Shown: positions 1 to 57,196 of the stretch, piece after piece
How positions within the stretch are numbered: position 1 is the first letter of the stretch
How the letters are laid out: every line of letters begins with the position of its first letter
DNA from: Burkholderiaceae bacterium
GTDB taxonomy: Bacteria > Pseudomonadota > Gammaproteobacteria > Burkholderiales > Burkholderiaceae_D
Length of the DNA stretch: 57,196 nucleotides
Direction: 5' to 3'
Assembly (NCBI GenBank): GCA_019745005.1
Contig: JAIETO010000240.1
Coordinates: 1-57,196, forward strand
The notes under the pieces: generated by a model
The model's database searches: none
What the model was told of the DNA's origin: nothing
Seen by the model: only the letters and a program-made list of their open reading frames with translations
Position numbers and translations under genes: made by a program

Positions 1-2
1 TG

Positions 3-86
3 TTGGGCGACTTCATCGGCAAGCCTATTTCGCTGCAAGTGGAATCGGTTTTTCATCAAGAGCAGTACGACATTATTTTGATGTAA
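3..86 (+). CDS. rng: Ribonuclease G, C-terminal fragment (cut by window start)
   Basis: Only the last 27 codons are inside the window, ending in TAA at 84-86. The visible tail contains GKPISLQVES and QEQYDIIL, which resembles the extreme C-terminus of the RNase E/G family (RNase G type), an endonuclease for 16S rRNA 5' maturation and mRNA decay. The catalytic S1 and DNase-like domains lie outside, so the assignment rests on the tail alone. The gene converges on the minus-strand membrane protein at 117-875, with about 30 bp between them and no obvious hairpin. Confidence 0.55.
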   Translation: MGDFIGKPISLQVESVFHQEQYDIILM

Positions 87-116
87 CTGCACACCCGCTT
101 TGTGGACTGGTCGAGA

Positions 117-875
117 CTACTTCCCGCTTTGATTTTGCAGCAATAGTTCGGTCAGCAACACTGCTTGTATTTTGTCTGTCTTCAATGCCGTATTGAGACG
201 TTTTCGCATGGTTTCCTGCGCCGCATTAAAACCTTCAGGGGTGCGCAGCGACTCAATATCTAAAGTTGATGCTTCTTTCGAAAAAACATCATTTAAGCCT
301 TGCTTGTTCAGTTGCAACCATTCTGCATCGCTGGAATTGACTTGAATGCTGACTTTCATGCGAGCCACTAAGCCCTCGTCGTTGATTAAATTTTGCATTA
401 ATTCGATGTAACTCAAACCCGCTGCATTCTCGTTCTTGTCGCGAAACATATACACAGAAAACGTAATCGCTATCAGGGTAATCAAGACAAATGTGGCAGC
501 GTAAAGCGTAAATCGGTCTTCAGATTGCGCCGGTTTCACTTTTTTGACGGTCGCCTTCGCCGCCGGTTTTGGTGGTGGCTCTGCTGCCTTTGCTGTTGGT
601 TTTGGTGGGGTGGCAATCGCTTTTTTTACCGTACTTGTCTCGCTTGGAATCGGTGACGCGGCCTTGCTGGTCTTTTGTAATTGCGCGGCGCGAATTGACT
701 CTAGGATGTTTTCTTCAGCTTTTGCTTGCTCTGCCGCTTGCGGTGAATCGGGGCGCAGCACTGACGCTGCAGGCGCATTACTGGCCGGACTTTCATCGGC
801 CAAAATAAACCCTTCCAAACCCTCGAAATCGAGCTTTGAGGTGAGCAAATCTTTTTTGACTTGTTTCTCTGCCAT
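117..875 (-). CDS. Unknown single-pass membrane protein, Pro/Ala/Lys-rich linker
   Basis: I do not recognise the family. The ATG at 875 is preceded by GGAAAG at a good distance; an in-frame TTG five codons upstream (890) is the alternative start. The 252-residue protein has a polar N-terminal part, a Pro/Ala/Lys-rich linker (about residues 70-118), one hydrophobic helix (about 123-144), and a 110-residue C-terminal domain with no Cys. This suggests a cytoplasmic N-terminus, a spacer, one inner-membrane helix and a periplasmic domain. It lies 96 bp downstream of a ParA-type ATPase on the same strand and may form an operon with it and rsuA. A role as a membrane partner of that ATPase is only inference from position. 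Confidence 0.75.
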   Translation of the reverse strand: MAEKQVKKDLLTSKLDFEGLEGFILADESPASNAPAASVLRPDSPQAAEQAKAEENILESIRAAQLQKTSKAASPIPSETSTVKKAIATPPKPTAKAAEPPPKPAAKATVKKVKPAQSEDRFTLYAATFVLITLIAITFSVYMFRDKNENAAGLSYIELMQNLINDEGLVARMKVSIQVNSSDAEWLQLNKQGLNDVFSKEASTLDIESLRTPEGFNAAQETMRKRLNTALKTDKIQAVLLTELLLQNQSGK

Positions 876-971
876 AGTTTTACTTTCCAATGCAAAGAGA
901 GATCAAGATTCTGGTGTATGGAAAAGTCTTTGTTTGTTCGGGGCGAAATACATGCCGCTCAAGAAAGGCGA

Positions 972-1583
972 TTACTTTTCTATCCAGCGAACGATCTCTT
1001 CCCATTGCGCTAAATCTTTCTCGACTTTTGACGGTGCTACATCCCACAAGGTTGCGCCGAGCGCTGCCAGTTGAATATAGTTTTGTGTCTCGCGCAAATA
1101 ACCGACGACCGGCAATCCAAGTTGTGACACATAGTGCACCAATTGATCAGCAGCGCGGCTGCGCGCATTCACGCGCATGCCTAAAACACCAATCTGCACA
1201 ATATTGTCACGCTTACTTAATTTTTTTAGAAATTCTTCCGTTGCGAGAATGTCGAAGATGGAAGGCTGTAAAGGGACGATGATTTTATCGGCGATCTTAA
1301 GCACCGCGTCTAATTTGCTGCCGCGCAGACCTGCTGGTGTGTCCAAGACGATGTGCGTGGTACCTTTGGGTGGTTTTGCAATATGGCCTTCATCGATTTC
1401 CCACGCTTGGATGGTGGGTAAATGCGGCGGCCTCAGGGACAACCACGTACGCGATGATTGTTGCGTATCCACATCCCCCAACATCACTTTGTGGCCTTGT
1501 GCCGCAAAGTAGCCCGCCAAATTGGTTGAGAAAGTACTTTTTCCCACACCGCCTTTGGGATTGGCTATCACGATTACGGGCAT
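972..1583 (-). CDS. ParA/MinD-family P-loop ATPase
   Basis: The start is the ATG at 1583, preceded by a strong AAGGAGGAG Shine-Dalgarno. The longer in-frame reading upstream belongs to the overlapping rsuA. The 203-residue protein opens with the deviant Walker A KGGVGKST (residues 10-17, signature lysine K10), then DVDTQ at 38-42 and a Walker B-like VLDTPAG, all typical of ParA ATPases that dimerise on ATP and bind DNA or membrane. No ParB or parS-like site is adjacent, so plasmid-type partition is unlikely; a role in positioning or assembling an envelope structure is possible. The start overlaps the rsuA end by 10 bp, which suggests translational coupling. The next gene downstream is a one-helix membrane protein. 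Confidence 0.85.
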   Translation of the reverse strand: MPVIVIANPKGGVGKSTFSTNLAGYFAAQGHKVMLGDVDTQQSSRTWLSLRPPHLPTIQAWEIDEGHIAKPPKGTTHIVLDTPAGLRGSKLDAVLKIADKIIVPLQPSIFDILATEEFLKKLSKRDNIVQIGVLGMRVNARSRAADQLVHYVSQLGLPVVGYLRETQNYIQLAALGATLWDVAPSKVEKDLAQWEEIVRWIEK

Positions 1584-2353
1584 ATCTCCTCCTTGTGAGA
1601 TGTTGTCGTTTGGGTCTGATCTACGCCGCCCGCTACATTGTCTGGGACCAGCAAAGCAAGCTGTGCAGGCGTTAAGTAACACCATTCTCCCTCTTCTAAG
1701 CCTAAAGCGTCCAGCCTTAGTTGTCCAATCGCAATTCTCTTTAGCGCAGCGCAATGGTTGCCAGCCGCGGCTAACATGCGTTTAACTTGATGGTATTTTC
1801 CCTGCTCAAGCACGATTTCTAACTGATGCGAGCCCACCTGCCGGCAGGTTTGTGCCGCTAACGGCGCGGGTTCATCGTGTAATTGCACGCCCGACATCAA
1901 GGCGCTTATTAACGCATCGTCCACTGCTTCGCTCGTCGTGGCCAAATACACCTTTGGAATGTGCTTTTTTGGCGAGGATTGCGCGTGGATGAACGGCCCG
2001 TCATCCGCCATAAGTAACAAGCCAGTTGTGTCGTGATCTAAACGGCCGACGGGTTGTAATTCACGCCAGCTAAACTGCTCTGGCAGCAAGGTGAGCACGC
2101 CAGGGTGGTGGCTGGGCTTACGCGAGCATTCAAAGTTGCTGGGCTTGTTTAACGCGATATACACGAATTCTCGATACACCCAAATTTCATCAAAAATTGA
2201 AAAAATTAAGCCATCTGTTTCGAGCAGGTTTTTGTAACTGCGCTGCACAACCCCATCCACGCTGACCTCGCCATCGAGCACGAGTTCGCGACAATATTTA
2301 CGCGTTCCAAATCCTTGCGATTGCAAAATACGGTCTAGAGATAACTTTGGCAT
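1574..2353 (-). CDS. rsuA: 16S rRNA pseudouridine-516 synthase RsuA
   Basis: The protein has 259 residues. An S4-like RNA-binding segment (about 1-48) is followed by a pseudouridine-synthase core with the catalytic motif GRLDHDTTGLLL (catalytic Asp is D106). The NKP and HHPGVLTLLPEQ segments are typical of RsuA rather than RluB/RluE. It would isomerise U516 of 16S rRNA to pseudouridine during 30S assembly. The C-terminal tail beyond the core overlaps the ParA gene start. The gene is separated from the aminotransferase upstream by a strong terminator at 2401-2430, so it probably has its own promoter. Confidence 0.88.
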   Translation of the reverse strand: MPKLSLDRILQSQGFGTRKYCRELVLDGEVSVDGVVQRSYKNLLETDGLIFSIFDEIWVYREFVYIALNKPSNFECSRKPSHHPGVLTLLPEQFSWRELQPVGRLDHDTTGLLLMADDGPFIHAQSSPKKHIPKVYLATTSEAVDDALISALMSGVQLHDEPAPLAAQTCRQVGSHQLEIVLEQGKYHQVKRMLAAAGNHCAALKRIAIGQLRLDALGLEEGEWCYLTPAQLALLVPDNVAGGVDQTQTTTSHKEEICP

Positions 2354-2400
2354 AGCGGTAACAGGAGATAAAAAACAAATTTTACCGTCTTAAAAAACAA

Positions 2401-2430
2401 AAAGGGTTTATCAGCGACGATAAACCCTTT
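2401..2430 (-). terminator. Intrinsic terminator of the aminotransferase gene
   Basis: A perfect 12-bp stem AAAGGGTTTATC / GATAAACCCTTT with a 6-nt loop. On the minus strand it is followed by a T-rich run. It lies 20 bp past the aminotransferase stop and before rsuA. Confidence 0.85.
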
Positions 2431-2449
2431 TTCTGCTTTTTAAATTGCT

Positions 2450-3643
2450 TTATAGCCTCGCTTTAATCAATTGTCCCAAGATTTCGATACCGCGTGAAAT
2501 ACGCTCTGGCGACACGGTCACAAAGCTTAAACGCAAGGTGTTCTTCGCTGGGTTATTCGCATAAAACGGCGCGCCCGGCACGAACGCAATGTTCTGTGCG
2601 ATAGCGGCTTCCAACAGCTCTTTGCTATCAATGTGGTCTGGCAAAGTGACCCAGATAAACATGCCACCTAAGGGCGTTGTCCACTTCACAGAATCGGGGA
2701 AATAAGTGCTCATGGCGTTGAGCATGACCTGGCATTGGGCTGCGTAAAAATGGCGGATGGTTGGGATGTGTTCGCCCAAAAAGCCGTCTTTAATGACTTC
2801 ATACACCACCATTTGCGTCAAAGTTGCCGTATGCAGGTCAGCCGCTTGTTTGGCTTGTTCGAGTTTCCGAACCAAGGGTTTTGGCGCAACGATATAGCCC
2901 AAACGAATTCCCGGCGTCAGAATTTTGGAGAACGAGCCCATGTAAATCACGCCGTCAGGGTTCATGTTGAGCAGCTTCGGCAAAGGCTCGCCGCTATAAC
3001 ATAAATCGCCATAGGGATTATCTTCAATCAGCGGAATACCCATACGAGAACAGGTTTCCACTAATTCAAAACGGCGTTCAACCGACAACGTACGCCCCGT
3101 TGGATTTTGAAAATTCGGCAAGGCATACAACAAACGTGCGCCTGCGCCTTGCGCGGCAACGGAAGCGGGCACCAACCCGTGATCATCCATCGCAACCGAC
3201 TCGAACTGCGGCTGGTACACGGAAAAAGCTTGCAGCGCGCCCAAATAGCTCGGTGTTTCCACCAAAATTTTGCTACCTTCGTCGATCAACACTTTGCCCA
3301 CCAAATCAAGCGCTTGTTGAGACCCTGACACCATCATGATCTGCTCAGGCGAAATGGTAGAACTTGGCGTCGATAAGGAGTTCGCCAAAAATTCCCTGAG
3401 CGGCGCATAACCATCGGTGGGTCCATATTGCAATGCGACTTTGCCTGTACGACTTAAAACGGCATCAAACGCCGCTTTCATGCGTTCAACAGGAAAAGTC
3501 TCAGGGGAAGGCAAACCGCCCGCGAAGGAAATCACCTCGGGACGCATAGTGACTTTTAATATCTCTCGAATCACTGAACCCTGCAATTGCTGGGCACGTT
3601 GGGAAAATTTCCATTCGATAGGATGGGGGTTTTCTAGTTTCAT
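2450..3643 (-). CDS. PLP-dependent aminotransferase, class I/II (LysN/2-aminoadipate-type)
   Basis: The 397-residue protein is a fold-type I aminotransferase. Visible landmarks are SFAGGLPSPE near the N-terminus, NFQNPTG at 177-183 (substrate/PLP Asn), IEDNPY with the PLP-pyridine Asp at D208, and GSFSK with Schiff-base Lys K240. The GGLPSPETFP opening is typical of the MocR-related aminotransferases acting on 2-aminoadipate or aromatic/branched amino acids; the exact substrate cannot be read from sequence. It lies on the same strand as the RidA gene 100 bp upstream, and divergent from a MocR regulator, which fits a regulated amino-acid catabolic unit. A terminator follows. Confidence 0.88.
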   Translation of the reverse strand: MKLENPHPIEWKFSQRAQQLQGSVIREILKVTMRPEVISFAGGLPSPETFPVERMKAAFDAVLSRTGKVALQYGPTDGYAPLREFLANSLSTPSSTISPEQIMMVSGSQQALDLVGKVLIDEGSKILVETPSYLGALQAFSVYQPQFESVAMDDHGLVPASVAAQGAGARLLYALPNFQNPTGRTLSVERRFELVETCSRMGIPLIEDNPYGDLCYSGEPLPKLLNMNPDGVIYMGSFSKILTPGIRLGYIVAPKPLVRKLEQAKQAADLHTATLTQMVVYEVIKDGFLGEHIPTIRHFYAAQCQVMLNAMSTYFPDSVKWTTPLGGMFIWVTLPDHIDSKELLEAAIAQNIAFVPGAPFYANNPAKNTLRLSFVTVSPERISRGIEILGQLIKARL

Positions 3644-3746
3644 GTTTGTCTCACTTCATTGATTAATTTTGTCATCGATCGCTTAGTACGATTTCTTTTA
3701 TTGATGCTCGTTTTTGCTCAGCAACGCCCTACTCGTCCCGCTTAGA

Positions 3747-4208
3747 CTATGCGGCGATCTCGGCAATCATTTCAATTTCCACACATGCGCCTAACGGGAT
3801 TTGTGCCACGCCAAACGCAGAGCGCGCGTGCTTCCCCACCTCACCAAAAACCTCGACAATCAGTTCAGATGCACCGTTGGTAACCAAGTGGTGTTCCGTA
3901 AAGTCCGGGCTGGAATTGACCAAACTCATCAGCTTCACGATTCGCGTAACGCGATTTAAATCACCGCCGCAGGCTGCTTTCAAGGTGGCGATTAAATCGA
4001 TCGCAATGGCGCGCGCCGCCAACTTGCCCTCGTCGGTGGCCATATTTTTACCCAACTGCCCGACCCAAGGTTTGCCCTCTTTTTTGGCAATATGGCCGGA
4101 CAAAAAAACCGTATTGCCAGTTTGCACGTACATCACATAGGCCGCAGCAGGAGCAGCAGCCGTTGGTAATTCAATTTGTAACGCTTGGAGTTTCTGATCA
4201 ATTGACAT
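3747..4208 (-). CDS. RidA-family enamine/imine deaminase-like protein
   Basis: The start is the ATG at 4208, preceded by GGGAAGA; the longer in-frame extension upstream is Cys-rich and unlike the family. The 153-residue protein matches the RidA/YjgF group. The Arg that anchors the carboxylate in RidA is present in ARSAFGVAQ (R129), and a conserved Glu is present in VEIE (E144). RidA proteins hydrolyse reactive enamines/imines such as 2-aminoacrylate released by PLP enzymes. Its position beside a PLP aminotransferase and a PLP-binding MocR regulator fits that role. At 153 residues it is longer than classical RidA (about 128), as in the paralogous RidA subfamilies. Confidence 0.85.
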   Translation of the reverse strand: MSIDQKLQALQIELPTAAAPAAAYVMYVQTGNTVFLSGHIAKKEGKPWVGQLGKNMATDEGKLAARAIAIDLIATLKAACGGDLNRVTRIVKLMSLVNSSPDFTEHHLVTNGASELIVEVFGEVGKHARSAFGVAQIPLGACVEIEMIAEIAA

Positions 4209-4713
4209 GGTGTCTTCCCATTCTATTTTTTGAACCGTGTTTTTAAGGGGCGTTTCGAGCATGTGTCGAAAATTTATCAAAAACTCGCGCCGAACGATGC
4301 GCCCTGAAGTTGCCATTGTACGACTGCAGCAACAGCATGAACACCCTTCGCATGACTTATCGTTTGCCTGCAAAGCTGCAATTTATGCTTCTTTGCGCAC
4401 AGTACCAATCATACTCATTACTGTATTTTTAATTTACGCTTTTAGATAAAGCGCAAACATGCCATAAAATTACAAAAAACAGGGAGTATATTGAAAACAG
4501 CACTTTAATTTAAGCATACACAAACTCGAAAATGCACACGCTATAAGCATAAAAGCGATCCGAAGCAGCAAATGGAACGCAATCAAAACGCGATAATCTT
4601 TTCTCCAGAGCTGCTATGCTAACTGCGAATCCCAATACAGCACCAATACAATTTACCAGATAAAACCCCCAACTGTTGCGCTCTGTTCGCCAATACAATT
4701 TTCCCTTTCCACT
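4209..4713. other. Divergent intergenic region between ridA and mocR-type gene
   Basis: About 505 bp of AT-rich DNA without a credible gene. A 62-codon minus-strand reading at 4510-4698 has no Shine-Dalgarno and no family likeness. The stretch must hold the promoters of both divergent units and the likely MocR operator. It also contains copy 1 of the 80-bp terminal-inverted-repeat element (4411-4490). Confidence 0.6.
4411..4490 (+). repeat. 80-bp TIR element, copy 1
   Basis: Begins ATACTCATTACT and ends CAGGGAGTATA, giving outer inverted repeats. Inside are GTATTTTT and a hairpin ACGCTTTT...AAAGCGC (ACGC starts at 4436). From ACGC to the last A is exactly 55 nt, and ATACTC begins exactly 25 nt before it, as in the copies at 13075, 47437 and 53376. 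It is oriented toward the MocR gene 224 bp downstream. It has no coding potential. Confidence 0.8.
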
Positions 4714-6150
4714 ATGAGCCGTGTCTATCCAAACTTCCCTCCGATGATTACGCGTGATACGGGTGTGTCATTGGTGGAGCAAATCGTTCGCTCCATCACG
4801 CGCAAAATTGACGACAAGCTGTTGCGTACTGGTGCGCGCATGCCCTCTATTCGTCAGTTTGCCGATGAGCAAGAGGTGTCGCGCTTTACCGTGGTTGAAG
4901 CCTATGACCGCCTAGTGGCAAATGGCTATTTGGAGTCGCGCCGCGGGGCTGGATTTTTTGTCTGCGAGCGCGCCGCGTTGTTGGCACAGCAAACGCCACG
5001 CAACCATGTGTTGCCCTTGTCTGAGCAACCTGATGTGGTATGGCTGGTGCGGAATATGTTTCGGCAACTTCCACAAGCGAAAATGCCAGGCTCGGGCGTT
5101 TTACCGCAAGACTGGCTAGACGGCGAACTGGTTGCCAATGGCCTGCGTGCAATTAGCCGCCTCAACCAAAATCTCCTGCTGCATTACGGTACACCGCAGG
5201 GTTTTTTGCCTTTGCGTCAGCAACTCCAACTCAAACTTGCAGAATTGGAAATCGCCGCGCCACCCGAGCAAATCGTGATGACCAGCGGCGTCACACAGGG
5301 CTTAGATTTGGTCGCGCGAGAATTCATCCAACCTGGTGACACGATTTTTGTGGACGAGCCCGCTTGGTTTCTGATGTTTGGCTCTTTCGCAATTTTGGGC
5401 GCCAAAGTGATTGGTATTCCCCGCTTGCACGATGGCCCAGACGTGGTCAAGTTGGCCGAACTCGCGGCAGCACATAAGCCAAAGTTGTACATCATCAATT
5501 CGGTCGTGCATAACCCCACGTCCACCTCCTTGTCTGCCGCAAAAGCTTTCCAAGTTTTACGCGCGGCGGAAGAGCATGACTTTATGGTGGTGGAAGATGA
5601 TGTTTACTGCGACCTGCATTCCGGCGCAACGGTTCAAGCAGGCACACGAGTCGCGACGCTCGACCAATTAAACCGCGTGATTTACCTCGGTAGCTTCTCA
5701 AAAACTTTGGCGGCGAATCTTCGTGTGGGCTTCATTGCTTGTGCGCAGGCGCTTGCGGTGCGCTTGTCCGACCGAAAGATGTTATCAACCCTGACTACCA
5801 CCGAGATCGGTGAACGGGTGGTGTATAAAATTTTGTCCGAAGGGCATTATCGCAAGCATGTCGACCGCATTCGGGTGAAGCTCGATAGTGCGCGCGACGG
5901 CGTGATTAAACGCGTGGAGTCTTTGGGCATGCAGGTGGAATACCGCACCACGGCTGGGATGTTTCTTTGGACGGAAACAGGTCTGGATACCTTAAAACTG
6001 GCAGAACGCGCCTTGGAACAAGGCTTGGTCATCGCGCCGGGTAGTTTATTCTCACCGCATCAACATGCGTCGACCAAAATGCGCATCAACATCGCCGCAA
6101 TGACTGACCCCGCTGTTTGGAGTTTTTTACAGAAGGAATTGGGGAAATAG
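4714..6150 (+). CDS. MocR-type regulator: GntR winged helix fused to aminotransferase domain
   Basis: The 478-residue protein has an N-terminal GntR winged helix (about residues 18-83, including MPSIRQFADEQEVSRFTVVE), a linker, and a fold-type I aminotransferase-like domain with HNPT (267-270), VVEDDVY (292-298) and GSFSK with PLP lysine K330. MocR proteins use PLP or its adduct with an amino acid as the signal. It is divergent from ridA and the aminotransferase at 2450-4208, the usual arrangement of a MocR regulator and its target, so it probably controls those genes. All visible PLP-binding residues are intact. The effector is unknown. Confidence 0.88.
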   Translation: MSRVYPNFPPMITRDTGVSLVEQIVRSITRKIDDKLLRTGARMPSIRQFADEQEVSRFTVVEAYDRLVANGYLESRRGAGFFVCERAALLAQQTPRNHVLPLSEQPDVVWLVRNMFRQLPQAKMPGSGVLPQDWLDGELVANGLRAISRLNQNLLLHYGTPQGFLPLRQQLQLKLAELEIAAPPEQIVMTSGVTQGLDLVAREFIQPGDTIFVDEPAWFLMFGSFAILGAKVIGIPRLHDGPDVVKLAELAAAHKPKLYIINSVVHNPTSTSLSAAKAFQVLRAAEEHDFMVVEDDVYCDLHSGATVQAGTRVATLDQLNRVIYLGSFSKTLAANLRVGFIACAQALAVRLSDRKMLSTLTTTEIGERVVYKILSEGHYRKHVDRIRVKLDSARDGVIKRVESLGMQVEYRTTAGMFLWTETGLDTLKLAERALEQGLVIAPGSLFSPHQHASTKMRINIAAMTDPAVWSFLQKELGK

Positions 6151-6189
6151 CTGTCGGTAAAACGCAGCGATTTGCATAGTTAGAAGCGT

Positions 6190-6232
6190 AAAAAAAAGCC
6201 AGCAAGTCGCATGGAGAATACGTCTTGCTGGC
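6190..6232 (-). terminator. Intrinsic terminator of the metalloprotease gene
   Basis: Stem GCCAGCAAG / CTTGCTGGC (arms at 6198-6206 and 6224-6232). On the minus strand it is followed by a run of eight T. It lies 40 bp after the protease stop; the convergent MocR-type gene ends 40 bp away on the other side. Confidence 0.85.
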
Positions 6233-6271
6233 CAACATCAACGACCAACGTTAATTCTTATTCAGGCTTGC

Positions 6272-8218
6272 TTAGTTCACGACGATTTGTACTGCGTTAG
6301 AGACTGTGAGGCCTCTTGCATCTGTAATTTTCAACACCGCTTCGTAACGACCAATTTTGGTGTAGACGTGCTTAGCCTGTACTGTGGTTTCTACAGCACT
6401 GCCATCACCAAAGCTCCAGCTATACGACACGATGCGGCTGCCTAAAGCGGTGCTGCTGCTCGCATCAAACGTAACAGTGAATGGGCCTTTGCCGGTATTA
6501 CCTGAAGTCGTAAATCGTGCGACTGGTGGCGCGGTGACCACAATAGCGGCTGTTCCGGTGATACTGTACTGACCGATGCTGCCGTAGTTGCTATAGCCCG
6601 TTGTTGCGGGATCACCTTTACCCGCGCCAGCAACCCGTAAAAAGTACGTGCCAGCAGCAGGAATATTGGCGGTGATTGTCGTGCCTAACGTGTCTACAGC
6701 GTTTGATGTCGCGATGACTTTTCCGCTTGCGTCGAGTATTTGCAAAGCGATATCGAGGTTGGCGCTGAGTGGCGCAGCGACGGCTGCCAAAGTGACCGTG
6801 CCTGCACCTGCATTGAACGCCAGCATATCAATATCATTCGGCGTACTAATCACACCGGAAGCCGATAAATTGTTCAAACCGTTTGCCACGCTGCTCGTCA
6901 TGTTTGAAGCAGTGGCGATGGTATTGCCATGATCATCGGCGACTGGTGATAAGCCTTGTTTCAGCATGACGGCATAAGCGTCTTCCTTATTTGTAGCGCC
7001 AGCATATTCACCCTTCGCCCACTGTGTCAGATTCTTGTAATAGCTCACGCCCATAATCGGCGCCCAACCCGTTTCGCCTGTGCCAGAACCACCATAATAG
7101 GTCTCTGCCGCGGTGCTTTGGTGGTGTAGGCCTAGTGTGTGACCGAGTTCATGGGAAATACATTCAGCAATCGGTTTCTCGCTGTTGGCTAAATTATTTT
7201 GGAAGCAAAACGCTGTGGCATTGCTCGCCGTGAAGCTGCTAAACGAATTGAGGTAGGCATAGCCACCTGCGGTACTGGTTTCATTCGTGATGACGATAGT
7301 TGCACCGATCTTGCCGGTGGTGCTCGTGGGGGCTTCTGTCGTGATGTCGACATCGAAGGCGGAATAATCTTCCGCTACGCGCTGCCATACTTTTTGTATC
7401 AAGGTTTGTTCAGCGACGCTAAACGTGCTGGGGTTTTTATCCAAATCAAACGCAGGCTTGGTGCCCTGTCCTTTGAAATTCAAGAAAAGCACTCGGGTCG
7501 AATTTTTCTTTGAATGCAGGCTAAATGTTTGATCTAAAGGTGTTGTAGTCGTAATCGCTGTCGTCGCACCGTTTGTCAACGTCGTTGCCTGCGCCACAGT
7601 ACCCGCAGCCAAGACACGAGACTGATCGGCATTGACACCCGTATCAATATTAAGCAAACGTCCTTTGCGGTCGATGTAGACGGTCTGGTCTTTACGCAAT
7701 AACTCACGCAAAGCTTCGTCACTCAAGCCATACCATTTCGCAACTGCAGGCAATTGCGCGCCCAACAAGGCGATAGCTTCAGTGCCGTTCGAAATTGTCG
7801 GTAACTGTATGCGCGAGAATGGCGCGCCCTCGGTATTACCTTCGCTGTTGTTGGGTACAAAATCCGCTGGCAATTCAAACTGCGCCAACGCTTGTGCGCT
7901 TAAAGTTGTTGATTTACTTACTTGCGAATCTACATTACTTCCTGCTTGATTTCCCGCTGACGTGCCATGCGCTGCGTTCCCGCTTTGATTCACCACAGCC
8001 TGCGCTTGCTGCGTTTGCGCAAGGGGATTGGCACCCCACGCGGTTGCCGCACTGCTTGACGTATTCTGCGCGACCGAAGTAGTCGATGATTTGCTATTAA
8101 TTGCGTGTGTGTCGTTCGAGCCGTCCTCGCTTACCGCGTAGACAGTCAAACCCGACACAGCAAGTGCGGAAACAGCGAGCACAAGCTTTGCCGTTGTTGA
8201 TGGTTTTTGGTTTTTCAT
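6272..8218 (-). CDS. Secreted zinc metalloprotease with pre-peptidase C-terminal and PKD domains
   Basis: The 648-residue protein starts with a signal peptide (basic MKNQK, then a hydrophobic stretch to about residue 28). A Ser/Thr/Gln-rich low-complexity region and propeptide-like segment (about 30-240) precede the catalytic domain. The domain has the metzincin-type zinc motif HELGHTLGLHH (356-366: H356, H360, H366, catalytic E357) and a probable Met-turn IMG (M389). A pre-peptidase C-terminal beta-sandwich (about 455-555) and a PKD domain (about 570-648, with WSFGDG) follow; both are common on exported proteases that bind polymers or are processed on secretion. Shine-Dalgarno AAAGGA precedes the ATG at 8218. 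The leader carries a c-di-GMP-I riboswitch. The substrate is unknown. Confidence 0.9.
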   Translation of the reverse strand: MKNQKPSTTAKLVLAVSALAVSGLTVYAVSEDGSNDTHAINSKSSTTSVAQNTSSSAATAWGANPLAQTQQAQAVVNQSGNAAHGTSAGNQAGSNVDSQVSKSTTLSAQALAQFELPADFVPNNSEGNTEGAPFSRIQLPTISNGTEAIALLGAQLPAVAKWYGLSDEALRELLRKDQTVYIDRKGRLLNIDTGVNADQSRVLAAGTVAQATTLTNGATTAITTTTPLDQTFSLHSKKNSTRVLFLNFKGQGTKPAFDLDKNPSTFSVAEQTLIQKVWQRVAEDYSAFDVDITTEAPTSTTGKIGATIVITNETSTAGGYAYLNSFSSFTASNATAFCFQNNLANSEKPIAECISHELGHTLGLHHQSTAAETYYGGSGTGETGWAPIMGVSYYKNLTQWAKGEYAGATNKEDAYAVMLKQGLSPVADDHGNTIATASNMTSSVANGLNNLSASGVISTPNDIDMLAFNAGAGTVTLAAVAAPLSANLDIALQILDASGKVIATSNAVDTLGTTITANIPAAGTYFLRVAGAGKGDPATTGYSNYGSIGQYSITGTAAIVVTAPPVARFTTSGNTGKGPFTVTFDASSSTALGSRIVSYSWSFGDGSAVETTVQAKHVYTKIGRYEAVLKITDARGLTVSNAVQIVVN

Positions 8219-8263
8219 GATTTTCCTTTGTGTGTTGGTGTTGCGACAAAGGACATACGCGGT

Positions 8264-8341
8264 CGGTAAAACGTCGAGTGGAGATCACTTCTAGCCGCCC
8301 TTGCAAATACAAGCGACGACAATGTGAACTTACGTTTACCG
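8264..8341 (-). promoter_or_regulatory. Possible expression platform of the c-di-GMP riboswitch
   Basis: Just 3' of the aptamer, the RNA contains CGGTAAACG (8341-8333) and, further on, CGTTTTACCG (8273-8264), which can pair with one bulged base. The first arm overlaps the 3' end of the aptamer, so the pairing could compete with aptamer folding. No T-run follows, so control by an mRNA structure or translation is more likely than simple termination. This is inference from complementarity only. Confidence 0.35.
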
Positions 8342-8418
8342 GTAACCCCGCTACCATCATCTTTCAATGTTTAGGCCGGAGGCTTTGCGTCCTTGCCTTT
8401 CAGCAAGTTTGCCCTATG
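8335..8418 (-). ncRNA. Cyclic di-GMP-I riboswitch (GEMM-I)
   Basis: Read on the minus strand, the leader contains in order GGGCAAAC, a GAAA-capped hairpin CTTGCT-GAAA-GGCAAG, GACGCAAAGCCTCCGGCC, TAAAC, and GGTAGCGGGGTTACC. This is the full conserved core of the GEMM-I aptamer, including the tetraloop and its receptor and the GCAAAGCC junction. It lies about 120 nt upstream of the protease start, right behind a promoter whose start point would fall at the aptamer's 5' end. It should make expression of the secreted protease respond to c-di-GMP; the direction (on or off) cannot be read with confidence. Confidence 0.96.
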
Positions 8419-8421
8419 GAA

Positions 8422-8449
8422 ATAATACCCGATACAAAGGCGAAGTCAA
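8422..8449 (-). promoter_or_regulatory. Sigma-70 promoter for the riboswitch-protease transcript
   Basis: On the minus strand TTGACT (8449-8444) and TATTAT (8427-8422) are separated by 16 bp, each matching the consensus at 5 of 6 positions. The predicted start near 8415 coincides with the 5' edge of the c-di-GMP aptamer. Confidence 0.75.
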
Positions 8450-8656
8450 GCAAAACCAGCCCAACTCCTCAATTAAATCTATTAAATTATGTTAATTTAG
8501 TTGCTATCTAAGTATTTGATATTTAAAGATAAATGTAGAAATAACAGGTTTGTTATCAGTGCTAAAACATCGACAGAACAAACCCATATGAAGAAGGCAA
8601 TAAGTGGGGCTTAACGAAAGCTTGAAGCTGGCGCGCCAACTTTCGCCCCGTTACTT

Positions 8657-9763
8657 TTAGATAAACGCGTTTTCTTGATTCATTTGCGTGGATGACATTT
8701 GATGCTTGAAGGCAGGTTTACTCTTGTTTAAGGCCTCTTCTGCACGTTTCAATATCGTCTCAGCACTATCACCTTCTAACATGGTGGCAACGCCAACGCT
8801 TGCCGTCACGCGTAATTCTTTGCCAGAAAAAGGAATTGGCAAAGCGATCACCGTCTCCCTCGCCCGTGCCGCAATGCGCCCGGCAACCTCGGCGGAGGTA
8901 TCTGGCAGCAGCACACAAAATTCTTCTGTACCAAATCTTGCCAAACAATCGTAGTCTCGCGTGGCGCGTTTGACCCGTTTGGTCACTTCAATCAAAACAA
9001 TATCGCTGGCATGGCGTCCGTAGTTTTCGCTGATTTGCTTGAGGTGATCAAGATCCAAAATCAGCACAGACAAATTTTTGCCCAAGCGCCCATGACGTTG
9101 AATTTCATTGCTACTGACGCGAATAAATTCTCGTCGATTAACCACGCCTGTGACTGGATCGGTAATAGCTTGTCGCTCAATTTCCATCTCGGCGCTGAGG
9201 ATTTTTTTTCGATAGCGATGCAAATACGCGCCAATTACATTTCCCGTATATGCGCTAGTCAATAACATGACAGCCACACTCAAAATATACGGAAGATTGT
9301 CTTTCACTTTTAACGCCAATGAAAAAAAACTTAATACTAAAAAGAGCACCATCGCGGGACGTAATGCGCCCACCGGTATCGGCAAGGCAATGAAATAAAT
9401 CATGCACATCCAAGCAGCAAAGAGATAATGCCCAAAATAACTGGTGGGGAGCATCACATCGTTAATCAATTGCATGAGCAGCACAGCGGCGCTCCACATC
9501 GATACTTGACGCGTTAAAGTCGCTAGGTCGTGAATCGTACCGAGTTTCTTTAAGAGCCACCAAGAATACGCAAAGATAAAAATCCGTACTGCCGAAATCG
9601 CCCAAAAGGCATCACTCATCACAAGTAGATAAAAATCAAGAAATGCCAAAAGTGGCAAAGCCCACATCACCACCCTGACGACGCGACGAGACTGAATACG
9701 ATCTTGCTTTAAATAATGGAGACGATACACTTCGTCATTTACGTCAGGATAATGAACAGCCAC
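8657..9763 (-). CDS. Membrane GGDEF-domain protein (diguanylate cyclase, variant active site)
   Basis: The 368-residue protein has a membrane part with about five to six hydrophobic helices (about residues 30-182), then a GGDEF domain beginning at TDPVTGVVNRR (201-211). The signature is GTEEF (278-282) in place of GGDEF/GGEEF, and the allosteric I-site RxxD is present as RDYD (269-272). The metal Asp lies in LDLD (237-239), but the usual FKxxND is LKQISEN, so the Asn that contacts guanine in characterised cyclases is Ser. It may therefore make c-di-GMP weakly or act as a sensor. It lies about 200 bp upstream of a c-di-GMP riboswitch, on the same strand. Confidence 0.88.
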   Translation of the reverse strand: MAVHYPDVNDEVYRLHYLKQDRIQSRRVVRVVMWALPLLAFLDFYLLVMSDAFWAISAVRIFIFAYSWWLLKKLGTIHDLATLTRQVSMWSAAVLLMQLINDVMLPTSYFGHYLFAAWMCMIYFIALPIPVGALRPAMVLFLVLSFFSLALKVKDNLPYILSVAVMLLTSAYTGNVIGAYLHRYRKKILSAEMEIERQAITDPVTGVVNRREFIRVSSNEIQRHGRLGKNLSVLILDLDHLKQISENYGRHASDIVLIEVTKRVKRATRDYDCLARFGTEEFCVLLPDTSAEVAGRIAARARETVIALPIPFSGKELRVTASVGVATMLEGDSAETILKRAEEALNKSKPAFKHQMSSTQMNQENAFI

Positions 9764-9973
9764 GGCGACCCCTCTTCAACGTAGATTAAGCGACATATTG
9801 ATAAGTGAATTTATTATAATGTGATTAGACGGGCGTTCTGTGATTTACGGAAGCACGAGCGACACGAATTTGTTGAGTCGCATTTTTTGCGCACGCAATT
9901 TTGATCGAAACCCGCGCAGTAACAAAGCGGGGTCATCAAATCCACCTTTTTATTGAACACATCACACAACTAC

Positions 9974-11362
9974 ATGGATATTCTTCTTTACGACAACTGG
10001 GAACGCCAGCTTCGCACGTTTACACCTATCCACAAAGAGTGGGTTGGCTTGTACTGCTGCGGCCCAACGGTGTATGACTACGCCCATATTGGCAATCTAC
10101 GCACCTATTTGTTTGAAGATTTTTTGCGTCGGACGCTGGAATTCAATGGCCACCACGTACGCCACGTCGTCAACATTACCGACGTGGGTCACCTGGTCTC
10201 TGACGCTGATGATGGCGAAGACAAAATGGAAGCAGGAAGCAGGCGCACTGGCGAGTCGGCTTGGGATATCGCTGAAAAATACACGGTAGCATTTAAAGCA
10301 GACTGCGCGCTTTTGCACATTCGCGAGCCACAAATTTGGTGCAAAGCGACCGATCATATCGCCGAACAGATCGCCTTTATCGCTGCCATTGAAGCAAAAG
10401 GCTTTTGCTATCAAACCAGTGACGGTGTGTATTTCGACACCTCAAAGCAAGATGACTATGGCTATTTGGCACGTTTAAACCGAGCCGGTATCGAGGCTGG
10501 AAAGCGCGTGGATATTGGCGAGAAACGCAATGCGACGGATTTCGCTTTGTGGAAGATCAGTCCAAAAGATTCGCAACGCCAAATGGAATGGGATAGCCCA
10601 TGGGGACGTGGCTTTCCTGGCTGGCATATTGAGTGCTCGGCGATGTCCGCCAAATATTTGGAGCCTTGGTTTGATATCCATTGCGGCGGCGAAGATCACA
10701 TTCCTATCCACCACACGAATGAAATCGCGCAAAACCAAGCTTGCTACAACACGCGCTTAGCCAATTATTGGATGCACGGCTATTTCTTGCAGATTGATGC
10801 GGGCAAAATGTCGAAATCGAGCGGTGATTTTCTGCGCTTACAAACAGTGATAGACCAAGGTTACGACCCGCTCGCCTACCGTTTGCTCTGCCTTTCTGCG
10901 CATTACCGTAGCCAGCTCAATTTTAGCTGGGACGCATTAAAAGCGGCCCAAACAGGCCTAAACCGCTTGCGCGAATCGTACTTTGCAATGCCTGCTGGCG
11001 GCAGTGTCAACGAAGAATTTGCCCAACGTTTTCTGCACGAAATCAACCAAGATTTGAACTTACCTAAAGGCTTGGCCTTGGCTTGGGAAGTATTGAAATC
11101 AGACATATCAGACGCAGATAAAAAAGCAACGATCACCCATTTTGATTTGGTATTGGGCTTAGAGCTGGCCCAATGGCAACCCAAGGCGGCCGAACTTCCA
11201 GCCGAGGTAATCGCTCTCATGGAACAGCGCAAGCAAAGCCGCGCCAACAAAAATTGGGCGGAATCAGATCGCCTGCGCAATGAAATCAATGCGCTTGGTT
11301 ACGACGTGGAAGATAGCGCAGGTGGTATGAGTGCGAAACCGCGCGCAGGGGTTTCGGTCTAA
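9974..11362 (+). CDS. cysS: Cysteine--tRNA ligase, divergent type
   Basis: Charges tRNA-Cys with cysteine. The ATG at 9974 is preferred; an in-frame TTG at 9953 adds seven unlike residues, and neither has a good Shine-Dalgarno. The 462-residue class I synthetase has CCGPTVYDYAHIGN (HIGH variant HIGN at 38-41; zinc Cys C29), WHIECS with C221, HHTNE (zinc H246/E250 region) and KMSKS at 278-282. After the first helix it reads VNITDVGHLVSDADDGEDKME, unlike the NITDIDDK form of common proteobacterial CysS, so it belongs to a divergent subgroup. All catalytic and zinc residues are present. Whether a second, canonical cysS exists cannot be judged here. Confidence 0.9.
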   Translation: MDILLYDNWERQLRTFTPIHKEWVGLYCCGPTVYDYAHIGNLRTYLFEDFLRRTLEFNGHHVRHVVNITDVGHLVSDADDGEDKMEAGSRRTGESAWDIAEKYTVAFKADCALLHIREPQIWCKATDHIAEQIAFIAAIEAKGFCYQTSDGVYFDTSKQDDYGYLARLNRAGIEAGKRVDIGEKRNATDFALWKISPKDSQRQMEWDSPWGRGFPGWHIECSAMSAKYLEPWFDIHCGGEDHIPIHHTNEIAQNQACYNTRLANYWMHGYFLQIDAGKMSKSSGDFLRLQTVIDQGYDPLAYRLLCLSAHYRSQLNFSWDALKAAQTGLNRLRESYFAMPAGGSVNEEFAQRFLHEINQDLNLPKGLALAWEVLKSDISDADKKATITHFDLVLGLELAQWQPKAAELPAEVIALMEQRKQSRANKNWAESDRLRNEINALGYDVEDSAGGMSAKPRAGVSV

Positions 11363-11370
11363 AGAAGACG

Positions 11371-11403
11371 CAGCGGGCAATTCATCGCCATGTGGATGAA
11401 TGC
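11371..11403. terminator. Possible bidirectional terminator hairpin
   Basis: Between convergent cysS and truB, arms GCGGGCAATTCATC and GATGAATGCTCGC pair imperfectly around an 8-nt loop. There is no clear T-run, so this is a weak call. Confidence 0.35.
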
Positions 11404-11417
11404 TCGCTACACTTCGG

Positions 11418-12383
11418 CTAGCGTTCTTGCGCCACTTTTTCGCCTAGTTGTACGGTTGAGATCAACCTCTCTGGCGCCAACAAACCCGATTCCGTCACTA
11501 AACCCGAACCGATCAGTTTGCATTGCGCCTCCCCTTCAACAAGACCATAGACACGCACACGACCCAAGTAGTCCGGCAAGTGAAGTCCCTCTTTGCCCAT
11601 CGCCAAGCGTTGCCCTTGCAGAAAACGGCGCGCTAATTCCTGATTCAATTCAATCGCTGGAAAACTCGATAAAAGCGCATCTACGGGGGCGAGCAAGGCC
11701 AATCTTTGGGCGTCTTCTAGCTGAGTCAATGCGTCAAGGGTAATACTATTTTCCAGCGTGAGATGACCAACTGCCGTGCGCCTTAATTGATTCAAATGGG
11801 CGCCACAGCCAAGTGCCGCGCCAATGTCCTCGCCTAAGACGCGGATGTAGGTGCCTTTAGAACAGCACACGTTCAAGGTGAGGAATGGTGCAAGGTAACT
11901 TACTAATTCAAGACGATGGATTCGCACCGGGCGCGCAACGCGCTCTAGCGTGATGCCTTCCCGCGCATATTCGTAATACGCCTTACCGTCGCGTTTGAGG
12001 GCGGAATACATCGGTGGAACTTGCAGAATATCGCCAGTAAATTGCGGCAGAATTTGCCGAATTTGTTCTTCCGTTAGTGTTACTGGCGTCGCTGCTGTCA
12101 CGTCGCCTTCGGTGTCGCCGGTGGTCGTTTGCACGCCGAGGTGCACCACCGTTTGATAAGTTTTATCTGCCTCCAGTAAGTCTTGCGAAAATTTCGTCGC
12201 CTCACCAAAACATAAAGGGAGTAAGCCCGTTGCAAACGGGTCGAGCGTGCCAGTGTGCCCTGCTTTTAATGCGTTCAATAAGCGTTTTGCTTTAATCAAT
12301 GCGTCGTTACTCGACCAAGTCACTGGCTTATCAAGCAGCAACACACCGTCGACGACATTGCGTTTTATTTTTTTTACTTGCAT
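11418..12383 (-). CDS. truB: tRNA pseudouridine-55 synthase TruB
   Basis: The 321-residue protein starts with an N-terminal core containing GVLLLDKP and GHTGTLDPFATGLLPL, in which D48 is the catalytic Asp; the YEYAREGI and GTYIRVLGEDIG segments are also family hallmarks, and a short C-terminal PUA-like region follows. It converts U55 in the T-loop of elongator tRNAs to pseudouridine and helps tRNA folding. Length matches the family (about 300-320). It is last in the rimP-nusA-infB-rbfA-truB order, 85 bp after rbfA. Confidence 0.95.
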   Translation of the reverse strand: MQVKKIKRNVVDGVLLLDKPVTWSSNDALIKAKRLLNALKAGHTGTLDPFATGLLPLCFGEATKFSQDLLEADKTYQTVVHLGVQTTTGDTEGDVTAATPVTLTEEQIRQILPQFTGDILQVPPMYSALKRDGKAYYEYAREGITLERVARPVRIHRLELVSYLAPFLTLNVCCSKGTYIRVLGEDIGAALGCGAHLNQLRRTAVGHLTLENSITLDALTQLEDAQRLALLAPVDALLSSFPAIELNQELARRFLQGQRLAMGKEGLHLPDYLGRVRVYGLVEGEAQCKLIGSGLVTESGLLAPERLISTVQLGEKVAQER

Positions 12384-12468
12384 GGCGTGCGAAAGTTAAG
12401 GCGTCAAAGAGAAGGCAAGCTTAGATACGCTGCGGCTTTGCGCGATATCCAAGCTCTCTTCACGGTAC

Positions 12469-12870
12469 TTACTCTTTGGGTTCACCAAGGTCGTCATCTT
12501 TTGACCTTGTGGCATTTGCTTCGTCAATCAACTTTGACATTGCCATGCCACGCATGGTTGAGGTGTCATGCACAAAATGAAGTTGTGGCAGCGTATGAAT
12601 GCGCAAACGCAATCCAAGTTGGTTGCGCAAAAAGCCAGCAGCTTTATTGAGGCCTTCCAGCGCGTTCTTGATCGCGACAGGGTCGTCGGCCAGGCTGGTA
12701 AAAAATATTTTCGCGTGCGCGTAGTCTGGGGTCAAACTGACTTCCGTCAAGGTAATCATACCAACGCGAGGGTCTTTTAGTTCCGACCAAATGATCTCCG
12801 CCAAGTCGCGTTGGATTTGGTCAGCAACGCGCAAGCCGCGCGCGGGGATGGATTTACTATTTTTTGCCAT
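12469..12870 (-). CDS. rbfA: 30S ribosome-binding factor RbfA
   Basis: The 133-residue protein has the RbfA KH-like fold signatures: [14 protein letters not shown] near the N-terminus, [26 protein letters not shown] in the centre, and [16 protein letters not shown] near the C-terminus. It binds the 30S subunit near helix 1 of 16S rRNA during late maturation and cold adaptation. Unusually, about 425 bp separate it from infB, including a strong hairpin and a repeat element, so rbfA-truB may be transcribed from its own promoter. Confidence 0.94.
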
Positions 12871-13245
12871 ATGTACTATCGAAAATAAACAAAGACCCGA
12901 AGTTAGAATTCAAGCCAAAAAATGAGGGTAAAGTTTCACCACTTCGTATGCACAGCTAAAACCACGGAGCTTCTGGTCTCACTATAGTCATAAATTGAAA
13001 ATACTGAATCTCAGAATCTCAATGCAAAACTTAGTTTTTGTGGTGCTTTAACTTTGCGCCTAGTCTAAAGGCACATACTCCAATAAGTATTTTTATAATG
13101 CGCTTTAATTAAAGGCGCAAAGATAGAATAAATGTTTTAAATATTGGGAGTATATGATTAACTTGCGGAAAAACTTTTCAAACAACTGTGATTTTTCAAA
13201 AAAACTCACTCGTGCGGCAGGAGCAAAAATCCATCGTCACCAAAC
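12871..13245. other. infB-rbfA spacer without genes
   Basis: About 375 bp of AT-rich DNA with no credible reading frame; it holds the second 80-bp repeat copy (13075-13154). The segment next to it carries GCGCC/GGCGC-type short inverted repeats (around 13056-13072) that may extend the folding of the element. It must also contain any separate rbfA promoter. Confidence 0.55.
13075..13154 (+). repeat. 80-bp TIR element, copy 2
   Basis: The best preserved copy. It begins ATACTCCAATAA and ends TATTGGGAGTATA, so the outer arms are almost perfect inverted repeats. GTATTTTT follows the left arm, and the inner hairpin is GCGCTTTAATTAAAGGCGC (from 13100). The distance from GCGC to the end is 55 nt, identical to the other copies. 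It lies in the infB-rbfA spacer, on the strand opposite those genes. Confidence 0.82.
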
Positions 13246-13273
13246 AACAATGGTGGCAACAGCCACCATTGTT
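13246..13273 (-). terminator. Strong hairpin after infB
   Basis: A perfect 12-bp stem AACAATGGTGGC / GCCACCATTGTT with an AACA loop, 22 bp past the infB stop. There is no long T-run on the minus strand, so it may be an attenuator or RNA-stabilising hairpin rather than a full terminator before rbfA. Confidence 0.6.
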
Positions 13274-13295
13274 TGCTCAAAAACAAGCGCCAAAT

Positions 13296-16145
13296 TTACA
13301 GACTACGTGCGATCTCTTGGACTTCAAATACTTCGAGCATATCGCCCACTTGAATGTCATTGTAGGCCTTCAGTGACAAGCCGCACTCCATACCGGCTTT
13401 GACTTCTTTCGCATCGTCTTTGTAACGCTTCAACGAATCCAATTCGCCTGTCCAAGTGACGACATTGTTACGCAACAAGCGTACCGATGACGTGCGCTTC
13501 ACAGTACCTTCTGTGACTAAGCAACCCGCAATTGATCCGACTTTGCTGACCGTAAACACTTGGCGAATTTCGACCATACCGATGACGGTTTCGCGCTGTT
13601 CCGGTGCCAACATGCCTGACAAGGCTGCTTTGATCTCATCCACCGCATCGTAAATGATGTTGTAGTAGCGAATATCCACACCGTTCGATTCAGCCAACTT
13701 ACGTGCCGACGCATCAGCCCGTGTGTTAAAGCCAATGATCACCGCTTTCGAGGCCACGGCTAAGTTCACGTCAGACTCAGAAATACCACCCACTGCAGCG
13801 TGTACCACTTGTACACGAACTTCGGCAGTAGAAAGTTTAACCAACGACTGAACCAGCGCTTCTTGTGAACCTTGTACGTCCGTTTTAACAATGATAGGCA
13901 AGTTCTTGAGTTCGCCTTCGCCCATTTGCTCGAACATATTTTCGAGTTTTGCAGCTTGCTGTTTGGCCAGCTTAACGTCGCGATACTTACCTTGACGGAA
14001 CAAGGCAATTTCGCGCGCTTTGCGCTCATCCACCATCACCATCAGTTCTTCACCAGCAGCAGGCACTTCGGTCAAGCCTTGAATTTCTACAGGAATAGAT
14101 GGTCCGGCTTCGCTAATGTTTTTACCGTTTTCATCCAACATGGCGCGCACACGTCCATACGAGGAGCCGGCTAGAACCACATCGCCACGCTTCAAGGTAC
14201 CCGATTGCACCAAAATTGTCGCAACTGTTCCGCGACCTTTATCCAGACGCGATTCAATCACCAAACCTTTTGCGGGCGCGTCTTTTGGCGCTTTCAATTC
14301 CAAAACCTCAGCCTGCAACAAAACGTTTTCAAGCAAATCGTCAATGCCTTGGCCCGTTTTGGCGGATACCGAAACAAACGGTGATTCACCACCGTACTCT
14401 TCCGGCACAACGCCTTCTGCAATCAATTCTTGTTTGACGCGATCCATGTTCGCGCTAGGTTTATCGATTTTGTTGACCGCCACGACCAAGGGTACGCCAG
14501 CAGCTTTCGCATGGGCAATCGCCTCTTTCGTCTGTGGCATCACACCATCGTCAGCCGCAACCACCAAAATAACGATATCAGTTGCCTTGGCACCGCGCGC
14601 ACGCATTGCCGTAAAGGCTTCGTGTCCAGGGGTATCCAAGAAAGTGATCATGCCACGTGGGGTTTCTACGTGGTAGGCACCAATATGCTGCGTAATACCA
14701 CCGGCTTCGCCAGAGGCCACTTTGGCGCGGCGAATATAGTCAAGTAGCGAGGTCTTACCATGATCGACGTGTCCCATGACAGTGACAACCGGCGCGCGCG
14801 ATGAAGATTCATACTCGGCGTGTTCCGCTACGTCGGTCAACATTGCTTCAGGATCATCAATCTTGGCGGAGAACGCCTTATGTCCCATTTCTTCGACCAA
14901 AATCATGGTCGTTTCTTGGTCTAACACTTGGTTGATCGTGCACATCTGCCCCAATTTCATCAGGTGTTTGATGACTTCAGAGGCTTTGACCGACATCTTA
15001 TGCGCCAATTCCGCGACGGTGATGGTTTCCGGCACGTGTACATCTTTCACAACAGCTTCTACAGGCGCTTGGAAATTGGTATCGCGTTGCTCTTCTTGCT
15101 GATGATTGCGGCGACCTTTTGGCCCACCCTTCCAACCTTCGCGCACTGGTGCCGCGTTACCACGGGTTTTAATGCCACCACGCTTTTTCGCATCTTCTTG
15201 CCAGGTCGAAGAAACATTGGCCGATTTGATTGATTTCTTATCGACGACAACTGCTTTGTCGTCTTTCTTTTCTGACGACGCTTTTTTCTCGCCCGTCTTT
15301 TTATCAACAGGCTTATGCAGCGTGCCTTCTGCTACTTTTGGCGCGACTACCGGCTCTGGCGCCTTGGCTGGTCGGCGCGCCGCATTCATCATTTCTTTAA
15401 TTTGTGCAACTTCGTCCGCCACTTTTTTTCGCGCGACTTCCGTTACGGCAACGCGTTGCGCTGCTTCTTTTGCATCTGAGGCAGTTTTCTTTTTCGCCGT
15501 TTCTGCGCTTGCGCGTTTCTTTTCTTCGTCAGCCGCGCTGCTTACCGCTGCGTTCTTTTTACTTGCTTTGGCAGGTGCTTCGTCAGCGTTCTTGGCGATT
15601 TCTACTTCTGCAGTTTCAGCTTCAGCTTTTGCTAACGCGGCAGCGGCGATTTCAGCTTCACGCATGGCTTGTGCTTGCGCTTCTTTCTCCGCTTCAAGTT
15701 TTTCTAGATGCTTCTGTTTTTCTAGCAATTCCGCTTCTTGGCGCGCAATCATTTCCGCTTCGAGGCGCGCAGCCTCTTCCAAACGAGCGACTTCTGCGGC
15801 ATCGACGGCGGGCGCTTTTGGCGCCTCTTCAGGTGCAGCTTCATCCCGCTTCACAAAAGTACGTTTCTTACGAACCTCGACCTGGATCGTGCGAGACTTA
15901 CCCGTTGCATCAGCTTGCTTAATTTCAGTCGTTTCTTTGCGCGTCAGCGTAATTTTTTTCTTCTCAACATCCGCCTTTACACCATGAGAACGACGTAAGT
16001 GTTCCAGAAGCTTATCTTTATCTTCTTTCGACAATACGTCAGACGTCGAGCTTTTGCTCACGCCAGCTGCCTGCAATTGCGTTAGCAACAAATCGCCCGA
16101 CATTTTTAGCTCGGTGGCAAATTGAGCTACATTAGTACTCGCCAT
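13296..16145 (-). CDS. infB: Translation initiation factor IF-2
   Basis: The 949-residue protein brings initiator tRNA to the 30S subunit and drives subunit joining with GTP. The first 50 residues form the IF2-N subdomain. A long Ala/Glu/Lys-rich, coiled-coil-like region (about 60-360) is typical of betaproteobacterial IF-2. A second IF2-N-like segment (about 372-425) precedes the GTPase domain with GHVDHGKT (458-465), DTPGHEAF (504-511) and NKID; the C-terminal beta-barrels carry the fMet-tRNA-binding part. AGAGGA lies before the ATG at 16145. The gene follows nusA by about 65 bp. Confidence 0.97.
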
Positions 16146-16211
16146 TCAGTCCTCTTTTTCTCTGTGCGCTTTTTCAACGCAATAAAACGCTTCAATTGAT
16201 CGTGCTACTAC

Positions 16212-17771
16212 TTATTTCGCTTCAACTATTTTCCAAGCAGCAGCAGCCAAAGCTTTGGCATGATCATCATATTTTGCGTCAATGAGTTTCATTTCATCAT
16301 CAGAAACGTCTTCAAATCCGTTTTGAATCAATTGACGAGCGCGATCTGTCGACAAGGCCAAAATTGCGCCAAACTCGTCATACGCTAAACCAGCAAAAGC
16401 TGCTAATGTCTTCACCCCAGCCAGACCTAGCTTACCGGCAGTAACGCGACTCATACCGTCAAGATTGATCAACGCATCTTCTACACCATCAACACCCTCT
16501 TCAGAAGCGATTGCTTCCGTCAGCAATGCATCACGAGCGCGGTTACGCAACTCATTGACCGTATCTTCGTCGAGTGCGTCGATTTCCAACATTTCGCTGA
16601 TTGGCACGTAGGCGATTTCTTCCAAGCTGGAGAAGCCCTCATCGACCAAAATATCGGCAACTTCTTGATCAACGTCCAACTTTTCCATGAAGAGTATGCG
16701 AATGCCAGCCGTCTCTTGCTCTGCTTTGTTTGCAGATTCTTCGGCCGTCATGATGTTGATTTTCCAGCCAGTCAATTCCGCCGCGAGACGCACGTTTTGG
16801 CCACTTCGCCCAATCGCAATCGCTAGATTTTCCTCATCAACGACGACATCCATGCCGTGCTTTTCTTCGTCAACCACGATAGAAGAAACATTTGCCGGTG
16901 CCAATGCACCAATCACAAACTGTGCAGGATCATCCGACCACAACACAATATCGACGCGCTCGCCACCCAACTCGCCCGTTACAGCTTGAACGCGAGAACC
17001 ACGCATGCCAACACAAGTACCAATAGGATCGATCCGCTTATCATCAGTGTGCACAGCGATTTTTGCGCGCACGCCAGGGTCACGTGCAGCAGACTTGATG
17101 ACGAGCGAACCCTGCTCGATCTCCGGCACTTCCAATTCAAACAACTTCATGATGAATTCAGGCGCCGTGCGTGACAAGATTACTTGAGGGCCACGGGCAT
17201 TACGATCAATGCGCAAAATGTAAGCACGTACACGATCTCCGACACGGAGGTTTTCTTTTGGAATCATCTGATCGCGCGGCAAACGTGCTTCAATTTTGCC
17301 GGATTCAACGACGGCTTCGCCACGCTCCATGCGCTTAATCGTGCCTGTCACTAAAGCGTCGCCACGCTCCAAAAAGTCAGCCAAAATCTGTTCGCGCTCG
17401 GCATCACGAATACGCCGCAAGACGACTTGCTTGGTATCCTGCGCAAAACGACGACCCAGCTCGACCGATTCAATCGGCTCTTCGATGTATTCATCGACTT
17501 CAATATCAGGGTATTGCTCTAGAGCCTCAAAGTGTAAAATCTCTTGATCGGGCAATTGCAAACCAGCATCATCAGCGACGACATGCCAACGCCTAAACGA
17601 GCTATATTCACCCGTAGCACGATCAACTTCGACGCGAATATCGACCTCACCCTCATAACGCTTTTTTGTAGCCTGCGCTAACGCATGCTCAAGCGCACTA
17701 AAGACGATATCTTCATCCACGTTTTTTTCACGCGCCAGCACATCAACTAACAATAAAACTTCGCGACTCAT
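16212..17771 (-). CDS. nusA: Transcription termination/antitermination factor NusA
   Basis: The 519-residue protein binds RNA polymerase and modulates pausing, termination and antitermination. In order it shows the N-terminal polymerase-binding domain ([18 protein letters not shown]), an S1 domain (about 135-200, [20 protein letters not shown]), KH1 and KH2 ([30 protein letters not shown]), and two acidic helix-hairpin-helix repeats at the C-terminus, as in E. coli NusA. The start overlaps the rimP stop by 4 bp (ATGA), indicating translational coupling. Confidence 0.97.
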
Positions 17772-18253
17772 GCTTTGCGACTCCTAAAATCCACTTGCGG
17801 CACCAAACGTGCCTTATCCACATCAGCGAGCGTAAATTCCAACATCGCTGCCCCGTCTTTTCCTTCAAACTCCAACTTCAATGTATCGCCCTCAATTTCA
17901 TGCAATACACCTTCAAAATTCTTGCGATTAAATGCATCTGGCATTGGTAAGCGCAACTTGACCGCCATCCTCTCACCCACAAACCGTTCGAAATCAGCCA
18001 TTTTTTTTAGCGGCCTATCTAGACCTGGCGATGAAACTTCAAGTCGCTCATAGTTGACGTTTTCGATGGTCAACACATGCGAGAGCTGATGACTTACTTT
18101 TGCACAGTCCTCTACCGTGACGTGACCTCTTTCAAGATCAGCGGGTAAAAAATCAATGAACACGCGAAACAATCCTCGCTCACCCAGCTCAAAATCAACT
18201 AGATCGTAGCCAGTCCCATTTACTGTTGTTTCAATTAAGTCAAGCAATCGCAC
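17768..18253 (-). CDS. rimP: Ribosome maturation factor RimP
   Basis: The 161-residue protein has the RimP two-domain form: an N-terminal alpha/beta domain ending with [20 protein letters not shown] and [12 protein letters not shown], then an SH3-like barrel. It acts in 30S assembly. The start is GTG at 18253, preceded by GAGGA. The RluB terminator lies 60 bp upstream, so the rimP-nusA-infB unit should have a promoter in that gap or within the end of rluB. Confidence 0.94.
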
Positions 18254-18311
18254 AAAATCCTCGATTCGTAGGTGAAGGCACTTGCCGATTTACCATGAAG
18301 AAAAGCGCCAA

Positions 18312-18336
18312 CAAAAAAAAATGGGCAACAGCCCAT
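18312..18336 (-). terminator. Intrinsic terminator of scpB-rluB
   Basis: Stem ATGGGC / GCCCAT with a 4-nt loop. On the minus strand it is followed by nine T. It lies 120 bp after the rluB stop and before rimP. Confidence 0.82.
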
Positions 18337-18457
18337 CTCTTTTTTGTAGCGCCTCGCATCAAAGTACCGCCAAGGAATGCCAGCTAACTCTAAGATTATA
18401 AACGAATTTATGTCTTGTCGCAATGAAAACCACGACCAAATTGACTCAAAAAAAGAC

Positions 18458-20236
18458 TCAAATATTCTTTGAGCGGCGCCGCGCGGCTATTCCTTGGCCA
18501 ATCGCTTGCCCACTGCCGCGCGTTGTGCCAGTTCGACGCGGCTGCGCAGTGGTTGGGAAGCCAAGCGCCGTTTGTAACGGATCTGGCTGACGGCTGCGCT
18601 TTTTACGGGTGTCGTTGTTACCGCTACGTCCACCACTCGCATTGCCAGCACTGCCATTTGAAGCATTTCCATTGCGATCGCCGAATTGCGCGCGATTGCC
18701 AAACTCACCTCGCGAAGCCTGACCGAACGGACGCCCTTGGGGCTTATCAAACGAGTTTCCTGCACCTAATTTGTTTCCGTTTCCACGAGCCCCTTTGGCA
18801 GCGCCAGAAGCCTTATCTGTAGCGCTTTTCTCAAGGCCGCTTACTTTGAGAAGTGCGCGTACTGCATCCTCACCTAATTCATCCCAGCGCCCACGCTTCA
18901 AACCTGACGGTAAGGTCATCACGCCGTAACGTGTTCTGATGAGGCGCGAAACCGTTAACCCTACCGCCTCAAACATACGTCGTACTTCGCGATTTCGTCC
19001 CTCGCCGATGATCACGCGATACCACTTATTAACGCCTTCGCCGCCACCGTCCATGATTTTCGAAAACTGTGCTAAACCATCTTCGAGCTCTACCCCAGCC
19101 AACAATTTCTGCCGCATACCTTCTTCGAGATCGCCAAGCGTACGCACTGCGTATTCGCGTTCGATGCCATAGCGCGGATGCATCAGGCGATTCGCCAAAT
19201 CACCTGATGTGGTGAACAGCAGCAAACCTTCCGTGTTGTAATCAAGGCGGCCCACAGCAAGCCACTTGCCCACTTTCATTTGCGGAAGGCTATCAAACAC
19301 AGACTGTCTACCTTCTGGGTCATGCATGCTGACAATTTCTCCTGCTGGTTTGTGGTACACCAAGACGCGAGGAGGTTTCTTACTTACTTTGCGTTGAATT
19401 AATTTTCCATTAATCCGCACTTGATCGGTAGGCAAAATGCGCTGCCCGATATGCGCTGGCTCACCATTTACGGAAACCCGCCCCGCAACAATCAAATCTT
19501 CCATGTCGCGACGCGAACCAAGTCCTGCCTCAGCCAACACTTTATGCAATTTGGGCGCATCATCATCTGCCGTTAAATCGCGACGAACGGGCTTCGCATT
19601 TCGCCCCTTATCAAGGTTTGCGGTAACAACAGTATCGAATGAGTCCGACGTGACGAAGCTAAAAACCTCATCAGCGTTGTTTCCCGACTGGCGCGGAACT
19701 TGTCGAGTGTTTTGATTTCTTCCTTGAGATTGCGGCGCACCACCGCGGGCATTTTTCCCGTGTGCCCCGCGCTTTTCGTTGAAAGGGCGTCGTTCGTCGC
19801 GCTTCGCATGGCCCGAATTTATGCCCCTTGGGGTCGCAGGCGTACTTTGTGACGTCGCAAGGACTGCGCGCTGCTCAGGTACTTCGCCCTTATCGCCTTT
19901 AAACTCATTCGCATTGATGTTTCCGCCACTTTGCGACTCCATATCGTCTTTTGCCTTGCGCGGTAATCGAGGACGTCGAGCAGTCGTACTTGCCTTAGAG
20001 GGATTCGTTTTTGCAATGGTTGAAATACTTGTCGTTGCGTCGAACTCGTCACGTTTTGGTGCGCCTTCAGCTTCGTTTTGCGTCGCCTCTAAAGCGGCTG
20101 CTTCCTTCACCTTACTTGGCGCACGTCGCAAGTTACGTGGGCCGCGTACCGCGCGTTTCACGGGGCGAATTGTACCTTCAGCGTCATTATTGGTGAGCGT
20201 TTCAGGTTTTTGATCGTCAGGATTTTTTGTATTCAT
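18458..20236 (-). CDS. rluB: 23S rRNA pseudouridine-2605 synthase RluB with long basic extensions
   Basis: The 592-residue protein has a recognisable core at about 228-460. An S4 domain ([21 protein letters not shown]) comes first, then the catalytic [13 protein letters not shown] with D332, and [14 protein letters not shown]. It isomerises U2605 of 23S rRNA. The first 220 residues and the last 130 are low-complexity and rich in Arg, Lys, Gly and Asn, as often seen in betaproteobacterial RluB; they probably bind RNA. The ATG at 20236 has only a weak Shine-Dalgarno, so an internal start is possible. scpB lies 68 bp upstream. Confidence 0.92.
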
Positions 20237-20304
20237 TATTCAATTAATTCGTTAAATTTTCGACTTAAAACAATGGTTATTTGACTAAAAATCTAGCCCA
20301 AGCA

Positions 20305-21210
20305 TTACAGTGAGTCGTCGCGCTCAGCAGGCGCGTCGGCGTTCACGCTACCCGCGCCTGCCTTCATGTCAACTTCAACTATGTGCGATGCATCAATGGT
20401 CGCCGCCTCAAGCTCACTTTGAGGGATATGAATTGTTGCTTCAGCGTGTGTACCTGACGCATTAGTTTCGAGACCTGAGCCGCTTGCATCTTCAAGCGTC
20501 AATTCCCGAACCTCAGATTGTGTGCTTTGACTGTCTTGCGCAAAACCATCGTCACCAAACAACTCTTTTGTTGCGTTGGCATCTGCTTCTTGTTCTTCGC
20601 CGAAATGACCCGTCACCAACTGATCCAATCTCGCCAACTGCGTCTGCTGCATCTCATCGGCATCGACTCCACTGACGTGCTGCAATGCAGGGAGTTGATC
20701 CAATGAACTCAGCCCAAGATCTTCTAAGAACTGCTTTGTTGTTGCGAATAATGACGGCCTTCCTGGCACATCGCGCTGACCAATTGTTTCGATCCAACCT
20801 CGATCTTCGAGTGCCTTTATCATCTGCGAAGCAACCGTCACGCCGCGAATTTCTTCAATATCACCTCGCGTAACAGGCTGACGATAGGCAATAATTGCCA
20901 AAGTTTCCAAAGCAGCTCGGGAGTATTTTGGTGGCTTCTCCGGATTCAAGCGATCGATATACACGCGCATTTCAGGGCGGCTCTGAAAACGCCATCCCGT
21001 TGCGATACTCACCAACTCAATTCCCTTGTCAGACCAATCCTGTTTGATCTCAGTGAGCATGATTTGCAATGATTCGGTACTGATCACATCATCAGACGCT
21101 ATTGGCTGATCAACATCGTGATACAGCTTTTTCATTGTATTAATCGTGAGTGGCTCGTGCGCGCACAACAAGGCGGTTTCGAGAACTCGCTTAGCCTCAA
21201 CTGTATTCAT
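20305..21210 (-). CDS. scpB: Segregation and condensation protein ScpB
   Basis: The 301-residue protein is the winged-helix kleisin partner in the SMC-ScpAB complex that organises the chromosome. The two winged helices (about residues 5-175) include [41 protein letters not shown] and [14 protein letters not shown], all family hallmarks. The C-terminal 120 residues are acidic and likely disordered. scpA is not adjacent. The scpB-rluB order is common in Burkholderiales. Confidence 0.93.
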
Positions 21211-21471
21211 GCAAACTCTTTAGAACGTGGTATTGATTTAAACCATGCGGCAAACACGAACCACAATTGTCATACTCGGTTTAGTTCGTTGATTTTTGCA
21301 GCACATCATGCGTGCTTGACGGATCAGCCTGTGATATCCGAGCTCAAAAAGTTTTTTACCAACTGCAAAAAACTGAGCAAAAAATTCGGAGAAGACAGTC
21401 AATCAAATTGGGTGATACTCGATTGTAGACCAGAAAACCAAGATTACCGCAAATTTTAAATTATGCTCCAA
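21211..21471. other. Spacer between scpB and the initiator tRNA gene
   Basis: About 260 bp without a credible gene; it should hold the scpB promoter. The 113-codon plus-strand reading here (from 21118) starts inside scpB, lacks a Shine-Dalgarno and is not a recognised protein. No repeat element was found in it. Confidence 0.5.
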
Positions 21472-21474
21472 AAA

Positions 21475-21499
21475 AAAAGCCACGAAACACGTGGCTTTT
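21475..21499 (-). terminator. Terminator of the initiator tRNA gene
   Basis: Stem AAAAGCCACG / CGTGGCTTTT with a 5-nt loop (AAACA). On the minus strand a run of eight T's spans the end of the stem and the bases after it, about 10 bp after the tRNA 3' end. Confidence 0.85.
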
Positions 21500-21509
21500 T
21501 CTATAAAAC

Positions 21510-21586
<77 letters not shown>

Positions 21587-21599
21587 TCTGAAGAATGAA

Positions 21600-21628
21600 A
21601 CTATACATGGTTTTGCTGCTTTGCGCAA
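21600..21628 (-). promoter_or_regulatory. Candidate promoter of the initiator tRNA
   Basis: On the minus strand TATAGT (21605-21600) lies 17 bp after TTGCGC (21628-21623). The -10 is good and the -35 weak. The expected start is about 7 nt before the tRNA 5' end. Confidence 0.5.
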
Positions 21629-21771
21629 ATTCTATTTCGGAAATTCATTTTGACTCGCGTCATTTCCACGCGTCGTACCAAGGAAAAAAGGACACGCCGG
21701 TGTGCGTCGAACCTGTTTTGACGCCAATGTTAAACTAACAGTTCAACATTCATTATGAAAACCACGCCACC

Positions 21772-22338
21772 ATGAAATTTTGTTCGCAGTGTGCACATCC
21801 AGTCGTAATGCAAATCCCCGCTGATGACACGCGCGAACGTCACGTTTGCTTGTCGTGTGGAACCATTCATTACCAAAATCCCAAAATGGTTGTCGGCTCC
21901 ATTCCAGTTTGGCAATTGCACGGTGAGACAAAAGTTTTACTTTGCAAACGTGCGATTGAGCCACGTCATGGCTATTGGACCTTGCCGGCTGGCTTTATGG
22001 AAAATAATGAAACGACGAGTCAAGCGGCGCAACGCGAAACAGTAGAGGAAGCTGGTGCCAATATCGAACTTCATGAGCTATTTTCTGTCATGAATGTACC
22101 CCACGTAAATCAAGTACATCTTTTTTACCGTGCCACGTTGTTAGATCTGGATTACCTCGCTGGCACTGAAAGCTTGGAAGTGAGTTTGTTTTCGGAACAT
22201 GAAATTCCTTGGAACGAGATCGCATTTCCAACCGTTAGCCATACACTGAAATTTTTCTTCGAAGATCTCGCCATGGCGAAAAAAGGGGGAAGTTTTAACT
22301 TCCACAGTTTCGATATTTTCAAACCAATGCGGGCATGA
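21772..22338 (+). CDS. Nudix hydrolase with N-terminal zinc ribbon
   Basis: The 188-residue protein has a zinc ribbon (C4, C7, C26, C29) followed by a Nudix box: G74, E80, R88-E89, E92-E93, G95. The ribbon plus Nudix layout resembles NADH pyrophosphatase-like (NudC-type) and ADP-ribose-type hydrolases, but the protein is shorter than NudC and the substrate is unknown. Its stop overlaps the aat start (ATGA), so it heads the aat-bpt unit. Confidence 0.88.
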
Positions 22339-23075
22339 TTCCTTGGCTTGAAAAAGACACTCCATTTCCTGACGTGTCATTGGCGCTAACTGAGCGACAA
22401 GGTGCTGCTGGGCTGCTTGCCGCTGGTGCTGATCTATCAGTCGCACGCTTACAATCGGCCTATCGGCAGGGTATCTTCCCTTGGTATTCCGATGGGCAAC
22501 CGATTTTATGGTGGTCGACCGATCCGCGCATGGTGTTGCTGACGGATGATTTCAAAATCTCGCAAAGCCTGAAAAAGAAACTAAAACATATCAGCAACGA
22601 CCCTAGTTGGGCATTGCGTTTTGACACAGCCTTTTCACAGGTTATCCATGAATGCGCGAAAGCGCGTGATGGGCAGAACGGAACTTGGATTTCCGACGAA
22701 ATGATCGACGCTTACTGTCAGTTGCATCAGGAGGGCTTCGCCCATTCTTCTGAAGTTTGGTGTGAGGGGGAATTGGTTGGTGGCGCATACGGCGTTTCAA
22801 TTGGGAAGATGTTTTACGGCGAATCCATGTTTGCGCGGAGAACTGATGCCTCAAAAATCGCTCTTGCCCACTTGGTGTTTTTCTTGCGAAAACATGGTGT
22901 CGCGATGATAGACTGCCAACAAGAAACGGGGCATCTGGCATCACTCGGCGCTAGCCCTATTTCCCGTGCGCTATTTTGCCAACACCTTGCGATTGCAACA
23001 CAAGCGCCGAGAATAGTAGAGTGGTGTGCGTTGAACCGCACTGATTTTTTGCAGCAACTAACCTCATCAAGGTGA
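22335..23075 (+). CDS. aat: Leucyl/phenylalanyl-tRNA--protein transferase
   Basis: The 246-residue protein adds Leu or Phe to N-terminal Arg/Lys of proteins, marking them for the ClpS-ClpAP N-degron pathway. Family landmarks are [51 protein letters not shown] and [18 protein letters not shown]. It overlaps the Nudix gene by 4 bp and is 6 bp from bpt, so the three genes are likely co-transcribed. Confidence 0.95.
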
Positions 23076-23081
23076 AATCCG

Positions 23082-23807
23082 GTGACGCAACTTCATGAGC
23101 TGCCTTTCACGAGCATACAGTTTTACGCCACAGCGCCCTATCCATGCAGCTATTTGGATGGCATGCAGGCGCGCTCGCAAGTTGCCACTCCCGCCCACTT
23201 AATTAATGCTGACACATACTCAGATCTGGTGAAGAGCGGTTTTCGACGCAGCGGCATCTTTATTTACCGCCCCCACTGTGATACCTGTCAAGCGTGCACC
23301 CCAGTGCGCGTGCGCACGGCTGAATTCAAAGCAAATCGGAGTCAACGGCGCGCGAAACAGCAACATAGCGATTTAGTGGCACACGTCACCAAACTTAGCT
23401 TTGTGCAAGAGCACTATGATCTCTATCAAACCTACCAAAATAAACGTCACGCAGGTGGCGGCATGGATCAAGATAGCCGCGATCAATACGCACAGTTTTT
23501 GTTGCAAAGCCGCGTCAATACCCGTCTCGTTGAGTTTCGCGATGCAACGCAAACACTAAAAATGGTCAGCATTATCGATATTCTGAGCGATGGGCTTTCG
23601 TCGGTTTACACTTTCTTCGATCCTGAGACGCCGCAAGCGTCTTACGGCACTTACAACGTGCTTTGGCAAATCGAACAAGCGCAGCATTTAAATTTGCCTT
23701 ACCTGTATTTAGGCTATTGGATTAACGCAAGCCGCAAGATGGCTTATAAAACCAACTTCAAACCGATCGACAAACTCATTGACGGCCATTGGCAAGAAAT
23801 CGCTTGA
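23082..23807 (+). CDS. bpt: Aspartate/glutamate leucyltransferase (bacterial arginyltransferase homologue)
   Basis: Begins with GTG at 23082, 6 bp after aat. The 241-residue protein has [17 protein letters not shown], the Cys pair [12 protein letters not shown] and the C-terminal [18 protein letters not shown], all typical of the Bpt/Ate family. It transfers leucine to proteins starting with Asp or Glu, the second branch of the bacterial N-degron pathway. The aat-bpt pair is characteristic of proteobacteria with this pathway. Confidence 0.93.
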
Positions 23808-23922
23808 TCCAAGGTCACGCTTCTGCTTGCACTGTTTGACGTATATTTTCCGAACCCAGTAATACAAAGCAACTCAAACAGGACTCCATTTCACTACCAC
23901 TTCTCAATTCCGCAGCTTCAAT

Positions 23923-24966
23923 ATGCCAGATAAGTTAATTTATGCGACCCTTCGACCATTGCTTTTCATGCTTGATGCAGAAAAAGCTCACAATTTAGCT
24001 TTACCAAGCTTAAAACGCGCCCATCAATTAGGGCTTACAAGGTTCTTAGCAACGCCAGCAACCGATGTACGCGACGTAATGGGTGTGCGTTTCCCCAACC
24101 CTGTCGGACTTGCCGCTGGTCTAGACAAAGATGGTCGTTATATCGATGCACTGGCCGCCTTAGGTTTTGGTTCAATCGAAATCGGCACAGTGACACCGCG
24201 GGCGCAAACTGGTAATCCACAGCCTCGCATGTTCCGGCTACCAAAAGCGCAGGCAATTATTAACCGCATGGGATTTAATAATGCTGGTGTTGACGCCTTC
24301 GTGGCGAATGTTCAGGCTTCACAGTTTTTCCAAAACAAAGAAGGCGTCCTCGGACTGAATATTGGAAAAAATGCGGATACACCCATAGAAAAAGCGGCCG
24401 ATGATTATCTTTTTTGTTTGGAAAAAGTTTATCCCTACGCAAGTTACGTTACGGTGAATATCTCGTCACCAAACACCAAAAATTTACGACAACTTCAAAG
24501 CACGACCGAACTTGATTCTCTTCTGGCGCAACTTAAACAAGGTCAATTCCGTTTAGCGGATAAATACAAGCGCTATGTTCCGCTGGCATTGAAAATTGCC
24601 CCAGACCTCGATTTAGAACAGATTCAAGCGATTGCCGGTGCCTTAATGCGACATAAAATTGATGGCGTTATCGCCACAAATACAACAGTCAATCGAGATG
24701 CTGTCGTCGGCTTACCTCATGCGGAAGAATCCGGCGGCTTATCTGGCGCGCCCGTGTTCGCCGCGTCAAACAAAGTTATTCGTGGTTTGAAAAGCGAGCT
24801 AGGCGATGCCATACCTATTATTGGCGTGGGCGGAATTTTCTCTGGCGACGATGCAACAGAAAAAATCCATGCGGGCGCCTCCCTAGTGCAGCTTTATTCG
24901 GGCTTAATTTACCGAGGCCCAAGCTTAATCCGCGAATGTGCAGCAAGTTTAGCGAAATTGCCGTAA
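23923..24966 (+). CDS. pyrD: Dihydroorotate dehydrogenase (quinone), class 2
   Basis: The 347-residue FMN enzyme oxidises dihydroorotate to orotate in pyrimidine synthesis, passing electrons to quinone. The N-terminal amphipathic extension (1-45), [10 protein letters not shown] (FMN loop) and [11 protein letters not shown] with the class 2 catalytic Ser S182 are visible, as is the C-terminal phosphate-binding VGGI. The start ATG at 23923 lies 115 bp after bpt; the gap holds no clear terminator. Confidence 0.95.
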
Positions 24967-25025
24967 CCCAACTGTTTAAGCAAGCAATACAAGCTCACGC
25001 ATCGTTTTTTGGAAGGACTGATTTA

Positions 25026-26078
25026 ATGCACGCAATTACAAGAAAATCACTAGGCCGCACTGACATGCATGTCTCAAGTATTTGCCTAGGAACAATGACC
25101 TTCGGCGAACAAAACACCGAAGCGCAAGCTCATGAGCAGCTCGACTATGCGTTGGAACGCGGAATTAATTTTATCGATACCGCCGAAATGTATCCTGTCA
25201 TGCCTCGCGCCCAGACACAGGGGCGCACTGAAGAATTCATTGGCAGTTGGTTAAAGAAATCGGGGCGACGCAGCGAGCTTATCCTAGCCACCAAAGTAGC
25301 TGGCCCGTCGCGCGGCATGCACTGGATTCGCAACGGGGAAAATGATCTCAACGCGCCGAATATCCGGCTCGCGATTGAGGCAAGTCTCAACAGATTGCAG
25401 ACCGATTACATTGACCTTTATCAACTGCATTGGCCTAGTCGCAACGCACCGATTTTTGGACAAAAACAATTTGATCCAAACTTAGAGCGCACCTGTGTGG
25501 CAATCGAGGAGACTCTGGAAGTCTTAAGCGCCTTAATAAAAGAAGGGAAAATACGGTCAATTGGTGTGTCAAACGAAACATCTTGGGGCGTCTCAGAATT
25601 CATTCGACACTCCGAAAACCAAGGTTTTGCGCGCATTGCGACGATTCAAAACGCCTACAATTTACTGAATAGGAGCTTCGAGCAAGGTCTCGATGAAACT
25701 TGTTTTCGCGAAGATGTTGGATTGCTTGCCTACAGCCCGCTCGCTTTTGGGCAACTCAGCGCAAAGTATGTTGATGACGCAAATGCAAAAGGCCGGTTAA
25801 CTCTTTTTCCACCGACATGGAGTCCACGCTATGTGCGGCAAAGTGTCCTTCACGCGAGCAAACGCTATGCCCTGCTAGCACGTGAACATGGCATAACGCC
25901 AACGCAACTTGCACTCGCCTGGTGCTATTCTCGATGGTTTGTTACTAGCACCATCATAGGCGCAACCAGCCTCACGCAGCTTCAAGAAAATATTGATGCT
26001 TGGTCGATTTCTCTTAGCCCAGATCTAATGCACGAAATCGACAAAATTCATTTGGAAATATGCAATCCGGCGCAATAA
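25026..26078 (+). CDS. Aldo/keto reductase, Tas-like
   Basis: The start is the ATG at 25026, behind GGAAGGA; the longer in-frame reading overlaps pyrD. The 350-residue TIM-barrel protein has the AKR tetrad D51, Y56, K90 and H135 and the segments LGTMTFGEQNTEAQAHEQLDYA and GVSNETSWGV, typical of the Tas (YgdS) group, NADPH-dependent reductases of unsettled physiological substrate. It starts 60 bp after pyrD. Confidence 0.9.
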   Translation: MHAITRKSLGRTDMHVSSICLGTMTFGEQNTEAQAHEQLDYALERGINFIDTAEMYPVMPRAQTQGRTEEFIGSWLKKSGRRSELILATKVAGPSRGMHWIRNGENDLNAPNIRLAIEASLNRLQTDYIDLYQLHWPSRNAPIFGQKQFDPNLERTCVAIEETLEVLSALIKEGKIRSIGVSNETSWGVSEFIRHSENQGFARIATIQNAYNLLNRSFEQGLDETCFREDVGLLAYSPLAFGQLSAKYVDDANAKGRLTLFPPTWSPRYVRQSVLHASKRYALLAREHGITPTQLALAWCYSRWFVTSTIIGATSLTQLQENIDAWSISLSPDLMHEIDKIHLEICNPAQ

Positions 26079-26137
26079 ATGACTACCTCGCGCGCAAGCC
26101 AAGGATTTCGGTGAAGCTTAATGCACTTAAGGTTTAA

Positions 26138-26283
26138 GGAAGCGCTGATTTAGTGTAGCGAGCAGTCAAAATTTGCCTCGAGAAGCGCACTTGGTCGACT
26201 GTACTGCGAGCACGGTAGCTGGAGTCGCGGGCACAAAATTCGGCCGCACAGTAAATTGTGTAGAGGTCTATGATCAAAGCTTC
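26138..26283 (-). repeat. MITE-like element (family 2), copy B
   Basis: GGAAGCGCTGATTTAGTGTAGCGAGC at the left end aligns with the reverse complement of the right end of the copy at 31749. The interior shares GAGAAGCGCAC, GAGCACGGTAGC, GGAGTCGC and CAAAATT with it. The right end ATGATCAAAGCTTC is more decayed and ends at the stop codon of the membrane protein. It carries no gene and no transposase. Confidence 0.78.
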
Positions 26284-26628
26284 TTAAATTTTCGCCCTTT
26301 TTTCTCCCAGGAGCATGACCTTGATATCGCCCTTAGTACGGAAGCTTAAATACAAAAGATAGGGCGCAAGTAAAGACATGCCGCCAACAACGCCAAACGC
26401 ACCCAGCACCAATCCACCCAAAGAAAAATGATGGCGCCACGCCATCCACAAACCCGAAAGTATTAAGAAGCACGAGAAATCAACATTAAATTGCCCCGGC
26501 CAAGTCATCGCGAAAATATCGCCAAAGAAAACGGGAAACAAATTCCAACCATGCGCAATACCGACAAAGCCTGTGTAAACAAAAATTCCAAAAATCATTA
26601 GCGCCAACAACGCACGAAAAGCATTCAT
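26284..26628 (-). CDS. Small membrane protein of unknown function
   Basis: The 114-residue protein has three hydrophobic stretches (about 4-24, 45-65 and 70-95) and a positively charged tail. ATG at 26628 follows GGGGAAA, a good Shine-Dalgarno. I do not recognise a family; FWGHGWNLFPVFFGDIFAMTWPGQF-like content suggests a small inner-membrane protein. Its stop codon abuts the copy B repeat element. It lies 64 bp after the RsmB-like gene. Confidence 0.72.
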   Translation of the reverse strand: MNAFRALLALMIFGIFVYTGFVGIAHGWNLFPVFFGDIFAMTWPGQFNVDFSCFLILSGLWMAWRHHFSLGGLVLGAFGVVGGMSLLAPYLLYLSFRTKGDIKVMLLGEKRAKI

Positions 26629-26692
26629 TTATTTCCCCTACGAAAAAATATAAAAACTGTTCAATAATTTCTGCGCAATAGAGATTTTGACT

Positions 26693-27991
26693 CTATTCAG
26701 CATCAACATCTATAGCAATTTTGCCCGCAACCAACGCTTTATTTCGCTGAAAAACTGCAGCAAAAAAACCGTCCGTCGCGTGTTTGTGCGGCAGCATTTT
26801 TAAATAGTCTTGCATGTCGAGTTCAATTTTTTGTTCAGCCAACACCGTCGACATCGGCACCAAAGTGAAATCCGCATGTGTCTGCAAAAAAGCCTGCGCA
26901 ATGGCTTCGTTTTCTTCAACCAGCACGCTACACGTTGCATAAACTAAGCGCCCACCTGCTTTGACCAGACGTGCAGCACTATCCAAAATTGCGCTTTGCT
27001 TGACGTTCAATTCCGCAATACCAGCCTCTGTTTGACGCCATTTGACGTCTGGATTACGTCGTAAAGTGCCAAGTCCACTACACGGCGCGTCAACCAAAAC
27101 GCGATCTAACTTACCGGCTAAACGCTTAATCTTGGCGTCGCGTTCATGGGCAATAACGACTGGATGAACGTTAGACAAGCCACTGCGCGCCAAACGAGGC
27201 TTTAACTTTGCCAAGCGTTTTTCAGAGACATCAAATGCGTACAAGCGCCCGGTATTGCGCATGATTGCACCCAAGGCCAAGGTTTTTCCACCCGCGCCAG
27301 CGCAAAAATCAGCGACCATTTCGCCACGCTTAGCGCCGAGTATCTGCGCGAGAACTTGGCTACCTTCATCTTGTACCTCAATCGTTCCGTCCTTAAACAG
27401 GGGAAGATTTTGAATGCTCGGTTTTTTTCGTACCCGCAAACCAGTTTTTGAATACGTCGTCGATTCAGCAATGATTGGAGCCTCTGCGAGCGCTTTAATG
27501 ACATCATCACGCTCGGCTTTCATCGTATTCACCCGCAGATCTAGCGCGGCAGGCTGATTCAATGATTCTGCCAATAACAAGGCCTCACTTGCGCCATGCA
27601 CTGAGACCAACTTTTGCCAAATCCAATCAGGCATATTTGACTTCATAACATCGGGTAGATGCTGACGGTCAATTTCCATTACACGCATCAGCCAATTCGT
27701 TTCGTCTTCCGATAGACCACCAAGCGAGTCCACCCCAACCGCATCCGCCAATCCCAACAAGGTCAAGCGCCGCATGGGCGCGCCGCTGCCTGATTCGGAA
27801 AAATTTGTGTACACACTTTTATTTCGTAGCAGGCCATATATTGCTTCAGCAATCACGCCTCGCTCACGGCCGCCAAGACGAGGGTGTTCACGAAAATAGC
27901 GCGAAAGCGTGCCATCTGCTGGACCTGTAAATCGTAAAATTTCGCGCAATACCTCTTCGGTATGTCCAACAATGGCGGGCGGCAATCTCAT
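26693..27991 (-). CDS. RsmB/NOP-family rRNA (cytosine-5)-methyltransferase
   Basis: The 432-residue protein has an N-terminal NusB-like/PUA-like region and a SAM-dependent catalytic domain. It shows DFCAGAGGKTLALG (SAM binding, 228-241), DAPCSGLGTLRRNP with C304, and YATCSVL with C354, the two cysteines of the m5C mechanism. It probably methylates C967 or a neighbouring base of 16S rRNA, but another RsmB homologue may exist elsewhere. GAGGA precedes the ATG at 27991. Its place next to purN is common in Burkholderiales. Confidence 0.85.
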   Translation of the reverse strand: MRLPPAIVGHTEEVLREILRFTGPADGTLSRYFREHPRLGGRERGVIAEAIYGLLRNKSVYTNFSESGSGAPMRRLTLLGLADAVGVDSLGGLSEDETNWLMRVMEIDRQHLPDVMKSNMPDWIWQKLVSVHGASEALLLAESLNQPAALDLRVNTMKAERDDVIKALAEAPIIAESTTYSKTGLRVRKKPSIQNLPLFKDGTIEVQDEGSQVLAQILGAKRGEMVADFCAGAGGKTLALGAIMRNTGRLYAFDVSEKRLAKLKPRLARSGLSNVHPVVIAHERDAKIKRLAGKLDRVLVDAPCSGLGTLRRNPDVKWRQTEAGIAELNVKQSAILDSAARLVKAGGRLVYATCSVLVEENEAIAQAFLQTHADFTLVPMSTVLAEQKIELDMQDYLKMLPHKHATDGFFAAVFQRNKALVAGKIAIDVDAE

Positions 27992-28005
27992 CTTTTTTCC
28001 TCGAA

Positions 28006-28623
28006 TTAAGTGGGTGAAACATAGCGTCGAATCACGCGATTACCTTGCACGATCAATTCATCGTCTACAAACCACCGCACCGCTAATGGATAAATTTTAT
28101 GTTCTTCAATTAAAAGTCGCGCAGCGAGTGTTTCTGGCGTGTCTTCGTCGCAAACTGGAATCGTCACCTGCGCAATAATGGGGCCATGATCAAGTTCGGG
28201 AGTAACAAAATGCACAGTCGCTCCATGCACCCTAACGCCCGCTCGCAAAGCCTGCTCATGGGTTTTTAGCCCGGTAAAACTTGGTAGCAATGAAGGATGA
28301 ATATTGATCATTCTATCCTTATATGCTGTAACGAAAGGCGCAGTAAGTATGCGCATGAACCCAGCCAGCACCACTAAATCAGGTGCGAATGCATCAATTT
28401 TTTGTTGCAATACCGTGTCAAACGATTCGCGCGAAACATAGTTTTTACTTGGCACAACAACACATTCGATGCCATTTTGCGCGGCGAAGGTCAAGCCTTC
28501 TGCGTCTTCACGATTACTTATGACGGCAGCGATTTGCGCAGACCAATTTTCTGCCTTTGCAGCGCGAACAATGGTTTGCATATTTGTGCCGCGTCCAGAG
28601 ATCAGGATAACGATTTTTTTCAT
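28006..28623 (-). CDS. purN: Phosphoribosylglycinamide formyltransferase PurN
   Basis: The 205-residue enzyme transfers a formyl group from 10-formyl-THF to GAR in purine synthesis. SGRGTN (9-14) is the phosphate-binding loop, and NIHPSLLPSF with N107 and H109 and ELDHG with D145 hold the catalytic triad. It starts 109 bp after the barstar gene and is followed by the RsmB-like gene after 15 bp. Confidence 0.95.
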   Translation of the reverse strand: MKKIVILISGRGTNMQTIVRAAKAENWSAQIAAVISNREDAEGLTFAAQNGIECVVVPSKNYVSRESFDTVLQQKIDAFAPDLVVLAGFMRILTAPFVTAYKDRMINIHPSLLPSFTGLKTHEQALRAGVRVHGATVHFVTPELDHGPIIAQVTIPVCDEDTPETLAARLLIEEHKIYPLAVRWFVDDELIVQGNRVIRRYVSPT

Positions 28624-28731
28624 GGCCGAATTGTACCGACCATATCGGGGAAAATGAATGATTCAGCGATGGGGAGAGTCCCGATATTAGAGAAAATGAA
28701 CCATTCCTCGCTAACTACGCCCAAGAGCAAG

Positions 28732-29181
28732 TTACTCGAAACTATAAAAAACGCGGAAAGCGATTTTCTTTTCCGCCCAAAAATCAGCGGCGTCGCGAAA
28801 GACATCAAGTAAAACTTCGCGCGCCTCTTTATCAAATTTTTGCGTATTCGGTAACTGTTCAAGGACAATGACGAAACCTGGCTGTTTGCCTGCTTTATAA
28901 ATCATATCGGTCAAACAGTCAGACAGAGCGTCGAAATTTTTCCCGAAATGTTTTGGAAAACCAAATGAAGTAGCAATTTTTCCCAGAACTTGTTGTTTCG
29001 TAACGGCGTCTAGGCAGTAGGCATACAAAAAATGTTGTCCGAGTGCAGCCGCTTCTTGTTGCAGTTCTAGCACGCGAAACGCACGTATGGATTGAACAAC
29101 GTTCGGCGCAACCGTATCCAACAACCGCTTTTCTTCGTTGTTGTCCAAGTGCGTGCTTAAAAAAATATCGTTACCCATCAT
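28732..29181 (-). CDS. Barstar-family RNase inhibitor
   Basis: The 149-residue protein (ATG at 29181; an in-frame TTG lies three codons upstream) has the C-terminal barstar signature: FPKHFGKNFDALSDCLTDM followed by GFVIVLEQLP and VFRDAADFW. The N-terminal 55 residues are additional to classic barstar. It starts 20 bp after the secreted RNase gene, so the two form an RNase-inhibitor pair, the inhibitor presumably guarding the cytoplasm. The inhibitor lacks a signal peptide. Confidence 0.85.
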   Translation of the reverse strand: MMGNDIFLSTHLDNNEEKRLLDTVAPNVVQSIRAFRVLELQQEAAALGQHFLYAYCLDAVTKQQVLGKIATSFGFPKHFGKNFDALSDCLTDMIYKAGKQPGFVIVLEQLPNTQKFDKEAREVLLDVFRDAADFWAEKKIAFRVFYSFE

Positions 29182-29201
29182 TGCAAACAATCTTTGAAAT
29201 T

Positions 29202-29582
29202 TTAATTTTTAATTTTCCGGAAGCTCGCATAGTGATCTTCCGTGTAATAGAACTCATCAGTCAGCTTTGGTTCACCACCGGCGATTATTCGGCGCGCCCC
29301 GCGGTTTCGCGCTCTCGGTGTTTTAACCGTATATTCCCTGTAATAACCACGTTTTTGCTGCGGTAACACACGCTCATAATTGCCAAAGACCGAACCGTCT
29401 TTTTCGTAGGGAAAAGGTCCGCCTTTTTTAATGTTGGCAAGCGTGCTTTGTGCTTCTTTTGGTAAATCGTCTACAGAAACAGTTCGAATTGGAGTTGCTT
29501 CGTAGGCAAGCGCGAGCGATGCTAAAGACGAAAAAACCAGCGAAATAGATATTTTTTTTATTGCGCTGACAAAACTATTCAT
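29202..29582 (-). CDS. Secreted guanyl-specific ribonuclease (barnase/RNase Sa-like)
   Basis: ATG at 29582; an in-frame TTG four codons upstream is less likely. The 126-residue protein has a signal peptide (to about residue 26, ASLALA) and the microbial RNase core: FGNYERVLP, YYREYTV with the catalytic base E83, RGARRII with R97/R98, and YTEDHYASF with the catalytic acid H117. All residues needed for guanine-specific cleavage are present. The product should be exported to the periplasm or outside. The barstar-like inhibitor gene follows. Confidence 0.88.
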   Translation of the reverse strand: MNSFVSAIKKISISLVFSSLASLALAYEATPIRTVSVDDLPKEAQSTLANIKKGGPFPYEKDGSVFGNYERVLPQQKRGYYREYTVKTPRARNRGARRIIAGGEPKLTDEFYYTEDHYASFRKIKN

Positions 29583-29765
29583 ACACTTCAACAATGAATT
29601 AAGCAGTCGGAAGTCGCTAGGGTAACGGTTTGTCGGGAACGAATCAACTTTTCATGTTGTTATAGCAATTTTGTTTGAGCAAGAACGGCTTGTTTTTTCC
29701 TCAAGTGCCGCTATTTCATTGAAAATGAGACGACCTCACTAGCATTTCATTACTTCGCTTAATTT

Positions 29766-30959
29766 TTAAATAAACCAGCTATTTTCTTTTTCTTTACGAA
29801 AAAAATCACAGACTTCTTGACGTTTTTTTTGCGTATCGCCGCGTCCTAAGGCGATAAGCTCTTTTGTAAAACTGGCTTCAAACAATAAGTAGGAGGCTAA
29901 AGCAGATCCGCGTGCTTCGGTCGCTCCAATACCGCCCAACATTGTTCTGACAGGTAGCGGTAGACTTTGAATATGGCGACTTGCAATGGTGTCCAAACGT
30001 TCTGTGGGCGCAATAACAAGAATATCAACAGGAATCAACGACGATGCTTTTTGCACTTCTGGCGGCATCATAGAAATCGTTTTGTTGATGCGCATTAAGC
30101 GTTCGATGTCTACCGCCAAGCTATCTAAGAAAATACTCGACATGGCATGACCAGCGATTTGCGCCAAACTCGGATACTGCGCATGCTCTGTACTTTGATT
30201 TGGTGGCTCTGATAGTCGTCCCGCACCAATAATCATGACGCGCTTCGCACCCAAATGAATCGCTGGCGAGATTGGCGCTAGCTGACGCATTGAGCCGTCA
30301 CCGCAATACTCCATGCGCCCGCCCCAGTTCAAGGGAACGGAAGGAAAAATAAAAGGAATAGCGGCAGACGCCATCAGGTGTTGCACGGTAATAAAGTCAC
30401 GCTGGGAGAGACGTTGGCTGCGTACCCAAGGAACAATATCTGCCAATGTTTGGTAAAACGTCAGATGCTGTCCCGCTGTGTAGGATGATGCGGTTACGGC
30501 GAGGGCACGTAACGACCCGTTAGCTAATGCTTGATCGAGACGATTAAGATCAAGCATGCGCGTTAGCAGGCCTTCCAAGGGCGAGTTGTCCAACAAGGAA
30601 GCTGGCGGGGCTTTGCGCCATTTGTTCAAGAGCCAACCAAACGACATAATCGAAAGCCAGCGTGCACCAGAGCGAATGACACCTAAGGAATCGGCACGAT
30701 ACACCTGAGCAACTTCAAAGTTTTCCCATACCTGTAGCATGGTGGAAACTGACTCTCTGAAATCATCTGCACGAGATGCTAAGGCGGTTGCATTAATTGC
30801 ACCCGCCGAGGTACCACAGATAATGCCAAATGGATTATCTTTTGGGTCCCAACCCTCCTCCCGCAAGATATTTGAAATTTCATCCAAAACACCCGCTTGG
30901 TAGGCGGCACGTGCACCGCCCCCAGTCATGATCAAGCCAGTGTCAGAATTATTAATCAT
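29766..30959 (-). CDS. Patatin-like phospholipase
   Basis: The 397-residue protein has the patatin catalytic dyad. GGGARAAYQAG (13-23) is the oxyanion loop, GTSAG (49-53) holds nucleophile S51, and CGDGSMRQLAP has the dyad Asp D221. Members hydrolyse acyl esters of phospholipids. Its start overlaps the SDR stop by one base (TAATG), so the two are translationally coupled, which suggests a shared lipid or fatty-acid function. There is no signal peptide. Confidence 0.9.
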   Translation of the reverse strand: MINNSDTGLIMTGGGARAAYQAGVLDEISNILREEGWDPKDNPFGIICGTSAGAINATALASRADDFRESVSTMLQVWENFEVAQVYRADSLGVIRSGARWLSIMSFGWLLNKWRKAPPASLLDNSPLEGLLTRMLDLNRLDQALANGSLRALAVTASSYTAGQHLTFYQTLADIVPWVRSQRLSQRDFITVQHLMASAAIPFIFPSVPLNWGGRMEYCGDGSMRQLAPISPAIHLGAKRVMIIGAGRLSEPPNQSTEHAQYPSLAQIAGHAMSSIFLDSLAVDIERLMRINKTISMMPPEVQKASSLIPVDILVIAPTERLDTIASRHIQSLPLPVRTMLGGIGATEARGSALASYLLFEASFTKELIALGRGDTQKKRQEVCDFFRKEKENSWFI

Positions 30960-31717
30960 TATTTTGGCTGCATACGAATTGCGCCATCCAAGCGAATAGT
31001 CTCGCCGTTTAGCATGACATTTTCAATAATGGTTTTCGCCAAGTGGGCATACTCATCTGGCTTACCTAGGCGCGGTGGAAATGGCACCATTTTACCCAGC
31101 GCATCTTGCACCTCTTGCGGCATTCCAAGCAACATCGGTGTTTCAAAAATACCCGGTGCGATGGTCATGACACGAATGCCGTTACGCGACAAATCACGCG
31201 CCATGGGCAGCGTTAAACCAGCGACGGCGGCCTTAGAGGATGCATAAGCAACTTGTCCCATTTGTCCGTCAAACGCTGCGACTGATGCCGTGTTGATGAT
31301 GATCCCACGCTCGCCCTGCTCAGTAGCGGCGGATTTACTCATAGCGTCAGCCGCAAGACGTGACATATTGAACGTACCAATCAAATTAATGTTCACAACC
31401 CGCTTAAAAACATCAAGCGAGTGCGGGCCATCTTTACCAATTGTTTTTACGGCCGGTGCGACGCCAGCACAATTAATCAAGCCGCGCAATGTACCCAGGC
31501 TTTGTGCAGTTTCGACCACGAGCTGCCCGTCAGCTTCCGATGTGACATCACAACGAACGAACTTGCCGTTCAGCTCGCGCGCTAAAGCTTCACCTGCTTC
31601 GACTTGTACATCTGCCAAAACCACAATGCCGCCGTTAGCAGCAATCATGCGCGCGCTCGCTGCGCCTAAACCAGAAGCGCCACCCGTGATAATAAAAACC
31701 GATTGTTGAATCTGCAT
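30959..31717 (-). CDS. Short-chain dehydrogenase, 3-hydroxyacyl-CoA dehydrogenase type 2-like
   Basis: The 252-residue Rossmann protein has TGGASGLG (11-18), NCAG at 82-85, catalytic S145 and YASSK (Y158, K162). The long FDGQMGQVAYASSKAAVAGLTLPMARDL stretch, FETPMLLGMP and the MQIQQSVFIITGG opening resemble the human HSD10-like group that oxidises 3-hydroxyacyl-CoA or 2-methyl-3-hydroxybutyryl-CoA. It forms a coupled pair with the patatin gene. Confidence 0.88.
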   Translation of the reverse strand: MQIQQSVFIITGGASGLGAASARMIAANGGIVVLADVQVEAGEALARELNGKFVRCDVTSEADGQLVVETAQSLGTLRGLINCAGVAPAVKTIGKDGPHSLDVFKRVVNINLIGTFNMSRLAADAMSKSAATEQGERGIIINTASVAAFDGQMGQVAYASSKAAVAGLTLPMARDLSRNGIRVMTIAPGIFETPMLLGMPQEVQDALGKMVPFPPRLGKPDEYAHLAKTIIENVMLNGETIRLDGAIRMQPK

Positions 31718-31748
31718 AATTCGTCCCCTTAAATTTTTTTTATTAAAT

Positions 31749-31880
31749 GAAGCTCTGATTAAGTTACTGCGCGACCAAATTTTGTACCTGCGACTCCGGC
31801 TACCGTGCTCGCTGTACTCTCGTACAGGTGCGCTTCTCGATCCAAACTTTGGCCGCTCGCTACACTTAATCAGAACTTCC
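31749..31880 (+). repeat. MITE-like element (family 2), copy A
   Basis: 132 bp bounded by 15-bp terminal inverted repeats GAAGCTCTGATTAAG (left) and CTTAATCAGAACTTC (right), matching at 14 of 15 positions. Interior has CTACCGTGCTCGC and a short internal inverted repeat. It has no reading frame of note and no transposase. Homologous copies lie at 26138-26283 (inverted) and 55208-55363. It sits between the SDR gene and hppA. Confidence 0.82.
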
Positions 31881-32044
31881 TAAATTTATTCGATGCCTCG
31901 GAATAATTCGTCTGATTTTTCATCCATGGCAAAGAACTTCGTGCTAACTTGCCGCTGCGCGTCGCGATTCGCCTCTTTGCGTCGAGACCTTACTCTTTTC
32001 TTTAAAAATCAAAGAACCTATTTTAGACATGTTAATGAATCTCA

Positions 32045-32083
32045 AAAAGTAAAAAAGCGATTTGCATCGCTTTTTTACTTTTA
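32045..32083 (-). terminator. Terminator of hppA
   Basis: Long stem AGTAAAAAAGCGAT / ATCGCTTTTTTACT with a 4-nt loop, 20 bp past the hppA stop; T-rich on the minus strand. Confidence 0.8.
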
Positions 32084-32100
32084 CAACCTATCATTTCAAA

Positions 32101-34299
32101 TCAATTTGAAACGGTGTGAGCATTGTGTGTGTCAGCTTGATTTTTGGTAAAAGTTAATACAGGTACAGCCAAAGTTTGCGCTGGCATACTCAGGGTTGCG
32201 ACCTGAACGATAGGCGTAACGCTCGCATGCGTGGCCTTTGGCGTTGAACTTGGAGCCGGATTTGGCAATAAAGGCACCAACAGCAATGCGACAATATTGA
32301 TAATCTTAATCAAAGGGTTGATTGCTGGCCCAGCCGTGTCTTTGTATGGGTCACCAACGGTATCGCCTGTAACGGCAGCTTTATGTGCTTCGGACCCTTT
32401 GCCACCGAAGTGACCATCTTCGATGTATTTTTTTGCATTGTCCCATGCGCCGCCTCCCGTGGTCATTGAGATCGCAACGAAAAGTCCAGTCACTATCGTG
32501 CCCATTAACAAGCCACCTAATGCTGCAGGCCCCAACAAGAGTCCCACCAAAATTGGCACAATCACTGGCAACAATGAAGGCACAATCATTTCCTTAATCG
32601 CGGACGCTGTTAACATATCCACAGCTTTATCGTATTCAGGTTTGCCGCTACCGTCCATGATGCCCTTAATCTCTTTGAATTGCCGTCTCACCTCGACTAC
32701 CACGGCACCAGCTGCGCGACCAACCGCCTCCATCGCCATAGCGCCAAACAAATAAGGAATCAAACCGCCAATAAACAAACCAACGATGACGCTAGGGTTA
32801 GACAAATCAAACGAGGTGCTTTTGCCAACAGCATCAAGCGCATGGGTGTAATCAGCAAACAGAACCAAAGCGGCCAAACCAGCAGAGCCAATCGCGTAAC
32901 CTTTTGTGACGGCTTTGGTTGTATTGCCCACTGCGTCGAGCGGATCAGTGATGGCGCGCACAGAAGCGGGCATTTCTGACATTTCTGCGATACCGCCTGC
33001 GTTATCGGTAATCGGACCATACGCATCGAGCGCAACGATAATGCCTGCCATTGAGAGCATCGATGTCGCTGCAATCGCAATGCCATAAAGGCCATTGAGG
33101 GAATAGGAAACCAAGATCGCCGCGCAAACAGCTAACACTGGGTAGGCAGTTGATTTCATCGAAACACCCAATCCCGCAATGATGTTGGTACCGTGCCCCG
33201 TCGTCGATGCCTCGGCGATGTGTTTAACAGGTTTAAAGTCTGTGCCCGTGTAGTACTCAGTGATGTACACCATCAAGCCAGTCAAAACAATTCCCACAAC
33301 AGCGGAACCCATTAACGGAATACGCAGTGGCTCGGGCATAAACTGCCAGGTAACGACTGCGAACCCAATCAAAGAAAGGCCAGCAGCCCACCATAAACCT
33401 GTGTACAGCGCCGACATGATTTTCTTGCCTGGTTTTGCCTTCACCATACTGCACCCAACGATGGACGCAATAATCGACACTGCACCCAACAACAGAGGAT
33501 AAATGATCGCTTCGGTAGTCGCGTTTGTGACGACTAAAGCGCCCAAAAGCATTGTGGCGATTAAGGTAACCACGTACGTTTCAAACAAATCTGCCGCCAT
33601 GCCTGCGCAATCGCCCACGTTATCGCCCACGTTATCGGCGATCACTGCAGGGTTGCGTGGATCATCTTCAGGAATACCCGCTTCAACTTTACCGACAAGG
33701 TCAGCACCCACGTCAGCACCCTTGGTAAAAATACCGCCGCCAAGACGCGCAAAGATCGAAATTAGAGAAGCGCCGAATGCCAAGCCAATGAGTGGCTTAA
33801 TCACGCCGTGGTCAGACACTGCTTGACCAACGCCGTGCGGCGTGGACGACGATAGCACCCAATAGAAAAGCGTCACGCCGAGTAGACCTAAACCAACCAC
33901 CAACATGCCGGTAATAGCACCGCCTTTAAACGCAACGTCCAACGCTTGATTCATGCCTTTGGTTGCCGCTTGCGCGGTTCTTACATTCGCGCGCACTGAA
34001 ACGTTCATACCAATAAAGCCGCAGGCCGCTGATAACACGGCACCAATGAGAAAACCGATTGCGGTACGCAAACCCAGATCAGGAACAGCAGCAATTGCCA
34101 CGAACAGGATCACGCCAACAATCGCGATTGTGCGATATTGACGCGCTAAGTAGGCGGCAGCGCCGACTTGAATCGCCATGGCGATTTCCTGCATGCGTGC
34201 GTTACCCGCATCTTGTTTCAAAATCCAACTGCGCGAGACCATGCCATAAATCACGGCAACGACACCACATGCGACAATAAACCAAAGACTTGCTGCCAT
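32101..34299 (-). CDS. hppA: Membrane-bound proton-translocating pyrophosphatase
   Basis: The start is the ATG at 34299 after GGAGGAGTC, not the longer upstream reading. The 732-residue multi-span protein uses pyrophosphate hydrolysis to pump ions. PPi-site motifs are [20 protein letters not shown] (211-230). [17 protein letters not shown] has Lys at 462, the residue that marks K+-independent H+-pumping enzymes (Ala in K+-dependent ones). The last 50 residues (PAPSS... onwards) are a Pro/Thr/Ala-rich tail that most homologues lack. Confidence 0.93.
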
Positions 34300-34477
34300 A
34301 TTGACTCCTCCGATTGTTATAAATATTTTAAACAGACACTGCTCAAGGTACGACGAAAAAACACCGACAGAACCGACAAAATAAAAAAACAAACTTTCGC
34401 TTCAAGGTTGGTACAGCCAACTTTTTAAGGTCCCAAATCCATTCAAATCAATATTGAAGAATCCATATTTGTGGCAA

Positions 34478-34504
34478 AAAAAAGCGGACATGAAGTCCGC
34501 TTTT
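34478..34504 (-). terminator. Terminator of adk
   Basis: Stem AAAAGCGGAC / GTCCGCTTTT with an ATGAA loop, directly after the adk stop codon; followed by seven to eight T on the minus strand. Confidence 0.88.
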
Positions 34505-35491
<987 letters not shown>

Positions 35492-36241
35492 TTAGCTAAA
35501 CAGCGCCTGCACACGGCGTAGGTCGTCAAGTGTATCGACCCCAGCCGCAGGGCTCATTGCCGTCACATAAACGGCAATACGGTAGCCGTGCCACAAGACA
35601 CGCAGTTGTTCTAATGCTTCGATCTGCTCTAATGGCGAAATCGCTAACTGCGGGAAACCTTGCAGAAACGCGTTTTGGTACGCGTACAAACCAATATGCC
35701 GCAAAGGGAAATAAGCCTGCGGCAAACTTAAAGGTTGTTGCATGAATGCATCACGTGGCCAAGGAATCGCCGCGCGAGAAAAATAAATCGCACTAGAACT
35801 TTTGTCCAACACGACTTTTACTACATTGGGGTTGAGTAAATCGTCGATCTGCGTGATTGCATGGGCGGCGGTCGCCATCGGCTTTTCCGCACTCACTAGC
35901 GCGGCAGTTGCGGCGATCAGCACTGGATCAATCAGCGGCTCATCACCTTGTACATTCAAAACGACCGCATCGGGCGCAAGCTGCAACTGTGCGGCGACCT
36001 CTGCGATTCTGTCCGTACCTGATTGGTGGTCGCTGCGCGTCATGCACACGTCCACGCCATGCCGCTGGCAAGCTGCGGCGATGTCCTGATGATCGGTTGC
36101 CACAATGACGCGCTGTGCACCCGACATTTGGGCACGCTCCGCGGTGCGCACCACCATGGGCTTACCACCCAAGTCCGCTAAGGGCTTGTTGGGTAAGCGG
36201 GTCGACGCTAGCCGTGCCGGAATAATGACGGTAAAACTCAT
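35492..36241 (-). CDS. kdsB: 3-deoxy-manno-octulosonate cytidylyltransferase KdsB
   Basis: ATG at 36241 is chosen over an in-frame TTG six codons earlier. The 249-residue enzyme makes CMP-Kdo for lipid A-core synthesis. It opens with [28 protein letters not shown] and has VNVQGDEP and a conserved Asp near [10 protein letters not shown], as expected of the family. It is the third gene of the lpxK-trm112-kdsB cluster, 10 bp after trm112. Confidence 0.95.
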
Positions 36242-36251
36242 CTGAGCTACT

Positions 36252-36434
36252 TCAATCAACGCCTGTATTGGCCGTTAAACTGCGCGCCTGTTCCGCCCAC
36301 ATGATAGGAATGCCATCACGAATCGGGTAGGCCAATTTATCGGCATTACAGATCAATTCTTGTGCTTCTTTGTCGTACACCAATGGGCTTTTGCACAGCG
36401 GGCAAACCAGCACATCAAGCAGTCGTGCTTCCAT
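36252..36434 (-). CDS. Trm112/YcaR-family small protein
   Basis: The 60-residue protein matches the Trm112/UPF0434 family: [16 protein letters not shown] with the CxxC, LICN, and [13 protein letters not shown]. Homologues lie between lpxK and kdsB in many proteobacteria. GGAGAG precedes the ATG at 36434, and the gene overlaps the lpxK end by 20 bp. In eukaryotes the family activates methyltransferases; the bacterial role is uncertain. Confidence 0.9.
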
Positions 36435-37458
36435 GTTCTCTCTCCACTTTTTTGTTCATTAATTTCGCCAAAACACGGGCAAAAAAATCACTTTCAAGCT
36501 GCGCCTCAACAGGAATGACCCATACCCTCGCATCATTCTTCAGCGCATCAATTTGCGCACATTTTACTGCATCCTTTTCTGTCATCAGGATCAGGTCGGC
36601 TTCCACATCGTCGAAACTGTGCGTCGAAAATTCGTGATGATCATCCAACGCCAGCGCCGTGAATTGCAGGCCTTCATTGCGCAGACTTGTAAAAAAACGT
36701 TCTGGATTCCCCATGCCAGCAACGGCAAGAATACGCTGACCTTGCATTAAATGGGTCGGCATCGTCTTTTCTGGCGCGCGCAATGAATACGGCGCCTTTA
36801 ATTGCAATTGCATGCGAATTGCATCATCCGCGACGCCAGAGGGAACAAAATTGCTGCCCGCATTGAGCACCGTGAAATCACGTCTGCGCAGCGCCGTCTC
36901 ACGCAATGGCCCCGCAGGGAGCGTCCATCCATTGCCGACACCACGCTGGTCAAACAAAACAATTTCGATATCCCTTTGCAGCGCGTAATGCTGCAAACCA
37001 TCGTCGGAGATCACCACATTCACTTGCGGGTGGCGCGCCAACAATGCCTGCGCGGCAGCCACGCGATCACGTCCGACAAACACGGGGCTGGCGGTTTTCG
37101 TTGCGATAAGCAATGGCTCATCCCCCACCTCAATCGCCAAGGCCTCTGGCGTCACTTCCAGCACCTGCTCTGCCGCCCCATAGCCCCTTGAAATGACGCC
37201 AGGCTGCCAGCCTGATTGACGAAGTTGCTGTGCAAGCCAAATAACGAGCGGGGTTTTTCCCGTTCCACCCACAAAAATGTTGCCCACGATGATGACGGGG
37301 ACAGGCAAGCAAGTCGATCGTTTATAGCCCATCAAAAATAGGGCAAAGCGCAAATTGACGAGGATCTTGAATAGGGCAGCTGAGGGCCACATGCATCGGG
37401 CGAACCAGCCGCGTCGCATCCATGCACGCATTAAGAATGATTCGAACTTTGCGCGCAA
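36415..37458 (-). CDS. lpxK: Tetraacyldisaccharide 4'-kinase LpxK
   Basis: The 347-residue inner-membrane enzyme phosphorylates the 4' position of lipid A disaccharide. One N-terminal hydrophobic helix (about 24-45) is followed by [13 protein letters not shown] (Walker A, 58-70). The start is TTG at 37458, after TGAGGATTAG; the N-terminus [13 protein letters not shown] agrees with betaproteobacterial LpxK, which supports this start. It is separated from exbD by a 350-bp spacer holding a repeat element. Confidence 0.93.
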
Positions 37459-37484
37459 ACTAATCCTCAGATCTCTAAAAATTA

Positions 37485-37702
37485 AGCTATGTTCAGATTG
37501 AATGTTGATAAAACTAAAGAATCACATTGCGAAAAAAACAAACCTCTCAACACAGAGACACAGAGAAAAAACTAAGACAAATAAGAATGGGGTTTTGCTT
37601 TTCTACGTGACTCTTTCATAAAGCCCTGCTTAACCTCTGCGTTTTATGGTTTTGATCTTTTTTCTATCAATAAATTTCATCAAAACAAAATTCGAACAAA
37701 GC
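37485..37702. repeat. Imperfect palindromic repeat (family 3), copy 1
   Basis: About 218 bp in the lpxK-exbD spacer. It begins GCTATGTTCAGATTGAATG, continues with GATAAAACTAAAG and ACCTCTCAACACAGAGACAC, and ends with TTCATCAAAACAAAATTCGAACAAAGC. The right half aligns with the right half of copy 2 (47525-47720) but has decayed, so the inverted symmetry is poorer. No reading frame or transposase. It leaves no clear gene between lpxK and exbD. Confidence 0.7.
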
Positions 37703-37808
37703 GAAAATCACATATACTGGCAAGAGTACGTCATTTTTTATCACCGATCTGCCCGCTGATTATGCGCATTAAGCCACAAAAAAGACATACTCTCGCTTTT
37801 TTACAAAA

Positions 37809-38258
37809 TTACTTGGACTTGCCTGAGCCTTGCGCGGCAAAAGTCACCTTGGCCAGCCCGGCAATGCGGGCGGCTTCTAGCACATCAATGACAGATTGGT
37901 GTGTCGCCGCCCGATCCGCATTGATGATCACGACTGGGTCTAATTGCGCCCCGCCCTTCGCTGCTTCTAAGGCACCAGCGGCTTGTTTTAAATCGTTTGC
38001 CAAGGTGTTGGTGTCAAGAAAACTGATCGGCTGATTATTGATCTTGTAGCGACCTTGCGCATCAATGCCAATCTCGATTTGGTTCGGCTTGTCTTGCGCT
38101 TTTTCCGCATCCGCTGTGGGCAGCGTAATTTGCAACTCGGTGAACCTGCTGTAGGTGGTCGTGACCATTAAGAAAATCAAAATCACCAACAGCACGTCAA
38201 TAAACGGAATTAAGTTGATCTCGGGATCTTCGCGCCCCTGTCCTTTGCGAAAATTCAT
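37809..38258 (-). CDS. exbD: ExbD/TolR-family biopolymer transport protein
   Basis: The 149-residue protein has one N-terminal membrane helix (about 17-37, INLIPFIDVLLVILIFLMV) with the channel-facing Asp (D21) conserved in ExbD/TolR/MotB. A periplasmic domain follows. It works with the MotA/TolQ/ExbB homologue upstream to couple proton flow to an outer-membrane machine. Its ATG at 38258 lies against the exbB stop (TAAGATG). Confidence 0.9.
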   Translation of the reverse strand: MNFRKGQGREDPEINLIPFIDVLLVILIFLMVTTTYSRFTELQITLPTADAEKAQDKPNQIEIGIDAQGRYKINNQPISFLDTNTLANDLKQAAGALEAAKGGAQLDPVVIINADRAATHQSVIDVLEAARIAGLAKVTFAAQGSGKSK

Positions 38259-38259
38259 C

Positions 38260-38865
38260 TTATTTTCTCGCGTTATGGACGGTATCAACGAATTTGACCG
38301 CTTGCTGCTCCATATCAACCACCAAACTATCAACCAAGGCGCGGAAATGGCGGTAAAAAATCAGGGCAGGCATCGCAATTAACAGGCCAAAACCCGTGTT
38401 ATACAGTGCCACGGAAATACCGTGCGCCAACTGGGCTGGGTTCGCACCCGAGGCATTTTGCGAGCCAAAAATTTCGATCATCCCGACGACGGTGCCAAAC
38501 AGCCCCATCAATGGCGCCAAAGACGCGATCGTGCCGAGCGTCGTCAAGAAGCGCTCCAACTCATGTGCGACTGCGCTGCCCGCCTCTTCAATTGATTCTT
38601 TCATGACTTCGCGTGGCGCATTCACATTGCGCAACCCAGCTGCCAACACGCGCCCAAGTGGGGAATTGCTCGCCAATTGATCAATCACTTCTTGCTTCAC
38701 CTTGCCAGCGTGGTACACGCGTATGACTTCCGCAAGCAAGGTCTTTGGCAAAATCCGCTCACGCCTTAAAGATAATGTCCGTTCGATGATGAGAGTTAAA
38801 GCAACTACGGATGCAACTAACAAAAGGTAAATCGGCCAACCTGCGGCTTGAATAATGGCTAACAA
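38260..38865 (-). CDS. exbB: MotA/TolQ/ExbB-family proton channel protein
   Basis: The 201-residue protein has three membrane helices: about 8-28, 108-130 and 150-170. The conserved stretch LTTLGTIASLAPLMGLFGTVVGM is characteristic of ExbB/TolQ. The start is TTG at 38865, preceded by AAGGAGT at a good distance. The pair exbB-exbD before lpxK is conserved in Burkholderiales and may belong to a TonB or lipid-asymmetry system. Confidence 0.9.
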   Translation of the reverse strand: MLAIIQAAGWPIYLLLVASVVALTLIIERTLSLRRERILPKTLLAEVIRVYHAGKVKQEVIDQLASNSPLGRVLAAGLRNVNAPREVMKESIEEAGSAVAHELERFLTTLGTIASLAPLMGLFGTVVGMIEIFGSQNASGANPAQLAHGISVALYNTGFGLLIAMPALIFYRHFRALVDSLVVDMEQQAVKFVDTVHNARK

Positions 38866-39716
38866 ATGACACTCCTTAAAAACCTTAAAGTCTTGAAATC
38901 ACTAAAACTGGGGATGTGCGCAAAATTGCGTTGGCTAGGCGAAGCAACAACGCCAAGGTTAGTTTTGCGACATTCCTAAAATTCAGTCAACGCAGCAATG
39001 TAGCCTGTTGTGTTCTGTCGGGCAAGTCAATGCGGGCAGTTTTTAGCGAGTCAGCAAGAAAACTTGCTGGGTTCGACGGCAAAAGTAAAATTTTACCGAA
39101 TTGTGGACAACCAGCCGCACCCCAAGCGATGAGTCGAAAAAAAGCGACGCGCTTTTAGCATCAGACAGAAACCCGCAAAAACGCAAATCGGCTGCAAAGC
39201 CATAGCTGGCAACACTATTACCACGACAGCAATTTTGCGGCGCACAAATTTCCTTCAATGCAAGAAAAAAAAGTTTTGCACTGTTTTTGTGGATAACTTT
39301 GTGCAGAACCTGCTGCAAAGTGGGCAAGTCCTTGATTTTAAGCGGCAAAACTTCGCTGCAAGAAAAAACAGCAGGTTTTCCAATCCAAGCGAAACACGGC
39401 TGGTTTAGTTCTTCATGCAAATGTGTTCAATAGATACATCGCGTCAAACTTGGCAGCAAACACAAAACCCAGCTTTTTCCGGTCTTCTATACACATAATC
39501 TGTGGATAAGTTTGTGTACAAGGTACGTAAGCAAACGCAAAGTGCTTGATTTTAAAGAAGAAATTTTAAACTGCTTAGAAATAAAGCAAATAGAAACCCT
39601 TTAAAAATCAATCACTTAACAACGATGCTCTAGCAAATTTTGACACGCTCGCAGCTTGATGACATGCTGCGCCTTATCTCATCCCATTGTGGACAGCTTT
39701 TTACTCGGCAAGCCCC
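38866..39716. other. 850-bp gene-free spacer with DnaA-box-like repeats
   Basis: Divergent region between exbB and xseA. No reading frame looks real; a 125-codon minus-strand reading (39043-39420) has no Shine-Dalgarno and no family likeness. It has two perfect TGTGGATAA sites (39288-39296 and 39501-39509) and related TGTGGACAA (39102-39110), TGTGTACAA (39513-39521) and TGTGGACAG (39688-39696), all in one orientation, plus an AT-rich stretch at about 39536-39620. Such sites resemble DnaA boxes. Confidence 0.5.
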
Positions 39717-41087
39717 ATGAACTCGACCTCTCAGCCCACGTTCGTTACAAACGGCGCCACGGTGATTAGCGTTTCCGCGTTAAATCTCGCCGTTGCTCAA
39801 CTTTTAGAGCGCCAATTCCCGCTCACTTGGATTTCCGGCGAGATTTCGAATTTCACCCGTGCCGCTTCAGGGCATTGGTATTTCACTTTGAAAGATAGCG
39901 CAGCGCAGGTGCGAGCCGTCATGTTTCGCGGGCGCGCCCAATATGCGGATTTCGCCCCGCGCGAAGGCGATAAGGTGGAAGTACGCGCCTTGGTTGGCCT
40001 GTATGCGCCACGTGGCGATTATCAAATCAATGTCGAGGCGATTCGGCGCGCAGGTGTTGGAAATTTGTATGAAGCCTTTCTACAACTGAAGGCAAAACTA
40101 GGCAATGAAGGCTTGTTTGATCCTGCCCGCAAGCGCCCTTTGCCGTATTTCGTGCGTCGAATTGGTATCGTTACTAGCCCAAACGCTGCTGCGTTGCGCG
40201 ATGTTTTGATCAGTCTTCAACGTCGCGCGCCCCATGTGAGTGTGATTCTGTACCCTACCGTGGTACAAGGTGAGCAGGCTGCCGCCAGCATTGCGCAAGC
40301 GATTGCGACAGCGTCAGCACGGCAAGAATGCGATGTTCTGTTGGTCTGTCGCGGGGGTGGCAGCATTGAAGATTTGTGGTCATTCAACGCAGAAATTGTG
40401 GCGAGAACCATCGCCCATTGCGACATCCCTGTGATTTGCGGCGTCGGACATGAAACCGACTTCACGATTGCCGATTTCGCTGCCGACGTGCGCGCGCCAA
40501 CGCCCACCGCAGCGGCTGAGTTGGCAACTGCAACGACTGCCTCATGGCAGGCTGCGCTGCATGAAAAGCTGGCGCGCCTACAGCGCTGCATGCACAACCA
40601 ACTGGCGCAACACATGCAAGCCTTAGATTGGGCGAATCAACGTTTAGTCAGCCCACTTGCTGCAATCAAAGCGAAGCAAAGCGCGTTGCAACATGCTCAG
40701 CAGCAACTGCGCTTTGCCCAGCAAAATCAAATTCGCGTCGCCCAAGCGAAACTTAACAAAAATCAATACCAGCTATTTGCATTAGCGCCTAAAGTCGCGC
40801 TCACTTCACACAAACTGGTCAGTTATGAACAAAGACTAAAAACTGGCCTTTTGCACCAAATTCAACAACGTAAAGTCAGCCTCATGGCGCAAGCAAGCCA
40901 ACTAGAGATGCTCAACCCGCAGAGAACGCTAGAACGGGGTTATAGCTTGCTCATAGATCAACAAGGCCAACTGATCCGCTCCAGCCAAGCCATCAAAGCC
41001 AATAGCGTCGTCACCTTGCGCACGGCAAGCGATACGGCTGACTTAACCATACGTTCGGTACAAAACAAACTCGCCCATGATGTGTAA
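39717..41087 (+). CDS. xseA: Exodeoxyribonuclease VII large subunit XseA
   Basis: The 456-residue protein degrades single-stranded DNA with the small subunit XseB. The N-terminal OB fold (about 12-110, [35 protein letters not shown]) is followed by the catalytic domain with [31 protein letters not shown] and [28 protein letters not shown], and a coiled-coil region. ATG at 39717 is chosen; an in-frame TTG lies ten codons upstream. No strong Shine-Dalgarno. Confidence 0.95.
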
Positions 41088-41090
41088 ATA

Positions 41091-41217
41091 GAATGTAATT
41101 CCATTTCCAAATCTCCAAATCAATTGTGTCTAGGCGACGAGCCGCAGACAGTGCTGAAGCACGGCAAGGTGAAGACAACAACCACACGATAGCTTTAGAA
41201 ATGGAATAAGCAACATT
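41091..41217. repeat. Short inverted-repeat segment between xseA and sodB
   Basis: Ends GAATGTAATTCCATTTCC (41091-41108) and AGAAATGGAATAAGCAACATT (41197-41217) are inverted repeats with a 10-bp perfect block (ATTCCATTTC). The interior GGCGACGAGCCGCAGACAGTGC has a compositional look unlike its flanks. It may be a decayed dispersed repeat or the xseA terminator region; no second copy was seen in this window. Confidence 0.35.
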
Positions 41218-41334
41218 AAAACCGCGCTGCACGCTTATTGCCAAACGCTTACAATGCTGCCTTGACGGCAACCGTATGAAGCGCCGGCTTGATGGAAATA
41301 TTGACGACCCAACCTGACTATAGAAGGAAGCAAC

Positions 41335-41913
41335 ATGGAACACACGCTACCCGCATTACCTTATGCTCTTGACGCCTTGGCACCGCATATTTCAAAAGAA
41401 ACCTTGGAATACCACTACGGCAAACACCACCAAACGTATGTCACGAATTTAAATAACCTGATCAAGGGTACGGAATTCGAAAACGCCAGCTTGGAAGAGA
41501 TCGTCAAAAAATCCAGCACTGGTATCTTCAATAACGCTGCGCAAATTTGGAATCACACATTTTATTGGAACGGTTTAAAACCCAATGGCGGCGGCATGCC
41601 AAGCGGCGCGTTAGCTGATGCGATCAACGCAAAATGGGGTTCGTTTGACGCCTTCAAGGAAGCCTTCACAAAATCATGCGTAGGCAATTTTGGTTCAAGC
41701 TGGACTTGGTTAGTGAAAAAAGCCGACGGTTCACTCGATATCGTCAACACATCAAACGCTGCAACACCGCTCACCACAGCCGACAAACCTTTGTTGACTT
41801 GCGATTTGTGGGAACACGCTTACTACATCGACTATCGCAATGCACGTCCAAAATATTTGGAAGCCTTCTGGGCATTAGTGAATTGGGATTTCGCTGCAGC
41901 CAATCTCGCGTAA
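41335..41913 (+). CDS. sodB: Iron superoxide dismutase SodB
   Basis: The 192-residue enzyme removes superoxide. Metal ligands H27, H74, D157 and H161 are all present, and Q70 in AAQIWNH plus the overall form indicate the iron type. GGAAG precedes the ATG at 41335. Length and numbering are almost the same as E. coli SodB. It is followed by a strong hairpin at 41963-41998. Confidence 0.97.
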
Positions 41914-41962
41914 CGTAGCGACAATTAAAGCCAGTGAATTCGACACCTAGCGTGTCAAATAA

Positions 41963-41998
41963 AAAAGCCTGTGACCAAAACTTGGTTCACAGGCTTTT
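41963..41998 (+). terminator. Terminator of sodB
   Basis: Stem AAAGCCTGTGA / TCACAGGCTTT extended by CAA/TTG, followed by TTTTCT on the plus strand. Confidence 0.75.
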
Positions 41999-42079
41999 CT
42001 ACAAAAATAGCTGCGAGATCATGAATCTTGCAGCATAAAAAAGGCGACAACGCCTTAGTGATCTTTAGGAGACTGTATT

Positions 42080-43567
42080 TTGCTTAACCTAAAACAACGC
42101 CTCGCTGCGCAACCGCAAGGCGTCACTGCGATTTTCTTTATTCAAATTTTTTCCACGCTAGGCTTCGCCGTTTTGTATTCCACCTTAGTGTTTTACATGA
42201 CGAAAAAACTCAGTTTTAGTGTCAAGGACTCCACAGCCATTTTTGGTGTGTTCGGCGCGTTTAATTACGGCTTGCACCTTTTTGGCGGTTATTTGGGTGG
42301 ACGTTTCTTGAGCAATCGGAATTTATTTGTCGGTGGCATGGTCTTGCAAGTGATAGGTTGCGGCATTATTTCCAGCGGCAACGTGATGCCACTTTACGTC
42401 GGCTTAGCATTCTTTTTAACGGGCTGCGGACTCAACGTCACCTGCTTAAATCTCATGCTCACACAACGCTTTCGCCCAGAAGATCAGCGCCGTGAAAGTG
42501 CGTTCTTATGGAACTATGCCGGCATGAATTTAGGCTTTTTTATCGGCTTTACTGTTTCTGGACACTACGAGCTAACGCAAGACTATGTCAGCCTCTTCAT
42601 TTTTGCGACAGTAGGCAATTTTGTGGCGATTGTGCTGGCTGCACTAAATTGGAAAGTTCTTAAAGACCTGAATACCCCGCTATTAACAGCGACACCAGAA
42701 AAATTCAAATTGCGTTTATTAGCAGGTATCTTGATTTTGATCGGCGTTATTCCTATCGTTTTTTGGAACCTAAAAAATGCCAGCCTCAGCAGCGAACTCG
42801 TCATCGCCGCAGGGATAGCTATTGCGGCTGTTCTGATCATTGTTACCATGCGGCACCCCGACGCGCGGGAAAAAAATAATATGTGGGCGTATTTAATTCT
42901 GGCTGTCGGTTCCTTGGTGTTTTGGACTCTGTACCAAATGGCACCTTCAGGGCTCAGCTTATTCATTGATAGCAATGTTGAACGACGACTATTTGGCATT
43001 GAAATCGCCCCGCAATGGGTACAAAATTTAAACACCATTGTCATTATGATCGGTGGCCCGCTCATGGCGATATGGTTCAAAAACTTACGCGACAAAGGCT
43101 GGAAAATTGACATCCCACAGCAATTTTCAGCATCCTTGATTTTGATCGGAATTGGTTTTCTAGTGCTGCCTATTGGCATTTTGTTCGCTGACAAAAATGG
43201 CTTAGTGAACTTTAATTGGATCGTCTTAAGCTACATTTTCCAGAGTGTGGGTGAACTACTTATTTCACCGGTGGGCTACGCCATGATAGGGCGCTTAGCG
43301 CCAACGCAATACCAAGGCGTCATGATGGGCGCATGGATGTTAGTGACGGGCGTGGCGTCAATTCTGTCGAGCTATTTTTCCGGCTTTATTCCCGAAGCAA
43401 GTGCCGGCAATGCCGTAGTCACCAACCAAGTCTACAGCACGATTTTTTCCAACCTAGGTTGGGGCAGCGTTGCAGTTGGCGTAGTCATGATTTTTCTGAT
43501 ACCGGCGCTACGGCGTTTGATTAGCGATGCGCCAAATGCAAATGGGGCGACTGCCCCCACAACATAG
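42080..43567 (+). CDS. POT/PTR2-family transporter lacking the ExxER motif
   Basis: The 495-residue protein has about 12-14 membrane helices. FGAFNYGLHLFGGYLGGRF fits the proton-dependent oligopeptide transporter family. The start is TTG at 42080, preceded by AGGAG at a good distance. In place of the ExxERF of TM1 (IELWERFG in DtpA) it has IQIFSTLG, so both Glu and the Arg are changed (Q22, S25, T26). Since that motif couples proton binding to transport, the mechanism or substrate may differ. It is downstream of sodB, without a shared operon. Confidence 0.85.
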   Translation: MLNLKQRLAAQPQGVTAIFFIQIFSTLGFAVLYSTLVFYMTKKLSFSVKDSTAIFGVFGAFNYGLHLFGGYLGGRFLSNRNLFVGGMVLQVIGCGIISSGNVMPLYVGLAFFLTGCGLNVTCLNLMLTQRFRPEDQRRESAFLWNYAGMNLGFFIGFTVSGHYELTQDYVSLFIFATVGNFVAIVLAALNWKVLKDLNTPLLTATPEKFKLRLLAGILILIGVIPIVFWNLKNASLSSELVIAAGIAIAAVLIIVTMRHPDAREKNNMWAYLILAVGSLVFWTLYQMAPSGLSLFIDSNVERRLFGIEIAPQWVQNLNTIVIMIGGPLMAIWFKNLRDKGWKIDIPQQFSASLILIGIGFLVLPIGILFADKNGLVNFNWIVLSYIFQSVGELLISPVGYAMIGRLAPTQYQGVMMGAWMLVTGVASILSSYFSGFIPEASAGNAVVTNQVYSTIFSNLGWGSVAVGVVMIFLIPALRRLISDAPNANGATAPTT

Positions 43568-43569
43568 GC

Positions 43570-43629
43570 CAATGTCAAAACGCGGGGGAATACATGCGAC
43601 TTCAGTCGCTGCGTCCCGCGGCGACATTG
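43570..43629. terminator. Nested hairpin between convergent genes
   Basis: Outer arms CAATGTC / GACATTG and CGCGGG / CCCGCG enclose an inner hairpin GCGAC-TTCA-GTCGC (43596-43609). The 60-bp structure lies between the POT gene and the tandem-REC gene that end towards each other. It probably ends or stabilises both transcripts. Confidence 0.6.
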
Positions 43630-43637
43630 ACTCAGAC

Positions 43638-44465
43638 CTAGCTTCTCAAACTGCGGTAGCGCTCTGCGCGATTAGCAACGGCAGAAATCAGTTTTTCAGG
43701 ATCGATAGGCTTGGTTAAGAAATCATCAGCGCCTGTTTCGATGGCGCTGATTTGCTTTTGCAATTCGGTTTCTGTTGATAAGAAAACGATAGGCACCGTG
43801 GTGTAACGATTATTTTGCCGAATAATTTTTGCCAACTCGATGCCATTACATTCGGGCATCAGTAAATCGGTGAGCACCAAGTCTGGCTTAAAGCGTTTCA
43901 TGGTTTCTAAAATCTTGGATGGATCACTGATCGCTTCAACGTGCATGCCCGCGCTACTGAGCACGGCATCATAATAAGAGCCCAACATTTCATCATCATC
44001 GACCACCAAAACGCGGAAGGCTAACACTTCGTTTTTTGAGATTTTTTCATCAATGCGCGTGCTTAAAGCGTTGAAGTCCAAGGGTTTGATAAAGTAGCCT
44101 TCGGCACCTTGCCGAACCGCCTCCAGACGCTGTGCGAACGTGTCGTTTTCCGAAACATAAATGGCTGGAAAAGTGGTGACCACGCGTTGCGCCAATGCTT
44201 GAATGACGCGCTTTGCTGGCTCAGAATCAATATCTATCACTACGGCTTCCGGTTGCCGCACTTGAATCGCTGCACGCAACTCGTCCGGCTCAGAGAACGC
44301 AATCACTTCGTGGTTATGCCAACGTAAATTCACCGCTAAACGATCTGCGCAATCGGTCGCGGCTGCGAACACGTAAACGAGGTTGCTGTATTTGGTCAGC
44401 TTCATCGCATCGGATACCCCGGCGCGATCGGCAGAATCGTAAGAAGAGTTAGATTGTTTGCTCAT
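43638..44465 (-). CDS. Tandem receiver-domain response regulator without output domain
   Basis: The 275-residue protein has two REC-like domains. The first (about 28-145) has VIDIDS around D78/D80 and IKP with K127, but lacks the usual acidic pair at its start, so it may not be phosphorylated. The second (about 151-275) has VVDDDEM (D156-D158), TDLLMPECNG with phospho-acceptor D200, and LTKPI. The layout resembles the REC1-REC2 part of PleD without its GGDEF domain. It lies 30 bp after a HD-GYP gene on the same strand. Confidence 0.85.
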   Translation of the reverse strand: MSKQSNSSYDSADRAGVSDAMKLTKYSNLVYVFAAATDCADRLAVNLRWHNHEVIAFSEPDELRAAIQVRQPEAVVIDIDSEPAKRVIQALAQRVVTTFPAIYVSENDTFAQRLEAVRQGAEGYFIKPLDFNALSTRIDEKISKNEVLAFRVLVVDDDEMLGSYYDAVLSSAGMHVEAISDPSKILETMKRFKPDLVLTDLLMPECNGIELAKIIRQNNRYTTVPIVFLSTETELQKQISAIETGADDFLTKPIDPEKLISAVANRAERYRSLRS

Positions 44466-44495
44466 AATATTGTGCTCATTCTGAAATAAGAGAAC

Positions 44496-45635
44496 TTATA
44501 AACTCGCCATTTCACCCCAAAGCTGGCGCATGGTAAACCGAACAGGTACTTGGTCTCGATGCAGCACCTCCCGTATTGCCATGAGACTTTTCTGCGTGTC
44601 GCGCTTAATTGGCATCGCCAACGGTGCACCACGCGGACCAATCAGCGCGTGCACGTAGGGCGTTGTGGTGGTGGCACCTTTACTGGTCACGACACCGATC
44701 TCGCCATTTTCTAAACGCACAAAGGTGCCAATCGGGTAAGTACCAAGCTCGCGAATAAACAGCATAACCAGCATCGGATCCAAGGTGTTTTTACCACCAA
44801 TTAAAATGTCGCGCAGCGCCGCATTTGGCAGCAAGGATTTGCGATAGCTGCGTGCGCAAACCCGCGCGCAATAGCGATCTGCAATCGAGATAATTTTGGC
44901 GTTCGCCGGTGTCACTGCGCTGGTTGTTTTATTTGGGTAGCCGCTGCCATCTTCATTTTCATGATGGTGCAATACCCACGTTAACCAATCTTCATCGTCC
45001 ACACCAATACTGCGCAAAATATTGACGCTTTCTAAGGGGTGATTTTGGATAAATTCTTGTTCGGCGGGGCTCAGCGCCTCGCTGCGCTCTTGCAGCTTTT
45101 CTTGCTGCCGCATCATGCTCACGTTCATAGTCAGTGCAGCAGCGGTTAACAAAATCATTTCGTCCGGTGATTTTTTCAGCGCTCGCGCCACCAGTAAGGC
45201 AACCACGGCAGTATCCACACAGTGGCGGCTCGCGTAGGCCTCTTCTTGATTGAGCAAGATACATCCCAAAGCAATATCAGGGTCGAGAAAGGTGGCGACC
45301 GCCACGTCTTTCGCCAGCGCGATGATGCGATTATAGGCGTCAGATTCGGTGGCGATATTAAACGACAGCGTACGTAAAGTCGAACGTGCTTGATTAATTT
45401 TATGCACAACCGAGGGGATTTCAATCGGCTTGGGGACAGGCTTTTTGTCTCGATTAGCCGCGTCGGTTTTATCCATATCGGCGAACAAGCCGCGCTCGAT
45501 CAAGGTCGACACCTGATTCGCACTCGCCACCACATAACCCTTGCGCAACAAGAGTCCCCCATCGCTGCCGTAAACATCCCACTGCAGCGGTTGGCCTATG
45601 ACGATATCGGAAATAGCAATGCGACGATTAGTCAT
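44496..45635 (-). CDS. HD-GYP-domain protein with degenerate HD dyad
   Basis: The 379-residue protein has an N-terminal domain with DVYGSDGGLLLRKGYVVAS, then a HD-GYP region. HHHENEDGSGYP (223-234) preserves the HHE and GYP parts, and NHPLESV (199-205) and IADRY keep further metal residues. The central HD, expected in LLHDIGK, reads LTMNVSM (M170, N171), so the bridging His-Asp pair is lost. It therefore may not hydrolyse c-di-GMP, and could instead bind it or act as a scaffold. It is probably co-transcribed with the tandem-REC gene. Confidence 0.85.
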   Translation of the reverse strand: MTNRRIAISDIVIGQPLQWDVYGSDGGLLLRKGYVVASANQVSTLIERGLFADMDKTDAANRDKKPVPKPIEIPSVVHKINQARSTLRTLSFNIATESDAYNRIIALAKDVAVATFLDPDIALGCILLNQEEAYASRHCVDTAVVALLVARALKKSPDEMILLTAAALTMNVSMMRQQEKLQERSEALSPAEQEFIQNHPLESVNILRSIGVDDEDWLTWVLHHHENEDGSGYPNKTTSAVTPANAKIISIADRYCARVCARSYRKSLLPNAALRDILIGGKNTLDPMLVMLFIRELGTYPIGTFVRLENGEIGVVTSKGATTTTPYVHALIGPRGAPLAMPIKRDTQKSLMAIREVLHRDQVPVRFTMRQLWGEMASL

Positions 45636-45833
45636 GCAATCTTTTGCTCCTTATATTTTTTCACCCACTTTGTTATCGCTTTACGTCTGTCGTCTAGCAA
45701 GTTGGGGGGTTTGGCTTATGCTATCAGAAAAAATCTTCGCTACGCCAGATTTCCGCACCAGTTCTGCAACAGCGCAAGGCAAGCTTAACTTCTGCAGATT
45801 AAACATGCCAAGTAATTGTGGCGCTACGGTTTA

Positions 45834-47357
45834 TTAATTGGCAAGTTTCAACTTGAGTTGCGTTTGCGGCGGCAATGCGACTTCGCCGCACAAACAGGCA
45901 AGCAAAGCCTGCAAGGCTGGCCGCGCAAAGCCGAAGGTCATCAAGGCGGGCGCGTCGATATCGAGCACTTGGTAGGGGCTCCACAAAGCCACGTGCAGAG
46001 CGGGTTTCCACGTATTGCGCACCTGCTGCGGATAACGTGCACGCTGGCTTGAAATCAAAATTGATAAACGACCATCGTCTGGCATCGTTGCCCAATCAAA
46101 GTCTTCGGCTTGCTCAAACGTCGTGACTTGCACATCGAATTTTGTCGCGAATAAGTCTTGAATTTCTTGCACGCTTACACCGCGTTCGGTCACGCCATCA
46201 CTTTGCGCATGCTTGCGTATGACGAGGCGAATCTTGCTGCCCTTGGGCGGGCACTTCACCTGCCCGAATGACGCTAAACCCTGTTGCCACGCGCGTGCCA
46301 TGAGGGTTTCGTCTTGTTCGCGGGTTAAATATTCACTTTGGGCGCTTGGAAAATTTTTCGCAAGTTGCCGTAAGCGCCGCACATTTTGATCGTTGCTTGC
46401 TGTGCTGATCACACCAGAATTGATCGCCTCACTAATCGCTTGCCAAGTCGTTTCTTGCTCTTTAACGCTCCCTAAGGCCATCACCATATCGGCACCCGCT
46501 TGCAATGCCATGACGGCCGCCTCCCCTGCACCAAAGTGATCGGCAATCGCTTGCATTTCCATACTGTCCGTGATGACCACACCATCGTAGCCCCAAGCGT
46601 CGCGCAAAATGCCTTGCAAGATTGTTCGCGACAAAGTGGCGGGCAAGTCTGGATCAAGCTGCGGATACACAATATGCGCCGTCATCATGGCAGGTGCGTG
46701 TGGGGCGCACTGTTGAAAAGGAAAAAACTCTTGCTGCTCCAACTCTTGCAGCGACTTATTCACTACCGGTAGAGCGCGGTGCGAATCAACCCGCGTATCT
46801 CCATGGCCAGGAAAATGTTTCAAGCAAGTGGCCACGCCCTCTTGCAAACTTGCTTGCATCCATGCACTGGCTAACATTGCCACCTGCTTTGGGTCGTCAC
46901 CAAATGCGCGTTCGGCAATTACGGGGTTATGGGGATTGCTATTCACATCTAAGACCGGCGCAAAATTCCAATTAAATCCCAAGGCCTTAATGCCGCGCGT
47001 CACAGCGGCCCCCACATCGCTGCAAAGTGCGGAGTCATTTGCTGCCCCCAAACACATGGCCGATGGTGCCTCGGGTAGCCAAGTTGTACGCATGACCGCT
47101 CCGCCTTCTTGGTCTATCGCAATCAATGCTGCTGGCCCCAAAACGTCCTGCAAGTCGGCAATCAGGCGCCGCAATTGTGCTTCGTCGCGCATGTTTTGGC
47201 GAAACAAACACACGGCGCGAATATGGTGCGCCGTTAAAAATGCGCGTGTCTCATCGCTCAGCGTATGCCCAAAAATACGCACCATCATGCACTGCCCTGC
47301 CCGCTCCCCAGCATTCATGGATTTGTCGAACATCGTCTTTGCGGGTTTTGCGTGCAT
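45834..47357 (-). CDS. Two-domain GH3 beta-N-acetylhexosaminidase (NagZ-like)
   Basis: The ATG at 47357 is chosen; an in-frame TTG at 47384 is the other candidate. The 507-residue protein has the GH3 barrel with DQEGGAVMR, KHFPGHGDTRVDSH (catalytic His-Asp loop, 180-193) and nucleophile D264 in VITDSMEM. It is longer than single-domain NagZ, the C-terminal part being like the second GH3 domain. It probably cleaves GlcNAc from chitin or murein fragments, and lies by the nagK-nagR-nagA operon, on the same strand. Confidence 0.88.
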   Translation of the reverse strand: MHAKPAKTMFDKSMNAGERAGQCMMVRIFGHTLSDETRAFLTAHHIRAVCLFRQNMRDEAQLRRLIADLQDVLGPAALIAIDQEGGAVMRTTWLPEAPSAMCLGAANDSALCSDVGAAVTRGIKALGFNWNFAPVLDVNSNPHNPVIAERAFGDDPKQVAMLASAWMQASLQEGVATCLKHFPGHGDTRVDSHRALPVVNKSLQELEQQEFFPFQQCAPHAPAMMTAHIVYPQLDPDLPATLSRTILQGILRDAWGYDGVVITDSMEMQAIADHFGAGEAAVMALQAGADMVMALGSVKEQETTWQAISEAINSGVISTASNDQNVRRLRQLAKNFPSAQSEYLTREQDETLMARAWQQGLASFGQVKCPPKGSKIRLVIRKHAQSDGVTERGVSVQEIQDLFATKFDVQVTTFEQAEDFDWATMPDDGRLSILISSQRARYPQQVRNTWKPALHVALWSPYQVLDIDAPALMTFGFARPALQALLACLCGEVALPPQTQLKLKLAN

Positions 47358-47436
47358 GGAATTTTTCGCCTTCTTGTTTGGCAATTGATGATGCTAGCTT
47401 GTGTCGGTTCAAACCAACTTTTACAAGGAAAAAACC

Positions 47437-47516
47437 TATACTCCCCATAAATTTTAGTTTTTATATGTGCTTACGCTTCAAATTAAAGCGCATTCGAAAA
47501 ATACTATAATGGGTAT
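47437..47516 (-). repeat. 80-bp TIR element, copy 3
   Basis: On the minus strand it runs from ATACCCATTATA (47516) through GTATTTTT and the hairpin GCGCTTTAATTTGAAGCGT (from 47491) to GGGGAGTATA (47437). The distances, 25 and 55 nt, are the same as in the other three copies. It ends 80 bp upstream of the GH3 start and could affect its leader. A family 3 palindrome lies 8 bp further upstream. Confidence 0.82.
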
Positions 47517-47524
47517 AATTAAAC

Positions 47525-47720
47525 TAGAGTTATGTTTAGATTGAATGTTGATAAAACTAAAGGCTCGCATTGCAAAAAAACCTCTCAACACAGAGACACG
47601 GAGAGAAGCAAAAAAGCCGTTGTTGTTATCTCTCGTTTCTCCTCTGTGTCTCCGTGTTGAGAGGTTTTGACCCTTCTCTTTATCGGTGGACGTCATCAAC
47701 ACCAAACCTGAACATAGCTA
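47525..47720. repeat. Imperfect palindromic repeat (family 3), copy 2
   Basis: About 195 bp. Outer ends GTTATGTTTAGATT and AACCTGAACATAGC are inverted repeats. The inner arms AACCTCTCAACACAGAGACA (47579-47598) and the complementary stretch ending GTGTTGAGAGGTTT (to 47668) pair over about 30 bp with few mismatches around a 28-nt loop. The whole could fold as one long hairpin. It lies between nagA and the GH3 gene, and may act as the nagA terminator. Confidence 0.78.
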
Positions 47721-47760
47721 AAATTAGTTGAATAACACAAACCACGACGTGAGAAACTTT

Positions 47761-48876
47761 TCACAAATGCAGATCGATTTTCTCGCCCTCGACAAACACT
47801 TCCAGCAATTGCAAATCACGGCTCATGACGACCACGTCTGCATACGCGCCGAGTGCAAGACGTCCGCGTTCAGGCAAACCTAAATAGTCGGCGGGAAAGG
47901 TCGCAACGCGGCGCACGGCGTCGTCAATTTCTAGACCTATCGAGACTAAATTGCGTAAAGCCTGATCCATGGTTAAGGTGCTGCCCGCCAAGGTGCCGTC
48001 TTTCAGGCGGACGCCGCCCATGCATTTGTGCACCACTTGGCGGCCAAGTAAATAATCGCCATCGGGCATGCCGGAAGCCGCCGTAGAATCGGTCACGCAA
48101 TACAGTTTGGGAATCGCGCGCAAGGCCGTCATGATGGCACCGGGGTGCACGTGTTGAAGATCAGGAATAATTTCAGCAAATTCGGCATGCGCTAAGGCGG
48201 CACCTACCATGCCGGGTGCTCTGTGATCTAAGCGCGACATGGCGTTGTACAAATGCGTAAAGCCGCTGGCACCCAAGTCAATTGCCGCTAAAGCTTCTTC
48301 ATACGAGCCTAAGGTATGGCCCAATTGCACACGCAAACCTAGGGCGGCTAATCCTGCCACCAATTGCAAATGTCCTTGAATTTCTGGCGCCAGAGTAACG
48401 ACGCGAATATCGGCAATGGCATGCAGCTTTTGTATCGCCTCGAGCGAGCCCGTTTGCACAAAATTGGGTTGGGCGCCCAGTTTTTCTGGGTTGATGTAGG
48501 GTCCTTCCAAATGCACGCCTAAGACCCGCGCCGTGCCTTTGCTGCGCGACGCCATTTCGGCGGCTACACCGACTAACGCGCTCTCTAATTCCGCCATGGG
48601 CGCCGTCATGGTGGTTGCTAGCAAACTGGTGGTGCCGTGCCTTGCGTGCAATTGCGCGATCACTTCCATCGCGTCGTCGCCTTGCATCACATCACGCCCC
48701 GCACCGCCATGCACATGCAGATCGATGAAGCCAGGCAAAATATACGGCGCGTTGTTATCCGCTGGGTCAGCCACAGTGCCTTCAATCTCGAGAATTTTTT
48801 CGGCAAAATGAATACTGCCTAGGCCCCAACCACCTGGTGTCAATATATTGCCCCGTAGGCTAGTTTTTGGAATCAT
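47761..48876 (-). CDS. nagA: N-acetylglucosamine-6-phosphate deacetylase NagA
   Basis: The 371-residue amidohydrolase converts GlcNAc-6-P to GlcN-6-P and acetate. Metal and active-site residues are in order: IDLHVHGG (H54, H56), HLEGP (E124), LGHT (H187), THLYNAMS (H208), and TDSTAASG with catalytic D263. ATG at 48876 overlaps the nagR stop by 4 bp (ATGA). No nagB (deaminase) is in the window. Confidence 0.94.
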   Translation of the reverse strand: MIPKTSLRGNILTPGGWGLGSIHFAEKILEIEGTVADPADNNAPYILPGFIDLHVHGGAGRDVMQGDDAMEVIAQLHARHGTTSLLATTMTAPMAELESALVGVAAEMASRSKGTARVLGVHLEGPYINPEKLGAQPNFVQTGSLEAIQKLHAIADIRVVTLAPEIQGHLQLVAGLAALGLRVQLGHTLGSYEEALAAIDLGASGFTHLYNAMSRLDHRAPGMVGAALAHAEFAEIIPDLQHVHPGAIMTALRAIPKLYCVTDSTAASGMPDGDYLLGRQVVHKCMGGVRLKDGTLAGSTLTMDQALRNLVSIGLEIDDAVRRVATFPADYLGLPERGRLALGAYADVVVMSRDLQLLEVFVEGEKIDLHL

Positions 48877-49604
48877 TTGAACAGCTCCACGACGAAATCG
48901 TAATAATCATTGCGGCAGTAGGAGTGCGTTAATTCTACTGCCGCGCCATTTGCTAGGTAGGCAACGCGCGTAATCAACAACATTGCCGCACCCGTTTTAA
49001 TCTGCACCATGCGCGCTTGCTCGGCCGTTGCGTTGACAGCCCTTATATGCTGTAGCGCACGCGCTGGTGCGTGTTGCAGTTCTTCCAAATGTCCATACAA
49101 GCTATGCGTGACTTTTTTGGGATCAGGTAAATATACGCTGGGTACGGTGCTGGTTTCAATCGCCATCACAACTTTATCCGCCGTTCTCAGGCGTTTTAAG
49201 CGTGCCACTTGGCTGCTGGGCGACAGCCCTAGCGATAAAATCTCTTCGCTGTTCGCCGTTGCGATACTACGCGACAGCCATTTCGAGCCGGGCGTAAAGC
49301 CGCGCTGACGCAATTCTTCACTGAAATTGGTTAAACGTGTTAATGGCTGTTCCAAGCGCAGCGTGATGTACGTACCCGAGCCATGGCGGCGTTCTAACAA
49401 GCCTTGTTTGCAAAGCAAATCCACGGCGCGCCGCGTGGTGACGCGAGAAATGCCCAGCGCCTCACACAGACTGCGCTCGGAAGGCAAAGCCTCATTGACT
49501 TGAAAAAATGCCGAATAGATGAGCTCTTTTAATTTGCTCGCCAACTGGATGTAAAGTGGCGTCGCTAAGCTTTCATCGAGACGGAAATTGAGCGTGGCAG
49601 TCAA
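48873..49604 (-). CDS. nagR: GntR/HutC-family regulator of the nag operon (NagR-like)
   Basis: The 243-residue protein has a GntR winged helix (about 12-78, SERSLCEALGISRVTTRRAVDLLCKQGLLERRHGSGTYI) and a UTRA effector domain (about 95-240). It begins with TTG at 49604 overlapping the nagK stop (TTGA), and GAGGGCGG lies a few bases earlier. Located inside the nagK-nagR-nagA operon, it is likely a repressor responding to GlcNAc-6-P or GlcN-6-P. Confidence 0.88.
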   Translation of the reverse strand: MTATLNFRLDESLATPLYIQLASKLKELIYSAFFQVNEALPSERSLCEALGISRVTTRRAVDLLCKQGLLERRHGSGTYITLRLEQPLTRLTNFSEELRQRGFTPGSKWLSRSIATANSEEILSLGLSPSSQVARLKRLRTADKVVMAIETSTVPSVYLPDPKKVTHSLYGHLEELQHAPARALQHIRAVNATAEQARMVQIKTGAAMLLITRVAYLANGAAVELTHSYCRNDYYDFVVELFK

Positions 49605-50494
49605 TTGTTACCGCCCTCGCTCAGCAATTTCTTTTGCAGCAGGATTAGCGCACCAGTTGCCGCATCGGTTTGTGGCGGTACCACCCGCACTTTCAATTCG
49701 TCAGGCAGGTAAGGCTTAATCGAAGATGCCAAACCGCCATTCAACGCAATCGGCATTGCGCCACTGGGGTCAAGTGCGAATGCGGTGAGCGCCACTGCGC
49801 GACCGGCTTCCTGTAACAAAGCTAAAGCGCGTGCACTTGTCTCGGCGGTTTGCACAACTAAGGGCGCCAGTTGCGCCATTGTGGTTTGATTCGCCGCGAT
49901 GCCCCATTTCATCAGGGTCTCGCGGCTTCCACCACAAAATGCCAAGACGGCATTTGCCAAACTATCGCTTTTACAGCGTCCATCGGCGACATGTTGCGCA
50001 TGGTTCAATGCGCGCAAACCTAGCCAAGCGCCGCTTGCTTCGTCGCCAGAGGGAAAACCCCAGCCGCCTACTTCGCGCTTGCTGCCATCAGCCAACAACG
50101 CTAAACCAACGCTGCCTGTGCCTAGCGCAATCACAACGCCAGGTTCACCGCCAAAAGCTCCAATTAAATTGGTCAACGCATCCGATGCCGTAACGACAAG
50201 GCCAAAGCCGGGATTTTTAGCTAAAAAATCGGCACACCATTCATCGTTATTCATTCCCGCTAAGCCGCAACCCAAGGCGATTTGATTCAAAGGCGGCGTC
50301 GCAAAACCAGCCTCAAAGAACGCCAAATTGATGGCATTTTGAATTGCTTGCCAAGCCCTCGGTACGCCATGCATCAAACCCGATGGGCCAGCCTGCCCAG
50401 CCCCTAGCTCGTGGCCATTGGCATGCCGCAGTATGACCCGCGTGCCAGTGCCACCGCCATCAACACCTACGAGATAAAGAATTTTTCGATGCAT
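49601..50494 (-). CDS. nagK: BadF/BadG/BcrA/BcrD-family N-acetylglucosamine kinase
   Basis: The 297-residue ASKHA-fold kinase has VGVDGGGTGTRVIL near the N-terminus (phosphate 1), GCGLAGMN and ALGTGSVGLAL (phosphate 2), and GGLAS near the end. Position with nagA and nagR suggests that it phosphorylates GlcNAc or a related hexosamine entering without PTS. The first gene of the operon, it follows a good promoter at 50583-50611. The name is by context; glucosamine kinase is possible. Confidence 0.82.
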   Translation of the reverse strand: MHRKILYLVGVDGGGTGTRVILRHANGHELGAGQAGPSGLMHGVPRAWQAIQNAINLAFFEAGFATPPLNQIALGCGLAGMNNDEWCADFLAKNPGFGLVVTASDALTNLIGAFGGEPGVVIALGTGSVGLALLADGSKREVGGWGFPSGDEASGAWLGLRALNHAQHVADGRCKSDSLANAVLAFCGGSRETLMKWGIAANQTTMAQLAPLVVQTAETSARALALLQEAGRAVALTAFALDPSGAMPIALNGGLASSIKPYLPDELKVRVVPPQTDAATGALILLQKKLLSEGGNN

Positions 50495-50928
50495 CTTGGG
50501 TCGCTAACTATGTTGGCTAGGTTGAAAACCAGAGATTGGCGTGACAGAAATAGTTTTATTTTAATACCGCGCAATGCCTATCACTTTATGAAGTGCTAAA
50601 GTGGTTGTCAAGATGTATTTAAGTGGTATTTAAAATTTATTCGAACGAGACTATTTCCGAATGTGAAAAAAACGGCAGTAAGGTCATTTTTGTGAGGTTC
50701 ACCATCACTTTTCTTTGGCTTTTTCTGTTCCAGTTTTTCTGACGTGATCTTTTTTGCGTAGTCACGTCATGCAAAGCCTTTGTATTTGCTTCTTGTTGTT
50801 CGGCGAAGTGTGGATTAAAGTAAGGACTGACCTTATGCCCCTAGCGGGCGGTTGTGAGAATCAAAGTTTGAAACCAAAGCGCAGAAACACCAGCTCGATA
50901 AAATAATCAAAAAGCGACGCAGCACCCT
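50495..50928. other. Divergent spacer between nagK and DUF1275 gene
   Basis: About 430 bp, with the nag operon promoter (50583-50611) and no credible gene. A stretch at about 50735-50775 contains ACGTGATC and GTCACGTC, a short inverted pair. No family 1-3 repeat was found in it. It must also hold the DUF1275 promoter. Confidence 0.5.
50583..50611 (-). promoter_or_regulatory. Sigma-70 promoter of the nagK-nagR-nagA operon
   Basis: On the minus strand TTGACA (50611-50606, perfect -35) and TAAAGT (50588-50583, 4 of 6) are 17 bp apart. The start would lie about 80 nt before the nagK ATG. Nearby AT-rich half sites may be the NagR operator. Confidence 0.6.
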
Positions 50929-51660
50929 ATGCCCACCCATTACCTCGCCAAACTCACCTCACCCAAGCGCACTGCAAGGGCGAACTTGCACTTGGGCGCC
51001 GCTTTGGCATGTGTGGCAGGTGCGCTCAACGCAGGCGGTTTTCTTGCAGTAGGTCAGTACACGTCGCACATGACGGGCATGCTTTCTATGGCGGCGGACG
51101 ATCTCATTTTGGGCCGCATCGTGCCAGCGATTGCTGCGTTCTTGATGTTGATGTCTTTCATTTGTGGCGCAGCTTCGACTGCACTGATCGTAAATTACGC
51201 GCGACGCAATCACCTACGCTTTATCTACACGCCAGTGCTGCTGATCGAAGCGGGTTTGCTGCTGGTTTTTGGTTTAGTGGGCGTAAATTTACAACGCCAT
51301 GAATTTATCAACGTGTCATTGACGGCCGTTCTACTTTGCTTCGTCATGGGCTTACAAAATGCCTTGATTACAAAAATTTCGAACGCAGAAATTCGTACTA
51401 CACATGTGACAGGCTTGGTCACCGATTTGGGTATTGAACTAGGCAAATTGATTTATTGGAATCGCGATAAAAGCACCTCGCACGAGACGGAGGTCGGCGC
51501 AAACGGCCAAAAGTTGCGCGTGCATGCCATCTTAATTGCCATGTTTTTTTTGGGCGGTGTACTGGGTGCAGCAGGTTTTAAATACGTCGGTTTTATCTCA
51601 ACGGTGCCCTTGGCGTTGGCCTTGATTGTGCTCGCCGTGGCGCCCCGTTTTGCTGATTAG
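50929..51660 (+). CDS. DUF1275 (YoaK-family) membrane protein
   Basis: The 243-residue protein has about six membrane helices; GALNAGGFLAVGQYTSHMTGMLS and FVMGLQNALITKISNAEIRTTHVTGLVTDLGIELGKL are the family hallmarks. The function of DUF1275/YoaK proteins is not known; some are linked to stress tolerance. A small gene follows 10 bp downstream and the two likely form an operon. Confidence 0.88.
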   Translation: MPTHYLAKLTSPKRTARANLHLGAALACVAGALNAGGFLAVGQYTSHMTGMLSMAADDLILGRIVPAIAAFLMLMSFICGAASTALIVNYARRNHLRFIYTPVLLIEAGLLLVFGLVGVNLQRHEFINVSLTAVLLCFVMGLQNALITKISNAEIRTTHVTGLVTDLGIELGKLIYWNRDKSTSHETEVGANGQKLRVHAILIAMFFLGGVLGAAGFKYVGFISTVPLALALIVLAVAPRFAD

Positions 51661-51670
51661 GAGAATGCGT

Positions 51671-52069
51671 ATGGCGGATATTTTCAAAAAACTGAACTTA
51701 AAAGATCAAACGGAAATCGTCGTGCTACATGCGCCAGAGAGCTTTGAAGCGGAGCTAGGAAGTTTGCAAAATATCGTCGTGCATCGCAAACTCAAACCCC
51801 AGCATGCTTTGCAATTCGGCTTAGCTTTCGTGACACAAGAAAAAGTCTTGGATGAGGTTTCGGCGGCAATGACCAAACAAGCGAAAGGCGATGCCTTGAT
51901 TTGGATTGCCTATCCGAAAAAATCGTCAAAAAAATATCATTGCGAATTTAATCGAGACAGTGAATGGCGCGTGTTAAGCGAAGCAGGTTATGAGACTGTG
52001 CGCATGGTCGCGATCGACGAGGATTGGAGCGCCCTGCGTTTTCGAAAATCGGCGTTTGTCGGCAAGTAA
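51671..52069 (+). CDS. DUF3052-like small soluble protein
   Basis: The ATG at 51671 is preceded by TAGGAG; the longer in-frame reading overlaps DUF1275. The 132-residue soluble protein resembles DUF3052: LKDQTEIVVLHAPESF, DALIWIAYPKKSSKK and MVAIDEDWSALRFRKSAFV. The last stretch is the strongest match. The function is unknown. It is 10 bp after the DUF1275 gene and may be co-expressed. It converges on the DUF2252 gene. Confidence 0.75.
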   Translation: MADIFKKLNLKDQTEIVVLHAPESFEAELGSLQNIVVHRKLKPQHALQFGLAFVTQEKVLDEVSAAMTKQAKGDALIWIAYPKKSSKKYHCEFNRDSEWRVLSEAGYETVRMVAIDEDWSALRFRKSAFVGK

Positions 52070-52097
52070 GCTTACCAACAAGCTGCGTGTGTCAATC

Positions 52098-53336
52098 TCA
52101 ACTTGGCTGCGTATTGATCGTAAAAACGCCTGCATCAAAACCGGCGCAATAACTTTGCCAATCATTGTGCGCTTCTTCCGCGCAATGCCGCGCAAGCGCA
52201 ATCGCCTCAAGGCGCCACGCCTCTTGTTGACCAAAATCCACCAACTCATCGGCGATCGCCGCGCCGCCGCGCCCGCTGGCGCGCAAATGCGCCGAGGCGG
52301 ACAACATACCCAACGCCTGCATCAAGTTTTTTAGCTCTGGCAGGGTATGACTCAATGGTGCTAAGCGAATGCGATCTTCGGATGCTTGCAAGGCGCGCAA
52401 TACGAAATCATGCTCGTTCATTCGCACTGCCTGCAGGAAGGCCATAGGCACGCCTTGCAGCCGTTGTTGCAGTTGAACGATGCGCTCCGCATCTGAATGC
52501 CACGTGGCGGCTTGCAACTTAAAACGCGCAAAATTATTGTGCATGGAAGCGGGCACTGCGCGTTTGAGGTCGAGCAAATAATGTCCATCTTCGCCGCCCT
52601 TGCCTTCCACCAGCACCAAGTAGCGCTCTAGGCCCAAGCTACCCGTGCCCGCGACGCGCCGCGCCACATCGACCGGTTCAAAAAATTCCTTGTCCAACTG
52701 CGTGTGGGCGAAATTTTTCATGAAGGCCATGACCATCGCGCGTTCAGCATCATCGGCGGGGAGTGCCTTCTTGCCGTCAACTTTTAGCATGCGTTGCTTT
52801 TTTTTCTTGGTCGTTCGACTATCTAAAAGGTCGGCGCGTTGGCGAGTTTTCACTTCGTCTAATAGATGCTTAATCATGCCAGTTGCCGTCTCTGCTTCTA
52901 TCCACCGCGCTTTACCGCTGGCTAAAGTTTGTGCGTAACTATTGACCAATTGCGTCGCTAACATTTGTGCAGCGGCCTCATCAATTTCTAGCGCGGGAGC
53001 CGCAATAAAAAGACTACTTAGTAAGCGCACCAGATCCCACCCCAAAGGCGCACGGCCAGACTCGTCGAAGTCGTTGATGTCGAAATACGCTAAGCGATTG
53101 TCGCCCTTGTAACTGCCAAAATTTTCTAAATGCAAATCACCACAGCACCAAACTAGGGGGCTATGCGTGACGAAGTGTTCTTCAGGTAGACGATCATAAA
53201 AAAGATGACAAGTGCCGCGAAAAAACGTGAATGCCGATTCACGCATCAAGGCATATTTCATCTGCAAACGCAGCTCGTCCCGACCTGCGTTAAAACGCCG
53301 TATGACTTCGCAAACATCCGTTGTTTCGCTTCGCAC
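52098..53336 (-). CDS. DUF2252 protein (kinase-like fold candidate)
   Basis: The 412-residue protein begins with GTG at 53336 behind GGAAG. It matches DUF2252: FRGTCHLFYDRLP, CCGDLHLENFGSYKG, FDINDFDESGRAPLGWDLVRLL, and a later segment TGSLGLERYLVLVEGKG. The GDLHLENFG and DxNDFDE motifs recall the catalytic and metal loops of aminoglycoside-phosphotransferase-like kinases, so a kinase role is plausible but unproven. The gene is followed by convergent DUF3052-like gene at 52069. Confidence 0.85.
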   Translation of the reverse strand: MRSETTDVCEVIRRFNAGRDELRLQMKYALMRESAFTFFRGTCHLFYDRLPEEHFVTHSPLVWCCGDLHLENFGSYKGDNRLAYFDINDFDESGRAPLGWDLVRLLSSLFIAAPALEIDEAAAQMLATQLVNSYAQTLASGKARWIEAETATGMIKHLLDEVKTRQRADLLDSRTTKKKKQRMLKVDGKKALPADDAERAMVMAFMKNFAHTQLDKEFFEPVDVARRVAGTGSLGLERYLVLVEGKGGEDGHYLLDLKRAVPASMHNNFARFKLQAATWHSDAERIVQLQQRLQGVPMAFLQAVRMNEHDFVLRALQASEDRIRLAPLSHTLPELKNLMQALGMLSASAHLRASGRGGAAIADELVDFGQQEAWRLEAIALARHCAEEAHNDWQSYCAGFDAGVFTINTQPS

Positions 53337-53375
53337 GATTACGCTTCCAAAAGAGAATTTCTGTGTTGTTTAATG

Positions 53376-53455
53376 ATACTGCCACTAGTTTTTTAGCAAT
53401 ACGCTTTAAATATGAGCGGAAATGGTGCAAAAAAATTCAAAATATCGGGGGTATG
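53376..53455 (+). repeat. 80-bp TIR element, copy 4
   Basis: Runs from ATACTGCCACTA through GTTTTTTAGCAAT and ACGCTTTAAATATGAGCG (ACGC at 53401) to CGGGGGTATG, with the same 25 and 55 nt distances as the other copies. It is the most diverged: the final ATA is ATG and the hairpin is weaker. It lies between the DUF2252 start and the mgtC end, both on the minus strand. Confidence 0.75.
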
Positions 53456-53467
53456 TAATATCTCTGT

Positions 53468-53959
53468 TTACTCTTCGTGCCTAGAGATTGCCTCTTTCTC
53501 TTCCGCCGACTTCTCTAGCCAGCGTTTGTGTATGGCTTTTTCTAATGGCCTGCCGATAAAAAAAAGCAGCAGCACGATGACCAAAGCGACGCTCGCGATT
53601 TGCCACAAGCCGAGGCCACAAACGATGCCCATAGAAGCCGTGACCCAAATTGACGCAGCAGTGGTGAGCCCGCGCACGCGGTCGGTATTACGGTCGTGGA
53701 TGATTACACCCGCACCGAGAAATCCCACACCCGTTATCACGCCTTGAATGGCACGACTCACTGCTGAAGTATCGATTGCATTTTGCGCGAATGTGAAGTC
53801 AGAGCTGGCCATGGTAGTCAGCGAGGCACCAAGTGCCACCAACCCGAGGGTTTTAATGCCCGTAGGCTTGCCATGCAGATTGCGATCTAAACCAATTACG
53901 CAACCGATTAAGACGGCAGAACAAAGGCGGAAAATGATTTCTGAATATTGAATCGACAT
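53468..53959 (-). CDS. MgtC/SapB-family membrane protein
   Basis: ATG at 53959 follows GAGGAT; the longer upstream reading is unlikely. The 163-residue protein has four or five membrane helices and the family sequences GCVIGLDRNLHGKPTGIKTLGLVALG, GVGFLGAGVI and GLTTAASIWVTASMGI. Homologues protect cells against low Mg2+ or regulate F-ATPase; this is a short form without the C-terminal ACT-like domain of Salmonella MgtC. Confidence 0.88.
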   Translation of the reverse strand: MSIQYSEIIFRLCSAVLIGCVIGLDRNLHGKPTGIKTLGLVALGASLTTMASSDFTFAQNAIDTSAVSRAIQGVITGVGFLGAGVIIHDRNTDRVRGLTTAASIWVTASMGIVCGLGLWQIASVALVIVLLLFFIGRPLEKAIHKRWLEKSAEEKEAISRHEE

Positions 53960-54064
53960 GGCTATCCTCAAATGGGAATTTCGATAGTTGTTGGTGCCCA
54001 CGTAGCATGAAATCACTGCACTCCAGGGCAATCAAACTTGCTCTTGGGCGCTGTATGGCGGCGC

Positions 54065-54964
54065 TTAGGGCGCGTCGACACGCGCCGCTTGGCTTGGCTT
54101 AACAACTAAAGCAACGCCAAGCAATGCAATCAACATACCAACAATCGCTAAGGGTGTAAATCGCTCATCAAACATCAACCACGCTAAACCAGCCGTAACT
54201 GCGGGAACCAAATACATATAACTGGTCACTTTGGTGGCTTCACCATGCCGGATCATGATAAATAGCACGGAAATGCCAACACCGGAAAGCACGAAGATCG
54301 ACCATGCCATGGCGGCGAAAAATCGCGCTGACCAAACTATGTGTTGCGTCTCGAAATACAACGCAAACGGTATGGTCACGAGCAGCGAGGCGACAAACTG
54401 GATAACTTGCCCGGTGCGTACATCAAAGTGTGGACACTTTTTTTTCTGATACAAGGTACCCGTCGTCATGGCGACTAATGCCATCAAGGCAAGCACGACA
54501 CTCCAGCCAGACAAACCAACGACATTGATTTTATTTGCTACCACCAAGCCAACACCCAACATGCCCAACAATAAACCGAGCCAAGCGCGGGCGGGAATTT
54601 TCTCGCCTACGCTGTGGCTAAACAATGCGGTCAAAATAGGTTGGGTGTTGACGATCAACGCCGCCAAACCAGCAGGCATGCCCATCTTCACAGCGCACCA
54701 CACACCACCCAAATACATCGCTTGTATCAATACGCCAGCAAACGCAATGTGCAGCCACGCGGAGCGCACAGGCCAACTCGCCTTGGCGAAGTAAGCCCAA
54801 ATACCCATAAACACAATCACACCCATGTAGCGCATTGAGAGAAAAGTCAGCGGTTCCGCGTACGGCACGCCTAGCTTTGCAACGACATAGCCGGTGGACC
54901 AAATGAAGATAAAAATGATCGGTAAAAATGGCAGGTATGCGGGATGTGGGAGTCGATTTGACAT
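54065..54964 (-). CDS. EamA/DMT-superfamily transporter
   Basis: The 299-residue protein has about ten membrane helices in two EamA repeats (about 10-140 and 155-290); IFIWSTGYVVAKLGV and the closing GMLIALLGVALVV are typical. The family exports amino acids or other metabolites; the substrate is not clear. ATG at 54964. It is about 100 bp from mgtC. Confidence 0.87.
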   Translation of the reverse strand: MSNRLPHPAYLPFLPIIFIFIWSTGYVVAKLGVPYAEPLTFLSMRYMGVIVFMGIWAYFAKASWPVRSAWLHIAFAGVLIQAMYLGGVWCAVKMGMPAGLAALIVNTQPILTALFSHSVGEKIPARAWLGLLLGMLGVGLVVANKINVVGLSGWSVVLALMALVAMTTGTLYQKKKCPHFDVRTGQVIQFVASLLVTIPFALYFETQHIVWSARFFAAMAWSIFVLSGVGISVLFIMIRHGEATKVTSYMYLVPAVTAGLAWLMFDERFTPLAIVGMLIALLGVALVVKPSQAARVDAP

Positions 54965-55207
54965 GAATGTGTCGGGTTTTAAAATACTTGTTGGAAGACG
55001 TCAACTTAGTATTACGCGCTGCCATTGCCTTGATTAAAAAAGCACTTTGCGCGCATGATCGCTTTGCTATACTTATTCAAAAATGAGTAGCGCGGCAGTT
55101 CAATCAGATTCACTTTCCTTTTTCTGTGAAACCACCTGTCGTAGTCTACTCTAAGCAAGCAAACAATAAGCGTGAGATAAGTTACTGATGATTTGTCGCT
55201 GGAAAAA
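54965..55207. other. Gene-free spacer upstream of copy C
   Basis: About 240 bp, AT-rich; a TATACT at about 55071 may be a -10 box for the downstream plus-strand gene. No credible reading frame. It leads directly to the repeat copy C at 55208. Confidence 0.4.
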
Positions 55208-55363
55208 AAGCGCTGATTACGTTACTGCACAATCAAATTTTGAATCTGCGGTACCCGCTACGGTACCCGCTACGGCACCCGCTACGGTACCCGCTACGGG
55301 GCTTCGTGACCAGTCGTGCAGGTGCGAAATTTTGGCCGATTTCTGCACGTAATCAGAACTTCT
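55208..55363 (+). repeat. MITE-like element (family 2), copy C, with 12-bp tandem array
   Basis: Bounded by AAGCGCTGATTACG on the left and CGTAATCAGAACTTCT on the right, so the terminal inverted repeats match. GTTACTGCACAATCAAATTTTG and CAGGTGCGAAATTTTGGCCG correspond to copy A. The centre holds four copies of a 12-bp unit GGTACCCGCTAC (55250-55297, the third with one change), where copy A has unique sequence. It lies 41 bp before a plus-strand gene. Confidence 0.8.
55250..55297 (+). repeat. 12-bp tandem repeat, four units
   Basis: GGTACCCGCTAC repeated at 55250, 55262, 55274 (GGCACCCGCTAC) and 55286. Too short a unit and no spacer, so not CRISPR. It would encode a repeated LRYP if translated, but this falls in an unlikely N-terminal extension of the next gene. 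Confidence 0.85.
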
Positions 55364-55404
55364 CACAATTCTTATTTCATCGGAACAGACGTCGACAACG
55401 CAAT

Positions 55405-55839
55405 ATGACTATTCAATTTCAGGCGCATGGCAAGTTTTACCTAAGGATAGATCAAGACCTTCTAATCACAGAAGTGCAAGGGCCTTGGAACGCTGAATTG
55501 GTAAAGCTGTGGGCGCAAGAAACACGCCCACTTGTAGAAAAACTCGCCGAACAAGGCAATTGGGCGTCTTTGGCTATCGTCAAAGGTTCGCTTTTATCAA
55601 CTCCTGAAGCGATGACTATTTTGAGTGAGGTAATGCATTTTGCAGTTATAAATAGGAACATGATTGCGTCGGCAAAAGTAATTACCAGCGAGGTGGAAGG
55701 TTTTGGCCTAGTAGAACCCAGCTTTCGCCAAATGTACACAAACCTTTGCCCCTTCGACTTTTTTGACGATGCCGATTCAGCTGCTGTTTGGCTGCGTCAG
55801 TTCTTGCAGCATAAAAGAAGCTTGTACAGTATTACTTAA
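55405..55839 (+). CDS. Unknown 144-residue protein (STAS/SpoIIAA-like?)
   Basis: The ATG at 55405 is chosen; the in-frame reading before it would translate the tandem repeat of copy C and is unlikely. No clear Shine-Dalgarno. The 144-residue soluble protein has alternating short strands and helices: [62 protein letters not shown] and [15 protein letters not shown]. The pattern resembles the STAS-like/SpoIIAA fold, but this is a weak guess. It overlaps the prfC stop by 4 bp on the opposite strand. Confidence 0.7.
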
Positions 55840-57196
55840 TCCAATTTCGCCGCGTGTTCGCGCGTCGCGTGGAACACAATATTCGGCCAACGTTCTTGTG
55901 TCAGCTTGAGATTTACGCCAGAGGTCGCAAGATACGCCATATTGCCCGCCGCGTCATACGCGACATTCGCACCTGCGCTAGAACGCTCGAAGTCAGCTAG
56001 CATTTTCTTGTCATCGCACGTCACCCAACGAGCGCTAGAAATGCTGGTGCCTTCAAATGCCGCATCGACGCCATATTCATTTTTGAGACGGCTCGCCACG
56101 ACTTCAAACTGCAACACACCCACCGCACCTAAAATCAAATCGCTACTGACTATCGGCTTAAATACTTGTACCGCACCCTCTTCACCCAACTGTTGCAAGC
56201 CTTTTTGCAATTGCTTGATTTTCAGCGGATTCAGTATTCGCGCAAGGCGGAAAAAGTCGGGCGCAAAGTAAGGAATGCCGGTAAATTGCAGCAATTCACC
56301 TTCGGTAAAACTGTCACCGATTTGCATATTGCCGTGGTTAGGCAAGCCGATAATATCGCCGGCATAGGCCTCTTCCACTTGCTCGCGGCTGGACGCCATA
56401 AACGTCACCACCGACGACACTTTGATGTCGCGATTTAAACGCAAATGTTTGAGTTTCATACCGCGTTGGAAGCGGCCTGAGCAAACGCGCAAAAATGCAA
56501 TACGGTCCCGATGTGCCGGGTCCATATTGGCTTGAATTTTGAAGACGAAACCAGAAAACGGCGTTTCTACTGGGGCGACGCTACGCACCGTTGCATCGCG
56601 CTCGCGTGGTGCAGGTGCCCAGTCGAGCAAGGCGTTCAAAATTTCGCGCACACCAAAGTTATTAATGGCGGAACCGAAGAACACCGGCGTTTGCGTGCCT
56701 GCTAAAACCGCCTCTAAATCGAAAGGATGGGACGCACCATGCACCAATTCCACTTCCATCTTAAGCTGTTCAATTTCCAGTGGAAACAGTTCAGCCAAAC
56801 GAGGATTATCGATGCCTTTCAAGACTTCAAATTGTTGGTCGGCACGCTCGCTGCCCGCTGCGAACAACATGATTTCGTCTTTGAGAATGTGATAAACACC
56901 GCGGAACGTCTTGCCCATACCGATAGGCCAAGTCACGGGCGCGCACTGAATTTTCAGCACCGATTCAAGTTCATCCAACAACTCCAAAGGGTCGCGTGTT
57001 TCGCGGTCCATTTTGTTCACGAAAGTGATGATGGGCGTATTCCGCATACGACACACATTCAACAACTTGATGGTTTGTTCTTCCACGCCCTTTGCCGCGT
57101 CAATCACCATTAATGCTGAATCAACGGCTGTCAAAACGCGATACGTGTCCTCGGAAAAGTCTTGGTGACCAGGTGTATCTAACAAATTCACGACGT
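55836..57196 (-). CDS. prfC: Peptide chain release factor 3, C-terminal 450 residues (cut by window end)
   Basis: The reading frame continues beyond the window, so the P-loop is outside. The visible part opens with [16 protein letters not shown] (G3) and has NKMDRE (G4); [15 protein letters not shown] (G5 region) and [20 protein letters not shown] (domain II) follow. RF3 is a GTPase that recycles RF1/RF2 from the ribosome after peptide release. The C-terminal domain up to residue 450 is complete. It converges on the small gene at 55405-55839. Confidence 0.95.

Follow-up and report, generated by a model that had tools for sequence, protein, structure and literature searches.

A dispersed 80-bp intergenic element of Burkholderiaceae is probably a landing site for a putative chromosome-binding complex rather than a jumping gene

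Repeats dispersed through bacterial genomes are commonly taken for mobile elements in decay, and the ERIC, RUP and Correia elements are examples of bacterial MITEs. Other dispersed sequences include the matS/MatP and SlmA sites, which are single short operators, and the DNA uptake sequences (DUS) of the Neisseriaceae, short words that are spread genome-wide in species dialects and are not confined to intergenic gaps. REPs are 20-40 bp long, carry a GTAG or CGTC tag and are found mainly between unidirectional and convergent genes, with the GTAG REPs being linked to RAYT transposases (PMC3733652).

The element described here was found in four copies in a window of 57,196 nucleotides, the whole stretch of DNA that was analysed, and it resembles these systems in part. 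With matS/MatP and SlmA sites it shares its dispersal, its palindromic build and its independence of the function of neighbouring genes, and as with matS its sites are dispersed, under selection (measured in Glaciimonas) and unrelated to gene function. It differs from them in its composite build, some 80 bp long, in having an invertible module and forms that vary by species, and in showing no strand or domain pattern in the tests applied. Like DUS, it differs between species genome-wide; unlike DUS, which are short and also occur outside gaps, it is long and intergenic. REPs and BIMEs are likewise many-copied, extragenic and palindromic, with a gap preference similar to that of the element in Glaciimonas, whereas the element is 80 bp long and composite, lacks a GTAG or CGTC tag and shares place and orientation across species (compared with PMC3733652). 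The names of five Burkholderiales genera are absent from the text of that paper, and no published description of the 80-bp repeat is apparent in the open literature searched, as judged by titles and abstract openings.

All four window copies lie where a sequence-only reading had placed them, on the strands it gave, and each is 80 bp long and of class I (defined below). Copy 1 (4411..4490, + strand; core model E 5.1e-11) carries its left half-site pair, ATAC-N8-GTAT, at 4411..4426 (alignment columns 1-16), its central dyad, CGC-N11-GCG, at 4437..4453 (columns 27-43) and its right box, GGGAGTAT, at 4482..4489 (columns 72-79); it occupies the gap between a YjgF-family gene (-) and a GntR-aminotransferase gene (+). 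The same three parts are found at 13075..13090, 13101..13117 and 13146..13153 in copy 2 (13075..13154, + strand; E 6.4e-12), which is located between rbfA and infB, both on the - strand. Copy 3 (47437..47516, - strand) has the same half-site pair at 47501..47516, the same dyad at 47474..47490 and the same box at 47438..47445, and lies between a glycosyl-hydrolase-3 and an amidohydrolase gene, upstream of the former (glycosyl hydrolase family 3, nagZ-like). The most diverged is copy 4 (53376..53455, + strand; E 1.0e-7), with a degenerate half-site pair, ATAC-N8-GTTT, at 53376..53391, a CGC-N11-GCG dyad at 53402..53418 and the box GGGGGTAT at 53447..53454; it is flanked by a DUF2252 gene and an mgtC-like gene (MgtC), both on the - strand. 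The context of open reading frames and Pfam domains confirms that all four copies are intergenic, and the distances from the ATAC end to the CGC...GCG centre and on to the right box are the same in each of them. The letters proposed for them held in part: GGGAGTAT and GTATTTTT are each present in three of the four copies, copy 4 having GGGGGTAT and GTTTTTTT, and the outer arm ATACTCC is found in copy 2 only, the other three reading ATACTCA, ATACCCA and ATACTGC.

The conserved letters of the element are ATAC, GTAT, CGC, GCG and AGTAT. In its left module two ATAC half-sites face each other across N8 or N9, with a T-tract after them. The central dyad, CGC-N11-GCG in most species, follows about 26 bp on, and after about 37 bp more comes the right module, which is composed of an A/T-tract and an ATACTSCC box. 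This 16-bp right module occurs in either orientation at a fixed position, giving two forms of the element: the ends of class I are inverted repeats, and those of class II are direct repeats. Class ratios outside KJC (Glaciimonas) and the sample from G000 (the window's own genome) are skewed by a class I search pattern.

The density of copies had been taken to imply many in the genome, and the core model indeed lists at least 150 places, all with E<=1.5e-5, in the 3.84-Mb genome of the window. An excess over simulated DNA was likewise found: an ungapped matrix built on the 47-bp core located 32 places in 444,254 bases with scores of 28 to 60, compared with about 10 at most when that DNA was simulated three times with a local first-order model, and the lack of indel-bearing core copies among them proves nothing because such a matrix could not find them. 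The right box, which is outside the matrix, is present in one of its two positions, give or take a few bases, in 32 of 32 places. Named carriers of the element are Undibacterium, Glaciimonas and Herminiimonas; the cultured Undibacterium Jales W-56 has at least 88 matches at E<=0.01. Genomes rich in sites are G000, G011, G014, G015, G016 and G035, and the closed genomes G005 and G062 gave no match. Among 39 genomes of the genus, the 80-column model gave at least seven matches in 14, one in 7 and none in 18, where a genome without a match may carry another dialect and per-genome copy numbers are lower bounds. Across the family, the core model matched 8 of 294 genomes and missed G015, in which the 80-column model finds at least 150 matches. 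Carrier genomes hold dozens to hundreds of elements, and the distribution among species is patchy, many relatives being without the element under the models used.

In G015 the dyad differs from that of other species in each copy examined. CGC/GCG is found in 0 of 30 copies, and the left arm reads TCC or CCC in 28 of 30; the dyad as a whole reads YCC...GGR, and the outer modules are the same as elsewhere. Its outer letters, T/C and G/A, vary independently (25 copies having them, p 0.67). Dialect counts outside G015 lean to CGC because the site finders of the cross-species comparison demanded most of CGC/GCG. At four G015 sites the flanking orthologous genes and the orientation agree with those of elements in other species, the majority of which carry CGC/GCG; of the 30 G015 loci, a further 6 match on one flank only, two of them in opposite orientation, and 20 are without a match. 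As the dyad differs at sites that hold elements in other species too, it may have been rewritten in place, within a reading, held as a whole at a little under even confidence, in which a complex and its sites change specificity together.

The positions and orientations of the copies outlast speciation at the sites compared. The 17 cross-species groups, of two to five genomes each, contain 56 distinct element pairs (114 counting sites fetched twice), all co-oriented. One group, G014-G016, consists of identical DNA and is uninformative; in 16 of the 16 informative groups the elements lie between orthologous genes in the same orientation. The window's genome, represented by 61 distinct copies, contributes to only 3 groups. 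Copy 3 has the same place and orientation in G006 and is present at 1 of 29 relatives' loci. In Glaciimonas, KJS was compared with stretches of KJC chosen without regard to elements (the first 680 of 726 kb of C10 and the first 320 of 345 kb of C19, 1.0 Mb together), and all 7 of the 7 sites that matched on both flanks were filled, 6 of them by intact elements and 1 by a degraded one of 77 bp. A further 2 sites matched on one flank only, and 39 of the 48 KJS elements are unmatched in these stretches. Wider mapping revealed no empty site among 21 mapped, with 27 of 48 KJS elements unmapped and with the KJC loci of 12 of the 21 fetched for holding an element, the C14 and C22 stretches being partly so chosen.

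The 21 Glaciimonas pairs, whose KJS member was picked by motif, show substitutions in 3 of 356 common motif columns (0.8%) and in 89 of 962 other element columns (9.3%; p about 1e-9), compared with 6 of 167 in the right box, 17 of 169 in the N8 spacer and 324 of 4086 in the flanks. Purifying selection thus acts on the motif columns in Glaciimonas, where it was measured. Gap events number 9 in 1,654 element bases versus 47 in 4,086 flank bases, so the spacing is favoured but not absolute. A DNA site kept by selection, one of the options of the sequence-only reading, is supported by this conservation together with the shared places across species. Because place is kept across species and key letters are preserved, a landing site is more probable than a jumping gene. 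With moderate confidence, the elements can be regarded as composite double-stranded DNA sites of a multi-subunit protein complex that are inherited in place.

Spread by mobility had been another suggestion, and in its best form the element would be a non-autonomous, MITE- or REP-like unit that spread in bursts through a transposase acting in trans and needing the exact 80-bp architecture, with the present copies as old survivors. Like bacterial MITEs (PMC10969869), the element is short, non-coding and present in many copies, and its ends are discrete and, in class I, inverted repeats. The patchy distribution among species fits such an origin, as does copy 2, which is absent from the rbfA-infB loci of 29 relatives, 13 of them aligned. 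Unlike MITEs, it has no clear target-site duplication: in the 122 copies of class I and 20 of class II, the best boundary of 512 settings (60 shuffles each) has 35% matching letters versus 30% in shuffled pairings (z 4.4) and no exact repeat, and exact 5-mers flank at most 5 of 122 class I copies among those listed. The directly repeated ends of class II, the selection on motif columns while spacers drift, the filled Glaciimonas sites and the 16 co-oriented groups also argue against it, and two exact element patterns have no match in 2.9 million viral contigs. Recent spread is not supported, as no mapped Glaciimonas site is empty.

Some copying was seen, in a few within-genome pairs closer than column shuffles and in local duplicates in relatives, and older copying may have taken place. 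When the 42 class I copies of G000 are compared, the highest identity is 0.85, against 0.79 in column shuffles (95% 0.82); 3 pairs reach at least 0.80 against 0.32 pairs in shuffles, a count that speaks for mobility. So do local near-duplicates in G014 and G016, some of which are similar from the element's left end onwards. One pair in G018 has an identity of 0.94 and similar flanks, and is therefore a larger duplication. Gene cassettes of an attC-like kind were considered for same-strand clusters in G014 and G016 that looked like arrays, and were rejected as self-comparison revealed local duplications that start at the element's left end or reach past it; an apparent 1-kb cassette in G016 is better explained by a deletion in G014 after which the element's right end remained. 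Taken with its evidence on both sides, a mobile origin is considered unlikely.

Less likely again is a structured RNA or terminator that acts through its hairpin at transcript 3' ends. In its favour is the setting among genes: the 58 KJC elements occupy 34 tandem, 21 convergent and 3 divergent gaps, with convergent gaps enriched (23% expected by gap length, p 0.03) and divergent gaps depleted (20% expected, p 0.003). Elements in tandem gaps tend to share the strand of the genes (33 of 50, p 0.03), which hints at transcription. Elements nevertheless occur on both strands relative to genes. The z-scores of eight element folds range from -0.6 to -4.0. The central dyad covaries in a mixed-genome core set (0 of 500 shuffles), a signal that relatedness alone can cause and that fits symmetric protein recognition equally well, and a mixed class I set shows weak pairing covariation (score reached by 10 of 500 shuffles); within G000 no covariation of the dyad arms was found, which favours a protein site over a hairpin. 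The structured RNA proposed from the sequence is not supported by the Rfam scan of the window either, whose hits above the cut-off are limited to a c-di-GMP riboswitch and a tRNA and in which the element is unmatched; a permissive scan of copy 2 gave a best E of 0.9. Class II cannot form the outer stem, and no T-run follows the dyad. The four window gaps hold three terminator-like sites, one overlapping the right end of copy 4 and two outside copy 2, and none on the dyad.

Operators of one global transcription factor would account for palindromic half-sites with a species-specific consensus, and for copy 1, whose gap is divergent and which coincides in part with two weak promoter-like matches (0.9 expected). 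In G000, 30 copies occupy 16 tandem, 8 convergent (12% expected by gap length) and 6 divergent gaps (23% expected), so divergent gaps are not depleted there, unlike in KJC. The KJC depletion argues against this reading, as do the unrelated functions of ten examined genes that flank orthologous sites and a fixed architecture of 80 bp, which is long for one factor; we consider it improbable. DNA uptake sequences with dialects as in Neisseriaceae are highly improbable despite the species-wide form of the central dyad, since the element is an 80-bp composite rather than a short word, has tens to hundreds of copies, is inside genes in 0 of 58 cases in KJC, and has solitary right boxes, also rejected as an independent signal, at 16 outside elements against 29 expected by base composition.

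That the elements are sites of a co-evolving protein complex is, judged from sequence, rather likely. The left half-site pair, central dyad and right box at fixed distances would form a joint docking platform for a multi-subunit complex, presumably the same at all sites. Its role may be to organise the chromosome (by anchoring, topology or segregation) and not to regulate single genes, the sites being spread between genes of unrelated function and, in Glaciimonas, avoiding promoter gaps; this part of the reading is tentative and leans towards doubt. On the closed chromosomes of G014, G016 and G015 no strand bias was found among the matches listed, which speaks against replication-strand polarity, and no domain bias in simple bins of the matches listed, set without reference to the origin. 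Spacing in G015 is not regular (coefficient of variation 1.10 among the matches listed). An undescribed chromosome-wide docking system, in which the specificity of the complex and that of all its sites would shift in concert while the right module stays stable in two orientations, is plausible, if somewhat short of an even chance.

The family is thus one whose positions and orientations outlast speciation, with key letters under selection where measured and spacers that drift freely. If a complex binds these sites, a group of beta-proteobacteria would possess a system on the scale of the chromosome. G015 would then be a natural experiment in re-specification, with relatives without detected sites available for contrast, and the function of such sites would be testable in cultured strains.

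The element is 80 bp long in all four window copies (4411-4490, 13075-13154, 47437-47516 on the minus strand, and 53376-53455), and its internal distances are identical in each. ATAC at columns 1-4 opposes GTAT at columns 13-16 across eight bases of near-random sequence (N8), and a T-tract follows directly at columns 17-20. The central dyad places CGC at columns 27-29 and GCG at columns 41-43. Two classes are distinguished by the right module, which is AAAAAA-NN-GGSAGTAT at columns 64-79 in class I (30 copies aligned). In class II (12 copies aligned) the same 16-bp module is inverted in place to ATACTSCC-NN-TTTTTT at columns 65-80, and the left 50 bp are unchanged. All window copies are class I. 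The deduplicated set from the window's genome, G000, holds 44 class I and 17 class II copies; 1.2 Mb of the Glaciimonas genome KJC holds 56 class II and 2 class I, and almost all copies in hand from other Undibacterium genomes are class I, in sets partly drawn with the class I pattern. Of 61 G000 copies, 60 have an N8 left spacer; other genomes have N8 or N9, and at some orthologous places the spacer length varies between genomes. In the relative G015 the conserved ends seem to extend outward, since in many copies ATAC is preceded by TAAT or AAAT, and GTAT is followed by ATTAAA or a similar string (L268, L277, L287, L462-L488).

For abundance in G000, copies gathered by blastn and iterated scanning were turned into an ungapped matrix of the 47-bp core. 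Across 444,254 bases (the window and stretches of contigs C1-C4 and C6-C8) it found 32 places, one per 14 kb, with scores of 28-60 against about 10 reached by simulated sequence with the same local dinucleotides. All 32 have the right box, which lies outside the matrix, at one or the other of two positions. Modelling the first 49 columns by sequence alone gave at least 150 places in the 3.84-Mb genome, all listed at E<=1.5e-5.

The exact class I pattern matched 70 stretches among 84,980 genomes, all titled Undibacterium, Glaciimonas, Herminiimonas, Oxalobacteraceae or one Burkholderiales MAG; viral contigs gave no match to the exact class I or class II pattern. Among the matches listed for the 80-column model, 14 of 39 genomes of the window's genus have at least seven, seven have one and 18 none. 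The core model with stricter filters listed matches in 8 of 294 genomes and 2 of 44 genera of the family. Since this search missed G015, which has at least 150 matches to the 80-column model, genomes without a match may hide other dialects, the species-specific forms of the dyad. Glaciimonas KJS and Herminiimonas CN each hold at least 141 matches at E<=0.01, and 56 remain in KJS at 1e-5. A single element-like sequence that lacks the central dyad lies about 3 kb from a nagZ-like gene in a 6.7-Mb genome (L269, G026:C1:1672952) and is possibly a relic.

In Glaciimonas the motif columns are under purifying selection. Over 21 KJS/KJC pairs, substitutions number 3/356 in the common motif columns and 6/167 in the right box, against 89/962 in the remaining element columns, 17/169 in the N8 spacer and 324/4086 in flanks within 100 bp. 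Motif columns thus show a deficit of about elevenfold (uncorrected p about 1e-9); selecting one partner of every pair by its motif could by itself halve the number of motif changes expected. Alignment gap events number 9 in 1,654 element bases versus 47 in 4,086 flank bases, and exact spacing, which the finder demanded, is retained in 20 of 21 partners.

Elements are also inherited in place. Comparison of flanking proteins placed 17 groups, of two to five genomes each, between orthologous genes, with the same orientation in all 56 distinct pairs (114 with sites fetched twice). One group spans Undibacterium and Glaciimonas; 16 are informative, the other being identical DNA common to G014 and G016. 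Partners are often no more alike in sequence than random copies are (mean identity 0.67 vs 0.61), and the orthologous elements are therefore old. Between KJS and KJC, whose flanks are mostly 90-98% identical, 21 of 48 KJS sites were mapped; 20 carry the element, and at the other its length is 77 bp rather than 80. Two contiguous KJC stretches (1.0 Mb, not chosen by hits) hold seven sites mapped by both flanks, six intact, one degraded and none empty; for two further KJS sites a single flank finds a match there, and for 39 neither flank does. Over longer times, elements are gained or lost. None of the 29 relatives' loci compared has window copy 2 (rbfA-infB). One locus of 29 has copy 3, and several of those inspected for it differ in gene order. 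Where L319 (16779-16858) is set against L315 (near 17390), G014 lacks a 247-aa gene and most of an element, whose right end is left; this reads best as a deletion of both.

Of the 58 KJC elements, 34 are in tandem gaps, 21 in convergent and three in divergent ones; none is inside a gene. Relative to prediction by gap length, divergent gaps are depleted (3/58 vs 20%, p 0.003) and convergent gaps enriched (21/58 vs 23%, p 0.03). G000 has 16 tandem, eight convergent and six divergent elements and one overlapping a called gene (17, 8 and 5 in an earlier gene call); gap length predicts 12% convergent and 23% divergent, so that divergent gaps are not depleted there. In tandem gaps of both genomes pooled, 33 of 50 elements are co-directional with the genes (p 0.03). 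The elements adjoin ordinary genes, for example uvrB, dxs, phosphomannomutase, helicase and heptosyltransferase. The chromosomes of G014, G016 and G015 showed no strand bias along their length, and the best 150 G015 matches listed are not regularly spaced. The window also carries a c-di-GMP-I riboswitch aptamer (8338-8423, minus strand, 80.4 bits) upstream of a 648-aa ORF (6272-8218, minus strand). A separate long inverted repeat (AACCTCTCAACACGGAGACACAGAG...CTCTGTGTTGAGAGGTT) lies upstream of copy 3 at about 47575-47670; similar but GC-richer repeats in rbfA spacers of relatives G009 and G030 perhaps form another family with it.

For the structured-RNA reading, covariation of paired columns was tested. 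In mixed-genome sets the central dyad does covary, clearly in one set and more weakly in another, because species tend to differ in it: GCGCTTT..AAAGCGC in G000, CCGCAT..ATGCGG in Glaciimonas and GCGCA..TGCGC in G006, which kinship places in the window's genus. Within G000 no paired columns covary, and no Rfam family matches; a structured RNA is not supported. None of 30 G015 copies has CGC/GCG; the left half-site is TCC or CCC in 28 and the right GGG or GGA in 26. In the 25 copies with T/C and G/A, the outer letter of one half-site does not depend on that of the other (p 0.67); protein recognition of half-sites would give this result, a hairpin would not. Four of the 30 share both flanking genes and their orientation with elements of other species, most of which have CGC/GCG. 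Six can be matched by a single flank, two of these in opposite orientation, and 20 have no counterpart among the elements compared. We read the G015 dyad as having been rewritten in place.

Some copying is visible: local near-duplicates exist in G014 and G016, so sites can at times be copied. Pairwise identities are slightly broader than in column-shuffled sets, with three G000 class I pairs at 0.80 or above (maximum 0.85) versus 0.32 such pairs expected. A MITE is nevertheless not supported: 122 class I and 20 class II copies showed no clear target-site duplication, and no site mapped between the two Glaciimonas genomes was empty. The conserved letters lack the GTAG or CGTC tag that defines REP elements, and no terminator-like site lies on the dyad in the four window gaps. 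In G014 and G016, groups of three similar elements, all on one strand and spread over no more than 8 kb (L314, L316, L318), lie beside other local duplications. These closed genomes also share 15-16 kb stretches at 99.4-99.9% identity beside 76-82% sequence (L314/L317, L315/L319), which may reflect either recent exchange or an assembly mix-up.

The elements are best read as predicted sites of a protein complex that would co-evolve with them, because three modules stand at kept distances with free spacers, place and orientation are shared, and one module differs species-wide. No published description of the family was found in the literature searched (titles and abstract openings of open-access papers), and its composite architecture of about 80 bp sets it apart from matS and SlmA sites, which are single short operators, and from DUS, which are short and not confined to intergenic gaps. 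From bacterial MITEs, a group of short repeats considered with ERIC, RUP and Correia elements, it differs in having class II copies with direct ends. We regard a site family whose dialects would have arisen in place as new in kind; if all dispersed binding sites were counted as one kind, it would be a variant of that kind. Neither gene function nor promoters nor replication strand account for where the elements lie, so that their likeliest role would be in chromosome organisation.
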